This document shows positions 1-64,000 of a DNA stretch of 64,000 nt, piece after piece (the first letter of the stretch is position 1; each line of letters starts with the position of its first letter). Both the position numbers and the translations under genes were made by a program. The stretch is from assembly GCA_009746045.1 (NCBI GenBank), contig RPFO01000106.1, forward strand, positions 1,757,711-1,821,710, read 5' to 3'. A model generated the notes under the pieces. It was not told the origin of the DNA and did not search any database. It was given only the letters and a program-made list of their open reading frames with translations. Source of the stretch: Mesostigma viride (Eukaryota; Streptophyta; Mesostigmatophyceae; Mesostigmatales; Mesostigmataceae).

Positions 1-467
1 GAGGAAATTGTGCTGGGTATGCTTGCGACAAGATAGCGCAGTGGTGCAAATATGCCGCCCTGGCTGTGAGCGATGCCTCCACCGCAATGAGCTTGCTGCA
101 TACCCCCCCGCTGCTCAGGAAACCGGCTATGCCGCCACCCATACCTGCGAACAGCTCCAGCACGACGGTGGCACGCCCGAAGTCCGGAATGCGTTCCAGC
201 ACCTCTGCGCTAAAGCCGGGGTACGGCGTGATGGCACCCGGCTGGCGCCGCTTCCCCCCAGCACCCTTGGGCAGTGCCTGACATGCCGCCATCACCCGTG
301 CACGCACATCGCGCAGGCGTGGCAGGGGCGCAACCTGGGCAAGCCAACTTTGCCTCTGCGCATCCCGCGCTGGCAACGCCGCAGGCAGCACACACCGGTG
401 CCTATCGCGCGCGCGCTTGTCGCTAGCCGCTTGCGCCATGTGCACCGCTTGCGCGTCCGGCCACACG
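1..467 (-). CDS. C5 cytosine DNA methyltransferase-like domain, N-terminal part (window-truncated)
   Basis: Downstream of the second C9 run (468-476) the minus strand stays open in one frame to the window edge. It encodes motif I of C5 methyltransferases, LELFAGMGGGIAGF (about 118-163), followed by a motif-II-like segment IAVEASLTARAAYLHHC. Motif I binds S-adenosylmethionine; the later motif with the catalytic Cys would lie outside the window. An extra G in the run would fuse this frame to the Gag-protease frame, so the domain appears to be part of the element's polyprotein. Retrotransposons carrying C5 methyltransferases have been described in some algae and dinoflagellates (established knowledge). 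That this domain is a functional enzyme is inference. Confidence 0.6.
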
Positions 468-476
468 CCCCCCCCC

Positions 477-3400
477 AGTTCTCAGCCGCATCCCCTGGCT
501 CCACCTCTATGCTGGCGGGCGACACCACTGCAGCCACACACGCGTCTAGCGACACCACCCCCTGCGGGTTAGGCTCCGGGTCGCTGCTGCACTGAATGGG
601 AAGAAGCGCCTTTTGCTTCCCCTCCCCCTGCCAATCACGGCGGTAGGTCGCAACCTCCAGCCAAGGGTCAATTATGAGCCCGAGGCGATACATGACGTCC
701 ATCCCGATAAGGGCTGCATACCCACACCTGTCGACCACCAAGGCCGGCACAGCCACGCAGGCCATCCGCTTTGGGTCCGTGGGGTTGAGGATGACGTTGA
801 TCAGCATGGAAGTCATTGCATCGGGTCGCGCCGCTGGCCCTTTCCATCCCTCCACGAGAACGGTGCTGTCTATGAGCCCGCCGTTCTCACGGGTCGCACC
901 ACACATCTTGGCCAGCTCCATGGTGATCACGAGCGGCCCGGCTCCGCCATCCAGCTTGGTGACGGACTTTGCGCTGGGGCACACCATAGGGCCCCAACAA
1001 GTGCCGTCCTCGCTGATTGCCTGGAAAGCGATAGCCGGGGACCCATCAGGGTGCTTTGCCACCGTGACTGTCCTCGGCACCCGTGACATCCGCTCCTCGC
1101 GGGTTGCTTCCCGGGGCATGGTTGGTGCTGGGACGTCTGCCGGGGTTGCCGGCATAACTGGCATGGTGACCCGCCGCGCAGTTTCCGCCACCGGCAATGT
1201 GCGTGCGTCTAGGCTGTCGGCGCACCGCTGCAGTGCCGCAGCTGCTTGGTGCACCAACGTGATGCCCCGCTGCCCGCAGCCATCAATCACTTGCCTGGCA
1301 GAAAACAAGGGAGCATCAATCACTCCATCCACTGGCAAGAATGGTGGCAGCTTGCGCCGCTGCTCGGCGTCGGCGGGGTTCGGGTGCTCCAGCAGCGATG
1401 ACTCACCGCCGGTTGAACCTGCCGGGAACGATGCAGGAAGCTGGGGTGGCCCCCCCTCACCATTTCCCGTGGTTGGTAGGAACGACGGCAATGCCCGTGC
1501 CTGCTTGCCTCGGGTAGCTGCCTGGACCTCGACGGCATGGATAGGAGCCCAGAACAAGTCGGGTTGCTCCACCAGCGTATACGCGTCATACGCTTCCATC
1601 CCCGCCGCCTGCCCACTCGGTTGGCTGGGTGACGCCGGCGCTGCCGATACCTCAGCTGCCTGCTCTGTTGGCGTGCTGTCGGCCGCCACCATGGCCGCTG
1701 CATGTGCTTGCACGGTCTTGGTGACCACTGGGTACTTGCACCCTGCCGGAGCATGGGCGGGCGTTCCAGCCGCGTGCTCCTTCTTGCACTGGGCTGGGCA
1801 GGCCCGCTTCACGTGATCTGGCTTCCCGCAGATCCAACATGCCTTGTGCGGGTCAGCCGTCGCCTGGCCGGTGCTGCTGGAGGCCGTGTTGTCGCCCCCC
1901 GCGCTGGCTGGCTTGTCCGCCTGCGACCCAAACTGCCGGCTGCTTGGTCCACCCCTTCCACCGCTGGACCCTCCACCGCCTGATTGCGCGCCACCCACCC
2001 TGTTACCCTTGTGCGCTTGGGCGACTTCTTGGCGTACCAGCTCCACTAGGTCCGGGAGACCCCGTGCCTGTCGCCGGTTGAATGCATGCACTTCCGTGCA
2101 CAGCTGGGCCAGGTCCCAGTGACAACCAAATCTAGGTTGTGGGATCATGGCAGCTTTTGGACCCAACGCCTTGAGCCACTTCTCACACGCCTCCGCCTCC
2201 GTCCATGCCGGGACCTCATCCCGCAAGACCTCCAGGCGGTCCATCGTGGCGTCAGGCGACTCCTTGTCCCCCACCTTGAAATCATGCCACTCCGCCTCCG
2301 CCTTGGTGGAGGAGTGGGCGTACTTGGCGCGCAGCAGTTCCCACAGCTCCTCGGCAGGGTCGACGTCAAATACCACGTGTTGGTAGTCCGGCAAGCCTTG
2401 TTGGTCGCGCCTGTACCACACATCGGATCTTCCCGTCTTCAGCGCCACCTCATGGTAGCCTGTGACCCACCGCTGCACCAGCTTTTGCGTGTTGCCCGAG
2501 AAAAACATTGGGATGTTGTCCATCTCAAAGGACTTCGGCAGCTGGTTATGCGTGACGATATACTGCTGGTGCAGCCAAGTCTTATATTTCCAATAGGCTT
2601 GGTTGATGTCAACAAGCCCACCGTCAGCAGTATACCTGTCCTTGAGCTCCACCTGCGCTTGCACCGGCATTCCCACCTTGGATCCCTCAATCGGCGACCC
2701 ATTGTAGCCCACCGGCATGCTTGGCGTCCTTGGTAGAGTAGCCACAAACCTCGGCTCCAGCCCATAGCCTCGTTCCACCGTGTATGGACTGCCTCGCTGC
2801 AATCCCGGAATGATGCCTGGCCGCACCCACGGTGTTTGTAGCCGTGGCGTCGCTGGGTTTGTTGGTGCCGGCGCATGCGGCACGCCAAAAGAAAACCCAG
2901 TTTGTGCACTAGGCATCCCAGGCACATGCTGCCGCGACGCCTGCATCTGTGGCGCTTGCGCCTGTGGCTGCACGGATGGTGCCTGCGACATTAAAGGCAC
3001 CTGCGACTGCAACACCTGCGCTTGGGGCTGCCAAACTTGCGCCTGCGGCTGCAACACTTGCGGCTGTGGTAGGTGCGGCGCTGGTGTCAGCGTTGCTTGC
3101 GCGGTCCACGTCGCGTGCAGACTTGCAATCTGCGCCGCCAACTGCGCCGTCTGCTGCTGCTGCAACTGCATAGCCAGCTGTTGCTGCTGCATCTGTTGTT
3201 GGGATTGTGCTACATGTTGCAAAATCTGCTGCAACACATCCGCACCCACCCCCTGGCTGGCACTTGGCCCCGGCGCTAGCCCGGTGCCTGCCAACCCGCT
3301 GAGCCGTATCTGCGATGATGGTGTGATGGGAAGTACTGTTCCATCTTGAGGACCTGCCGCGCTGCCACCCAGCCCTCCGTTGACGACCGATGTGTCACCA

Positions 3401-3617
3401 CCACCACCACCAACGCCACCACTCCGATCGGCGACCCCCCCCCATTGCCCATCCCGGAACCCGAGGCTGCTGGTGGGACGAGTGGCCCATTGCCGTTGTC
3501 GCCAGTTGGCAAGGATGCCTGCGTGCCTGCAGCATCACCCTGCCGCGGTGCGCCATCCACCACCGTGCCTTGGTTGGGGTTGGCGCCCCCTTGATGTTGA
3601 CCATCTTGGTCTGCCAT
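477..3617 (-). CDS. gag-pr: Gag-zinc knuckle-protease polyprotein (one frameshift)
   Basis: The first ATG in the leading frame is at 3617-3615 (MADQDGQ...). The frame breaks at the C9 run 3435-3443 and continues as one frame to about 477. The N-terminal part is low complexity and very Gln-rich (about 3050-3200). A Gag-like helical region lies near 1990-2600 (contains ELWELLRAKYAHS). A CCHC knuckle, CWICGKPDHVKRACP, lies at about 1797-1842. After a Pro/Ala linker comes a retropepsin-like segment with LDGGA near 945 (families usually have D-T/S-G) and the distal signature ALIGMDVMYRLGLIIDP near 670-720. These are typical of LTR retrotransposon particle proteins, which package the element RNA in cytoplasmic particles. 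The D-G-G active-site variant may mean an inactive or unusual protease. Confidence 0.75.
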
Positions 3618-5081
3618 CAAGCTTCGTGCTTGTGCTCTCGTGAGCACCGTTTCTGCAACCAATCAGTGGGCTACAGAGTGAGCAGACGTAGTGCAAAATC
3701 AGTATGCACCACAGGGGCCACCACTTGGCCCCTTCAACTTGCTGGCACCACACCAGATGCACAGGGCAAGGAGAAAGAAAACAATTGCCTGAAAGCTGAA
3801 AACCAATGCTGCTTCAGGACCTTCTTGCAAGCTGCCTGCCTTGACAGCCTTGCACAGCCAGCTTTACCTCTATTCCTAGTATTCAGGAAGAGGCCTCAGC
3901 CTTGACCAAGCTTACCTACCAACTCTCAGTCTAGCTCTGTGTGGATAAGACGAGAAGCCAGTGCCAACTGCACTTCTCAAAAAGGTGAGACCTGAGAGTG
4001 AGGTATGACTAGGTTAGGCTTCACACTGTGTTCTTTGTTGCAAATGAAATAACGTTTTTATTACCAATACTCTACCTAACTTGGCAGCTCTGTTTCAGCA
4101 ATGGCTGGGCTCGATGAAAGAAAGGAGGGCTGGCCACACTTGCCACGCACCACCATGACCAAGACAGAGTTCAAGGATCCACACAGAGCTACATCCAACG
4201 CCCTGGTGGAAACACACACTTATCCCAATGAATGCCTCACACTTACGCAATATCTTGCGTCAGCCTTACCTCGTAGCCACGCTCAGTATCTGATCCTGAC
4301 GACAACCGCTTTGTCGTCCATACTGCTTCAATTACACCAAAGCTACTCCGTGGCACTCGGCTTTGGTCAGCACCAAGACCTAAAAGTACACAAAATCCTA
4401 AGTCGTTGTCTGCAACGACTCCCTGTTCCGCATATGAAACATATCATCTAGCACTTTCTCTTTAGACGACAAAATCAACTAGACAACCTGGGTAGGCCAG
4501 AAATCCCAGACGACAAAATGCCCTTGTCGCAGAGCACTCCAGTGTCGACTTCCCGACCCCTGAGCTTGCCAAACAACTATATCACCAACCAAGCATGTAC
4601 GACAACTAGCTGGCCCTGACGAGAAAAGCTGCCTCGTCGCATTCACAAAAGCGGCTTGCCAGCCTGCCGAATATCAATGCCAATATTGCACGACATTATC
4701 TACCTGCAGCGGACAGTTCTCGAAATCAATAACGCGCCATGCAGCCTGCGTGCACGTGCATGTTCAGCCTGCACGATCCGCATAATGGCCAGGCTGGCAG
4801 CCTAGCTTGGTCCATGTTGTAGTCCAGCAGCCAGTGCGTGCTGCTTGCCAGCGTTGGCACTGACCTCCTGGTGACGCATATCAGTACCGCTGTCAACTCC
4901 CAGTGCTGCGCGTCGCGCTACGGCGCATGCGTTGCTCCCGTAAGGCCCAAATGCCAAAGGCGTAACAACTCGCACGCGCGCAATGCCTAGCTGCCTCGCC
5001 TCGTCCCCCGGGCCGGCCGCGTGGCGGCCGGCGGCCCCGCGTAAATCCAAGACTCGCGCGAATCGGAACGGCGCGCGACAG
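3618..5081. other. Retrotransposon leader / possible LTR region and gene-poor spacer
   Basis: No convincing exon is visible. The segment directly upstream of the Gag start on the minus strand should hold the element's leader, primer-binding site and 5' LTR, but the other LTR is outside the window, so the ends cannot be set. The trinucleotide-like motif GACGAC/GTCGTC recurs between 4300 and 4640. From about 4910 to 5060 the DNA becomes very GC-rich, which may be the 5' part of the next gene. Confidence 0.3.
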
Positions 5082-5610
5082 GATTGCATACGAGTCAGCT
5101 CACCCCATCTCAAGCGAGGAAGAAGAAGAAGAAGACGACGACGACGAAGATGAAGACGAAGACGAAGAAGTCGACATCGAGAATACCACACCTCAGAAGA
5201 CGGCCGTGCCAGCTGCATCACCCCAGCCGTCGAAGGTGCAGGAAGCCGTCGTTCGCCCTCCCGCCAAGCGCGTCAACTTCGAAGAAGACGTGAAGCTCAA
5301 GCCGGCATTGAAGAAGCAGAACACCGGCACCAAGAAGACACCGGCACCGTCCCCTCCCAAGGCAGCAGTGCCTCCAGCTGCAGCACCTGCTGCAAAGACC
5401 CCGTCCCCCGCTAAGGCGGCAGGCTCTTCAGCCGCACCATCTGCTCCAAAGAACTCCTCACCTGTGAAGCATGCCCGTGCAGCAGAGGCAGCTCTCAGGA
5501 TTGCCATGGCCATGCAGGCTGACATGATCAAGAATATGAAAGGGCAGGGTCTCTCTGACGAGAAAATCAAGGATACACTCAAGACGTTTGCAGCAGCCAT
5601 GCAGAAGTGA
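5082..5610 (+). CDS. Acidic-tract, Lys/Pro/Ala-rich protein, last exon (probable nuclear protein)
   Basis: An open frame ends at TGA 5608-5610. It starts behind a possible acceptor (CAG at 5079-5081), though the frame also stays open upstream, so the true start is unresolved. It begins IAYESAHPISS, then a run of about 20 Glu/Asp, then a basic stretch (PPAKRVNFEEDV), a Pro/Ala/Lys-rich linker, and a C-terminal helix ending DTLKTFAAAMQK. An acidic block followed by a Lys-rich tail is common in nucleoplasmin-like and other histone-binding or nucleolar proteins, but I see no diagnostic domain. The sense codon bias is GC-rich, unlike the flanking AT-richer DNA. Function unassigned. Confidence 0.45.
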
Positions 5611-6530
5611 ATGGTGTTACTATGGCTGATAGAATGCACACACACGTGTGGTGATAAAGGCTTATTTTGATGAGCATTTGCATAATGCCAGAGTGCATGA
5701 AATCATTTTATTGTGAATGATAATAATCAATTTAATTCAAATACCCATGCATGCCCACGTGTATTGTATATTTCCTGTGCTAGCAGCTGTCACCCTTCCA
5801 GGGTGTTTCACGTTGTTTTCCTGCATGTGGGTGAATGTGCATGTCAGGTGGAACCTCTGGGGTCACCTTGGGTTTTTGTAGACTGGCTACAGACTGTACA
5901 TAGATCAAGGCTAGGTCGTCTACTGTGCATCATTATTTTACATTTGGCTACAAGGCCTCAGCTACAACGGCTACAATATGGAGCTAGCTACTGGTCAGGG
6001 CTAATCTGGCCTCCGGGGGGCGTCTACATATATTGTGGAAGATCATCAAGTCGATCCAGAAGACCTTGGGCTAGCTTAATTAATTAATTAATTAATTAAT
6101 TAATTAAACTCGTGCTCCCGTTGGGGAGTCACGGAGCACCGAAGTGCTTTTAATCCCTGTGTGTGCACAACAGGAGAAAGGGCAGAGACCCCCAGTGTCC
6201 TTCATGCCAAAGGCATGCCACAGCTGCATTCGGGCGCGCTAGCTAAAAGACATGCTAACGATCCGGCAAACTGTGGGTGCAATAAGACCCATGTGAGCAT
6301 ATCATAGCAAGGAGCGTGGGCAAGTTATCTGATCGAAGCCATGACGTAGCATGGCTGTACAAAGACTAAGCTAAGGCTGTGGCTGGTTGTGTACCGTGCG
6401 TGAGCAGTGCACGTGACTAGGTATGGTGGCACAGCTAGGCATGCAAACATTCTAAGCATGGCTGCCATGGCAACAGTGACTACCAATGAAGTCAAGCTAG
6501 GGCTATTCTAGTCTAGCCCGCTGGGGGCGT
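5611..6530. other. Intergenic stretch, no gene seen
   Basis: 3' flank of the acidic-protein exon. It contains a TTAA microsatellite and, near 6000-6070, a short diverged copy of the sequence that recurs at 6500-6570, which suggests old repeat debris. No exon-like frame was found. Confidence 0.4.
6076..6107. repeat. (TTAA)n microsatellite
   Basis: Eight uninterrupted units of a self-complementary tetranucleotide, able to form a hairpin. Confidence 0.9.
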
Positions 6531-8137
6531 CCACATCTTGTGGTTGATCATCAGGTCCCCACCCCTCCAGTACACCTTGGGCTTCTGGGGGTCCTGCTTG
6601 TGGCGGAGGTATTCAGGCCACAGGTCACGTCGCTGTTGCTGCTGAGCGGGGCCGGGTCAGGTCGTCGTCCAGCGTCCAGGTGAGGTCGTGCAACCGCTTG
6701 CGACGAGAGAGGAACCGCCGCTTGTCCTCACGGGAGGGGAAGGTGAGAAGGACTGGTGGGGGAGCCGCCTTGTCCCGTGAGTGGGGAAGGCGCGGTGGCA
6801 CCCACTCAGTTCTACCTCACCTACCAGGCCCATGAGGGTAAGGAGCTGGGCTAGCTTCTTGGGGTCTTGCTTCTGGCGGATTTATTCCGGCCATGCACAG
6901 GTCACGTCGCTGCTGCTCACTGTATCAAGTCGGCTGAGTTAGGTCAGGTCGTCCTCCAGCATCCAGGTAAAGTCGTGCAATGAACATCTTGCGACAAGAT
7001 CGAGGAACAGCCGCTCATCCTCTGGACAAGGAGTGGAAGGTGAGCAGGCCTGGTGGGGGAGCTGCCGTGTCTCGTGAGTGGGGACGGCGGTCATGGCGCC
7101 CACGCAGTTCTACTTCACCTGCCAGGCGCGGCCCATGAGGGTAAGAAGCTTGCTCTTGAGCTCGTCCGCAATGGAGAAGTTGCCGTAGATCCCCTCAGTG
7201 GCTCCTGGGGGAAATGACGCAGCACCACTCGGCACTCGCGGCGGGCGCGATCGGTGGCCTCCCGTTGTTCCGCCTGGCGGTGGACAGCTCCTGGAGTTTC
7301 ATGGCGATGGCGTCCGTGGTCGAGGCGGTCGCTGACCACAGTGCTCAGGTCCGCAGTGGAGAGCGGCAGCAGGTCGCTAGCGTTCTACCGAGTGGGCTGG
7401 GCTGCTATGGTGGCCGTCTGCGCCGCGATCTCCGGGACTTGCGTGGCAAGGGCCTCGGTATGGGCGGTGATGGCTTCAAGCTTCTTGAAGCGCATGCCGC
7501 ACTTGCCTTCCACCTAGTTAAAAGCGAGAGACTAGGGCAGCATGCGTATCAGAGGCCTGCGCGCAGCGGTCTGCAGCGCCGTGAGCTGAGGTTACAGTGT
7601 GTGGGCGACCTTGGTTTCCGCATGCATTGGAGACCTTGGCTTTCACCGTGTTGAGCGCCGTGGTCGGCGACGTCATCTTCTCGGCCAGCGGCCCGGTTAC
7701 GTGCTCCTCTGGACAGCACTGCGCGGACGTCATCATGGCAGAGGGAGAGAGCCGGTTTGGCTGCCGGCGCTGCCGTTGAGGAGCTTACGAAGAGGGCGCT
7801 TTTCTTGAGCTGAAAGAAGCTGAAAAGGATAGCCTGGCGGTGGACGACTGGCCCTGTGTGCTGGCCTGGTGTGATGACAGCGCGCAGTACATTCTTCCGC
7901 GGTCAGGCTTATAGCCAGAGCTGCGCGAAAAGTAGCGGTGGCTGGGTGGGAAGCAACTCCATTTGTGTGAGCGGCAGGGTTTCTTGGGCTCGGGAGAGCC
8001 GAGAGGCGCTTGCAGCGATGGGTTGGCGGGTAATGCGGGTGCCGGCTGATCGAGAACATCCGAACAATGGCGAGTGGGTTGGGCAGGGAGCCGGAAAGCT
8101 CCTTTTCCAGACCCCGTTTAGCTTTTGGTGACTTCAT
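6531..8137 (-). pseudogene. Decayed coiled-coil ORF, possible transposon-derived
   Basis: Minus-strand frames read in pieces that look like one broken protein: MKSPKAKRGLEKELSG (from 8137), then MTSPTTALNTVKAKVSNAC (near 7700), a heptad-like helix GMRFKKLEAITAHTEALATQVPEIAAQTATIAAQ (split here: GMRFKKLEAI near 7500), AMKLQELSTARRNNGRPPIA near 7290, and NFSIADELKSKLLTLMGRAW near 7150. Stops and frameshifts separate them. The order and coiled-coil character resemble an ORF1/Gag-type transposon protein or a host pseudogene. No enzymatic motif is present. The 3' end is tandemly duplicated (6565-7142). Confidence 0.35.
6565..7142. repeat. Diverged tandem duplication, unit about 277-298 bp
   Basis: Two copies share the landmarks CAGGTCACGTCGCTG (6621 and 6898) and CAGTTCTAC..CACCT (6807 and 7105). 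Indels make the offset vary from 277 to 298 bp. The copies differ at many sites, so the duplication is old. Confidence 0.8.
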
Positions 8138-8455
8138 AGCTGGGATTGTGTCACGTGCGTAACTTTTCTGATATTGCGTCTTAGCCGTAACCGATTATAC
8201 TGGCGGGTGTGCCTTGAAAAGATGCATCGAACGCAACTGATCTGACTGACTTTGGGGCTCAGACGCATCAGTTCTGAACTCCGCTCTCAGCCATGCCGCT
8301 GTCAGCCAAAATTTCGCAGGGTGCTAGAATACATCAATGCAGCCTCTACTATGTCCCAGCAACCTTGCATGTAGTCGTGCACTACTTGTTCCATTTATGA
8401 TCAAGCTGAGCGGATAAAGCCGAGAGGAGCTGCAGCACAACGGAGTTACCAGCAG

Positions 8456-11400
8456 TTACTTTCTGGGCACGGCCTTGCCCTTGAAAAAGGCGCGCAAGCC
8501 CACGATGACCTGCCCAAAGTTGCCTGTGACGGGCACCAGTTCGTCCGCGATCCAAGCGGGGAGCTTCCTTGAGACTCCTCTGCTCGCCTGAATAGACTGA
8601 CCACCGTAGGGCCTGTCCACCAAAGGAGCAGGTTCTGCCTGCCCAGCTGTGGATGAGGCGGGGGCCTCTCGGGTCAAGCTCCCAGGGGCACCGGCCAGGG
8701 ACTCGGACGGGGAAGGCACGAGGCCGATGGTGTATCGGGCGTCTACCAGCAGGATCACGGCATAGTCGTCTTTGTGCCGAATAGCGCGCCCTGTGATGCA
8801 GCCACATGCCATCCAACAGAATTCCCAAGCCGCATGGGAGGCAAGTTGCTGTGAGAATTCATAAATACCCAATCACCATGTAGCGAATAGCCCCACATGA
8901 GTGTAAACCGGCCCCAAGGTCTCCTGCTACAAATAAGGTCACCAAGTAATCTGCCAAGTTGCGCCTGGGTCAGGAGGTCATGGTCAGCTAAAACCAGCAA
9001 CGATGACCATGTGTTCATATCCACAGGTATGTCCTGTCTGTGTATAATACTGACAACATACGTGGCGGCAACGGCCAGATGGCCAACATAATTTCCTAAC
9101 CCCAGCCCAAGTTGCCATGGAATCCAAGCATACAGCAACGGCCCCATGCAACAAAGATGGGCAAAACTCCATACTACTGGAAGGAAAGAAAAGTGACCAA
9201 GGCAGCATTTTCAAGGTATGGCTAAGGGCAGGCCATGTCCCAATCATAGTCGCACATCGCATGAAGCAAAAGGGCACATACCAATGGACTGGTTGACAGC
9301 CCGCATGCATAAGTTCTCGTAATACTCGCGCCCGGAACACATCCCTTTGCCGGGCTCCCCAGAACGCCCGGCATTCACCAATGCCCTGCTGGCAACGCCA
9401 CGGCCGTTGACCCCGTTGCTCGGCCCCGTCAAAAAAGCCGCGCCACCCTGGTCAGGTGCACAGGAAATCGAGCCAGAGCTCCCAGCGCCCCCTGGGCCTA
9501 TGGGGTCTCGCTCGGCCACGGCCTGGCTGGAAGGGGCCTGGCTGGCATCGGGTTGAGAGCTGGCGATGCGGTCCAGGTACTCCATCCTCGCGCAGAGCTC
9601 AGGGTCCCCAGGGTTTGCGTACGGCAGGCCCATCATGACCACGCACCTGCAGGGGGTGGGGTGGGTGGGGGTTCAGGCAGATGCGCGCAGGAAAGAAATC
9701 GATCAGAGCAACCTTTGTCAGGCAAGCAGGCCCTGGGATGGTCTATCCTAGCAAACTACCTGTCTTGGAAGTTCAATCTTGTTAGTTATTATTACGAATA
9801 GTAAATTATCTGCCTTGGATATCCCCTTTGGTAAGGTCCCCCCCCTTTCTCTCGGATAGAGATTAAGGAGTTTCTAGGGAGGCGTTGGAGTAAATCCAAA
9901 ACTAACCTGACTGGACTCACCCAGTCATCCCTGGTGGTCATGGCATGTACACCGAAAACTATGCGTCCATGCACGAGCTGCCATGGTGCCAGAACTCCCC
10001 ACAAGAATGCACCCGGGTAAAATAGATGCACAGTGTGCTCAGTGCTTAAACAAAGCACTTGCGCCATGTACTCCTTCGAGCACGAGTGGTACTTAGTCAA
10101 GCCGCTGTGCTCCCGACTGGGCTTGCCGACACGCCCTGCCATCCTCCAAAATCCAATAATCGTCCTAGGGCAGAAGCTGTCCATCCAGAGTCCAGACCCA
10201 TGCAGCAAGCGAGCATGGCCAACCGTTACTCTAATCTGCCACATTAGCCGGGGGGTATGTGCTTCGGAAGCCCCGAGGACCTACTCTAGTATGGACACAA
10301 TAATCATTCCGACCGGCGCCTGGCCCCCCACCCGACCCTTTCTCCCCGCACAGTGCCACCTGCATGCACCTCCCATTCCAAAGCAGAAGCTCTACGGCAT
10401 CTCTTTACCTACCGCCCCAGCCCATCACTGAAGTTGATCCCCTCCGACATCTTGCCGCCCACCACGGACATAAGCAGGGCACCCCCCTTTCCGGTAGCTC
10501 CTGGATTCTCAGCGTCCTGCATAGAAAGAGAGGAAAAGAGAATGTTCAAGCGCACTAAGCCCCATGCAGAAAGGTCAGGGGCATACCACCAGGGTGGTAG
10601 ACAACAGTAGCTAAGGGGCATAGGGTTGCTTGTGAAACAGCACTGGTTAAAGTCATGGAAAAGGGGACTGGACTGCCATGAATGGAGCAGGAGCGTGCGT
10701 GTGGAGTTTTTAGTGAATTTCCTGCGCGGGCGTAAGGCACATGATTACAGTTGGAAGTTGGTGGAGAGTTGGCGGGTGCAATGAAGTATGGGTTAAACCA
10801 ATCGAGATGTTGGCAGAGGACTCGGCTGGCTGGCTGTCTCGAGGAAGATGCCATGCCATTTCATTTCATTAGCTCTTACTGACGCCTGCAACGGTCCCTG
10901 TTTATGTGCCCGAGCAGGCTAACACTTGCACTGGCTGCAAATCGCACCACGGAATGTGAGGCAACAGAAGGTATGCGGATGTATGCAATTCTAATTCTAC
11001 TTATTGGAGGCAGAAAAGGGGCTTGGAAGAGTGCATGGAAATATCTAACTATGTGTGGACTTCAAGTGGAAAAAGCATCAACAAAGTCAGTTGTTTCCTT
11101 GTCAGGGCAGCAGCAGCGTTTCCTTGTCAGGGCAGCTGCAAAACCTGACACAACAGAAGTTAGAAAAAAACAGGTTTAAGTTTTATCCGGCCCCTGTCCA
11201 TGTCACCTCGTGGGCCGACGCCACCTGGCACCCACCTGCTGGGTGCTCTGGATCGCGTCCTGGTACGCCGACAGTATGGCGTCTACATCAGCGGCCCCTC
11301 TTGGCTCCCGAAATATCTGTTTCGAAGCGAGAAACGAAGGCAACAAACGTGCGCAGGCATGCGAACGACAGCATTAGCTTCACCCCGCAGCCCCATACCC

Positions 11401-12987
11401 ATAAGAAACCAGCCAAGGGCAGCTGTGCATGAATGAACAATGAATTGAAATACTACAATATAGTCAATAGTAGTAATTAATTAATTTACGTGTAGACACA
11501 TGAGCAAGGTCCATGGGGCCGATGGAAAACATTACCATGGGACAACATTGTGACATGCGCGGGTCGAAGGGAATCACGTTTGTCCACGCCACAACCGTGA
11601 TGGCTTATTTCCACCGACTTTGTTGCACAACTGCAAGCTCTCATTCTCCAGTGAGCGCGTAATCCATGATACCGACACCGCTGTCCAACACCCTTGCTCC
11701 CCTGCAGCTACACGTGCTGCCTTGCTCCAACACCCAGGGGCTGCCCCTGTTCATACCCACCCACCTTCCAAGCAGAAATCCAGCAATCTCGCTGGCTTTG
11801 TCCTGGGTGCCCAGGTCACCGGGCAAGCCCAGCAGGGCACCCCGCCTTAAACGTGAGAGTTGTCAGTAGAGCTGTAATTTGGCATTCCTGACACGTGACC
11901 CTGCGTGTAGCTTGAAAAGACATCTGCCGGTGGCCCACTTTCCAGACCATTGTAATCTATAATACTGTCAAAGGCAGAGACAAATAAACACCCTGCACGC
12001 CTAAGCTCCTGCTAGGCAGAGCGCATGTCTTCCTCAAATCCAACACCGCTGCCTAATAAAGAGGCTTATTGCATCTCATCAAGTCCCTATACAAAACACT
12101 TCTCCCACTCTTCCCTCCCACTCTTCCTCTCCCACTCTTCCCCTTCTACCGTTCCACCCCCACCATTCCCCTCCCACAGTCCTTCTCCCTACCTCACCTT
12201 TTGAAACATGTGTTAGGAAACTAGGGCACTTGTCCACATGCAGCTCCCAAGCTATCGCTAGCTAGCTCGTTTACCTTCTCCAAACGGCCAGCTTCTTAGT
12301 TAGAATTTCAGAACTGGCTGGTGTTCTTCTGTGCGATGAGACTGGGTCCATGTCTTCCTTTGCAGGAAGACAACATTAGTCGGCAGTTTGGTGTGGTTGT
12401 CTCCTTTTCTGCCGTAACCCTCCTCCTGGTCCTACACCCTCCATCGTCACCCATCATCCAGAAATAGTACATGTGGCGCACTGAGGCCGCCAATCCCAGC
12501 TTCTTCTCCGCCTGAACTGTTTAAAAGAAATTCAAGCTAGAAGATCCCCCTCATACCTCACCCGCCTCTTCATCCCTCAACCATCTGCTTCGTTGCCTCG
12601 ATGATATAGAGGAGACGATGACTTCGTTTAGACACCTTACTTTCTCACCCACCGTCCGCTATGACCCATATCCCAATCGTACCCCCCGCCTCCTTTGCAT
12701 CAAGCTTCAGGAGGTTATGATCAATTTAAAAGATCCACATCATCTCTTACCTACCTTCCATTCTCACCAACATTCTTCTTCGCCTCAAAAAAGGAGGGAA
12801 TCATCATCGAATGATCCTCCCCCCCGTTCTTGCCCACCTTCTTCTTGGCCTCGATGGCATCCCACGTCCCTGTTCTCTTCCAAGCGGCCACCAGCGCATC
12901 TTCGTACGCATAGGAAGCCACGAAGCAGACGACGCCATCAGGGACGACGCGGCACACATTCAGCAGCAGGCGGCCCAGCTCGTCCAT
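8456..12987 (-). CDS. DDX11 exons 16-20: helicase domain 2, motifs V and VI
   Basis: Exon 16: MDELGRLLLNVCRVVPDGVV. Exon 17 (81 nt): IFREPRGAADVDAILSAYQD. Exon 18: GGALLMSVVGGKMSEGINFS (motif V). Exon 19: CVVMMGLPYANPGDPEL, a Ser/Gly-rich insert, then YENLCMRAVNQSIG. Exon 20 completes motif VI with RAIRHKDDYAVILLVDARY and ends with LPAWIADEL and a lysine-rich tail before the stop at 8456-8458. Motif VI (QxxGRxxR) carries the arginine finger and is split by the last intron. Confidence 0.92.
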
Positions 12988-15900
12988 CTGACAGGACCAA
13001 GGGTTAACGCAAGGGTTACCAAAGGGTTTGGGACAAAAATTGAACAAAAGGGTTACAGTCATCGAAAGGGTTGACACAAGATGGGGGACACATAAATTAC
13101 AGGTGACAAAAGAAGGGGGACACATGATTAGAGTTGACAAAAAAAGGCGAAAACCGTCAGCGCGGGGATGCCAAGAAGAGAGTGGTTCTCAGCTCCACCA
13201 TCTGGTGGGGCGTGGGTAGATGATTAAGTGATGGATCATGGACGCACCAACAGAGATGACAGATACACCAACAGAGATGACAGCGGTCATACTTCTGACC
13301 ATGATTCTACAAGGAAACCAATTTTCAAGCGTGTGTGGGCCGCAGGGGATCAGCTCCATGCCACCCAAGTAGCTCGTGGTGTCACTATAGGAGCACTATA
13401 GGAGGGTATGAGGCCACGCCCCAACCTTTATTTAGAACTTCAGCATTCGCACCACCATCAAGCGCCACTTATGTAGCAGGAACCAGATGGGTGCTTGCAA
13501 AGCAGTGGGGCAAGCAGCGGTTCCCGCCGCACTCTTTGCGAGCAATTATGTTTGTCCCATCACTGCGGTGCCGATTACATTTAATGATGAAACAGCACAG
13601 TGACTAGAATAATTAAAGAAAGCGGGAACTAAAACCATTATTACCAGCACAATTACTTATGTTATTTTATATAACGACCCGTCAAGTTGCCTGTTCACTT
13701 ACGGATATCAACAACCTTGTCTTCGTCAGCCTTGTGTACTTTTTTGTGATGGTGGCCAGTCCTTCCTTGCTCACAGACGAGGAGCCCACAAAAGCATTCT
13801 CCAGTACAACATGGCCATCCGCAACTGGGTAATCTTCAACCACTCCACAACTGGGTCATCCCCAAACACGGGAGTTTCCGAAGAACCACAGGACATGAAC
13901 TCACATGCTGACTGTATAGGGGTCGCAGGCAGCATGCCTTCATGTTGCATGAAACATTGACAGCTTGTGTGCTTGGCGACGCAGCATTAAGATGCCAGCA
14001 TTGAAGACCCCTAACCACTTGCCACGGCTGCAGCGCAAGTCACAGTCCCCACTGCCATATGTAAATCTAAACATTTTAATTTTACCCTGCCCACATACGA
14101 CTAGAAACAGCTGCACTTGAGCGACAACTGCACATCATGCGGCAACTCCCACATCTGGCTACCTGACTCCCCATCTCTGACTATTTGACTTACCACGGTT
14201 GGCTTTTTGACCCACCGCGTCCGGCTATCCCAACTCACCATGTCTGGCTAGTGAACTCACCACATGTGGCCATCCACACTCACCACGTCGGGCAGCGCTC
14301 GGTTTTGAAAGGCCAGCTCGAGCCTCTTCCCTGTCGGGCCGCAAGCGACCGCCATGGCCAGAAGGTTGCCCTTTGGCACGATGTGGCGACAGGAGAAGAG
14401 GTTAACACGTCCTGCTGGCACGTGGGGGAACAGCTGGGACACCATGTCGCCCACCTGCAGGGGGTGGACGGAGAGCGAATGAGAGGGAATGGGGGGCAGA
14501 CGAGGGGGGCAGGGGGGCGTGGGAAAGGTGAATGCGGGGAGAGGGGCGGGTAGAGAAAGAGCCCACGCACAAGAGAACGAGGGGGGACAGAGAGGCATGC
14601 AAGCAAGCTGTTTGCATGAACCTGCTCTAGCACATATAGAACGCGTTGTGTTCCTGTTAAGAACTTCTCTGCCACCAAACCATGCTGCCTCCCCACGGAG
14701 CAGTAGTGCCACATATGGGAGGGTTTTGAATGAACAGACCATGAGGACTGTCTGGTATGTTCAAGGACAACATGTACTTGTGCCATGAGCTGCGCCGAAT
14801 CAGCTGCGCCAAACGTGCTAAGCTGAATAACTGCGTCAAATGTGATGCGCCAAGTGTGCTGCCACAGCATCTGATATAAGGAGTCTTGGCAGCTTCTTTA
14901 CATCCTCAATTGGAGTCCTGGCAGCTTCTTTACATCCTCAAGCTACGCTCGGTGTAGGCCTCCTGGACAAGCTACAGCTGCTCAGCATAACGGGGCCAGC
15001 ATCAATCTTATACTGGCATCGCAAGCCATGATGCAAGTGGGGAGGAAGCACAAGGCACCCACCGGCTGCAGAGTCCCCCCGATGAGGATCACTGCCCGCG
15101 CCTCATCGACCACCTGCTGGAACTGGGCGGCGGCGTTAAGCATAACAAACTTTACAGAGGAGGTGGCCAGCGCGCCTGCACCCACGCACCCGGGGGAGAT
15201 GTCAGCAGCCACGTAAAAAGTATGCGTAGCGAAAGATCAGGTATGAAGGAATGTATTCCGAGAACGCCATGCTCTATTTGCACCGAGACATTGCATACAC
15301 TGCTCTAGGGCCGTATCCGTATAGAAGGCAAAAGGTGTTAGGAAAATAATAGAGCTGTTATTTTACAACACCATGAAACGGCCATAAGTCATGGGCAGGG
15401 GGCTTCCATTCAAATAGGGAATAAAGAAATACAGTCACCAACAACCAAGTATGCGTCAGTTAGTCCTCGTAAACAGTAATGATATGACACGTGGCCCTCA
15501 TGCGACAGGTTGGCTCGGCATCTCTGTGACGGATGTTGTGAGGAAAGCGCGGATAGCGCGCCACAGTTGTGTCATGAGAAAACCTCGATGACATCAGCAA
15601 ACCATGCCACGGTTATCTTCCATGATGGTTTCACCATGGCCATACTACAACAAACCCACCATGTACAAAGGGGACAGTTCCGTTAGCTGTGACGGTGAGC
15701 AGCACCATACCACTAGCCGCAACAGCACCATGATCACGATGGAGTGCCGGGGCCAGTACCTGTTACGGTAAGCACCACCATCCCAAAACAACAAACCTGT
15801 GACAGTGAGCAGCACCATTCTAAACAACAAACCTGTGACGATGAGCAGCACCATCCTAAACAACAAACCTGTGACGGTGAGCAGCACCATCCTAAACAAC

Positions 15901-18900
15901 AAACCTGTGACGATGAGCTGCACCATCCTAAACAACAAACCTGTGACGATGAGCAGCACCATCCTAAAACAACAAACCTGTGACGCTGAGCAGCACCATC
16001 CTAAACAACAAACCTGTGACGGTGAGCAGAACCATCTTAAACAACAAACCTGTGACGGTGAGCAGCACCGTCCTAAACAACAAACCTGTGACGGTGAGCA
16101 GCACCATCCTAAACAACAAACCTGTAGCGGTGAGCAGCACCATCCTAAACAACAAACCTGTGATGGTGAGCAGCATGCGCCCGTCCTTGTCCGCGTTGGT
16201 GAGTGCCGCCAGGAAGGACGCCACACCGTGGAGGCAGCCCAGGGTGCTCCAGTGGGGAGGCGGCTTGGAGCCTGTAGTGGACGCCACACATTTTGCTGCA
16301 AGTCCTTAGTTAACTTAAAGCTAATAGAAGTAGTACACATGTGCGTGCTTTGGAAGCTCAGGGGGCACTACCAAATGCTGTCAATGCCCTCCATGTTCAT
16401 CCCTCACGTAAATGTGAGACAGGGCGGGCCGACCCACTGCGTAAGTGTGGGCAGTCCAAGCCTCCAAGGCATCTAGCGACAAGTTGGCTGCCGATGTAAT
16501 GCCTCAATATTCAAAGGACCAGTTTGATGATTTCCCACCTCACAGATAACCTCGGAATGAGCGGAATATATTAGTACGACTACAAATTTAAAAGAATTTT
16601 ATTTAAATATTTCATAACTTCTTTTTATCAATTGCTCTTCTTCTTCACCCACCTTCCAGCTTGTTTCCATCTTCTGGCGTGTCTTCAGGCTGGGCTTCCT
16701 GTTGCTCCGCATAGCTGCTGAGCTGGCGTCACCGCGACGCGGCACGTCCGGGCATTCATCACAGACACAGCGACAGGAACCAACGCCGTTTGGTGAGCCA
16801 CAACGGGAGGAGACCGCCTCGGATCACCGGTACAAAGTGCACACAACTTTCATCACAAAGATGACACTGTTGTAGACACAAATAACCGGTGGCCAAAGGG
16901 GCAAAGAATCTGACACGGGAAGCAGCCGTGTTAGCATAATATCTGGATGCCAATATGAACTTCACAACGCTTCTGCCACACAGTACGTTCCATCTGCACA
17001 AGGCCAGGAAGTGGCACTTCACTGCATGGAAGGTCTCGCACCTGCTCTAAGCCGAGAGCACGCGATATGCCTGCAGGGGGTGGGCCGGCCACCCCACCTG
17101 CAGGAAGGGGGGTGTCCACCCACCTTGGCGAGTACGTTGTTCCCCCTGAGGTACGCCTGCAGCTTGAACAGATTGACGTGGTCGATGCCAGCCCCCAACA
17201 GAAAGCCATTCACTGTCACCATGCGGGACACCGTGCCGCCGCCACCGCCGCCATCGCCAGTGTCCTTGTCACCATTCACTGGCAGTGATCCCTTGGACCG
17301 CTGCAGTCTCTGTCGTTGCTGCTGCTGCTGCTGGTGCGGTTGCTGCTGCTGTTGCTCTTGTGTCTCTGGAGGAAGGGTTGGAGTTGCGACAGCCTGCAGG
17401 CTTCCCTGGCTGTCAGCCCCTGCCTCCACCACGCCCCGCAACACCCGCAGCGTCGCCTGCAGCACCAGCACCAGCGTGCGCAGGTGGCGTAGGTTGCCGT
17501 CCCCAAGCATGCTCTGGAAGCGGCTCAGGTAGCCCTGGACGCAGCGCAGGGCGGCGGAGACCTGCGGCCCAAGGCGACAAGCAATGGGTCAAGAGGCATG
17601 AGGTGTGAGGTGAAAGGAAGTGGAAATTGTCCAGTGAGGGGTGCCGTCACTGAGTCACTGCGCGGCAGAACTGGGGTGCTGGGGAGGACATGCTGGCGGA
17701 GTTGCTGGAGAAGATGTGCTGCCTGCTCATGGCACAAGGTCAATGACAGTGTTACGTAGACCCTTGCATTGAGACTACAATGTAGTTTAACACTTCACGG
17801 GTATTCTGCCTCAGACAGACGACGAATGCCACGGGCACTGCACCCTCGCATGCCACCCTTTGTGGTACCATTAAGGGCATGCCCTGGGCACTCCGTCCAC
17901 CTTTTCTGAACAAGGGCACCAGCATACCCTACAGGAGAGCGACCCGACCTCGGAGCTTGGGCTACGGTGCACTAGTGTGGCAGACACGGCATGCAAAAGT
18001 TTGCTAAACTCACACCGTACATAAGAATGGCAGGCACAGCATGGACTAGCCACTAGTGTGGAAGACCCAGCTGCCCCCCCCCCTCCGTAGGCTGAAGCAC
18101 CAAACCCTGCAGCGTAGCCCTTGCACAGCAAGAGTGATTGACCCACCCCTAGAGCACGGGAGGCAGCACAAAACAAAGCATGTGACAGAAAGGGGCCCCA
18201 ACAGACGCACTGGTGTTGTACCCTGCATAGTAGCCCTTGGACAGCAGGAGTGGTACACACAGCAGGGACCATGGGCACGAGATGCACATCACTAGTGTTT
18301 CCAGTACTAGGCACGCAGGTACTACAGGGCTACCGTAGTACTGGACTAGGGCACGAGATGTATCTGTGCACCCACATATTATATATTCACATAGTAGTCT
18401 TACTACATGACTACTGAGGTACTACTCTTGGACTAGGGCACGAGATGTATCTGTGCACCCACATATTATATATTCACATAGTAGTCTTACTACATGACTA
18501 CTGAGGTACTACTATTGGACTAGGGTACGAGATGTACCTGTGCCCCCGACACCTGGCAGCTGTGCAGCGCGTTGATGGCATCCACCAGGTTGTGGGCCTC
18601 GTCGATGATGACAACGTTGCCCCTGAGGGAGACGCCCAGGGACTCCCTGGTCGCCTGGTGGAGCAGCGATGTGTAGGGCAGCGTGATGAGCTGGCGGGGG
18701 AGGGACGAGGCGCAGGGGGGGGGGCGGGTGGGAATGTGGCACAAGTGAAAAGAACGCCACTTAAGATTAGGCCAGAAGGGGTGGGGATGAGGTCAAAAAG
18801 AGCGTCATGTGTGGTTTGAAGCGACGCCGCGCTGATATGGGACAGGCTTGACCTGCTGACGGAAGGAAAACACAAGAAGAGAGCAGCAAAGGGGGGGGAA

Positions 18901-21900
18901 AGCGCGTTGAGGGAGAGGCGTGTCCATGGTAGATTGATCAGGAGCATGTCTTGACCAGGAGCATGTCTTGACGTGGATATGCCATTCGTGGGTATCATGG
19001 AGGCTATCCACGGTCTCCGCTTCCGCAGCAGTAAAACAGAAGCTAAGCAGAAGCTAAACAGAAGGTGTACGCAGAAACACTCGTCAAAAGACCCCAGGTG
19101 GGTTATTACATGTTGACCAGGCATCCAGCCAGCTACTTAACCAACATACGGTAACACAGGTCATAAGATCATTCTGTGAGATCTCACTCACATCTGCGGC
19201 CGGCAGGGCTCTCCGAGAGGCGTAGTAGGGGCAGCACTCCCTGTGAGGACATGGTCCCCGCATACACGAAAATGGGCAGTCATACATGCATGACAGAGAG
19301 CCCTGGGTCACGAGGCAGCAAGCGGGTGGCCTATCCCAGCCAAGCAGACCTCCAGACGGCTTAGTTCAAGCAGTCACCGGGGATATACTGCTATATGTTC
19401 GAATAGCCAAGGTGTACTAAAAGTCATGAAAGCCTGGTGCATATATGGTCAACCAGGCAGACTTCACGGCAAAATGGCTGACAGACTCAGGTCTCAGGCC
19501 TCAGGTCTCAGGTCTCGGGTGAGGAGGGAATAAAGTGGATGGTTGCATGCACACAAAGCGGGCATGTGTGGGCGCAAACTGGCAGACGAAAGCAGCGGTG
19601 CTGCCAGCATAGCATAGGTGAGAAGCAAGACACCGCACTCGGTAGTAGCGTACTGTAGCTGTAATACCATACGACACGATACGATACGATCCGATGCGAT
19701 GCGATGCGATGCGATGCGATACGATACAGCATAAGCTGACGTGAGGTGAGGATGTTGGGCTATTGATCTGGCAACCAAAGAGAAAGGAATGGAGGCACCT
19801 GCTGTGAGCCAGCAACCACGGGCATGCCTGCATAGTCTATCATGCCGGTGACTTCGCAAAGCACATAAGCAGAATAGTTTCTAATCTGCTACCTGTCACT
19901 GAATGCAGCATCTACCTCTCCTTCCCATGCGGACCAGGTCATGTCTCCATCCGTCCGAAAATTGTGGCCTACTAAGGCATCGCACGAAGGTACCAGGGCC
20001 TACCTCTCTTTGCCCATGCGGACCAGGTCTTGTCCCCCATGATCGTGGCAAAAAAGTGTGTCACCTGCTACCACACGACACCGTGTATGTGCCGCCTACC
20101 TCTCCTTGCCCATGCTGACCAGGTCTTCAATGTCCATCGGCGCGCTCTGGTACAACACACGCAGAAGGCACAGCTCGATGCCATCAGCAAGCATTAGGCA
20201 CAGCTTGATGCCATCAGCAAGCATTAGGCACAGCTTGATGCCATCAGCAAGCATTAGGCACAGCTCGATGCCATCAGCAAGCAACCGCCGGCAGTGGAGG
20301 CACCACATTGAAGATAGGAGTGGGGATGAACAGGGCTTAGCGCGCTGCGTGTCCTTGGTTTACCAGGGATTGGCTGGTGTTGCAGTTATAAGGTAGTCGG
20401 AGGAAGATCTTGCGACTTTTATGTTTAATTCTTGTTGACATTAGACATTAGTATAATTGCCGACCTGAGCAAGGTCTAGCACCCATAGCTAGAGTGCCAA
20501 ATGTGAAAAAACAGCAAAGGTAATGAGTGAACGTTAATCCAGCCGCCTTTGTCTAAAGGCAAACACTGAACACAGCCATTGATCTGCTGATCTACGGCCT
20601 ATGACCACTAGGCTCGGAAGACATGCATTGCGCCACTAGAAATCTAGCAATGCGTGGCGGCGCCCACAAAGGGTGGCGCGATGCATAACATGTCATGGCA
20701 TACATGAACGCATACGACATGAGTCATTAAGCACATAGGTCTCAAAGTGTGGCGTGGTGTCCGGCATGTGGGCACTATGGCAGCACACCGCCACGGTAGC
20801 ACCGGACGCACAATTGCGCCAAGCGCGGATCCAAAACAGTTCATGCCACGCAAACTATCAAAACGTAAAATAAACTGGCGCGACGAAAAGTAGGAGAATC
20901 AGAAATCACATTGTACCATGTAAACACAGCCCTCACAGTATTGTGGGACGAAAGCCCAGCGCCAAGGTCGGTAAAACAAAACAACACATGGCCTGGGAAG
21001 TCCTTAACACTTTTCGCGTCACAAATAAAACCAGTGGACCGTCGACCAAGTGGAATATTGACGTACGACATATTGTCCGTGGCGAAAATTGACCACGCAT
21101 CATAAACCGACACCAGTGGCCCAATAAATTGAATACCGTGGTCGGAATACTGAAAATATCTTCATGTCCCACGTAGCTCCCACAAAAACCAGCATCTTCA
21201 TTAAAACAATAAGTGGAAGCATACATGTGACACTAATTGACATGCCCGGAGGCACGCCGTTCAAGGCCCTTCATGAAGTACGTTGCCCTAGAGGCAACCA
21301 AGACACGGGTGGGTGGGCGGGGAGCAAAGAAAGAGGCCGACAAAACCAGCCAGAGCGGCTTTTAGTCGCAAAACCTCCCTTATCCCTAGCTAACTGACGT
21401 CATTAAACCCTTATGTTTAGTGGATGCTAGTAAGACGCTAACCGTACAGACCGGGGGTAGAATATCCCGAATCTGCACGGCTAGTATTAAATAATGCGTA
21501 GGTTGTTCTTTTCAGGGGCACTGCACCTCACGCCCCGTTCCGCCCGGGTATAATCAACCCAAGCGCGGAACGCACATTTTATTTAATTCATTTTTCAACC
21601 ATGCACTATATTGCATCTACTAATCACAAAAGCTCTAGCCAAACAGCTACGAGTAAACACTACGACCTATAAGCCGCTCATCCAGCGGCCTCTTGTTCCC
21701 GCATTCACGTATAGAAGAAACTCCGTTCAAAGAACCCCGATTCATGTCCCACGTAGCTCCCACAAAAACCAGCATCTTCATTAAAACAATAAGTGGAAGC
21801 ATACATGTGACACTAATTGACATGCCCGGAGGCACGCCGTTCAAGGCCCTTCATGAAGTACGTTGCCCAATCACCCCCGCCCTGGCTTTCCCTTGAAGCC

Positions 21901-24900
21901 GCACTCCACCTTGCTCGTTGTCACAAGTGACCGCCCTGCCGCAAAACGGGAGCCCCCCACATCGGGAGGCGTGTGCCCGGCGGCTGTGGATGCATGGCCA
22001 GGCCCAAAAAGGCCCAGCGCATTTGCACTGCGATTGCGCACGGCCAGCCTATCATGACCCCTCTCGGGGCCCCGAGTCGGTACCGCTATGGCCGTCTCCC
22101 CATAGACCCGGGGTGCTTCGAGAAAAAAACGTGGACCTAGCCCAGGCCCCGCCAGCCCGGATGCCCGAGGCCACAGCCCCAGGCACCTGGCTGAACGAGA
22201 GTCCGTTCAGCCAAGACCGCATTCCCCCCGAGGTTTCTATGCGTGGGGAAAAAATTTCTAGCTTAGGCGCTTTTCCCATCGCCGTCCCCAGCCCCAACCA
22301 CCCCCCCTCGGCGGAAGGCAATTGCAAAGTTTGCTGGCCAGCAGCAATTTCCGAAGAAAAAGCCGCAGGCCGCGGACCGAGACACGGGTCGCCAGTGCCA
22401 GCCATCCGGCTCCAACCCGGGGTGCAAGCATCCCCAGGTACGGAGCACCAGCTCGCGCACTGGGCCGACCAAGCGACAGTTGAGCACCTGTCACGGCATC
22501 CGGCCCACCAAAGACCCCAAGCTGGGGAAAAGGTGCGGACCGGAGGTAATCATTTTCTTTTCTTTTAGTTAACCGGGCGAGGAACTACGCCTGGCCGGTT
22601 AACAACTGGAAGTCTCACCACTGGCCAAGTGGCCAGTGCAACCAGTGCTTTTGGGATTTTGCTCCGCAGCACCCATAGCTGCGGCTGCCGCCGCAACGAC
22701 AACGAGCAAAGAAAGAGGCCGACAAAACCAGCCAGAGCGGCTTTTAGTCGCAAAACCTCCCTTATCCCTAGCTAACTGACGTCATTAAACCCTTATGTTT
22801 AGTGGATGCTAGTAAGACGCTAACCGTACAGACCGGGGGTAGAATATCCCGAATCTGCACGGCTAGTATTAAATAATGCGTAGGTTGTTCTTTTCAGGGG
22901 CACTGCACCTCACGCCCCGTTCCGCCCGGGTATAATCAACCCAAGCGCGGAACGCACATTTTATTTAATTCATTTTTCAACCATGCACTATATTGCATCT
23001 ACTAATCACAAAAGCTCTAGCCAAACAGCTACGAGTAAACACTACGACCTATAAGCCGCTCATCCAGCGGCCTCTTGTTCCCGCATTCACGTATAGAAGA
23101 AACTCCGTTCAAAGAACCCCGAATCCCGTAAAACGTAACACCGCACCACGGTCGTCTGCAATTTAACACGTGGTCTGGAATACAAATCACTACAATGTTC
23201 CTGCCACCTCAGACAGTTTGGAAACGCTTCATCGCAGCCCAAATTCTGAGGAAAACATGACTCATACAAGCACAAAGGTTTTGTCCAAAATTTGTCCAAA
23301 TCATGCATCATGGTTTTGCATAGGTCAATGTGACAGCAATAAGGATTTAAACCTCTAAAGAAAGACCTATTTTTTCTTTGCTTTCGAGTCCATAGATGAC
23401 TTAGAACTCCAGTAAAACTCGTCCCGAAATTTTTCTAAAAAGAACAAAGTTTATATTCTATCACTTGCATTATGTGCTGTAACCACAACATTATATATAT
23501 CAGAAAGAAGGCATCCATTATCAAGAGGAATTACTATATACATTTGTGATTCCCTCGTTTGGAGTGTACGGTATCCTTAGCGCAGGTCGGTCAAGTAACC
23601 CAGCATGTCTTCAACTACTTATTAATTAAAGTGAGGCTAATTCGTGAAAAGGCTCAACTACTTCGTGAAGAAAAAGCTCGTGAATGGAGATATAAAAAGA
23701 TAGAAGATACAAGGAAGATACGGCATTTTGTAATATATATTCATTGAGAATGATAGATTACGGAGGTGAGATAGGCATGCAACATAAGGAAAAACCCGAT
23801 AACTGGGAGAATAACCCTGAAGAAATTATTATTATTTTTTTTTTTGTAATATATATGTATATATATTACAATATATATATCTATATACTCTGGCACACCC
23901 ATGCGCATGACACGCAAGTCCTTACTTATATCAGAAATAAGGCATCCATAATCAAAAGGAATTTTTTCCCATGATATGAGACTTGAAAGAAAAGTGGTCA
24001 CAGAGGTATTTTACCTTGCAGCAGCCAGCTTACAAATATGAGCCACATAAGAGCCACATATAAGCAGCCAACACACATCATATATATTACATAAGGTAGT
24101 ATTAGTAGTGTGCATTCGTGTAGATGTTGGTATGACCACCAGTGCCATTGCTAGCTAGTTGGGCAAGCAAGCCGAATAGAAATCATTCTCGCTCAGCATG
24201 AACTTGGTCGACAAGGTGCATTACGCTAGCTGGGCGTGTTGTGTCCAACTGCCAGCACTAGTGGCAGCTGAACACCGCAGGCACAGAAACATTGATCCCA
24301 CCCCAGGCCTCGAGGTTTTGTAAGGAGACACGCGTCCACATTTAAAAATGGGATACGAGGGGGGAGAGGAAGAGGGACTCCACTACCTGCGAAAGGGGGA
24401 ACATGCGAGTAATGATCCTTCAGCCTGCAACACCGTCAGCCATGGCAAGCTCGGGTCGCTCACACAGCAGCTGCACTCAAAAGCACACAGCTGCACAGAG
24501 AGGTAGTAGAATGCTGCAATCAGAGCGATCATTAATTAACTAATTAATTAGGAAGAGCGATCATACAACGATGCATTTTTGTCACCCACCAGGATGCAGC
24601 TTGCATACTTGACGAGCGATGCATCTGATTTCTTCCGGAAACGGCAGCCTTTCGATGTCGTCGCCCCCTTGGAAGCTTCTGGCGTCTTTTTCCCTGATGC
24701 GGTCAGTCAGGGCAGGAAATGAAGAAGAACCATACCCTGACGAAATGGACTCAGCGACCGCCAAAGGCTTGATATCATCTTTTTGTTCAAATGTCCCATC
24801 CAACAAGTGTGACAGGCAACGGGCACCTGCTCGTGCGCCCGCCTGTCATTTCCAACAGCCTGCCCCCACATCCAAGCAAGCATCTGTGTGCTACAGGAAG

Positions 24901-27900
24901 CCCGCCACCTGTCTGCAGATCTCAGCGCGTGCACCCACAAAAAGGAACCAATGCAGCTATCTTGAGGATATGCCCACAAGGTGCTCGTGCATCATCAACA
25001 GCCAGAACACACTACAACGACGGCCGTCCCCCACTCGAACATACCACGGACAACTTTTTTTCCGTTGCAGCTCGCACTGGCTGCTCTTTGCAGCAGGGTG
25101 ATCTCCTAGTTGCACAGTTGCAGCAACCATGCTTCTAATGAATGAGTAGTAATGCTTCTAATCAATTAGTAGTAATGCTCCCGTGTTGCAGAACTCACGC
25201 TTGTCCTTGGATGCCTTTTGCAGGTCGAGGCACCGCTCGTTCATGCGTGTGACGTTGCCCAGCCGCGTGACAGCTGGCAATACGTAGCATGGGGCGACGG
25301 TGCGGGGCCAGATGACAGAAGTGTAAGTCTTTAGACCACGATGTCCCGCGATTGTAAAGACATCATTCACATGAGAGCTGAGGAAGGGCCATGAAGCGAC
25401 AGCAAGCTGGTAGGTGATTCCAGAGCCCCTGTATAGGTGGCTTAAGAATGAATCGCTCATGAGGTCATGCAGGGCAAGATCATAGCCATCCCATCACAGG
25501 GAGCATTGTATACCAAGAGCACACCGGGTTGAACTGGCGAGGGGTATTTCATGGTACTGTACATCACATGGCAACAAACAGGGTCGAGAGGACAGCGGGA
25601 AGCATAAGTTGCAAGGGCTGTAGAGCACCTATGCACGAGGGGCCATGGCCAGCGACGCCAGGATGTGACAGGTGACCGCAAATGCTTTGGGACAGAGAGA
25701 AAAGAGAAGAGAAACGTAGGAAGAAATGAGAGGGGGAGGAAGGAGAATGAACAAAAGGGGACACACGAGGGGAGGACAAGAGGGGGAGATAAGGCAGGGG
25801 GGACAGAAGGGGAGGACAAGAGGGGGAGATAAGGCAGGGGGGACAGAAGGGGAGGAGAGGAGGGGGAGATAAGGCAGGGGGGACAGAAGGGGAGGAGAGG
25901 AGGGGGAGATAAGGCAGGGGGGACAGAAGGGGAGGACAAGAGGGGGAGATAAGGCAGGGGGGACAGAAGGGGAGGAGAGGAGGGGGAGATAAGGCAGGGG
26001 GGACAGAAGGGGAGGAGAGGAGGGGGAGATAGAGGGAAGAAGGAGCCCAGCCACTGCCCTGCTTGCCTTCATTGATGCAGAGCGCCTTGCGAGACGCCAG
26101 TGCGACCATCTGAACGTCCGCGTCACGGAAGGGCGTGCGGTTGACCTCGTTGACAAACTGGGACAGCTGCGAGTGCGTGCGGCTGCTGAAAAAGATCTGG
26201 CACGTGTCACGTGATTAAAGTAGCAAAAATAAATTAGTTAGATAAAGTAAAGTACTTATAAAGAAAAAGTCAAAATTACCCTCAGATGAGCAATGCACAC
26301 ATGCAGAAAAACTCGGGCAGGAATGAGAAGATGGGAAAAGCGTGCAAGTTGAGGCTAGCTGCTAGCAAAGCGTCAGTCCGTGACCATGGGTGCGGTATAG
26401 TAGACTTCGCTGGGGGGCGGTGTAGTAGACCTTGCAAACCTTAACATTCGAGGATGGGAACCAACAGCGAGACGCGTGTCACAAAACGGGGCGTACACAG
26501 GTGAGCCGCAGCACGGAGGCATGTGCCTATCAGCAGGGGTAGTTCAGGCCACTGGATAGATATACTTCTGAAGTATGCATAATGCTCGGTATACATAGCT
26601 CAGGCCACTGGACATATATATACACCGCTGCTGGGTTTAGTTCAGGCCACTGGATAGACACAACGCAGCAGACGGAGCGCACCTCGAGTAGCAATGATGT
26701 TCTGCATGCGAGCGTTCACGATGCGGCACCGACAAGCAAAACCGGGCAGTTACTTGATCCATCCAACACGTTTACTGGGGAGAAAAAGGAAATAGTTGCC
26801 ACAATAGTTGCCACAATAGTTGCCACAATAGTTGCCACAGTTGCCAAGTCCATCGAGGTCTATTCCTCAATGAACAAGGGAAATTACTTAGCCCATTAGT
26901 TGCCTGTTGCCACAAAGATGTCGTTGACAAGGGTGAGAGAGGTGAGCCAGCAGTTAAACATACCTTCACAGCTGTGGCGTCCGTGCCCAGGTCAGTGCCA
27001 CTGTCGTAGCCATCGCTGTCGGATGAGACCGCGCCGTCGGCATGTGCCAGCCGTTTGAGGGGGGCGCGGGCAGCTGCTTGCGGTGGGGCACCGGCATACC
27101 ATGCAGGGAGGTTCAGAAACATCCCATAATAAGTCAAAGAAAGCCCCATTGCGCATCAGTGCAAGTAGTATTCAAAGCCAAGGCATGGCACATGCCAGAT
27201 GGCCTTGCGGCCCGGGATCCAAATCTTTCGAAAGCGGCCCACCTGGCCCACCCCGTTCACTGTAGCTTGAAGCAAATTTGCAGGAGCGCCAAAAAAGGGA
27301 GGAGAGGATTGAAAGTCTCATTGGGATGTTTAGGGCCGGCTTGCAAGCCTATGAGAAACCGAAACGCTTCCATCTTAAACGTGAAGGCAGATATACGATG
27401 CCGAGCTTTTTACAAAACCATGAGACCAACCCCTCCAGACATCGGGCAGGTCAGCTGATTTCTAGGCCAAGGACAAACGGCCTGCACAAGTTACTACTTG
27501 AATTGCTGACCATGTTACAAACGACCTGCAGAAGTGGTTCCCTTGACTATTGCTAACCACATTCCAAGTTACAAACACAAATATACTGCACAGGAGGTTA
27601 CCTTGGGTGTCATCCCATTCCCCCAGCAACAGCTCGGAATCTTCGTCTTTTCCCAGGGTGGAGCCTGCACCCTCCAAGGAGGCCCTCCTGGCCGCACTTG
27701 CCGATGGAGCACCAGGGTCAGTCCCGGCCGGGCCCTGCCACATACCGGATCGGAGCCAAGACAAGTGCTGTACTTTAGCAGCCCTTGTGTAGTGTGGTCA
27801 TCCGCGGCATATTCTCCGGAAGACCTTTCCTTGAACCCACATTTTCTGGGAAATAATCTTGTTTCCTAGTAGCCTTATACTACCAATGATTTGCTGGACA

Positions 27901-30900
27901 TGAAGAAGGGGTTACCAGAGCAGTGTACGGGATGTAACACTCGGCTAAGGAGAAGGGGTTACCAGAGAAGTGTATGGTATATAACACTCGGCTAAGGAGA
28001 TGGCGTTACCAGAGCAGCGTATGGGATATAACACTCGGCTAAGCGGTCCAGTGCTGCCTAGAATACAGCGCTGCCATATGTATACAAGCTCCGGCCATCT
28101 GAAATTGAAAAAGAAGAAATCCATTCATAGTTATCATTAATAGGATATAAATGCAGACACCAATAAAACTAATGACCGCATAAGGAAGCTGGCCGATTAA
28201 GGCAATATGCGCCTCTCCACCATAGGTCCGTACAATGCAACATCACGGTGGTGGTAACTCCACATTTTGAGAACATCAACCATGTGACCATGTCACCATA
28301 TTTTTCAAGCAAGCCAATGCCTTGCACGTTCTCTGGGGATCCGAGGCTGCAAAGACAAAACACAAGATCGTTCAATGGCATCGGCATTGGCCATCGTTCA
28401 ATGGCATTGGACCTCTCACGCATGACAGCATGGTCTAGAAAAAGAAAAGCTTGTCTCCTGTGCTTGCCATTTGCATCGAGAATTCGTGTAGTAAGTATCC
28501 ACCATCTCCCCACACCCCCTTCTGTCCCCAAAGCAGAAACTTTAGCACGCTCATGCAGTAGCTCTAGATTAAGGTACGACAAACCAACCGGATCGCTTAC
28601 AAAAAGTGAGGCGGCGCCGCTGGCCGCAACTCCCCTGCCGCCCCGTGCATTGGCCCTTGCTTTGAATGTTTCCACCTCTCGGCGCGCTAGCTCACGGTTT
28701 TTCTGCCGCAGCGTTCGGACATGCTCCTTATGCTTGCGCTCGCGGTCCACCTCGTATTCCAGCACCCACGCGGGCTCTGGGGGGGGGAGGGTAATAGGTA
28801 TGTACAAGGGGATGGGGGGGGGGAGCATGTGGTTCACTCGGCAGCGCCAATGGCAAACAACGTGGGTCGCTTGAGATATTATTCAGCACCTTGTTCATGT
28901 CAGCCAGGCGGCGGTATACAGTTATACTAACGATTAGTGGTAATCAGTTATTCATGTGCGACGTATACGAGTACTAGTGAATCTTATAAGATTCACTAGT
29001 CATAGCGGATGATCTAGGAAACCACGTTCTTTTGTCTAACAGTCATAGCGGATGATCTAGGGAACTACGTTCTATTGTCTAACAGTCATAGCAGATGATC
29101 TAGGAAACTACGTTCTACTGTCTAAGAGTCATAGCAGATGATCTAGGGAACTACGTTCTTTGTCTAAGCCTAGACTGCCCAACCGTGAAACTCAATAGAT
29201 TTCCCAGGATAGGCAGTTTGAGGGAAGAAGAACGGCAAAGAAGCAGGGAAAAATCAAGGGGACGGGGAGCGGGAGACAGGGATAGGGAAACAAAGAACAG
29301 GGGACGAGGGGACGAGGGGACGAGGGGACGAGGGGACGAGGGGACGAGGGGGCGAGGGGACGAGGGGACGAGGGGACGAGGGGAAGAGGGGACGAGGGGA
29401 CGGGCGGACAAGGGGGCTAGGGGACTAGGGGACGGGGGGGCATGGGACGAGGGGACGAAGGGACGAGGGGACGAGCGGACAAAGGGACAAGGGGACAGGG
29501 CACAGGGAACAAGGGGCAAGGGGCAACAAGGGAGCAGGGAAGAAAGGAGCTACAACCTCCTCACCCACCATTGTCCCCATTGGCGTTTCCGCCCCTGCTG
29601 TCCAGTTGAGATGTGGCCGTGGCATCCCCTGACTTGACAGGTGGCGTCTTCTGGTCCTCCAGCCACTGCAGGGCGCTGCAGATGACGCTCAGGGTCTTGC
29701 CCTGGATATGGCACCCAGGATGGGGGCGACCAGGCAAGGGAAGGAAAGGCTTTATGAGCCTTGACCGCTTCATGTGTGTGCCAGCAGAGGCGTGTGCCAG
29801 CAGCAATTGAGCGGTCAATGGAACGCGCGCAACATTTCACCTTAACTGCACTGGCCACCATTGTTGTATTGGACACATTGGCGTATCGGACACTGCATGT
29901 TTTAGGCGCCAATGTTGTATTGGACACTTCATCCATTGGACACTTTGTGTGTTGGACACCAATGTTGTATTGGACAATCTCACATATTGGACACTTCCAC
30001 GTATTGGAACTTCCACACGGTGGACACTTCATGTATTGGACGCTTCATTTATTGGAGACTTCATTTAATGGAAATATTCTTGAGCCCAGAAAGCCCTGCT
30101 TTGTGATACCCTCACGACCAAGCCTTGACATGTGCCTCAGCCGTCCTGCGATGATTGGTTGTCGGTTATAGAACCCGTCAGGGACTCCTATCTTTCGCAC
30201 GCTGCCTGGCAGAGCGGTGGCTTGGGAGAGAACACAGTGCGGGATAGTAGAAAATTGCTTTTAACCATCCTAGTCCAGGCGACCCCCCCGTTCCCAGTGT
30301 GTGTGGTGTACAGATAGCCAACAGGAAACTTGCGCAGCCGTCCAAGGTGTCGGTTGACTATCGCAGGCAATGACATGGGAGTCTGGGACAAGGATCTTGG
30401 AGGGCTAGTGCAGCAAGGGTAGTTGCAATCAGGCCTTGCGTGACTACATGGTGGATGGTTTGACTGACCACACCGTCGATGGACTTTCCCACATGAGTTA
30501 AGGTCACAACGCATAAGCAAGGGGGTGGAAGCACTGAGGTCCTAAAATGTGACAGCTGGCCAAGGGTGGCCGAGATGCATCAAAGCCAATGATGTGATGG
30601 GCCAAGGCTAACAATTACGTGCTAATGGTGGCTGCCTCAGCTATGTGTGGGACTAACTCTATGCACGGGAGGGTGCATCAGATTCTGACGAAGCTGTTTC
30701 GCCCAAATACGCTAGACAAGGTCTATGCTAGAGCTGGAGAGGCCACATAGCCCACGTGAAAGGTAATGGGGCATTCAGCACACATCAAATATAAGAGAGG
30801 GGAAATCTTTACATTAACCGAGCCTGGTTGGCCCGATGACGCAGGCGTACTTTTGTCAGTACTCGGGAGGAAATAGGCGGGGGGGGTGAGTGGTTGAGCA

Positions 30901-31105
30901 ACTACAGGTGACATGTGAGACTCTAGCCCAGCCTTACCGTGCCTGTCGGGCTCTCGAATATGCCAACACCACCGCTGTCAATCGTGTCGTAGATCTTCTG
31001 CATCAGTTGCTGTTGAATAGGGTATGGAGTGAACGGAAATGCAGGGAATTCCTGACGCTTGCTTTGCCCCGCCGGGCCTTCGGCGAGATTTCCGTGGTCT
31101 GGCAT
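8456..31105 (-). CDS. DDX11 (CHL1): DDX11/CHL1-family Fe-S DNA helicase, 20 exons, complete
   Basis: Exons (minus, 5' to 3'): 31105-30938, 29701-29569, 28776-28541 (end uncertain, 28514-28541), 27734-27602, 27073-26964, 26196-26067, 25273-25199, 24826-24609, 20146-20100, 19240-19192, 18690-18538, 17561-17120, 16271-16158, 15175-15063, 14454-14284, 12987-12838, 11316-11236, 10516-10413, 9646-9282, 8790-8456. All splice phases agree and the total is 3,327 nt (1,108 aa plus stop; the human protein is about 970). Superfamily-2 XPD-like motifs occur in the expected order. The family unwinds DNA 5'-3' in the nucleus, resolving forks and G-quadruplexes and supporting sister-chromatid cohesion. The ATG at 31105 places about 19 residues before the conserved FPFTPY motif, as in homologues. 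One intron uses GC-AG. Several introns carry repeated splice sites (see findings). Confidence 0.93.
12757..12870 (-). repeat. Degenerate duplicate of exon 16 end plus 5' splice site
   Basis: The exon ends GAGGCCAAGAAGAAG before GTGGGCAAGAACGG. About 60 bp further into the intron GAGGCGAAGAAGAAT precedes GTTGGTGAGAATGG. Confidence 0.7.
14150..14300 (-). repeat. Tandem array of 5' splice sites, 22-23 bp units
   Basis: Donor-like boundaries follow exon positions 14284, 14261, 14239, 14216 and 14194 (GTGAGT, GTGAGT, GTGAGT, GTGGGT, GTAAGT). A sixth at 14172 has lost its GT (GGGAGT). Each unit also keeps part of the exon end (GCC..GACGTG). Confidence 0.85.
14284..17561 (-). CDS. DDX11 exons 12-15: arch-to-helicase-domain-2 segment with polyglutamine insert
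   Basis: Exon 12 begins VSAALRCVQGYLSRFQ and ends GFLLGAGIDHVNLFKLQAYL. Between them is a low-complexity insert with EQQQQQPHQQQQQQRQ and a Gly run, absent from animal homologues. Donor 17120 (rather than 17124) is chosen on phase. Exon 13 gives VASFLAALTNADKDGRMLL. Exon 14 gives ALATSSVKFVMLNAAAQF and the motif-III/IV region ARAVILIGGTLQPV. Exon 15 gives FSCRHIVPKGNLLAMAV, all matching the family order. Confidence 0.88.
14878..14950. repeat. Two-copy tandem repeat, about 36 bp
   Basis: TTGGAGTC(C/T)TGGCAGCTTC..CATCCTCAA occurs twice in the intron between exons 14 and 15. Confidence 0.8.
15774..16187 (-). repeat. 36-bp minisatellite, 11 copies, each carrying the exon-13 end and donor
   Basis: Units read CTGCTCACC(A/G)TCACAG then GTTTGTTGTTTAGG. 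Donor boundaries fall at 16158, 16122, 16086, 16050, 16014, 15978, 15941, 15905, 15869, 15833 and 15797. The first is the predicted real exon end. Confidence 0.9.
18345..18545 (-). repeat. 87-bp tandem repeat spanning the exon-11 donor
   Basis: The exon end GCACAG/GTACATCTCGTACCC is followed at 87-bp steps (18451 and 18364) by GCACAG/ATACATCTCGTGCCC. Both intronic copies have AT instead of GT and are nearly identical to each other. Confidence 0.88.
18538..25273 (-). CDS. DDX11 exons 7-11: Fe-S cluster domain and DEAH box
   Basis: Exon 7 gives GNVTRMNERCLDLQKASKDK, with the first expected cluster Cys in NERC. Exon 8 (24826-24609) is weakly conserved and adds Cys residues. Its end is chosen at CAA/GTATGC because that keeps phase 0 into exon 9; an alternative donor at 24586 does not. 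Exon 9 is tiny (47 nt): SAPMDIEDLVSMGKER. Exon 10 gives ECCPYYASRRALPAAD, the conserved CPYY segment. Exon 11 holds motif II, VVIIDEAHNLVDAI, ending HSCQVSGAQ. The 4.5-kb intron between exons 8 and 9 contains the split-repeat transposon. Confidence 0.85.
19670..19728. repeat. (GATRC)n pentanucleotide repeat
   Basis: About eleven CGATAC/CGATGC units in the intron between exons 10 and 11 flanks. Confidence 0.85.
19908..20146 (-). repeat. Three copies of exon-9 end plus donor, 88-96 bp apart
   Basis: GACCTGGTC(A/C)GCATGGG(C)AAGGAGAG/GTAG occurs at exon-end positions 20100 (real), 20004 and 19916. All three keep a GT. Confidence 0.85.
20163..20290 (-). repeat. 30-bp tandem repeat, four copies, just upstream of exon 9
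   Basis: GATGGCATC(A/G)AGCTGTGCC units run directly into the exon-9 acceptor region. The unit is a multiple of three and the frame stays open. Confidence 0.85.
21741..21868 (-). repeat. B repeat copy 1 (128 bp; copy 2 at 21161-21288)
   Basis: Constant offset of 580 bp, no mismatch seen. It begins (plus) TTCATGTCCCACG and ends CGTTGCCC. Confidence 0.92.
22704..23122 (-). repeat. A repeat copy 1 (419 bp; copy 2 at 21322-21740)
   Basis: Constant offset of 1,382 bp to copy 2 over the full length, no mismatch seen. It contains a TATA-like GGGTATAATC on the plus strand at about 22928. Confidence 0.92.
23824..23888. repeat. AT-rich microsatellite
   Basis: (ATT)n, poly-T and (TA)n tracts inside intron 8. 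Imperfect 36-bp copies of ATATCAGAAA(G/T)AAGGCATCC flank this region at 23496 and 23928. Confidence 0.75.
25765..26035. repeat. 40-bp purine-rich minisatellite, about 7 copies
   Basis: GATAAGGCAGGGGGGACAGA recurs at 25788, 25828, 25868, 25908, 25948 and 25988. It lies 30 bp downstream of the GC donor of exon 6, so the transcript is pyrimidine-rich. Confidence 0.9.
26067..31105 (-). CDS. DDX11 exons 1-6: Q-like motif, Walker A, motif Ia
   Basis: Exon 1 encodes FPFTPYPIQQQLMQKIYD and the first half of Walker A (ESPTGT). Intron 1 splits the motif and exon 2 continues GKTLSVICSALQWLED. Exon 3 starts EPAWVLEYEVDRERKHK and forms a charged coiled coil. Exons 4-5 are a poorly conserved acidic linker (DEDSELLLGEWDD, SSDSDGYDSGTD), which is also acidic in other family members. 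Exon 6 carries motif Ia, IFFSSRTHSQLSQFVNEV. Exon 6 ends GAAG followed by GCAAGC; joining at this GC donor keeps the phase into exon 7, whereas no GT nearby does. Confidence 0.9.
26790..26845. repeat. 12-bp repeat (GTTGCCACAATA)n
   Basis: Four to five near-perfect units in the intron between exons 5 and 6. Confidence 0.85.
27430..27606 (-). repeat. Three decayed copies of the exon-4 donor region
   Basis: CAAG/GTAACCTCCTGTGCAG is followed by CAAG/GGAACCACTTCTGCAG and CAAGTAGTAACTTGTGCAG. Each continues with a GTTTGTAAC..TGG-like block; the second has lost its GT. Confidence 0.6.
27905..28045. repeat. 47-48 bp tandem repeat, 3 copies
   Basis: TTACCAGAGCAGTGTACGGG-type units end ACACTCGGCTAAG, in the intron between exons 3 and 4. 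Confidence 0.85.
28998..29168. repeat. 43-bp tandem repeat, 4 copies
   Basis: AGTCATAGCGGATGATCTAG begins at 28998, 29041, 29084 and 29127, in intron 2. Confidence 0.9.
29296..29500. repeat. 9-bp repeat (GGGGACGAG)n
   Basis: About twenty imperfect units in intron 2; the transcribed RNA is (CTCGTCCCC)n, pyrimidine-rich and close to the exon-2 donor. Confidence 0.9.
29855..30062. repeat. Degenerate (TATTGGACACTT)n repeat
   Basis: Irregularly spaced ATTGGACAC units in intron 1 of the helicase gene. Confidence 0.7.
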
Positions 31106-32648
31106 CTTGGTTGCTTCACGCGCGCTTGCGGGCGGGTCCCATGTTGTACCTTAGGCCCCGATGCTCACCGGCAGCCATCGTACCAGGTCCTCGAGCAATA
31201 CGAAGCTCTATCTGCAGCACCGCGCGACTGACACCTTAATCATGGCGCCGAACTTCGATGATCCATGCGCGGACCAACTGCGGACATCAGGAGGCCAGAA
31301 GGCATGCTCTGAACTAAGCCGCAGTTACAACCTTAAGCCGCGCAGACAACGTTGGCATTCAGCTGCAACAGCCTGTCCCGGCGTTGTCTACATGCTTGCA
31401 GTAAGCAATACGTTGGACTAACAAAAAGCAAAAAAAGGCAATGACCCACGAGAGGACCTCGGCTTAAGCGCAGTGCAAATATGGAAGGCTTTGCTCTCTT
31501 GCGGTTACACCTGGCCTATGCTTCTTACGCAGGACGACGAATACGGCCTGGAGAGTGGAGCGAGAAATTACATACAAGCACCGAAAGTAATAGTGGGCTT
31601 TGACAACGTCGCTTCTGATAGCTTTTGATCGACTGCTTCTGATCGAGTTGCTGTGGCGGGAACCCGTGATCGACGACCGCGGCAAAACCCTTTCCCGCGA
31701 ACCACTGGGCACGTGTCGTTCTCACATTCAATGTTGTGTGAGGTTGTGGGTCTTTGAGCCACATTTTGTTCCGGCATCAGATTGCAAACTCCACCGGCCG
31801 CGGCCGGGTCGCGCGTGTCTGACTAAGCCGTTCGTTGCCGACTAAGCCGTTCGTTGCCAGACTTGGCGACGCCACGCCCGCGTGGCGCGCCCGTCAGGCC
31901 GTCACCCGCGCGACTATTTTGTCCTGGCACCGAGGCCGAATCGCTATTTCAGGTAAAAATACTACCCAATATACCGTCGGTATATACTACCACTATCATG
32001 TAACTAGCCGTACGAAGTGAGACAACTATGCCTGGACGCATGGCGATCCCGCAACGCCGTGGAAGGACTAGGGTAGTTGTCTGAGAGGAAAGACGCGAAG
32101 CCCGCGTTAGCCGCGTGCCTATCTCTAGGTAGACCTGCATGGAGGGAGCTATAGGGTAACAAGAAAGGTTGATCTATAGGGAAAACACACACACACACAT
32201 ACACACACAAGGAATACACGTACACTGATAGGGGGATAATAGTTGTCTCACTTAAGTTTTATATATGACTTGCAAAGAGAAGTTAAGGGGCCTCAGATTT
32301 AGTAGGAATGGAGCCGTACAGGATACCATTGTGATGCAAATAAATTAATAAAATTCATTAATTTACACATAGACTGCGTCACGTGAGCACGTCAAGATGA
32401 CACGCCAGTAGTCACCCACATTTTGGCGCTGTGTACTTGCCGATGGTACCTCTCAACACAATGATTATTATTTGTCTCTTTACACATGAACATAAATGAC
32501 AAAACATCTTATGTGACTTTATTTGTTCCTTGAAAAGGAGCACGTCAAAACTACCAAATTTACAGCTGCCCAGGTGCAGTTGCCAACTGGATTCACCTGG
32601 CCAGACACATATAGGATGACTGTGAAAAATATGATCACCGAATCAGGT
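31106..32648. other. Spacer between DGAT2 3' end and helicase start
   Basis: This must hold the DGAT2 3' UTR and the helicase promoter and 5' UTR. An 18-bp duplication (GACTAAGCCGTTCGTTGCC, twice near 31822-31858) and a (CA)n tract at 32184-32209 are visible. No exon-like frame and no clear promoter element was found. Confidence 0.5.
32184..32209. repeat. (CA)n microsatellite
   Basis: About 13 CA units with one T interruption. Confidence 0.85.
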
Positions 32649-35600
32649 TTACCAGAACTCAAGCTGTCGGTTTTCCATGCCCTTGATGTTGCGTTTGTGT
32701 TCATCAAACATGCGTTGGAGCTCCTGTTTTCATACAGCCATGGACAAGCAATAGCATGCAGCAAGTGCATCACATGTAGAAATTCCGAGGACACATGCAT
32801 GAGAAAACCACGCCATGCGCAATTGCAAACAACCCAACGCACCAGGCACATGAGTAGAGAGGCTACAGCAAAGCAGCCAACTTCGCACGAGCACATAGTA
32901 CCTTCACCTGAAAGCATGCGAGACCATCAGACAGGCTGGCAGTAACAAGGCTACTCACACAGGGGAAAAGCAGGGCAGGTTGCTGACTGGCAAATTATCC
33001 CACAGGAATCAGTGCAGCGACAGGCAGTAGACTACCAACAAAGGAAACAATTGGTTTGCGTGTGCATGCGACCGTGAACACTCAAACCCGTCAAGGGGTG
33101 TTCAAAGTGGATTTCTTGAAGTGCCATGACTACCTTTCAACCCATCATTTTGACCCATCCACTGCGTGTGCCACCCTATGACACGTGCGGCACCGCTCAC
33201 GTCATCAGCGCATAAAAGTTGTGCCCCCTGATTGAAAGTACCGAGCACCTTGTCGCCACTGGCATTATATTAAATATTCTACGCCTTCGATAGCATGAGT
33301 GGCATGGTGAGGCCTACCTAGTCAGCCATTTTGATGGGGTGCCGCCGGTGCATAACAGGCCTGCGACCGCACATTCAATTCCTATAACCGGAATACTGCT
33401 GGATATCTGTTCCCGCCTAACGTGCATGGCCATTGCGTGCCTGAAAATATTCACAGTAAAACACAGTGTCGCATACCATCAAGTAGCATGGTATTGGTCC
33501 ACCATCCACTCGCACCAGATGACCGACGTAATGCTGCCTACCTTGACACAACTCTGCCTACCTTCACATAGTTGGCGTGGTACTGGCCCATCCACGCACC
33601 CCATGACCGACATAACTCTGCCCACCTTGATGTAGCTGGCATGGTATTGGTCCACCTGCGCCTGCGTCGGCTCCGCGATCTTGGGCAGCACAAACGGCTT
33701 GCCCACCACGGTATGCAGCTCCAGGTTGGTGCGCGGCAGCAGCGGGCAGAACCAGGCGCCAAACGCCAGCACGCCCGGTATTGAGTGTCGGCCTAGCCAC
33801 AGGCGGAAACTCCAACCTCCCTGCAAGTTGGCCATGCAGCAAGAAGATGAAAGATCCAAATGAAGTTACCATCTTGGGAAAGGGGGCAAGAGGGGGCAAG
33901 GGGGCAAGGGGGGGCAAGGGGGGGCAAGGGGGGCCAAGGGGGAAAGGGGGGGAAAGGGGGGGAAAGGGGGGAAAGGCGGGGGAAGGGGGGGAAGGGGGCG
34001 AAAGGGGGGGAAAGGCGGGGGAAGGGGGGGAAGGGGGGAAAGGGGGGGGAAAGGGGGGAAGGGGGGGCAAGGGGGGCAAGGGGGGCAAGGGGGGCAAGGG
34101 GGGGCAAGGGGGGGCAAGGGGGGGCAAGGGGGGCAAGGGGGGCCGAGGGGGGCAAGGGGGGCAAGGGGGGGAAAGGCGGGGAAGGGGGGGAAGCGGGGGC
34201 AAGGGGGGGAAAGGCGGGGTAAGGGGGGGAAGGGGGGGCAAGGGGGGAAAGGGGGGGAAGGGGGGCAAGGGGGGCAAGGGGGGCAAGGGGGGCAAGGGGG
34301 GCAAGGGGGGCAAGGGGGCAAGGGGGGGCAAGGGGGGCAAGGGGGGCAAGGGGGGCAAGGGGGGCAAGGGGGGCAAGGGGGGCAAGGGGGGGCAAGGGGG
34401 GCAAGGGGGGGCAAGGGGGGCAAGGGGGCAAGGGGGGCAAGGGGGGAAAGGGGGGAAAGGGGGGGAAAGGGGGGAAAGGGGGGAAAGGGGGGAAAGGGGG
34501 GAAAGGGGGGGAAAGGGGGCGAAAGGGGCGAAAGGGGCGAAAGGGGGGAAAGGGGGGAAAGGGGGGAAAGGGGGGGAAAGGGGGGGAAAGGGGGGAACGG
34601 GGGGAAGGGGGGGAAAGGGGAAAGGAGGGGGAAAGGGGGGAAGGGGGGAAAGGGGGGGAAGGGGGGAAAGGGGGGGGAAAGGGGGCAAGGGGGCAAGGGG
34701 GGGCAAGGGGGGCAAGGGGGGGCGAGGGGCGAGGGGGGGCAAGGGGGGGCGAGGGGGGGCAAGGGGGGGGCGAGGGGGGCGAGGGGGGGAAGGGGGGGGC
34801 GAGAAGGGGGGGGCGAGGGGGGCGAGGGGGAGGGGGGGGGAAGGGGGAGGGGGGGAGGGGGGGAAGGGGGGGGAAGGGGGGGGAAGGGGGAAGGGGGGGA
34901 AGGGGGAAGGGGGGCAAGGGGGGAAGGGGGGGCAAGGGGGAAGGGGAAGGGGGAAAGGGGGGGAAGGGGGGGCAAGGGGGGCAAGGGGGGGCAAGGGGGC
35001 AAGGGGGGGCAAGGGGGGCAAGGGGGGCAAGGGGGGCAAGGGGGGCAAGGGGGGCAAGGGGGGGCAAGGGGGCAAGGGGGCAAGGGGGGGCAAGGGGGCA
35101 AGGGGGGCAAGGGGGGCAAGGGGGGGCAAGGGGGGCAAGGGGGGCAAGGGGGGCAAAGGGGGGCAAAGGGGGGCAAAGGGGGGAAAGGGGGGCAAGGGGG
35201 GGCAAGGGGGGAAAGGGGGGGAAAGGGGGGGAAAGGGGGGAAAGGGGGGAAAGGGGGGGAAAGGGGGGAAAGGGGGGGAAAGGGGGGGAAAGGGGGGGAA
35301 AGGGGGGAAAGGGGGGAAAGGGGGGGAAAGGGGGGGAAAGGGGGAAAGGGGGGAAAGGGGGGAAGGGGGGAAAGGGGGGAAAGGGGGGGAAAGGGGGGGA
35401 AAGGGGGGAAAGGGGGGAAAGGGGGGGAAAGGGGGGGAAAGGGGGGGAAAGGGGGGAAAGGGGGGGAAAGGGGGGGAAAGGGGGGAAAGGGGGGGAAAGG
35501 GGGAAAGGGGGCAAGGGGGGGCAAGGGGGAAAGGGGGGGAAAGGGGGGCAAGGGGGGGCAAGGGGGGGAAAGGGGGGGAAAGGGGGGGAAAGGGGGGCAA

Positions 35601-38600
35601 GGGGGGAAAGGGGGCAAGGGGGGGCAAGGGGGGGCAAGGGGGAAAGGGGGGGAAAGGGGGGAAAGGGGGGCAAGGGGGGAAAGGGGGGAAAGGGGGGAAA
35701 GGGGGGAAAGGGGGGAAAGGGGGGGAAAGGGGGGAAAGGGGGGGAAAGGGGGGAAAGGGGGGAAAGGGGGGAAAGGGGGGGCAAGGGGGGGCAAGGGGGG
35801 AAAGGGGGGGCAAGGGGGGAAAGGGGGGCAAGGGGGGGAAAGGGGGGCAAGGGGGCAAGGGGGAAAGGGGGGGAAAGGGGGGGAAAGGGGGGGAAAGGGG
35901 GGAAAGGGGGGGAAAGGGGGGAAAGGGGGGAAAGGGGGGAAAGGGGGGGAAAGGGGGGGAAAGGGGGGAAAGGGGGGCAAGGGGGGAAAGGGGGGAAAGG
36001 GGGGAAAGGGGGAAAGGGGGGCAAGGGGGGAAAGGGGGGGAAAGGGGGGGAAAGGGGGGGAAAGGGGGGGAAAGGGGGGAAAGGGGGGAAAGGGGGGAAA
36101 GGGGGGAAAGGGGGGAAAGGGGGGAAAGGGGGGAAAGGGGGGAAAGGGGGGAAAGGGGGGAAAGGGGGGAAAGGGGGGAAAGGGGGGAAAGGGGGGAAAG
36201 GGGGGAAAGGGGGGAAAGGGGGAAAGGCGGGGAAAGGGGGGAAAGGGGGGACGGGGGGAAGGGGGGAAAGGGGGGAAAGGGGGGGGAAAGGGGGGGAAGG
36301 GGGGGAAAGGGGGGGAAAGGGGGGGAAAGCGGAGAAAGGGGGGCCAAGGGGGTGTGGGAAGGGGGGAGGCTCAGAAAAAAATATACAAGTTATATGATCC
36401 ACTATAGTTACAGACACATGCAAATACACACACAACCAAGGGGACAAACGGAACATAGATAGACGGATACACTCACTATACCTTCATTTCCACCAACGCA
36501 AACCAATTAAGAACACGCTAGCGCAGAGGCAGGCTTGACGGGACACCCATATGGTGGGGATTGGTACGCAAGAACTTGCTTACGTGGTACGGATCACCGC
36601 AATGTCCAGCTTGAGCTGGTTGTCAGGTTGATATTATGCCCACTATCTTATAGTAATGGGTTGTGGCAGGGATCCTCGCAACGTCAAGCTTGTGCTAATG
36701 CTATCTCTCGACATGCACGCTCACCTGCACGTTGTAGTACAGGTCAGACTCGCCAAACGTGTACACGGGCACCAGCGTGGCGCCCTCCCGCAGACCGATT
36801 TTCACAAAACCCTTTCGATTCTTGAGGAAGAGGCGCTCCTTACGGATTTCCGTGACAGACGCCTCTTCAAAACCGCCTGCTCCCCGATACGTGTTTCAAA
36901 TGACACGTGTTTTGAAAACATGGCATTCAAGGTTTCAAAATCAATTTTGTCCATGGTAGAGGAAAGATAGAAAGTGGGCTGAGAGTGGGCTGAGAAGTGC
37001 GCCGCATGGAAAACACGATATCCTGTGCGGGATGAATTCATGTTACGTTTTCCACCGGCCTGGCACACAATCATCAGTCATGATGTTCTCGGTAACGCAA
37101 ATGGAATGCAGTTTTTTGAGAATATGCGAAGGTGCCGGCCGACTCCCTGACAAATCTTACACGGGTGAGATTGTATGTGTGGGTGCATGTGCACGCACGC
37201 GCGTGCGTGGTCGGGTGGGTATAAGGGGGTGAGGGAGGGGGTGGCATGAAGCAAACCGCCTACGCGATTTCCGAGAACATCTTCCTGGAACTCACAGGAA
37301 ACATATAAACACACTGTCTGAAGATTCTTCTGGACGCAACGCTCGGTTACTGACAAAATTTGCAAACCAATCCCTGTCTCCTGCACCTACGTATATGACA
37401 TCAAATTCTCAAATGCAGCCAACGCGCTCAGCTATGCCAAGCCAGCCAATTCCCCCACATATGTGTTGAGTGGCGGATGGAAGTGCGGGCAAACTATTCT
37501 AGAGACAGAGTATACTCGTACGACGACATTATGTGTACCATCGTTTTTTCTTCGCCGAGTATACTTTATTGTCCATGGGCACATGCGCGCAGCATGCTAC
37601 TAATGCCTATCGTGCAAGTAGTGGGGGGGACGTAGCACGAGTCAAAGCGCATTATATAGTGGCGCGACAGCCGCCCCAATCAACTGCAAATCATTCAAAT
37701 AGATTTGACTGCATGTGATGTCAAGTAAATATCATCCCATAACCATCATTGACACATGGCACAAAGGCAGGTGTCCTTGCCTTTGTCAGATCAGTCAGAC
37801 ATTAAAGCACCACCAGTTTACAACATCTGTTGCGCGTCCTGACCTGGCAAAATCGCCATCACCTCCCCCGCTTTAAGGCGCCGCACAAAACTGCCTCTGC
37901 TGGCAGATCCGCCGCAGGTGATCTGGCACAACCGGGATGGGGGGGGGGGGCAAACAGCAGATCACAGCGATGCCATACACATGCGTAGTTAAACAGATAC
38001 TCATAATTATTGCTCATACTGGCACTTGGAGTGTTCCATGCTGCAGGGCCGTCCACAAGACATCCAAAAAATGTAATAAGTATAATAATAATAATAATAT
38101 TAATAACCAACGGAAAAAAAGATGGGCATTGCATATCGTATTATGGGATAAATGTAAGAAAACCACACATTGGCATGCAAAACCGTTGAAGAATAAATGA
38201 ATGCATACAGCTAGGGCACTAAAACATGGCAACCTCCTCCTGGCCTTAAAACATGGCAACCTCCTCCAGGAACTTTCTTAAAATCAAACCTTCTAATACA
38301 TAAATCCAAAACATTAATAAGGCCAGAAAATAAGACCACGTAAGTGTGAACATCAGCGGAAACAGCCATGTGAAAATAGGAACTTGTCCATTCTCGTTGG
38401 TCTGTGCCAGTGCCCAGTTGCTGCCTTGTGCTCAAACCAGCATAGCTTACAAGAGAAACACAGCTTGCACGAAACCCAGCCAGCTCACACTCTTCAACAC
38501 AGTCCGCACTTTTGGATGTGTATTCACAATATGTATGTATATATACTACTATATGTATGTATATATTACTATATGTATGTATATAGTAATATACATACAG

Positions 38601-40135
38601 CGGGCCCCATGGTCGGCGCGGACCTGGACGTCATATTGGCGTCAGCGCTTGTCGGTGGCGCTGACTCGGGCCATGGCTGACATCATGCTCCGCCGTACGC
38701 GGGCTGATTTTGCGGTGCAGCAGGGCTATTAGGTTCCTCCCATTGGGAGTTTCCCTTGGTCTTATCGTAGTATAGAGCTTTGACATGGCTCTGTATATAG
38801 GTTTATAGCTGGGCGTTTGCTTTGGTTTGAGTGATTTCACTCTGCTGTAAGTAATTATATTTTTAATGTATATATATATATATTACTATAGAGAGATACT
38901 CCTAAAAAATCCAAACAGCCTCCCTTTATTTGCTTGAAGTCCCTCAAAGCCCAACGGCCTTGCTTCCACAATAACAGGAGCCATTTACTCAACATGTACA
39001 ACCGCTTACCCCTCTCACTAAAAAGTTGAACAGCGGTGCACGGTACAGGAGCTTGGCCATGAGAATGCGGACACGGATGAACTCTGGCTGCAGGCTCATC
39101 AATACCTGGAAAGGAGCAGGTACAATCCACAGCAAAAGCATTCGAAACAATCCACCGTATAAATACGGCAATTTATCCACATATATAAGCAGCATTTGGC
39201 TATGTGCAAGGCCTTTCCAACCATCAACAGCAATGTCCAAGTGAGGGCATGTAACACATAAATAAAAATTTTAGTAAATGAAATTCTTGTGCATGTACAG
39301 CAGTAAAACCCAAGGTGACTAGCACAGGGTGATCGCATAAGTATACTGCTTGAAAGTATTCCTGCTACAAAACACTGCAGCTATGGCTGTCAATAAAGGA
39401 AATCTCCAGTTGCATCAATAAACTGTACCACATGCAGTGAAAACCGTGCACCTAGAGCCAAGCCATTCGGCCCCATTATGGGGTCATGAAACGCAGTGAA
39501 GGCCCGGGTCGCATTCCCCTTTACACTCTCATGACAAAGAAACGCGTTTCTTTGTGCAAATTTTTGCTGCACGACAATCAGCTTTGATATCAGATTCAGA
39601 CCAGGTAGCACGCTCCTCGAAATTACGTACGTATAAGTAGAACAACTTAATTACATTAGAACATTCAAAACTCATTCCCGAGGTACGATGCGCAGGGACT
39701 ACAACGTTCATTTAGCAATTGAATACCTACCAAACCCCAGCAATATATCCCGTGGGGATGCACGCAAAATAGTACAGGATTCGGTGACGCCTTCTTTTGA
39801 CGATCCGCTGCCGTCAATTCCAGTATGCTGGCATGGTCTTCAAAGGATATGGTGTATGATTTGAAATACAGTGGTCCAGTCGTGGTGAAAATTCTGCGCA
39901 GCCATGGTATAATGTCAACGTGCATCACTAAGGGAAGTACGGTCAAAGTGGCGAAGGATATTGCCCAGGTGTATTGTCCGGAAAACGCCAGGCCTATCGT
40001 GATGAATGGAAGGAACGACCCGATGCACCATGAAAGAAGGAAGATGAGAGACAACAGAATGGATTGAATCCATTGAAAAAAGGTCGGAGGGCCTTGTTTT
40101 CTACTGTAAAGTACTGTCTTAGATGGTAACGCCAT
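32649..40135 (-). CDS. DGAT2: Type-2 acyl-CoA:diacylglycerol acyltransferase
   Basis: Exons (minus): 40135-39731, 39105-39010, 37922-37863, one short exon not located (within 37862-36877, needed by phase), 36876-36725, 33820-33626, 32723-32649. Exon 1 has a true ATG, two hydrophobic hairpin helices and the catalytic HPHG motif (FCVHPHGIYCWG). Later exons give RAPLFNFLVRG, GGFEEAS, FLKNRKGFVKIGLREGATL, PVYTFGESDLYYN, HTVVGKPFVLPKI and VDQYHASYIK. The last exon is ELQRMFDEHKRNIKG to the stop at 32651-32649. About 335 aa, normal for the family. It esterifies diacylglycerol with acyl-CoA at the ER membrane to make storage oil. A 2.5-kb purine tract lies in the intron 36724-33821. Confidence 0.9.
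33475..33660 (-). repeat. Three copies of DGAT2 exon tail plus 5' splice site
   Basis: The coding end ..CAATACCATGCC..ATCAAG/GTGGGCAGAG (33626) is echoed as ..CAGTACCACGCC..GTGAAG/GTAGGCAGAG (33562) and TGTGTCAAG/GTAGGCAGC (33542), then another CAATACCATGC without donor. Confidence 0.85.
33876..36370. repeat. About 2.5 kb purine tract, G-runs separated by AA, AAA or CAA
   Basis: The plus strand is G5-8 runs alternating with AAA, AA or CAA for about 2,490 bp with essentially no T. It lies in a DGAT2 intron, so the template strand is G-rich and the RNA is C/U. Hundreds of G-runs give extreme G-quadruplex potential. Long open frames in all registers are an artefact of composition. Confidence 0.97.
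36572..36745. repeat. Diverged two-copy repeat overlapping a DGAT2 donor
   Basis: GGATC(A/C)(C/T)CGCAA(T/C)GTC(C/A)AGCTTG begins two units of about 83 bp. The copy nearer the exon includes the donor at 36725; the other is decayed. Confidence 0.5.
38082..38105. repeat. (AAT)n microsatellite
   Basis: About eight ATA units in a DGAT2 intron. Confidence 0.8.
38530..38599. repeat. Imperfect ATGTATGTATATA repeat
   Basis: Three units of about 24 bp (ATGTATGTATATA..ACTACT), self-complementary at the end. Confidence 0.8.
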
Positions 40136-41058
40136 TCTTGTTATAAGCCGCTCGCCCGCACGCTTGTGATTTTGCTTTACGTGAACACATCGAAATTTGC
40201 GTAATATTTTGCGGAACCGACGTCGTTTTGGAAGACAGCGACGTCAGCTGCTGCCTGTGTAGCCATGAACTGCCATCTGTCACGCAAGGTAGCGTGTTCA
40301 CTGAGTATCAGCGTTCCGGGTTGATATCCGAGCATTACGCTTTCGCAATTATGACGAACTCGGACATGATGACCTCACTACCCACTGAACTGAACCCTAA
40401 TAACTATACCCTAACTAGGGAACAAACTCTGCAAGTTTTCCCTCGTCACAACTCACAACTTCCCAGTTACGCGTCTGCATGAGGTGGTCGTGGACTCGTG
40501 GTCAGCCAACGGCCCAACGCTGAAGTCGCAACAGCTGGATAAGTTTTCCCGAGGTTGCCTTGTCACAGACAACCGCCCGCGCTCAGGCTCTTGCACTGGC
40601 AACTGAGCAATAATTACCAAAAGTATAATAAACTACTGGTAGTTACACCGTATAGGCCGTATTCCGTCTACTGTCATGCCCTGTATTGGCTCGGCTTGTG
40701 ACGACGGCTTGACATGCTGGCAGAGTCTGCAGAGCTTGGAGGCGACCCATGCCACGATTGCCGGGCACGTGAGCACCGGGACGTTCAAGCAGTGGCGCAC
40801 TCCAGTCTACTCCAGTCTCCAAGGCCCAAGGCCCAAGCAGTGCTGGTACGTAGTGAGCACAACAAAACAACTTGGTTATTACCAAAGCACTACTGTGTAC
40901 CAGGCCATGGTGGGGGCAGTAATTCCTTAAACAACGCCGAGGGGTCTGAGTTAAGGACATAAATAACATGCAAGTACCATCCCAAACACCACACGACTTT
41001 GGCTGATGACCCGATGACTGGCGAACAGATTGCTGGCAACTAAACATTACTGCTGCAG
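40136..41058. other. Divergent intergenic region upstream of DGAT2 and of the plus-strand gene
   Basis: DGAT2 starts at 40135 on minus and the next supported gene is on plus, so this region should hold both promoters and possibly unrecognised first exons. A candidate short plus-strand first exon is ATG 40263 (MNCHLSRK) before GTAGCG, and another GTGAGC donor lies near 40770. Neither is supported by conservation I can see. Confidence 0.4.
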
Positions 41059-44000
41059 CTAGCCCCCATAGACGCGAGGCTGCGGAACTGCCTCCGCCAG
41101 AATGCTGCCCTCAAAGCTTCTTCGCTCGATGACGTAATTCTGTGCGGCCTGGGAGGTATTCCCTTCCTCATCGTCTCGCACTTGAAGACAATCTCCCAGA
41201 CCGCAAGAGCACGTTTCTCGAAGACCTGCGACAGCCACGGGCGGACGGGCCGGATCTAGATCTCGCATGTACCCGTCTTCGCTGAACATTAGCTTCGAGC
41301 ACGCGACCGAAATGTAGGAAAGAAATGTAGAAGGTTGGCGACTGCGATGCATTCTGGCATGGTAATGCAGTAATAGCCATTCACTACCGGCTATACTTTT
41401 TTGTAAAGATGATACCACCGGTGCTAAATCAATTGAGAAAATGGACCACTTACCCATGCTGAAGTCCATTCCGTGCTGGCATGGGCCAGCCGTGTGTGGC
41501 ACGTGGGTGGTGTGCGCGTCGGAAGGCTCTACACTGCGAGTGTTTTTCGGTGACGTGCTTCAGGTATGCGTTGACATACGGTACCCGTCTCTACGTAGTA
41601 CTCGTCTCTACACGATAGGCGGTTTGCCTAACATTTCGCCACAGCTGATCAGTCAATTTCCGTGGGTTAAGGCTTTGTTGCACAATGCGGCACGTTTACC
41701 AACGCTAGCAGAGGACCGCTCGCACCCCCACGCCTCTGACAGAGAGGGCACCCTGCAGGCATATGACGAGAATGAAATGGGATTGGCCCCGGCCCGCAGC
41801 AATGCAATCAACACCAGCACATCGCATCCTTTGCAGCCACCTCTACTAAACCTTCTGGATAGATGTTGTGGCTGTTGAGTTCAGGAACCAGGTTGGCTTT
41901 TCCCCTTTGCTAGCCCCTGTTGCCCGTCACCCCGACGCTTGCTTCCATCGTGTGCCACTCGCTGCCGTGCTTCTCCTTAGGCAATCAGCACGCATCCATC
42001 TCCAACCTGGGCCACGTGATATTGCTACCCAACGGCCCCTAACTCGCCTGGAAATGCCACCTGGCGCTGTTTGCATGCTTGGCCCGTGCAGGCCACGTAC
42101 TTTTTCCCGTTTCAAGTCATCAGTGTGGACGCGGTCATCTCCCACCACCCTGTCTCGCTGCCCCAATGCTCTCCAGCCTCAACCTCACGCTCATCTGGCA
42201 GGAACTTGGCAGGGGGGCCAACAGGTATCTCTGAACAAACACGTAGACTGCGGTCCATTTCCATCCCACCTTGCAAGCCGGAGCCTGTGAGGCAGCCTGC
42301 TGCGATTCCCTTTGGCGTGCCCGCCACGAATCGGAATGGCGGCTTGGTTTGTCCGAAAAGCTGGTTTGCGGGATCGCTTTTTCTGCTCGCTTTTAGCCTG
42401 ATGCTATAGCCCCCCCCCCCCCCCCCCCCCCTTGTGTCCCCGTGGCTCATTCCACTGCTGTACCATGCCTGTAACAAGGTGGCAAGCAGGCAAGGGGCTC
42501 GTGTCGTGAGGGGAGCTTAAGGCTACCTAGCTCCTGGCGGCCTTGCGTTCCCTGTTGTGCTCCCTTAAGGCCACCTAGCTCCTGGCGGCCTTGCGTTCCC
42601 TGTTGTGCTCCCTTACGGCCACCTAGCTCCTGGCGGCCTTGCGTTCCCTGTTGTGCTCCCTTACGGCCACCTAGCTCCTGGCGGCCTTGCGTTCCCTGTT
42701 GTGCTCCCTTACGGCCACCTAGCTCCTGGCGGCCTTGCGTTCCCTGTTGTGCTCCCTTACGGCCACCTAGCTCCTGGCGGCCTTGCGTTCCCTGTTGTGC
42801 TCCCTTACGGCCACCTAGCTCCTGGCGGCCTTGCGTTCCCTGTTGTGCTCCCTTACGGCCACCTAGCTCCTGGCGGCCTTGCGTTCCCTGTTGTGCTCCC
42901 TTACGGCCACCTAGCTCCTGGCGGCCTTGCGTTCCCTGTTGTGCTCCCTTACGGCCACCTAGCTCCTGGCGGCCTTGCGTTCCCTGTTGTGCTCCCTTAC
43001 GGCCACCTAGCTCCTGGCGGCCTTGCGTTCCCTGTTGTGCTCCCTTACGGCCACCTAGCTCCTGGCGGCCTTGCGTTCCCTGTTGTGCTCCCTTACGGCC
43101 ACCTAGCTCCTGGCGGCCTTGCGTTCCCTGTTGTGCTCCCTTACGGCCACCTAGCTCCTGGCGGCCTTGCGTTCCCTGTTGTGCTCCCTTACGGCCACCT
43201 AGCTCCTGGCGGCCTTGCGTTCCCTGTTGTGCTCCCTTACGGCCACCTAGCTCCTGGCGGCCTTGCGTTCCCTGTTGTGCTCCCTTACGGCCACCTAGCT
43301 CCTGGCGGCCTTGCGTTCCCTGTTGTGCTCCCTTACGGCCACCTAGCTCCTGGCGGCCTTGCGTTCCCTGTTGTGCTCCCTTACGGCCACCTAGCTCCTG
43401 GCGGCCTTGCGTTCCCTGTTGTGCTCCCTTACGGCCACCTAGCTCCTGGCGGCCTTGCGTTCCCTGTTGTGCTCCCTTGAGGCCACCTAGCTCCTGGCGG
43501 CCTTGCGTTCCCTGTTGTGCTCCCTTACGGCCACCTAGCTCCTGGCGGCCTTGCGTTCCCTGTTGTGCTCCCTTACGGCCACCTAGCTCCTGGCGGCCTT
43601 GCGTTCCCTGTTGTGCTCCCTTACGGCCACCTAGCTCCTGGCGGCCTTGCGTTCCCTGTTGTGCTCCCTTACGGCCACCTAGCTCCTGGCGGCCTTGCGT
43701 TCCCTGTTGTGCTCCCTTACGGCCACCTAGCTCCTGGCGGCCTTGCGTTCCCTGTTGTGCTCCCTTACGGCCACCTAGCTCCTGGCGGCCTTGCGTTCCC
43801 TGTTGTGCTCCTTTTTTTTGGGGGGGGGGCGCTTCGCAAGGCTTGATTGTTTCCTAGTTTTCCAGTTTCCTAGTTTTCCAGTGTGCGCTCCCTTTGTATG
43901 GACTCAGGAGGAAGCGGGCAGCTGCATGCATTCATCCATGCACACGGATGGGTTGTCGGTCTAGTGACATCTTATACTAGTGCTGTGGCTGGTTGGCTGG

Positions 44001-47000
44001 ACTTCATAGGGAGCGATGGCATGGTTTACTGTGGCTTCGATTGGGATTCTGGGGTGCACCCACAGTGAGGAGAATGCTCACATGAGCAACGGTAGGGGTG
44101 CCAATAGGCGATAAGGCTTGTTCTCCCAGGCACTAAGTGTGTTTTCAATGCACAAAGTCAGGTCACCAGCCGCAGCCAGCCCGCCAGCCCGCCAGCTACC
44201 ATAAGAATAGGTTGTGTTGCAAGTCGGGCAGCCTGGAAATCTTCTGCCGCATCCTTTTCACATCTCAGGCACGAGTCTTGTATCAATGCCACAGCCTTTG
44301 CCCTCTTCAAGAAAATTCTGAGAGGTCATGTCCGCACGGATGTCTCTGATCCGTGCGGACACGGATTTCTTCCCTGGATTCGTTGTGGGCCTCGTGTCGT
44401 GTTTTTGGGTATCTGCCACACCTGCGATGCCAGTTGGAAGCCCAGGTTTGCAAGTCGCGGTTTTGACCGAGAGCGGGCATTTGTGGCTGGGGTGGCAGCC
44501 CCACCCTGGCAGCCGGGACGCACACCCTGACAGCATGTTGTCGGACCGAGAACCTGCCTGGGACCGCGTTCGAGGAGGCCACCATACAGATGTGAACCTG
44601 CCATCGACGAACAAGGGTGTGAAAGCCGTGCCTTCCATCCATGCACCCAGGAGCGCCGCCCTGGTGTGCATCCCAGGGGCCACACTGACTGCCCTCTCCC
44701 GCCGCTTCGTAAGTAGCGGGGCATCTTACTTGGACGCGCCGCAATAGGGTCATGGCTGGAAATCGAGGAACGGCTGACAAAGATTGTGTTCTTCTCACTG
44801 GTGATCCTGTGATGTGGGACGTGTCGTCGTTTCCATCGTTGTTTCATCCCCCCCTTGCTTGCAAATTGGTCTACTAGTGGGGTGGGGTCAGTGGGGAGTT
44901 TCGATGACAGACGGCGCCGTGGGGAGCAGCATGACACCAGCGTTGAAAATTGCAATCCCTTGGGCATGCTCGCACCTAACACAGCTTGCCATCAAATGGT
45001 TCATGAGCATTCTCCACTGAAACTCTCTAAGTCTCAACTGCATGGCGACCTGCACCAAATTGTCTGATCTTTTTCACCCTTCCCTTGTGCAATGCTTATG
45101 CATGCAGGTCGCCGTCACAGGGCCTGCTCCCTCCTTCCCTTGCGTCATTGACCTGAGCGAAGCCTGCCTGGGACCCACCACAGCCATGACGACCACCACC
45201 ACGCCGGCGGAGCTAAAGAGTGGCCCAGGGGCCACCCGGTCGGTAGCCGTACATGTACCAGGGGAAGGGGACCCACCGAATCAACCGAGCCAAGTCCAGC
45301 TGGCAGACACAGGGACAAGCCGGAGCGTTGATATCCGGTCATGCGCCTCGGGCCCCGACGGTGCTGCTGCTTTATGTGCATGGGTGACGGCTCCCCAGCA
45401 TGGGCCCAGGGTGTACCGGAGGCAGCAGCAGCAGGGTCTCTGGGCGGCGCCGGTGCTGTCGTCGGCGGACGTGAGCGCACGGGCATCGTCTTGTGGCACG
45501 CGGCGGCCGCATTCGTTAGCGCTGGTGTGGGCACCGGAGGGTGAGGGGGGGACCAGGTACGGTTCTCTGTGATCTGTAGGGGAGAAGATGGGACAAAGGG
45601 AAGGGGGACGAGTGCGAGAGGAGAGGGGAATATGCGAGAGAAGATGGGCCAAAGGGAAGGGGGACGAGTGCGAGAGGAGAGGGAAATAGGCAAGAGAAGA
45701 TGGGCCAAAGGGAAGGTGCACGGGTGCGAGAGGAGAGGGGAATAGGCAAGAGAAGATGGGCCAAAGGGAAGGTGCACGGGTGCGAGAGGAGAGGGGAATA
45801 GGCAAGAGAAGATGGGCCAAAGGGAAGGGGGACGAGTGCGAGAGGAGAGGGGAATAGGCGAGAGAAGATGGGCCAAAGGGAAGGTGGACGGGTGCGAGAG
45901 GAGAGGGGAATAGGCGAGAGAAGATGGGCCGAAGGGAAGGGGGACGGGTGCGAGAGGAGAGGGGACTAGGCGAAAGAAGATGGGCCAAAGGGAAGGGGGA
46001 CGAGTGCGAGAGGAGAGGGGAATAGGCGAGAGAAGATGGGCCAAAGGGAAGGGGGACGAGTGCGAGAGGAGAGGGAAATAGGCAAGAGAAGATGGGCCAA
46101 AGGGAAGGTGCACGGGTGCGAGAGGAGAGGGGAATAGGCAAGAGAAGATGGGCCAAAGGGAAGGTGCACGGGTGCGAGAGGAGAGGGGAATAGGCAAGAG
46201 AAGATGGGCCAAAGGGAAGGTGCACGGGTGCGAGAGGAGAGGGGAATAGGCGAAAGAAGATGGGCCAAAGGGAAGGTGGACGGGTGCGAGAGGAGAGGGG
46301 AATAGGCGAGAGAAGATGGGCCAAAGGGAAGGGGGACGGGTGCGAGAGGAGAGGGAAATAGGCAAGAGAAGATGGGCCAAAGGGAAGGTGCACGGGTGCG
46401 AGAGGAGAGGGGAATAGGCAAGAGAAGATGGGCCAAAGGGAAGGTGCACGGGTGCGAGAGGAGAGGAGAATAGGCAAGAGAAGATGGGCCAAAGGGAAGG
46501 GGGACGAGTGCGAGAGGAGAGGGGAATAGGCGAGAGAAGATGGGCCAAAGGGAAGGGGGACGGGTGCGAGAGGAGAGGGGAATAGGCGAGAGAAGATGGG
46601 CCAAAGGGAAGGGGGACGGGTGCGAGAGGAGAGGGGAATAGGCGAAAGAAGATGGGCCAAAGGGAAGGGGGACGAGTGCGAGAGGAGAGGGGAATAGACG
46701 AGAGAAGATGGGCCAAAGGGAAGAGGTGGACGGGTGCGAGAGGAGAGGGAAATAGACGAGAGAAGATGGGCCAAAGGGAAGGTGGACGGGTGCGAGAGGA
46801 GAGGGAAATAGGCGAAAGAAGATGGGCCAAAGGGAAGGTGGACGGGTGCGAGAGGAGAGGGGAATAGGCAAGAGAAGATGGGCCAAAGGGAAGTGGACGG
46901 GTGCGAGAGGAGAGGGAAATAGGCGAAAGAAGATGGGCCAAAGGGAAGGGGGACGAGTGCGAGAGGAGAGGGGAATAGGCGAGAGAAGATGGGCCAAAGG

Positions 47001-49841
47001 GAAGGGGGACGGGTGCGAGAGGAGAGGGGAATAGGCAAGAGAAGATGGGCCAAAGGGAAGGGGGACGAGTGCGAGAGGAGAGGGGAATAGGCGAGAGAAG
47101 ATGGGCCAAAGGGAAGGGGGACGGGTGCGAGAGGAGAGGGGAATAGAGAAGGTTGGCAGGAGAGAAGGGCAAGAGAAATATAGATACTACTATAGAATTA
47201 TACTTCTATAGATACTACGATAATAATAGTATAGATACTGATATAGAATTCAAGGCTCAAGCCAGTGAAGATATAGATATAGGCAAGGGGGATAGGCAAT
47301 AGCTGAGTTGATTGGATGTGGTGACGCCGCATGCCAGTCGAGGACCTTCCTGCGCTTTCGTTGATAAGACGCACTTGTGGTCTTTGTGGGTGCCTTGTGA
47401 TGGCTGTAATGGGAGCCCTAATGGCTGTAACGGGCTGCGCCGCTCACAAGGCCGTGTAAGCAAGCATGACTTATCGGCAGCGCACTGGCGGGACACTTGG
47501 GCAAAATGGATACTTGGGCTGACTTATTTGGGTGGTCCAGCGTGCTCGTCTCCGGCCCCTCCCATATGATACCCAGCCTTACGTTGTTGTATCACTTGGC
47601 CCATTATACGTTGTTGTATCACTTGGCCCATTTTACATAGAGGCTTCGCTCGGCCCATTTTACATAGAGGCTTCGCTCGGACCATTTGACTTAGTGGCTT
47701 CGCTCGGCCCATTTTACATAGAGGCTTCGCTCGGCCCATTTTACTTAGTGGCTTCGCTCGGCCCATTTTACTTAGTGGCTTCGCTCGGCCCATTTTACTT
47801 AGTGGCTTCGCTCGGCCCATTTTACTTAGTGGCTTCGCTCGGCCCATTTTACATAGAGGCTTCGCTCGGACCATTTTACTTAGTGGCTTCGCTCGGCCCA
47901 TTTTACTTAGTGGCTTCGCTCGGTCCGTTTTACATAGTGGCTTCGCGAGCCCCCGTTGCCACCATCATGCCTGCGACTCCTGGCCACCGTCCGACCCCCC
48001 ACACCATGACCCCACCGGGCAGAGACGACAAGAAGCAGGGTTCATCGGGAGGGAGCGTATTCCGGTGCCTGCGAGATAATTTCCTTTCGAGGTCATCCGT
48101 GGAGACAGCAGAGGTCATCGAGAGGGAGGCTGGCCCCAACTCCCGTGAAATAGCCATCATTGAAGGTGAGCGTGGGACTTGGGGGTGTGTATTTCTTGCC
48201 CTTTCATGCCTGAAACTTGTTTTAGTATTTTTTGGTCAACGTTGTAACGTTTGCATAATGTTGCAGTACAATGTTCCCAAGTGTGTGGTACTCGTGGCTG
48301 TATTTCATTTCAACAACAAGGCAATGTGTTCTTTTGACCTTGTTCCATGCCCACTCTCATTGTCTTTCCTGGTAGTGCGATGCCTTAGCGCTGCGTGTTC
48401 AACTAGAAGGCTTGCTTTTTATGTAAAAGCCTCGTTTGAAACATGACGCCGTGTTCCGTGCTCAATTGCTGATTCTCTAAGGCTTTCCGGCTACGCTTTC
48501 CCGACTTTCGCCACATGCAGGCGATGCTGATGGCCGGGTGCAGCTATACTGGTTCAGCCACTGGGATGATGCCAGCATCAGTGGCTCGTATGCAAGCATG
48601 AATGGCACGGTCGCCCACGACAGACCGTGGGAGCATGTAGATACCGCAACAGGGTGGGCGTTTTTCCCCGAAACAGACAAAGGGCAGCTTCCCATGTCAG
48701 GGAATAAGGACTTACAACATAGAGGGGATGCCAGCCGAGGCGATGCGGATGCTAAAGCCATGTCAGTGTCGACACCCATGCCAGCAGTCAAGCCAGCATT
48801 GACGCTGAGCTCTGTGCCACAACGAGCTGATCCGCTCTCAGCACACAGGGGCCATGCCCGAGGCGAAATCCTGCCGCCCGTCACCTTGGTAGAGTTGCTA
48901 CAGCCCTTCGCAGGCCTTTCCCTCGCGTTCTCTCTCCCTTGTGACGTGTTGGCCACACATGGCGGCAACGCGAGGCCTGGGATTAGCACAAGTTTGCGTG
49001 GGGACGGGAAGGTTTACCCAGGACAAGAAGGCGGTGCTGGAACGGCAGGCAGGCCGGAGGGAAGCCCGGCTCCTGTTCACAGGGGTCCAACCGGCTCTGT
49101 GACAAACATGCCTGGCGACGGGGGTTGGCATCCTCTAATGTTGGGCAAGGGCCCTCTGTTGCCCGCTCACTCTGCCTCCCCTAATGGACCCGGCGTTGCT
49201 GTTGCAAGCATTACCGCCCCGACCCCGGCCGCGCTGGTGGCAGTGGGACGGTACGGCGTGACGGCTGTGCTGGCACCCGTCACCACCGCACCTGCGCGCC
49301 GATCGGGCAACCGTCCCCAACCCCTTTCTTTCCCCCACGTGGGTGTTCAAGACGGGGATCGTTGCGAGCAGGGAGGTGACTTGGCTACTGGTGGACGTGA
49401 CGATGGGAAGATGCAGCTACAGCACAGGTCAAGGAGATACCACCTTTGGGTGTCGTGGTGGGAGCTGGGGAGGGCGGTAGCAGAGGTGGCCAGGGAGTGC
49501 TACAGGATGGGAGAGGGCGCGCATATGTCGCACGGGGGTGACCTGGCGCTGTTCTACCGGGCCGGCAATATGTTGTATCGGACGCAGGTGCCTCTGTTCG
49601 GCGACAAGTGTGCGCAGCGGCCACATCTTGTGGCGGTTGGTGGGGGCGGTGTGGAGGGATCGCAATCTGCAGATGCCAGTGCGGAGAATGCGGCGTATGG
49701 AGCGCTGCAAAGCGGGGCGTCGGGGATGTCAGCAGAATCAGGGGCGACCAGGTGGGTCCCTGGCTATGCGTGACATGCGCCGTTGGAGACAGCGTGGGTG
49801 ATGAATTCTGGTTCGGAAGGCGATCCCTTTGAGGGTGTAGC

Positions 49842-49895
<54 letters not shown>

Positions 49896-52800
49896 GTGTG
49901 TGTGTGTGTGCGTGCATACCAATTAAAGCTGTAATGGGGATGTTGGACTCAAGCATGCACGGGAAAGGCTGAAAGCTGCAAGGAGTTTCTGTATCTGGGG
50001 AAGAGGATGGCATGGAATTTGCACATGCTTGCGGATGTGTGGTACTTCATTTGCTTGGTTTTGCGGCCACCCCCAAGTGACTAGATGGCTGTTTGTAATT
50101 TGGCATGGCTCACAACCACCTGTCCTTCACTGCTAGCGCTTTTTGTGTTGCGATTTGAAGTGTGAAACCCCTGGTTTGTCTGTAGTAGCGCAAGTCCTGG
50201 TTGAAATGCCACCTGGGACTACATGTGAATGTCAGAGTGAGCTAGTGCAAGGTGGAGAGCCACGACTTATTAGTCAATGTAGTATCGTTTATTTGTTGTT
50301 GGCTTTAATTTGTTTTCTAGAACGGTGGTTTTTCTTCTTTTTTTTTTACCTGCCCCTGGTGTTATGGCCAGCATTAACTACAGCATAAACTACAGCGCTA
50401 TGGAACAACTCAGATGTTTGGATTCCAGATGTTTCCTTTTTTTACCACGCGTGCGGGATGCGACAAGCAGACAGCTGGCATCGCGTGGAAGTCTTTATTT
50501 ATGTGCATGCCTCTGCTGCGTGGGCGCCACGTGGCCAGTTCTCTCCATAGCCAGGAACCAATTGGCGGTGTCATTTCCTCCTATGTCATGTACTTCTGGG
50601 AGCCCTGATTTGTATGTCCTCATTGCGTTCATCACTTCCATGGAGTCTCCCCAGCACCCTATACCCTTCTGAAAATGCACCACGCACCAATGCTGACCCC
50701 CGCCCCCCCCCGCCTCCCTCAACTCCCCTGCTCCTATGCTGGGATGGCACTCTGCTGGTTCCCAGAGCGAACGCGGCCCCGTCTGCGACCCATCTGGCCT
50801 CTGATGCCGCCACCTGGCACCCGCACCTGCCTCCAAGTCGTGAAACTGTCGCGCTGCTGAGCCAACCGGTCACTGCCACAGGTCCAGTGCATGCGTTCGC
50901 ATGTTGCCCATGTCTTTGCGGTCCCGCGTCCAAGCCAGCCGTTGAGCGAGGAGACGTGCGGGACAAGTGCTCCCCTGCTCTGGCCGCTGCCAATAACAAA
51001 GCAAATAATACCAATGTGAATAGTACTAGTATTACTGATGGTAATAGGGATTTCAATAGCTCCTATGGCCCTTCTGCTTGCGACGGCCCTTCTGCTGGCG
51101 ATCCCATAGGCACCGTGTGTGGAGACAGTGCATGTGAGGAGGGCGCATCTGGGCAGCACAAGGACACACAGCGCAGCCGGTTGGATCCCAGCACCAAGGT
51201 TGCGGCGAACCCGCTAGGGCATGCGGAGCTAAAAACATATGCACCGGGTGTTTCCACGTGCGTTGCTGGGCCAGTGCCGGAAGTCCCTCTCAACAGCCTG
51301 AAAGAGCCCCATAACAGGCGAGAAGTGACCCCTGACAGGCGGGATGGCGCGCCACCGGCTTCCTTGGCATCCCTGGTGTCATTGTGCGTGCATATGGTGA
51401 CTGGCGAAAGCAGCCATTTGGCACGGGCGGATGTGGGCTTGGAAGTACCTAGGGAGCAGCCAGGGTCCAGCGGCCCTGGCACCGCGGAGGAAGTCGAGAG
51501 CCGAGTGAAGGTGGGTGTTCACGGGGCCCAGACAGATCAAACTATTCTCCTTGCAAATACTCTTCTTGCAAATCTCCTTCTCGCAAGCTTCTTTCTTTGC
51601 ATCGTTGTCCCCATACAGGTTTTCTCGGATACGCGTACGGCTGTCCTCATACGTGCTTACCGTCCCCGCTCCCCACATCAGTTTTGTTTTTTTAGTATTT
51701 CTTTCGTGAGTGCACTTGAATTACTTTTCAACTTTGGCTGCACACAAGGTTGTCGACACGCTTCGGATGCTGCTGCTTTGTCACCCATCTCGGCTGATAC
51801 CCCCCATCACAGGTTGCCCCATGTGCCCGTTGTGCTCCCATCCTCAAACCTACTAACCGCCATCTGCGTTGACAGGTGGCACTCCAGAGCATCGCGGCTG
51901 TATCGGCGACCACCCACGCGCTCCGGGCCCACACGGAGCGCCTTGACGCCACCCTGGCGCGCGCCTCCCTGGCCGTGTGCCTGGCCCGCTCCCTGGCCTC
52001 GCCGGCGGCCGGCGGGTCACACGGACCCAGGGATTCCAGGGACGCGGCCTCCTCTCGCTTGTCAGGGCAGGGCGGCGAGCGGCCCGCACGAATGGCACCA
52101 GCTCACGCCGAGTGTCATGAAAGAGTCGAGTGCCACGTAAGGGCTGTCCCGCACGTGGCCGTCGGCGCTGGAGGCCATGTCATGCCATTAGCATGTCACG
52201 ACCCCCGTATACCTGCCACGTGGCGCCACGCAGTGGTCGGGGGTGGGGACGGCGGGCCGGGGGATGGCGGTGGCTGTGACTTGGAGTTGTGGGTGAGGAA
52301 CGGCACGCCGGTGCCCTTGGACGGACGCCATTGGTCGCTGGTGGTTGAGTTCCGGGCTGTAGCGGATGTGCTGGCGGGCCGTGGGGACGAGAGAATCTCA
52401 AACCGCCTGGACTGCATGCCCCGCCGCCTGGCTCGTTTGCTAGCGGGTGCGGGGACGCGACCACCGGCAAAGGCACTTGGCACACAGGGAGCAGGGGGCC
52501 AGGTTGCACCTCCAAGCTACTGGGGCGGCATTGCTCCGGGAGCCGGGGACACGAGTTTGTCAGGCACGAGGTCGGAACCATCCGGTACAGGAAGCTTTGC
52601 GAGGCCCTTGCGGTGGAACAAGACACCGACACGTTTGGAGCCAGATGGCACATCGACCCCAGCCCGCTCAGTGTCCTTTGTCTCGCTGCCCATCGCGCGA
52701 CTCGACCCGGGGGCTGAGTGGGTCACTCGGATCGCCGTGTCAAAAGGCACCATGACAGGTGGCGGCGGCAGCTGCGCGCCCGTGCTCGTGACTGTTATGC

Positions 52801-55800
52801 TGGCGTTCCGAGGCTCTTGGCCGCCCCTGGTCGACCCGGGACACAGCATATCCATGCATGGGTCGTTCCCACCCCCACCATCACTGCCAGCGTCGCTCAC
52901 CGCACGGCAGCCCTTGGGCGCGGCGCTCGTGCTGCTGCGCACGTGGGTGGACCCTCTGGATTTCCTGGTCCCCCTGCGGCCGCTGCCAGGGGCCCCAGGC
53001 TCAGGTGGCGGGCCCCAGCGCGGTCACCCCACCGGAGCCGGCGGTGGGGGCCCGTGGGGCATCTTGTCGAATGCAGCCACGTCGGGGGGTTGGGGATCAT
53101 GGACGGCTGGTGGCCCCCTGGCAGGGGGAGGCATGAGTGCGGGCATGGTACCGAGGGGGAGGGGATTGGCGGGCGAGGGGCACGCGGGGCAAACAGGCGT
53201 TGCTGCCGCTTTGGGGTCGCTGCGTGTTCCCGCGTCGTTGAAGCCACTGTTCACTGTAGTTATAGTGAGCGCGGATGTGGGCGCGCTGGTTGAGTTTGTC
53301 CGGTGGCTGGGCAAGAGCTTCAACGGGCAGCGGTCGCTGGAGGTGCACGCGAGGAAGGAGAAGAGGGGCCGGGACAAGAGGAGCGGGTCGAAGAGGAATG
53401 TGAGTCAATGGCAGAGTGCGCGCTGAAATGTGAGGGCTGTGCATGTATGAGTGGCTTGGATTTGTGGAGTGGTGTCCGATTTTAGAGGGTAACATGCTAC
53501 ACTACAGTATGACAGACGATGGTGAAGTCACCAATCAGTCCTCGATGTTAGGCCGGACGTACCTGTCCTGTCCGGATGTATATCCATCGAGAATGATGAA
53601 TATAGTGTCCGGATGTATATCCATCGAGAATGATGAATATAGTGTCCGGATGTATATCCATGGAGAATGATGAATATAGTGTCCGGATGTATATTCATTG
53701 AGAATGATGAATATAGTGTCCGGATATATATCCATCGAGAATGATGAATATAGTGTCCGGATGTATATCCATCGAGAATGATGAATATAGTGTCCGGATG
53801 TATATTAATTGAGAATGATAAATTTAGTGTCCGGATGTATATTGTGTCTCCGGAAACATTTGAAGCCGCAACAGGCTTTCATAGGTACACTAGGCTTCAC
53901 GGCGTTACCCCCCTCCTGGAAAGGGGATTGGATTCCCCAGGTCTATAGGATCTAGTACCAGCTGGTACCCCCCTACTGAAAAGGGGATTGGATTCCCCAG
54001 GTCTAAAGGATCTAGTACCAGCTGGTACCCCCCTACTGAAAAGGGGATTGGATTCCCCAGGTCTATAGGATCTAGTACCAGCTGGTACCCCCCTCCTGAA
54101 AAGGGGATTGGATTCCCCAGGTCTATAGGATTTAGTACCAGCTGGTACCCCCCTACTGAAAAGGGGATTGGATTCCCCAGGTCTATAGGATCTGCTACCA
54201 GCTGGTGGAGAAGCTTCTGCGTTTCTTCGTCTCAGTGCTATGAGGCTGCAAGAGTAGTTAGACTAGCACCAACTGTCGATGCTGATGGCTGGCCCCCCCC
54301 CCGCCCCTTTTATTTTGGGTCTTCCTGACGGACGGCAGGACTGCCGGTCGTGGTTTTAGTAACTGAGCGGGCACCTTGTCGTTTGCGGACACCTTGCCCC
54401 GGTGGCCTTGTCTGCCAGTCTTTTGGCGTTGGGCGATGGCGTGAGGCAGTAATAGCACGCATGCATAGCATTTTTAGGCGCCTACCATGAAGCTTCTTCT
54501 GTGCAAGCATCATCCTACTAGTACCAGTGCATGTCAAGTAACTCTTTAAATTTCAGGGATAACAGTTAGTTAATTAATTTCAGGGATAACCGTTCGTTAA
54601 TTAATTTCAGGGATAACAGTATCTTTGTCTAGTCTTGAATGCATGTTGTGGGATCGACCGGAGCGTTGCTTAGCGAAGCATTCTTATGCAATTATGAGAA
54701 TGATTGCATGATGATGTATCTGCAATTACTGAGTTTTCTCATGGGCAGGTCCAGGATGTTGAAGAAGTTCACTCCGGTCGTCTTGTCTTTTTCCCTGGAT
54801 GCCTCACCCTGGCTTTGTCACTCAACCCTTCACTGTGATGTCCACGCAGGGTGCCCCTGAGGCGAGCACGGCCGCCTCTACCCTGTCGTCGGGGTCGCCC
54901 GTCACAGCGGCCCGTGCCACGCTGCCAGATGGCGCTTCCCTGCTCATCCGTGCCTGCCTCCACCCACTAGCTGTACCCTCGGTGACGGCAGGTAAAGCAG
55001 CTGGCCAACCGCTACCACAAGGTCGGTCAGGGCCGGGGCACGATGGGGCAAAGTCACTCGTAGGAAACCGTGGCGAGAAAGGGTCCATTGCGGGCGCCAG
55101 CGGCCAGCTACAGGCAGAGGGTATGGTGGGCATGACGGCAGCTGGAGGGGGAGCGGCGCCTGCCCCCAAGCGGCCCAAGCTGGCGCCAGAGGTCCCTGAG
55201 AGCTTTGAACCCGAGGGAGGGAGCGGTGGCCAGGGGGCAGCGCCTACAGTAAGTACTTAGGTGCACAGAAGTTGCTGGAGGGTATTCGCCGTGTGTGGCG
55301 GACACACCCGCGCAGCAGAGAAGTGTAGAAGAGATAGAGGGAGAAGGGATCAGGTGGAATAGAAATGATAGGACAATACGTTAGAAAGGGCCAACTCAGG
55401 ATTATCTCTTTATTCAACTTGAAACAGCGTTGCCTTGTACAGCATCTGCCGCGTTATGGTTTTGCATGAAGTGGGCACACCTGTTCCACTTTGTTTTGAT
55501 AGTGACACTCGTCAGGTTCTCATCCTCGTTATAATAACACGTGATGGTAACACTCGTTATACTGACACTCGTCAGGTCCCCATGACCATTGACAGCGAGC
55601 TGCAGGTCGGGGACAATCGAAGCAACCATATGCCCGCTCCCAGTTGGCCTCTGTTGCTTTGTGTGGAGTCAGACACTAGCTGCCTGGTTGCCTGATGGCA
55701 CGGCTGGCAGCCCTCATGCTGCTGGTGCCTAGTTCCTCGATAGTAGTTAGTATTGTTACTCGATAGTAATTAGTGTTGTCACTCGATAGTAGCTAGTATT

Positions 55801-56833
55801 GTTACTCAATAGTAGTTAGTGTTGTTACTCGATAGCAGTTAGTATTGTTACTCGATAGTAGTTAGTGTTGTTACTCGATGGTAGTTAGTATTGTTACTCG
55901 ATAGTAATTAGTGTTGTTACTCGATGGTAGTTAGTATTGTTACTCGATAGTAGTTAGTATTGTTACTCGGTAGTAATGTGCCATGCGGATACAAGCACAA
56001 AATACAGCAATAAGAACATGTCAGGAAAAGTGCTAGTGAGCAAATGCCTCATCCCACCTCAAACTTGTGAACTCTACGTATAACTCTACGCTGACGGTGC
56101 GTACGCGTGGTGGAGACGCCTTTTCCCGCCATGATGATTTTCTTGTGGGGGATTGCCTCCATTGAATTTTCTCCTTGAGCAGGAACATCCTACACACCGG
56201 CTTGAGATCGTGGTGCAGGCGACCACGCTGCCTGCGGCGCTGACCTGCCGCGCGTGCCTCATGCGGAGACTGGCGCAGCTGACGCTGGCCATACCCCAGC
56301 CCCCCACGAGAGCTGCTGTGACATGTGACATTGTCAGCAAGTCCCCTGGAGGCAACCAATCGGATGCCGGACCGAGCTGCGGGGGCCCCGATGCCAGTAG
56401 CAACTCGCAGGCGGCAAATGTCGTACCCGGTTCTTCAAGGATGCCTCCCCCTGCTGCTGCTGCTGCTGTTATAGTAGCAGCAGCCCCGACAACCGCGACT
56501 TCTTCATCCCTGCCTGCCTCTCATGCCCTTCATGGCAGTACCTCCACCGGCACTGCTAATACCCGATTTAGCGGGACGTTGCCATCACTCCCTGCTGGCT
56601 CTGCTGGGAGGCGGGGGGAGGGGGGGAACCGGGTGCGAGAGCTGGAGAATGCGTTGGTTGCGCTGCGCGCCCTCGCCCGCGATGTGACAGAATTAGGGGA
56701 CGCCCAGATGGGGGTGGAGGAGCTGCGGGGGAGGCTGCTGCGGGATGACAGACGCCAGCTGGGCACCGGAAAGGCATCCGTGCCCGCAAACAACTCGAGG
56801 ATGCCGTGTGGCGAGGATGGTGCGTGCAGATGA
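41059..56833 (+). CDS. Large multi-exon gene, beta-propeller-like protein, possibly FANCB-like
   Basis: Predicted exons: 41059-41155, 41371-41563, 42092-42224, 44446-44708, 45108-45540, 47938-48165, 48521-49751, 50655-51510, 51876-53399, 54850-55248 and 56183-56833 (stop). Phases agree from 41371 to the end; the join 41155/41371 does not, so an exon is missing or mis-set. Blade-like segments include CASEGSTLRVFFGDVLQ, LQVAVLTESGHLWLGW, GDADGRVQLYWFSHWDD and GGDLALFYRAGNMLYRTQ. A helical stretch LQSIAAVSATTHALRAHTER comes next, then beta-rich DLELWVRNGTPVPLDGRHWS, and a C-terminal helix RVRELENALVALRALARDV. The order (propeller, helix, beta domain, C-terminal helix) resembles Fanconi core protein FANCB, but no diagnostic motif proves it. 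Large Ser/Gly/Ala-rich inserts make it about twice the length of human FANCB. Start unresolved. Confidence 0.6.
42410..42431. repeat. C22 homopolymer
   Basis: Uninterrupted run of 22 C in an intron of the plus-strand gene. Confidence 0.95.
42505..43812. repeat. 48-bp minisatellite, about 27 nearly identical copies
   Basis: The unit begins TTACGGCCACCTAGCTCC and ends GTTGTGCTCCC. Only a few variants exist (TTAAGG, TTGAGG), so homogenisation is recent. It lies in the intron 42225-44445. Unit length is 16 codons, so long frames appear on the plus strand (LPYGHLAPGGLAFPVV repeated). Confidence 0.97.
45585..47150. repeat. 56-bp purine-rich minisatellite, about 28 copies
   Basis: GATGGGCCAAAGGGAAGG recurs every 56 bp from about 45643, with GGGGGAC(G/A)AGTGCGAGAGG / GGTGGACGGG / GGTGCACGGG variants interleaved. 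It begins about 45 bp after the donor at 45540. Confidence 0.97.
47614..47937 (+). repeat. 27-bp array of twelve 3' splice-site-like units
   Basis: Each unit is CCCATTTTACTTAG/TGGCTTCGCTCGG. AG ends fall at 47640, 47667, 47694, 47721, 47748, 47775, 47802, 47829, 47856, 47883, 47910 and 47937. The last is the predicted acceptor of the exon beginning TGGCTTCGCG. Confidence 0.9.
49844..49914. repeat. (TG)n microsatellite
   Basis: About 35 TG units with two C interruptions, in the intron following exon 48521-49751. Confidence 0.95.
53568..53860. repeat. 37-bp minisatellite, 8 copies
   Basis: TGTCCGGATGTATATCCATC plus GAGAATGATGAATATAG, in steps of 37 bp from 53569, in an intron of the plus-strand gene. 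Confidence 0.92.
53900..54210. repeat. 60-bp minisatellite, 5 copies
   Basis: GGTACCCCCCTACTGAAAAG then GGGATTGGATTCCCCAGGTC, with few substitutions between units. Confidence 0.92.
54547..54626. repeat. 27-bp repeat with acceptor-like ends, 3 copies
   Basis: TTAATTTCAG/GGATAACAG repeats with AG at 54556, 54583 and 54610. Confidence 0.8.
55733..55975. repeat. 23-bp minisatellite, about 10 copies
   Basis: GTTACTCGATAGTAGTTAGT units in the last intron of the plus-strand gene. Confidence 0.92.
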
Positions 56834-59159
56834 GATTCTATCATGATAGAGGTGTGAATTACATTGCTGGGACTAGCAACAGTATTTTGTACTTGTGGGA
56901 CTAGACACAGTATGCTGTACTCTTGTCGTTGTTTCGTCGAGCTAGCTTTAATCTAGTTGTTCGCGAAGGGGGTTGCAAGCGCATGATAAACTGGCCAAAC
57001 TCACAGTGTCTTTTTGAGAGGGATGATTCGCTCGGTTCTGGTACGTATCTGCTGGGCCCATCAGTGTGGCGGTTCGGCTGAAGCGTAGTCGTAGCCTGGC
57101 AAGTGGTGACATGCATTCACTGCCTGCGGTAACCATCCTGCATGAAACGGGCGTGTCGGGCGTAATGGTTTTGTATGGCAGGGTGGTGATTGCAGGGGTG
57201 TGGGCACCTACACAAAGCTTTATGCATCACCAAGTTGTGTGACACTACCAGTATTTAAGACTCAGACGTCGCATGATGTTTGTCAATCAACGCAGCCAAG
57301 TTTTCTTTGGTTGCGCTTTGAGCTTTGATCGTAGCACTTTGTTTTTTCCGGTGGAGTCCAGCGGTCCAGTGCGGGAGCAATGGTCAGGAAAGACGGGCAG
57401 TCCTACAACCCCTCTGCCACAATATGTCTAGTAACCTGCCCAGGGATGTCTTTTTGCGAGAAGAGCCTTTCTGTTGCCACAAAGGGACATTGCTGGGCAA
57501 GTCCTATTAGAGTACCCTGGCTATAGTTGATACAAGGCTGCCTGCCTTCTCGGACCCTTTCCTCCTGTGCTGAAGGGGTTCGTTATTAGCCATGGCTAGA
57601 CAAGATTATCGCCGCCAAAGCTCGAACTGAAACGTGAAGAAGTAACTTGACACCGGCTCAGGCACGCGAGGATACACGAGGCTGAATGGGGAGGCTTGGG
57701 GTGACCCCCCTCTACAGGTCTCATGGCTGCGCACATCCACAACCACATTTGATATGGCATGCTGCTGCGTAGTCAGGTATCGTCATGGCACACAAGTAGG
57801 GATGCTTTTATATGGACTGCTGTAATGAGCATAATTTGAGTGTACTAGTATAAACTTGCATGTATATTTAACCAAAAACTTGCATAAACGTCGCAATATT
57901 TCAATGTCTTCAACAGGTGTACCTGTGTGAACGCCGTGATGTTGTCATGTGCAATGGTTGCGCCTACCCACCTGTGTGCTTTTGCTGATGCTGCTTTGTT
58001 TGCGGTGGTGGGGTGGTGGGAGTGGGGGCATCTGTTTTCTTTGGTTTCTTTCTTGCAGGATCATTATTGAAGGCATTGACTTCCCAGACATGTGATTTGT
58101 ATTCCAAAACCATGGACGCCTATGCGCGCTTGAGAGCGCTACGGCCACTTTCAACATTTCGGGAGAAGAGCGTATAGCAGCTAGGTGTCCAGAATTTTTC
58201 CCCAGTAGCTCCATGCTAATCATGCATGCCTTTGATGCATCATGTGTAGGGAGGTAGACAACCAATGACATATAAACGATCAACATTTCAATTAGTGCAG
58301 CTGGTGTGTGTGCCCATTCTGCACGCAAGCACTGTACGACTGAGAGTTGACTGTTGTACTGTTCGCGTGTACATGTGCAAGTCACGCATGCATGCCGGCC
58401 GCTGGCCCCGGCTGCATGACCGCCAACCTCTAAGAACATGTGTGCAGCAATTATTTGGAAATAGCTGCAAGGCATGCACGATCACCATGCGCTGCGAACA
58501 CATAACTCACACATGCTCCCGGTCATGTTAGCAAGATGCAAAGATTCAGGTGCATGGAACCTCTAGTTTCTCATATATAGTTATTGAGAATGATGAATTA
58601 CGGAGATGAGATCGGCATGCAACATACGGAAAGCCAAAAAAACGAGGAAGGACCTGAAAGAAAAAAATTATACCATGGCCGGCAGGCAAGGAGCATGCAA
58701 GCAAACACTAGCGCACAACTACAACGTACTACATGCAGCAACAACGCTGCCGGGCTACCGGGCCTGGAAAGGATCTAGACCGCTTTTTCGATATCATATA
58801 TATGTATTAATTGATCACTAATTAACTAAGTAACTGCATCACGTGGGTATCAGTACATAGTAAAGGAACCGTCTTATAAATACACAACGAGGAGGCAGGG
58901 CCGGCCTTAGCTTCTCTCACTGCCACAAGTGGGCAGGCCACAGAGCGCTCTCTCCACAGCATGGTGCCGGAGTGCAACACTGGGTGCAATACAACCATGC
59001 AATACCATATAGGTATAGGCTGCACATACAGCTTACGCTGTGAGAATTAAGGTAGGCTCATGATCAAAGTGTTGGCTAAAGCGCAGGCTAAACGGGCCAC
59101 CAGCTGGACCCAGAGCTATGTAACATTACTAGCTAGATGCATGATGGAAGGAATGTACA
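56834..59159. other. Intergenic stretch, no supported gene
   Basis: 3' flank of the plus-strand gene. The longest frame is minus 58475-57945 (176 codons), which shows no recognisable domain and no conserved splice pattern. At 58579-58635 there is a block of about 55 bp resembling 23739-23795 (both contain GCATGCAACATA), so repeat debris is present. Confidence 0.4.
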
Positions 59160-59459
59160 CGCGTGGTTGCATCACGTGAGCATAAGTCATCAGCGGGACG
59201 GGAACATGGGATGGAATGGATGATCGATGCAAGCTACATCCTAGCTAGTTAAAGGCTGTTAATGGGCACCACGGCCCGCATCGCTATGAATGCCAACCTG
59301 GGTCGGGACCAGGCATGCGGAGCCCCCACTGACTTGGGGTTGGTCTCCTTCATCGCTACTTGCCACCTATCCTTGCGAGCCATCTGCCTCCATCATACTA
59401 TACAGACAAACCAGGAGGCTGTCCGGGCGTGAGCCCGTCGATCCCGTCTAGGGTAGCTC
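59160..59459 (-). mobile_element. 3' tail of an older antisense RTE-like LINE
   Basis: The reverse complement matches the 3' tail of the sense LINE (about 62930-63190) with roughly 10-20% differences and indels, including CCTCCTGGTTTGTCTGTA and GACTTATGCTCACGTGA. It is the continuation of the antisense copy interrupted at 59460. Confidence 0.85.
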
Positions 59460-59470
59460 ATGCGTCCATG
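59460..59470. repeat. Target-site duplication, left copy
   Basis: ATGCGTCCATG, repeated exactly at 63211-63221 at the other end of the LINE. Confidence 0.88.
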
Positions 59471-62400
59471 CTCCGCGGCTCTAGCAGTGGGATCTGCCTA
59501 ACTCCCCTTCCCGCCCCTTTGCCTTCGCAGCCCTCGGGCTGTCGGAGAGAGAGCAACGGGTCGGCAGTGAGCCAGGGTCGCCCCGCCGGCCTCGCGCGGC
59601 CGCCTCCGAAACCTCCTCAGACTGCACGCATTTCTTATGCGTGCAGCTACTAAGACGCAGACTCATTCTACCTGGCCACCCGAGCCAACCGTCGGCGTCG
59701 CCTCGACGCGTTGGCAGGAAGAATCGAAACGGTGATTGAAAGCATAAGTCCCCAACCCGCCCCCCCTACCCCACCACCTCCACCCCCACCCCCATCACCA
59801 CCCTGCTCCATCTCCGCCCCCACCCCCGCCTGCACCCCCCTTTTCGGTCAACGCGCGCCCTTGGTCATCGCCACCTTCAACGCCCGCACGCTCCAACCCG
59901 ACGCTGACTGCTGTCACTGCCTGCGCAGTGACGACTGTCAGTGCCATCGAGTATCCAATCTTATTGGTTTCTGCATCGACAATAATATCGCCATCCTGGG
60001 AATCCAAGAACACAGGGCGCACTGCATCGGCCCGCGGATCAACTGCCCTTGCTGCTGACGACATCGACGGCTGGCGGTTCTACTACGGAGGCGGCGACGG
60101 CACCGGGAACGGGGGCGTCGGTCTCCTCTGCTCCCCGCTCGCCGTACGCCACATGGGCGAACCCCAGCTGGTCAACGCTCGGCTCCTTGTGGCCACTTTT
60201 CATTCGATGGAGGGCCACTCGACCTACGCCCTGACGGTGGGCGTTGGTTACGCACCCCACTCCGGCCACCCAGAACAAGACCGCAAGGACTTCTTTGCAG
60301 CGCTGGAGAACCTGGCGAACGGCATCCCTGGTCGCAACTACCTCGCTCTGCTGCTGGACGCCAACGCCACGCTACCACCGGGTACTGGCGGATGTCAGCA
60401 CGCCCCCAACGGTACGGTCTCCAATGCCAACACTGAACTTTTTGCTGATTTGCTTACGACATGCGATTTGGTCACTGCCAACACCCGCTTTCCACATAGT
60501 CCAGATGCTTTTGGTCACACACACCTCGCCAACTGGCACTGAACGCTGCATTGACTATGTTGTAATGCGCAAGCGTCATCAAGGATCTGTACTAGCTGCT
60601 CGCTCGCTCGCATGTGATCCCCCTGGTGCGCTCCGATCATCGCATCGTCACCGCCCGCATCCGCCTGCGATTCCCCTCGCCCTTTCGTAAGCACGTGGCA
60701 CCACCTGATTTGCGCACACTTCAGTTGCTTGAGAAATCTGACGACGCTCTGGAGGACTTCCCTGAAAAACGCGCCCACAAGCGCGCAGAGGCAGAGGCGT
60801 TCGTCGACGCGCTGGACATCCCGGCCAGCCACGCCCAGCTGTTCGCTGCCGGCCCGGCATCGGCCCTTCGGCACCTCGCTGACAAGCTGCCCGCGGCCGG
60901 GCCCTGCTGCCCCCCGCCGCCCGCCCCGCTTCACCAGCCTGCACCGGCTCCCCGCCGTCATCCAGGCCCGGCAAGCCCTGCGCGACAACAACGACCCCGC
61001 CCGCTACGCCCGCCTCAAAGCCGATTACCACTCGGCCATCCGGCAGGCGACCAAGGAGCAGGAGGACCTTCATGTCCGCGAGTACTTCGCCCACCTCAAG
61101 GACCAGCACGGCAAGTACGCCTGGACCCGCCTGCGTCACGCCCAACGGCCCGCCGGCGGCGCGCAGCCGGCGCCGCGGACGCTCTCTGGCTCACCGCAGC
61201 AGCAGCTCGACCAGTGGTATTCCTCCCAGTCCCGGCTGCTCGGCGCCCCCCGCCGCCTCCGCCGCTTGGCCCTCTGGCGGCCGCACGCCTGGCAGTAGCG
61301 CCTGCGGACGTCCCTGCGCCGCCCACGCCGCCCGCCGCTGAGCAGGACTACACGTACCCAGCCCTGACGGAACCCCTGGCCGACCCCAACGAGCTCCCGC
61401 CGTTCACCGAGCTCGAGCTGAGCACCGCCGCCAAGCAACTCCGCTTCTACGCCGCCGTTGGACCTGACCAGCTCCCAGCCCCGGTGATTAAGCTGACGGC
61501 GCTCACGGGGTTCCTGCTTGACGTCTGCAACCGGATCCTGCTTGCCGACGCGCCGCCGATTCCTGAGTGGCAGCACAGCTACCGTATTATGCTGTACAAA
61601 AACAAAGGTTCCCCTGATGACGACCCCGCCAACTACAGAGGAGTCTGCATCCAGAGCGCCGCACTCAAGTTGTTCATGCGCATGATCCTCAACCGCCTTC
61701 GTTCTGCTCTCGACTGTCACCTTGGGGAAAGTCAAATGGGCTTCCGTCCTGGGCGCAACACCGTCATGGCCATCTTCGTCGCGCGTCGCCTCTTCGAGGA
61801 AATCGCTCTCCTGCAACCTGGTGAGTTTCCCGCCATCCTGATCTTCGTCGACTTCATCAAGGCTTTTGATTCTGTCCTCTGGGACGCTCTATGGGCTGTA
61901 CTTGCTCGCGCTCGCGTCCCCACTCCCCTGATTACCGTCATCCGCACGCTGTATGAGGGGTCGACCACTTCGGTGCGCACTCAACACGGCATTACCCCGC
62001 CCTGCCCACTGCAGACCGGCGTCTGGCAGGGTTGCGTCCTGTCGCCGTACCTGTTTATTATTGTCGTGGATTATGTTATGCGCCAGGCACGTGCTCGCTT
62101 TGCTAGCATTGCAGGCCGTGCCCCTGGCCTAGCGATCACGAACGAGCTTGGGGAAGGGGGGCCGACTAACAAGCAGAATTTACTAGCTGACCTCATTTAT
62201 GCCGACGACGACATCACGCTCATCGAGAAGCCGGAGTCTGCCCAACTTTGGCTGGACTGCCTGGCGCTCGAGGCTCGGGCGGTTGGTCTAGAAATCAGCC
62301 CCAAAACGGAGGCCCTGGCCCTCGGCATGGCAGGGCCCCCACCCACACTCCGCCTCTTAGACGATGCCGAGGTCAACTACCCTCCTTCAGGCCGCTTCAA

Positions 62401-63210
62401 GCTGCTCGGCAGTTGGCTTCCCGACTGCGAGGACGACATGACGACACGGATCGGCATGGCGTGGGCGCACCTCCATGACCACCGCCGCTGGTGGAGCAAC
62501 CCCGCCCTACCCCGGATCGTCAAGCGTGACCTCTTCAAGGTCGTCATTCTGACGATCCTGACCGGCCTACGGTGCCGAGACGTGGACACTGACGCAGGAG
62601 CTGGAGCAACGACTCGACGGCACCGTCACCAAGATGCTGCGCCAGGCCCTTAACATCCCCCTTGGTTTGCACATTAGTAATGAGGATTTGTTCGCTGATT
62701 TGCCCTATGTTTCCAACATTATTAGGCACAGGCGCCTGGGCCTAGCCGGGCACCTGGCCCGCACAGATCAGGTAGATACATCAGATAGACTAGCTGGCAC
62801 CAAGCCCGGCCGCCCAGCCTGGGCGATATGTCCTCACCTGGCGTGCCCCCGGCCGCGCGCGGCAGGGCCGCCACCCGTGGACTTTTCGTGATAGACTTGG
62901 CATGGACATGTGCTACACTAGACGTGACGGGCTCACCCCCGGGCAGCCTCCTGGTTTGTCTGTAATATGGAGGCAGATGGTGCGCAAGGATAGATGGCAA
63001 GTAGTGATGAAGGAGACCACCCCCAAGCCTGTGGGGGCTCCGCGTGCGGTGACCAAGTACATATGGCATTCATAGCGATTCGGGCCGTGGTGCCCACACC
63101 CAGGCTGTAACTAGGACCTAGATAGCTTACACCATCCATTCCATCCCATATGTTCCCCTCCCACTGAGGACTTATGCTCACGTGACGCAGTCACGTGTCT
63201 ATTATTAATT
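59471..63210 (+). mobile_element. RTE-like non-LTR retrotransposon (APE-RT, 3.74 kb)
   Basis: Bounded by an 11-bp target-site duplication. It has a short GC-rich 5' leader, one endonuclease-reverse transcriptase reading block and a short 3' tail ending ATTATTAATT. No separate ORF1 is seen. The 3.7-kb size, single EN-RT block and simple-repeat 3' end fit the RTE clade, but the clade call is inference. It inserted into an older antisense copy of the same family. Confidence 0.88.
59711..62890 (+). pseudogene. LINE endonuclease-reverse transcriptase, broken by frameshifts
   Basis: APE endonuclease: VIATFNARTL, then AILGIQEHR, frame change near 60050, VGVGYAPHSGHPEQDR, LLLDANATLP, frame change near 60540, then CIDYVVMRKRHQ. 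A linker follows with frame changes near 60900 and 61280. Reverse transcriptase in frame to about 62575: NYRGVCIQSAALKLF, ESQMGFRPGRNTV, FVDFIKAFDSVLWDAL, VWQGCVLSPYLF and catalytic LIYADDDITLI. A last frame change near 62577 leads to GAETWTLTQELEQ and the C-terminal RRLGLAGHLAR. All catalytic Asp residues seen are intact, but the five frame breaks make this copy inactive unless they are sequence errors. Confidence 0.88.
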
Positions 63211-63221
63211 ATGCGTCCATG
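63211..63221. repeat. Target-site duplication, right copy
   Basis: ATGCGTCCATG, the exact partner of 59460-59470. Confidence 0.88.
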
Positions 63222-64000
63222 CCTAGCCTATCACGGAAAGTCTGGAGTAGTCGGATGGCGACCCGGTCGTGCGCGGCCTGGTGCACGCCATGTGAGGATC
63301 GACAAAACTAACGCCCGGGATGTGCGGGCTTGCATGCCAGCGATCGAGTCTACTGATCCAATGTCGGTCTACCTTATCTGTGCGCGAACCAGGTGCCCGG
63401 CTAGGCCCAGGCGCCTACTACATATATACGATGTGGGAAACGTATGGCAAATAAATCAGCGTGCAAATCCTTACATATTGCTAATGTGCAAACCATGCAT
63501 GCAAAGGGGCCGGATATTAAATGCCTTGCGCAGCATTCTTGAGTGAAACTGCCGTCGAGTCGTTTAATCTCCAGCTCCTGCCGCGCCAGCGTTCACGTCT
63601 AGGCGCGCCGTAGGTCAGGATAGTACTAGACTACAAGGACTAGTCATGGAATGACGACCTTGATGAACATGCAAGCCGGCGCGCTTGACAATCCTGGAGG
63701 GTAGCTAGGGCGGGGTTGCTCCACCAGCGGCAGTGGTCATGGATCGAGTTGCGCGCCCATGCCATGCCTATCCCCGGGTGGTCATGTCATCCTCACAGTC
63801 GGGAAGCCAAAGTTGCCTAGCAACTTGAAGCGGTCTGAAGTAGGGTAATTTACCTCGGTGTCGTCTAAGAGTCGGAGTGGGGGCGGGTGCCCGACCAGAC
63901 CGAGGGCCATGCAGGGTCTCCGTACGTTTGTGGGCTGCATGATTTCTAGACGGCCAACAGCATGAGCCTCGCAAGTGCCAGGCAGTCCAGCCAAAGTTGG
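63222..64000 (-). mobile_element. Older antisense LINE, 3' coding part, cut by window edge
   Basis: The minus strand encodes degraded versions of sense-LINE segments, for example RLLDDTEVNYPTSDRFKLLG against RLLDDAEVNYPPSGRFKLLG, and further down RRLGLAGHLVR. It joins the tail at 59459 once the inserted element and one duplication copy are removed. Confidence 0.85.

Follow-up and report, generated by a model that had tools for sequence, protein, structure and literature searches.

Copies of exon ends and their 5' splice sites in the introns of Mesostigma viride

In the streptophyte Mesostigma viride, many genes have segments straddling the 5' splice junction copied into the first part of the following intron, where they are found in varied states of decay; in about one third of the examined introns, the preceding exon's end and donor recur as a recognisable copy. 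The observation of such copies, made in a window of 64,000 nucleotides (the whole stretch of DNA that was analysed, on contig RPFO01000106.1, one of the 2243 contigs in a 440-Mb assembly), is real and reaches beyond that window. The copies are mostly tandem duplications; these short duplications seem to lengthen introns from the front end and probably leave the protein unchanged. The best explanation, to which we give an even chance of being correct, is that the genome is rich in tandem duplication, events across donors being silent and kept and events across acceptors being mostly purged.

The lengthening of introns is usually ascribed to transposons and to slow insertion; the copies described here reflect a countable, recurrent process that adds DNA at one end of the intron. 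If the sample is representative, this genome is a natural experiment with very many tandem donor sites, in which two questions become testable: whether splice sites are chosen by order of transcription (the first donor and the first acceptor winning), and whether tandem duplications have a link with splice junctions. Spare donors in arrays also offer raw material for new isoforms.

Donor copies inside the window

The two genes in which the copies were noticed lie on the minus strand. The first is listed below.

8456..31105, minus strand: CHL1/DDX11-type helicase gene, 21 exons (E1 31105-30938 to E21 8790-8456), 1073 amino acids

The helicase exons were rebuilt by hand on the minus strand and give an open frame of 1073 residues, with AG at 20 of 20 acceptors and with GT at all donors except the one after E6, which is GC (19 GT and 1 GC). 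Pfam recognises DEAD_2 and Helicase_C_2 in the product, and its sequence matches in the PDB include FANCJ, XPD and CHL1; the gene is presumably CHL1/DDX11 and not one of its sisters, an assignment made by sequence similarity. Part of the second gene, once spliced, matches the Pfam family DAGAT (PF03982, DGAT2-like). Exons 13, 15 and 16 of the first-pass annotation are probably E14, E16 and E17 of the present model, if the 70-nt E13 was missed there.

Each junction was represented by a donor probe joining 25 nt of exon to 12 nt of intron, aligned to the next 250 nt of its own intron and taken as positive at a score of at least 28, and by an acceptor probe that is its mirror image. The first-pass annotation had reported the exon end and donor as repeated in at least five helicase introns and in one DGAT2 intron, and this is what the probes recover: a downstream copy was found for 5 of 20 helicase donors (E9, E11, E14, E16 and E17; score at least 28), while none of the 20 helicase acceptors was positive with the mirror-image probe at the same score, and the DAGAT intron holds a second copy with a GTAGGC donor at a period of 64. 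Against 200 dinucleotide-shuffled whole introns, the five helicase donors gave p = 0.005-0.015. The copies and arrays are the following.

20092..20129, minus strand: E9 source copy, exon end (last exon base 20100) and first donor bases
19998..20031, minus strand: E9 copy 2 (period 96, score 60), with an intact exon end and an intact GTAGGC donor
19912..19940, minus strand: E9 copy 3, donor GTAGAT, score 49
18513..18549, minus strand: E11 exon end (last exon base 18538) and intron start, first unit of an 87-nt array
18339..18460, minus strand: further E11 units, donor GT changed to AT, scores 54 and 54
15758..16175, minus strand: E14 array of 11.6 units of 36 nt (TRF), which starts within the final 18 nt of E14 (exon end 16158)
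14150..14288, minus strand: E16 exon end (14284), then a decayed array of 22-23-nt units
12824..12853, minus strand: E17 source copy, exon end (12838) and donor
12758..12786, minus strand: E17 decayed copy, period 66, score 34
12581-12600 and 12495-12513, minus strand: weaker E17 matches, scores 24 and 26
33618..33652, minus strand: DAGAT exon end (33626) and donor; the intron extends to 32724
33554..33586, minus strand: DAGAT copy 2, GTAGGC donor, period 64
33534-33546 and 33486-33499, minus strand: DAGAT partial matches
27077..27601, minus strand: helicase intron 4 (after exon 4), for which the first-pass annotation had reported a decayed version that the probes do not confirm, p = 0.55 with the donor probe and p = 0.07 with an intron-only probe

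The copies of E9, of E17 and of the DAGAT intron are the more diverged ones, and in the best-aligned copy of E11 the donor GT is now AT. The E16 array presents the donor-like sites GTGAGT, GTGAGT, GTGGGT, GTAAGT and GGGAGT; its units were read by eye, the array being absent from the TRF list and the aligned probe giving one copy with a score of 26. At random positions of the helicase introns, about 11% have a downstream copy at equal score (8% without low-complexity probes); with this background, the helicase excess (5/20) is just moderate when taken by itself, and other genes were therefore needed.

Replication in other genes

The replication set consisted of the exons of CCT chaperonin (PF00118) and kinesin (PF00225) genes, found by profile search of the contigs, with junctions placed by a model of GT/AG, phase and profile continuity, so that these junctions are modelled and not observed. 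The genome also has a green-type rbcL, for which the best PDB match is 1gk8, from Chlamydomonas. Of 58 CCT profile matches, 49 were entered (one intronless gene, five matches with internal stops and three others were left out); of 129 kinesin profile matches, 46 were entered, picked for adjacent profile hits before the DNA was viewed; and 16 of the 20 stretches first chosen were included. Exon pairs with a profile gap above 14 (15 + 2 + 1) and pairs without a legal junction (2 + 1) were omitted, and the L047 junction was removed as a near-duplicate of L046. The full set comprises 63 introns in 23 genes (a count of stretches) of three kinds, helicase, CCT and kinesin; the DAGAT intron stands outside it because it is a discovery case of the first-pass annotation, and it is counted as the 23rd positive in the anatomy of the copies.

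Seven donors and one acceptor were positive in the 19 CCT introns, and ten donors and two acceptors in the 24 kinesin introns. Over all 63 introns, 22/63 donors against 3/63 acceptors are positive at a score of at least 28 (Fisher p = 2.8e-5), and the difference persists at a score of 32 (16/63 against 1/63). When the discovery helicase is removed, 17/43 donors in 22 other genes remain against 3/43 acceptors (p = 6e-4); the process appears to be general in this genome, as had been supposed. Copies at acceptors do occur, above the cross-intron rate (3/63 at a score of 28 and 5/63 at a score of 24). One-sided junctions, which are less certain, give 7/17 donors and 4/20 acceptors when considered alone, an asymmetry that is not clear; pooled with the 63, they bring the counts to 29/80 donors against 7/83 acceptors (p = 2e-5).

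The ages of the copies differ and the process recurs, in agreement with the first-pass annotation, since decay varies across the helicase, CCT and kinesin introns; young-looking cases are L049 (at least four near-identical units), L059, L061 and L062. As had also been proposed, existing introns seem to be lengthened and arrays of donor-like sites are formed. Two comparisons that might have revealed allelic variation in array copy number speak neither for nor against it: C622 is identical to C2 across the 401 bases compared, and in the single intron compared between C1641 and C887 no donor copy is present at a score of 28 (score 18 in each).

The copies could be an artefact of misplaced exon ends, of assembly errors or of chance matches of a G-rich motif, and it is a fact that the non-helicase junctions come from profile hits and a GT/AG phase model and that a few of them score low; we nevertheless regard this explanation as very improbable. 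Donor probes aligned to other introns reach a score of 28 in just 0.15% of pairs, a figure that bears on introner elements (similar intron sequences spread over unrelated genes) to the extent that donor probes alone would show them; exon-only probes, which lack the donor motif, are still positive at a score of 26 for 15/63 donors against 2/63 acceptors, with a cross-intron rate of 0.18%; many copies are diverged; and after removal of the four junctions scoring below 8, 20 of 59 donors remain positive.

Anatomy of the copies

The anatomy was studied in 23 positives, namely 22 of the 63 introns and the DAGAT intron. The donor and its best-aligned copy are 45 to 215 nt apart (median 87, n = 23), the copy taken for E14 and E16 being two units away. 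The exon part of the homology measures 7-42 nt in 22 of the 23 positives; the longer value is that of L037, a product of weak gapped extension, which was reset to an ungapped 8 for the left-end test. The copies agree with minisatellite-like tandem duplication, for which head-to-tail copies with homology across the whole period are expected; the homology is at least as long as the period in 8/23 positives (7 if L037, with its weak left extension, is set aside). Part of the positives (E14, E16, L049, L059 and L061) are built like a donor-site minisatellite of the IFI6 type, every unit having a donor and the first one reaching into the exon.

Tandem duplication predicts that the intron part past the donor should be homologous as well, and 17/23 positives fit this prediction, being alike there beyond chance (at most 2/22 cross comparisons as good); in the other 6/23 the match is confined to the exon part, possibly owing to decay. 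The exon copy that remains in the exon is frozen, so that exon parts are expected to be better preserved than intron parts, and E9 fits this expectation.

These data bear on the idea that the repeats are remains of intron birth, in which AGGT-containing exon segments are tandemly duplicated, a link that had been drawn in the first-pass annotation. Tandem duplication is an established route to new introns (PMC3443670, PMC4974935), and AGGT-like junctions do occur within the duplicates. Birth of this kind predicts that the end of the upstream exon should match the end of the intron and that the start of the downstream exon should match the start of the intron; both matches are absent from the 63 introns at a score of at least 24 (0/63 and 0/63), the second being seen once (1/63) at a score of 22. 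Some copies, furthermore, are near-identical and lie in introns of ordinary length. Intron birth through AGGT duplication is accordingly rejected as the source of these copies on the absence of the two predicted matches, and we leave it only the slightest probability.

Are the copied donors functional?

It may also be proposed that the copies are extra U1-binding sites or alternative donors, tuning splicing or preventing early polyadenylation. The GT is retained in 18 of 22 best-aligned copies; the helicase frame meets no stop for 64 codons beyond E14 and for 28 codons beyond E17; the five best-aligned helicase copies all lie at distances that are multiples of three (5/5), yet for E16 the closest unit lies at 23 nt; and in human IFI6 (6-16) the downstream units of a minisatellite are described as splice donors (PMC4526556). 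Intact GT is, however, not clearly in excess, and in our reading its retention in 18/22 does not point clearly to selection on the copied donor. The period is not a multiple of three in 13/23 positives and would there shift the frame, and in E9, E11 and E16 an in-frame stop occurs at most nine codons past the first donor; frame-shifting periods and early stops (three of the five helicase cases) together suggest that splicing at the copies would often do harm. Multiples of three account for 10/23 periods, which is not unusual, and selection for frame on the periods was rejected on this count. A function for the copies is consequently improbable in our judgement, if somewhat less so than an artefact.

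Why donors more than acceptors

The explanation that we prefer, at even chance, takes as its starting point that tandem duplication would be frequent in non-coding DNA. Arrays of period at least 6 detected by TRF make up 15.5% of the window, 14% of sixteen stretches elsewhere in the genome and, within the helicase gene, 12% of introns versus 2% of exons; a nearby downstream copy is found for 10.6% of interior intron positions, which indicates that duplication is common also away from donors. When a duplication spans a donor, the original donor would stay in place, would be transcribed first and would be the one used; the copied exon end would turn into intron and the mRNA would be the same, so that the event should be silent. 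The duplicate would then be retained and decay while the intron extends at its 5' end, the copied donors being drifting by-products. A duplication across an acceptor, instead, would place a complete new acceptor upstream of the old one and extend the exon; being visible to the spliceosome, it would mostly be purged. Furthermore, the frozen exon copy would roughly double the time during which a duplicate stays recognisable, and part of the donor excess may come from silent tolerance combined with this non-decaying exon copy.

Tolerance is not the sole account of the asymmetry. Breaks, slippage or template switching might start near the 5' splice junction, for instance because of transcription or of the G-rich donor, so that the duplications would be born there; this donor-centred hotspot is a serious rival, though one that we hold only tentatively. 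Purely intronic probes (+8 to +38) beside donors are repeated in 12/61 cases versus 6.4 expected from interior positions (about 1% of draws); the repetition of intron-only probes is highest close to donors, at 17-19% up to 160 nt (19% over the first 120 nt), and falls to 7-12% past 240 nt, while on the acceptor side the figures are 7-14% without a rise towards the splice site. Against tolerance alone also count the positives that match in the exon part only, the existence of copies at acceptors, the unclear asymmetry of the one-sided junctions, and the intron-only probes beside acceptors, which at a score of 26 are positive in 8/63 cases as compared with 12/63 beside donors, though with a higher chance rate (1.5% against 0.3%). 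The left ends of the units, mostly 7-42 nt within the exon, cluster near the donor: relative to the span that the period permits, 20 of 21 are in the lower half (p = 1e-5 if placement were uniform; E14 and E16 were omitted for their short units), and the donor consensus over 60 junctions is G-rich. Both the excess of intron-only repeats near donors and the clustering of the left ends argue against pure tolerance and point to a hotspot; the excess is modest, though, interior introns are likewise repeat-rich, and the left end could equally be restricted if copies that include much exon are selected against. In its broadest form, a donor-centred process acting genome-wide, with breakpoints within about 40 nt upstream of the junctions, introns growing at their 5' side and copies or arrays in about one third of introns, is likewise conceivable rather than probable.

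Comparison with known systems

A literature search, with most subscription papers outside its reach, found no report of a genome-wide donor-copy process; four known systems are close to it. Turri et al. (1995) reportedly described the IFI6 (6-16) minisatellite as supplying multiple splice donor sites. The likeness with the present case is the tandem array, although the units of IFI6 serve as donors and those described here are donor-like by sequence; IFI6, moreover, is one locus with described alternative use, whereas here many genes are involved and the units are mostly longer and decaying.

Hellsten (2011), covered in the review PMC3443670, is said to have treated intron birth by tandem duplication, and Zhuo et al. 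(2007) reportedly dealt, in a study on intron origin, with human introns that come from tandem arrays. Tandem arrays and splice sites are shared with the latter case, which differs in concerning the origin of human introns; with the former, the copies share a short tandem duplication involving a splice signal, but there a new intron arises, whereas here an existing intron becomes longer and the signature of birth is absent.

In potato, as reported in PMC4974935, a duplication across an acceptor boundary changed the structure of the gene, which is what the argument on the asymmetry between donors and acceptors expects. Rogers and Bendich (2025; PMC11782384) describe direct repeats near intron splice sites, both borders having been searched for repeats left by insertion; the two sets of observations have in common the presence of repeats near intron borders, and differ in that the copies reported here sit towards the 5' end of the intron and theirs concern both borders.

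Reading frame and spacing of the donor copies

Into the array of 36-nt units associated with exon 14 of the CHL1/DDX11-type helicase gene (15758-16175), the helicase frame continues uninterrupted for 64 codons and, since it stays open over this length, splicing at a copied donor could add in-frame repeats. The distance between the donor and its best-aligned copy is a multiple of three in all five helicase cases (8456-31105), a pattern which is broken by the nearest exon 16 unit, 23 nt off; outside the helicase, with the intron of the DGAT2-like DAGAT gene included, such a distance separates the donor from 5 of the 18 best-aligned copies. The spacing observed in the helicase is perhaps due to chance.

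Intron length in the CCT gene region

The stretches L046 and L047 represent the same CCT chaperonin gene region on two contigs (95.6-97.3% identity in three aligned blocks), and an intron is about 3.2 kb longer in one of them (4087 versus 912 nt).

Other repeats and mobile-element-like ORFs

Repeat and reverse-transcriptase features of the window
21161-23120: direct-repeat region in helicase intron 8; long, near-identical copies, read by eye
about 21322-21720 and 22704-23110: first repeat pair in that intron, by eye
about 21161-21289 and 21741-21868: second repeat pair in that intron, by eye
33876-36352: G-rich array between two DAGAT exons; 2.5 kb, about 269 nine-base units
42516-43811: long array; 48-nt unit present 27 times with 99% matches; several frames open
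45582-47146: long array; about 28 units of 56 nt; several frames open
60596-62653: reverse-transcriptase ORF; Pfam match PF00078

The direct repeats of intron 8 possibly correspond to an LTR-type or nested element. A gag-like ORF (292-3534), displaying a CCHC knuckle when read by eye, has no Pfam match at 0.001; the ORF at 60596-62653 may perhaps belong to a LINE-like element.
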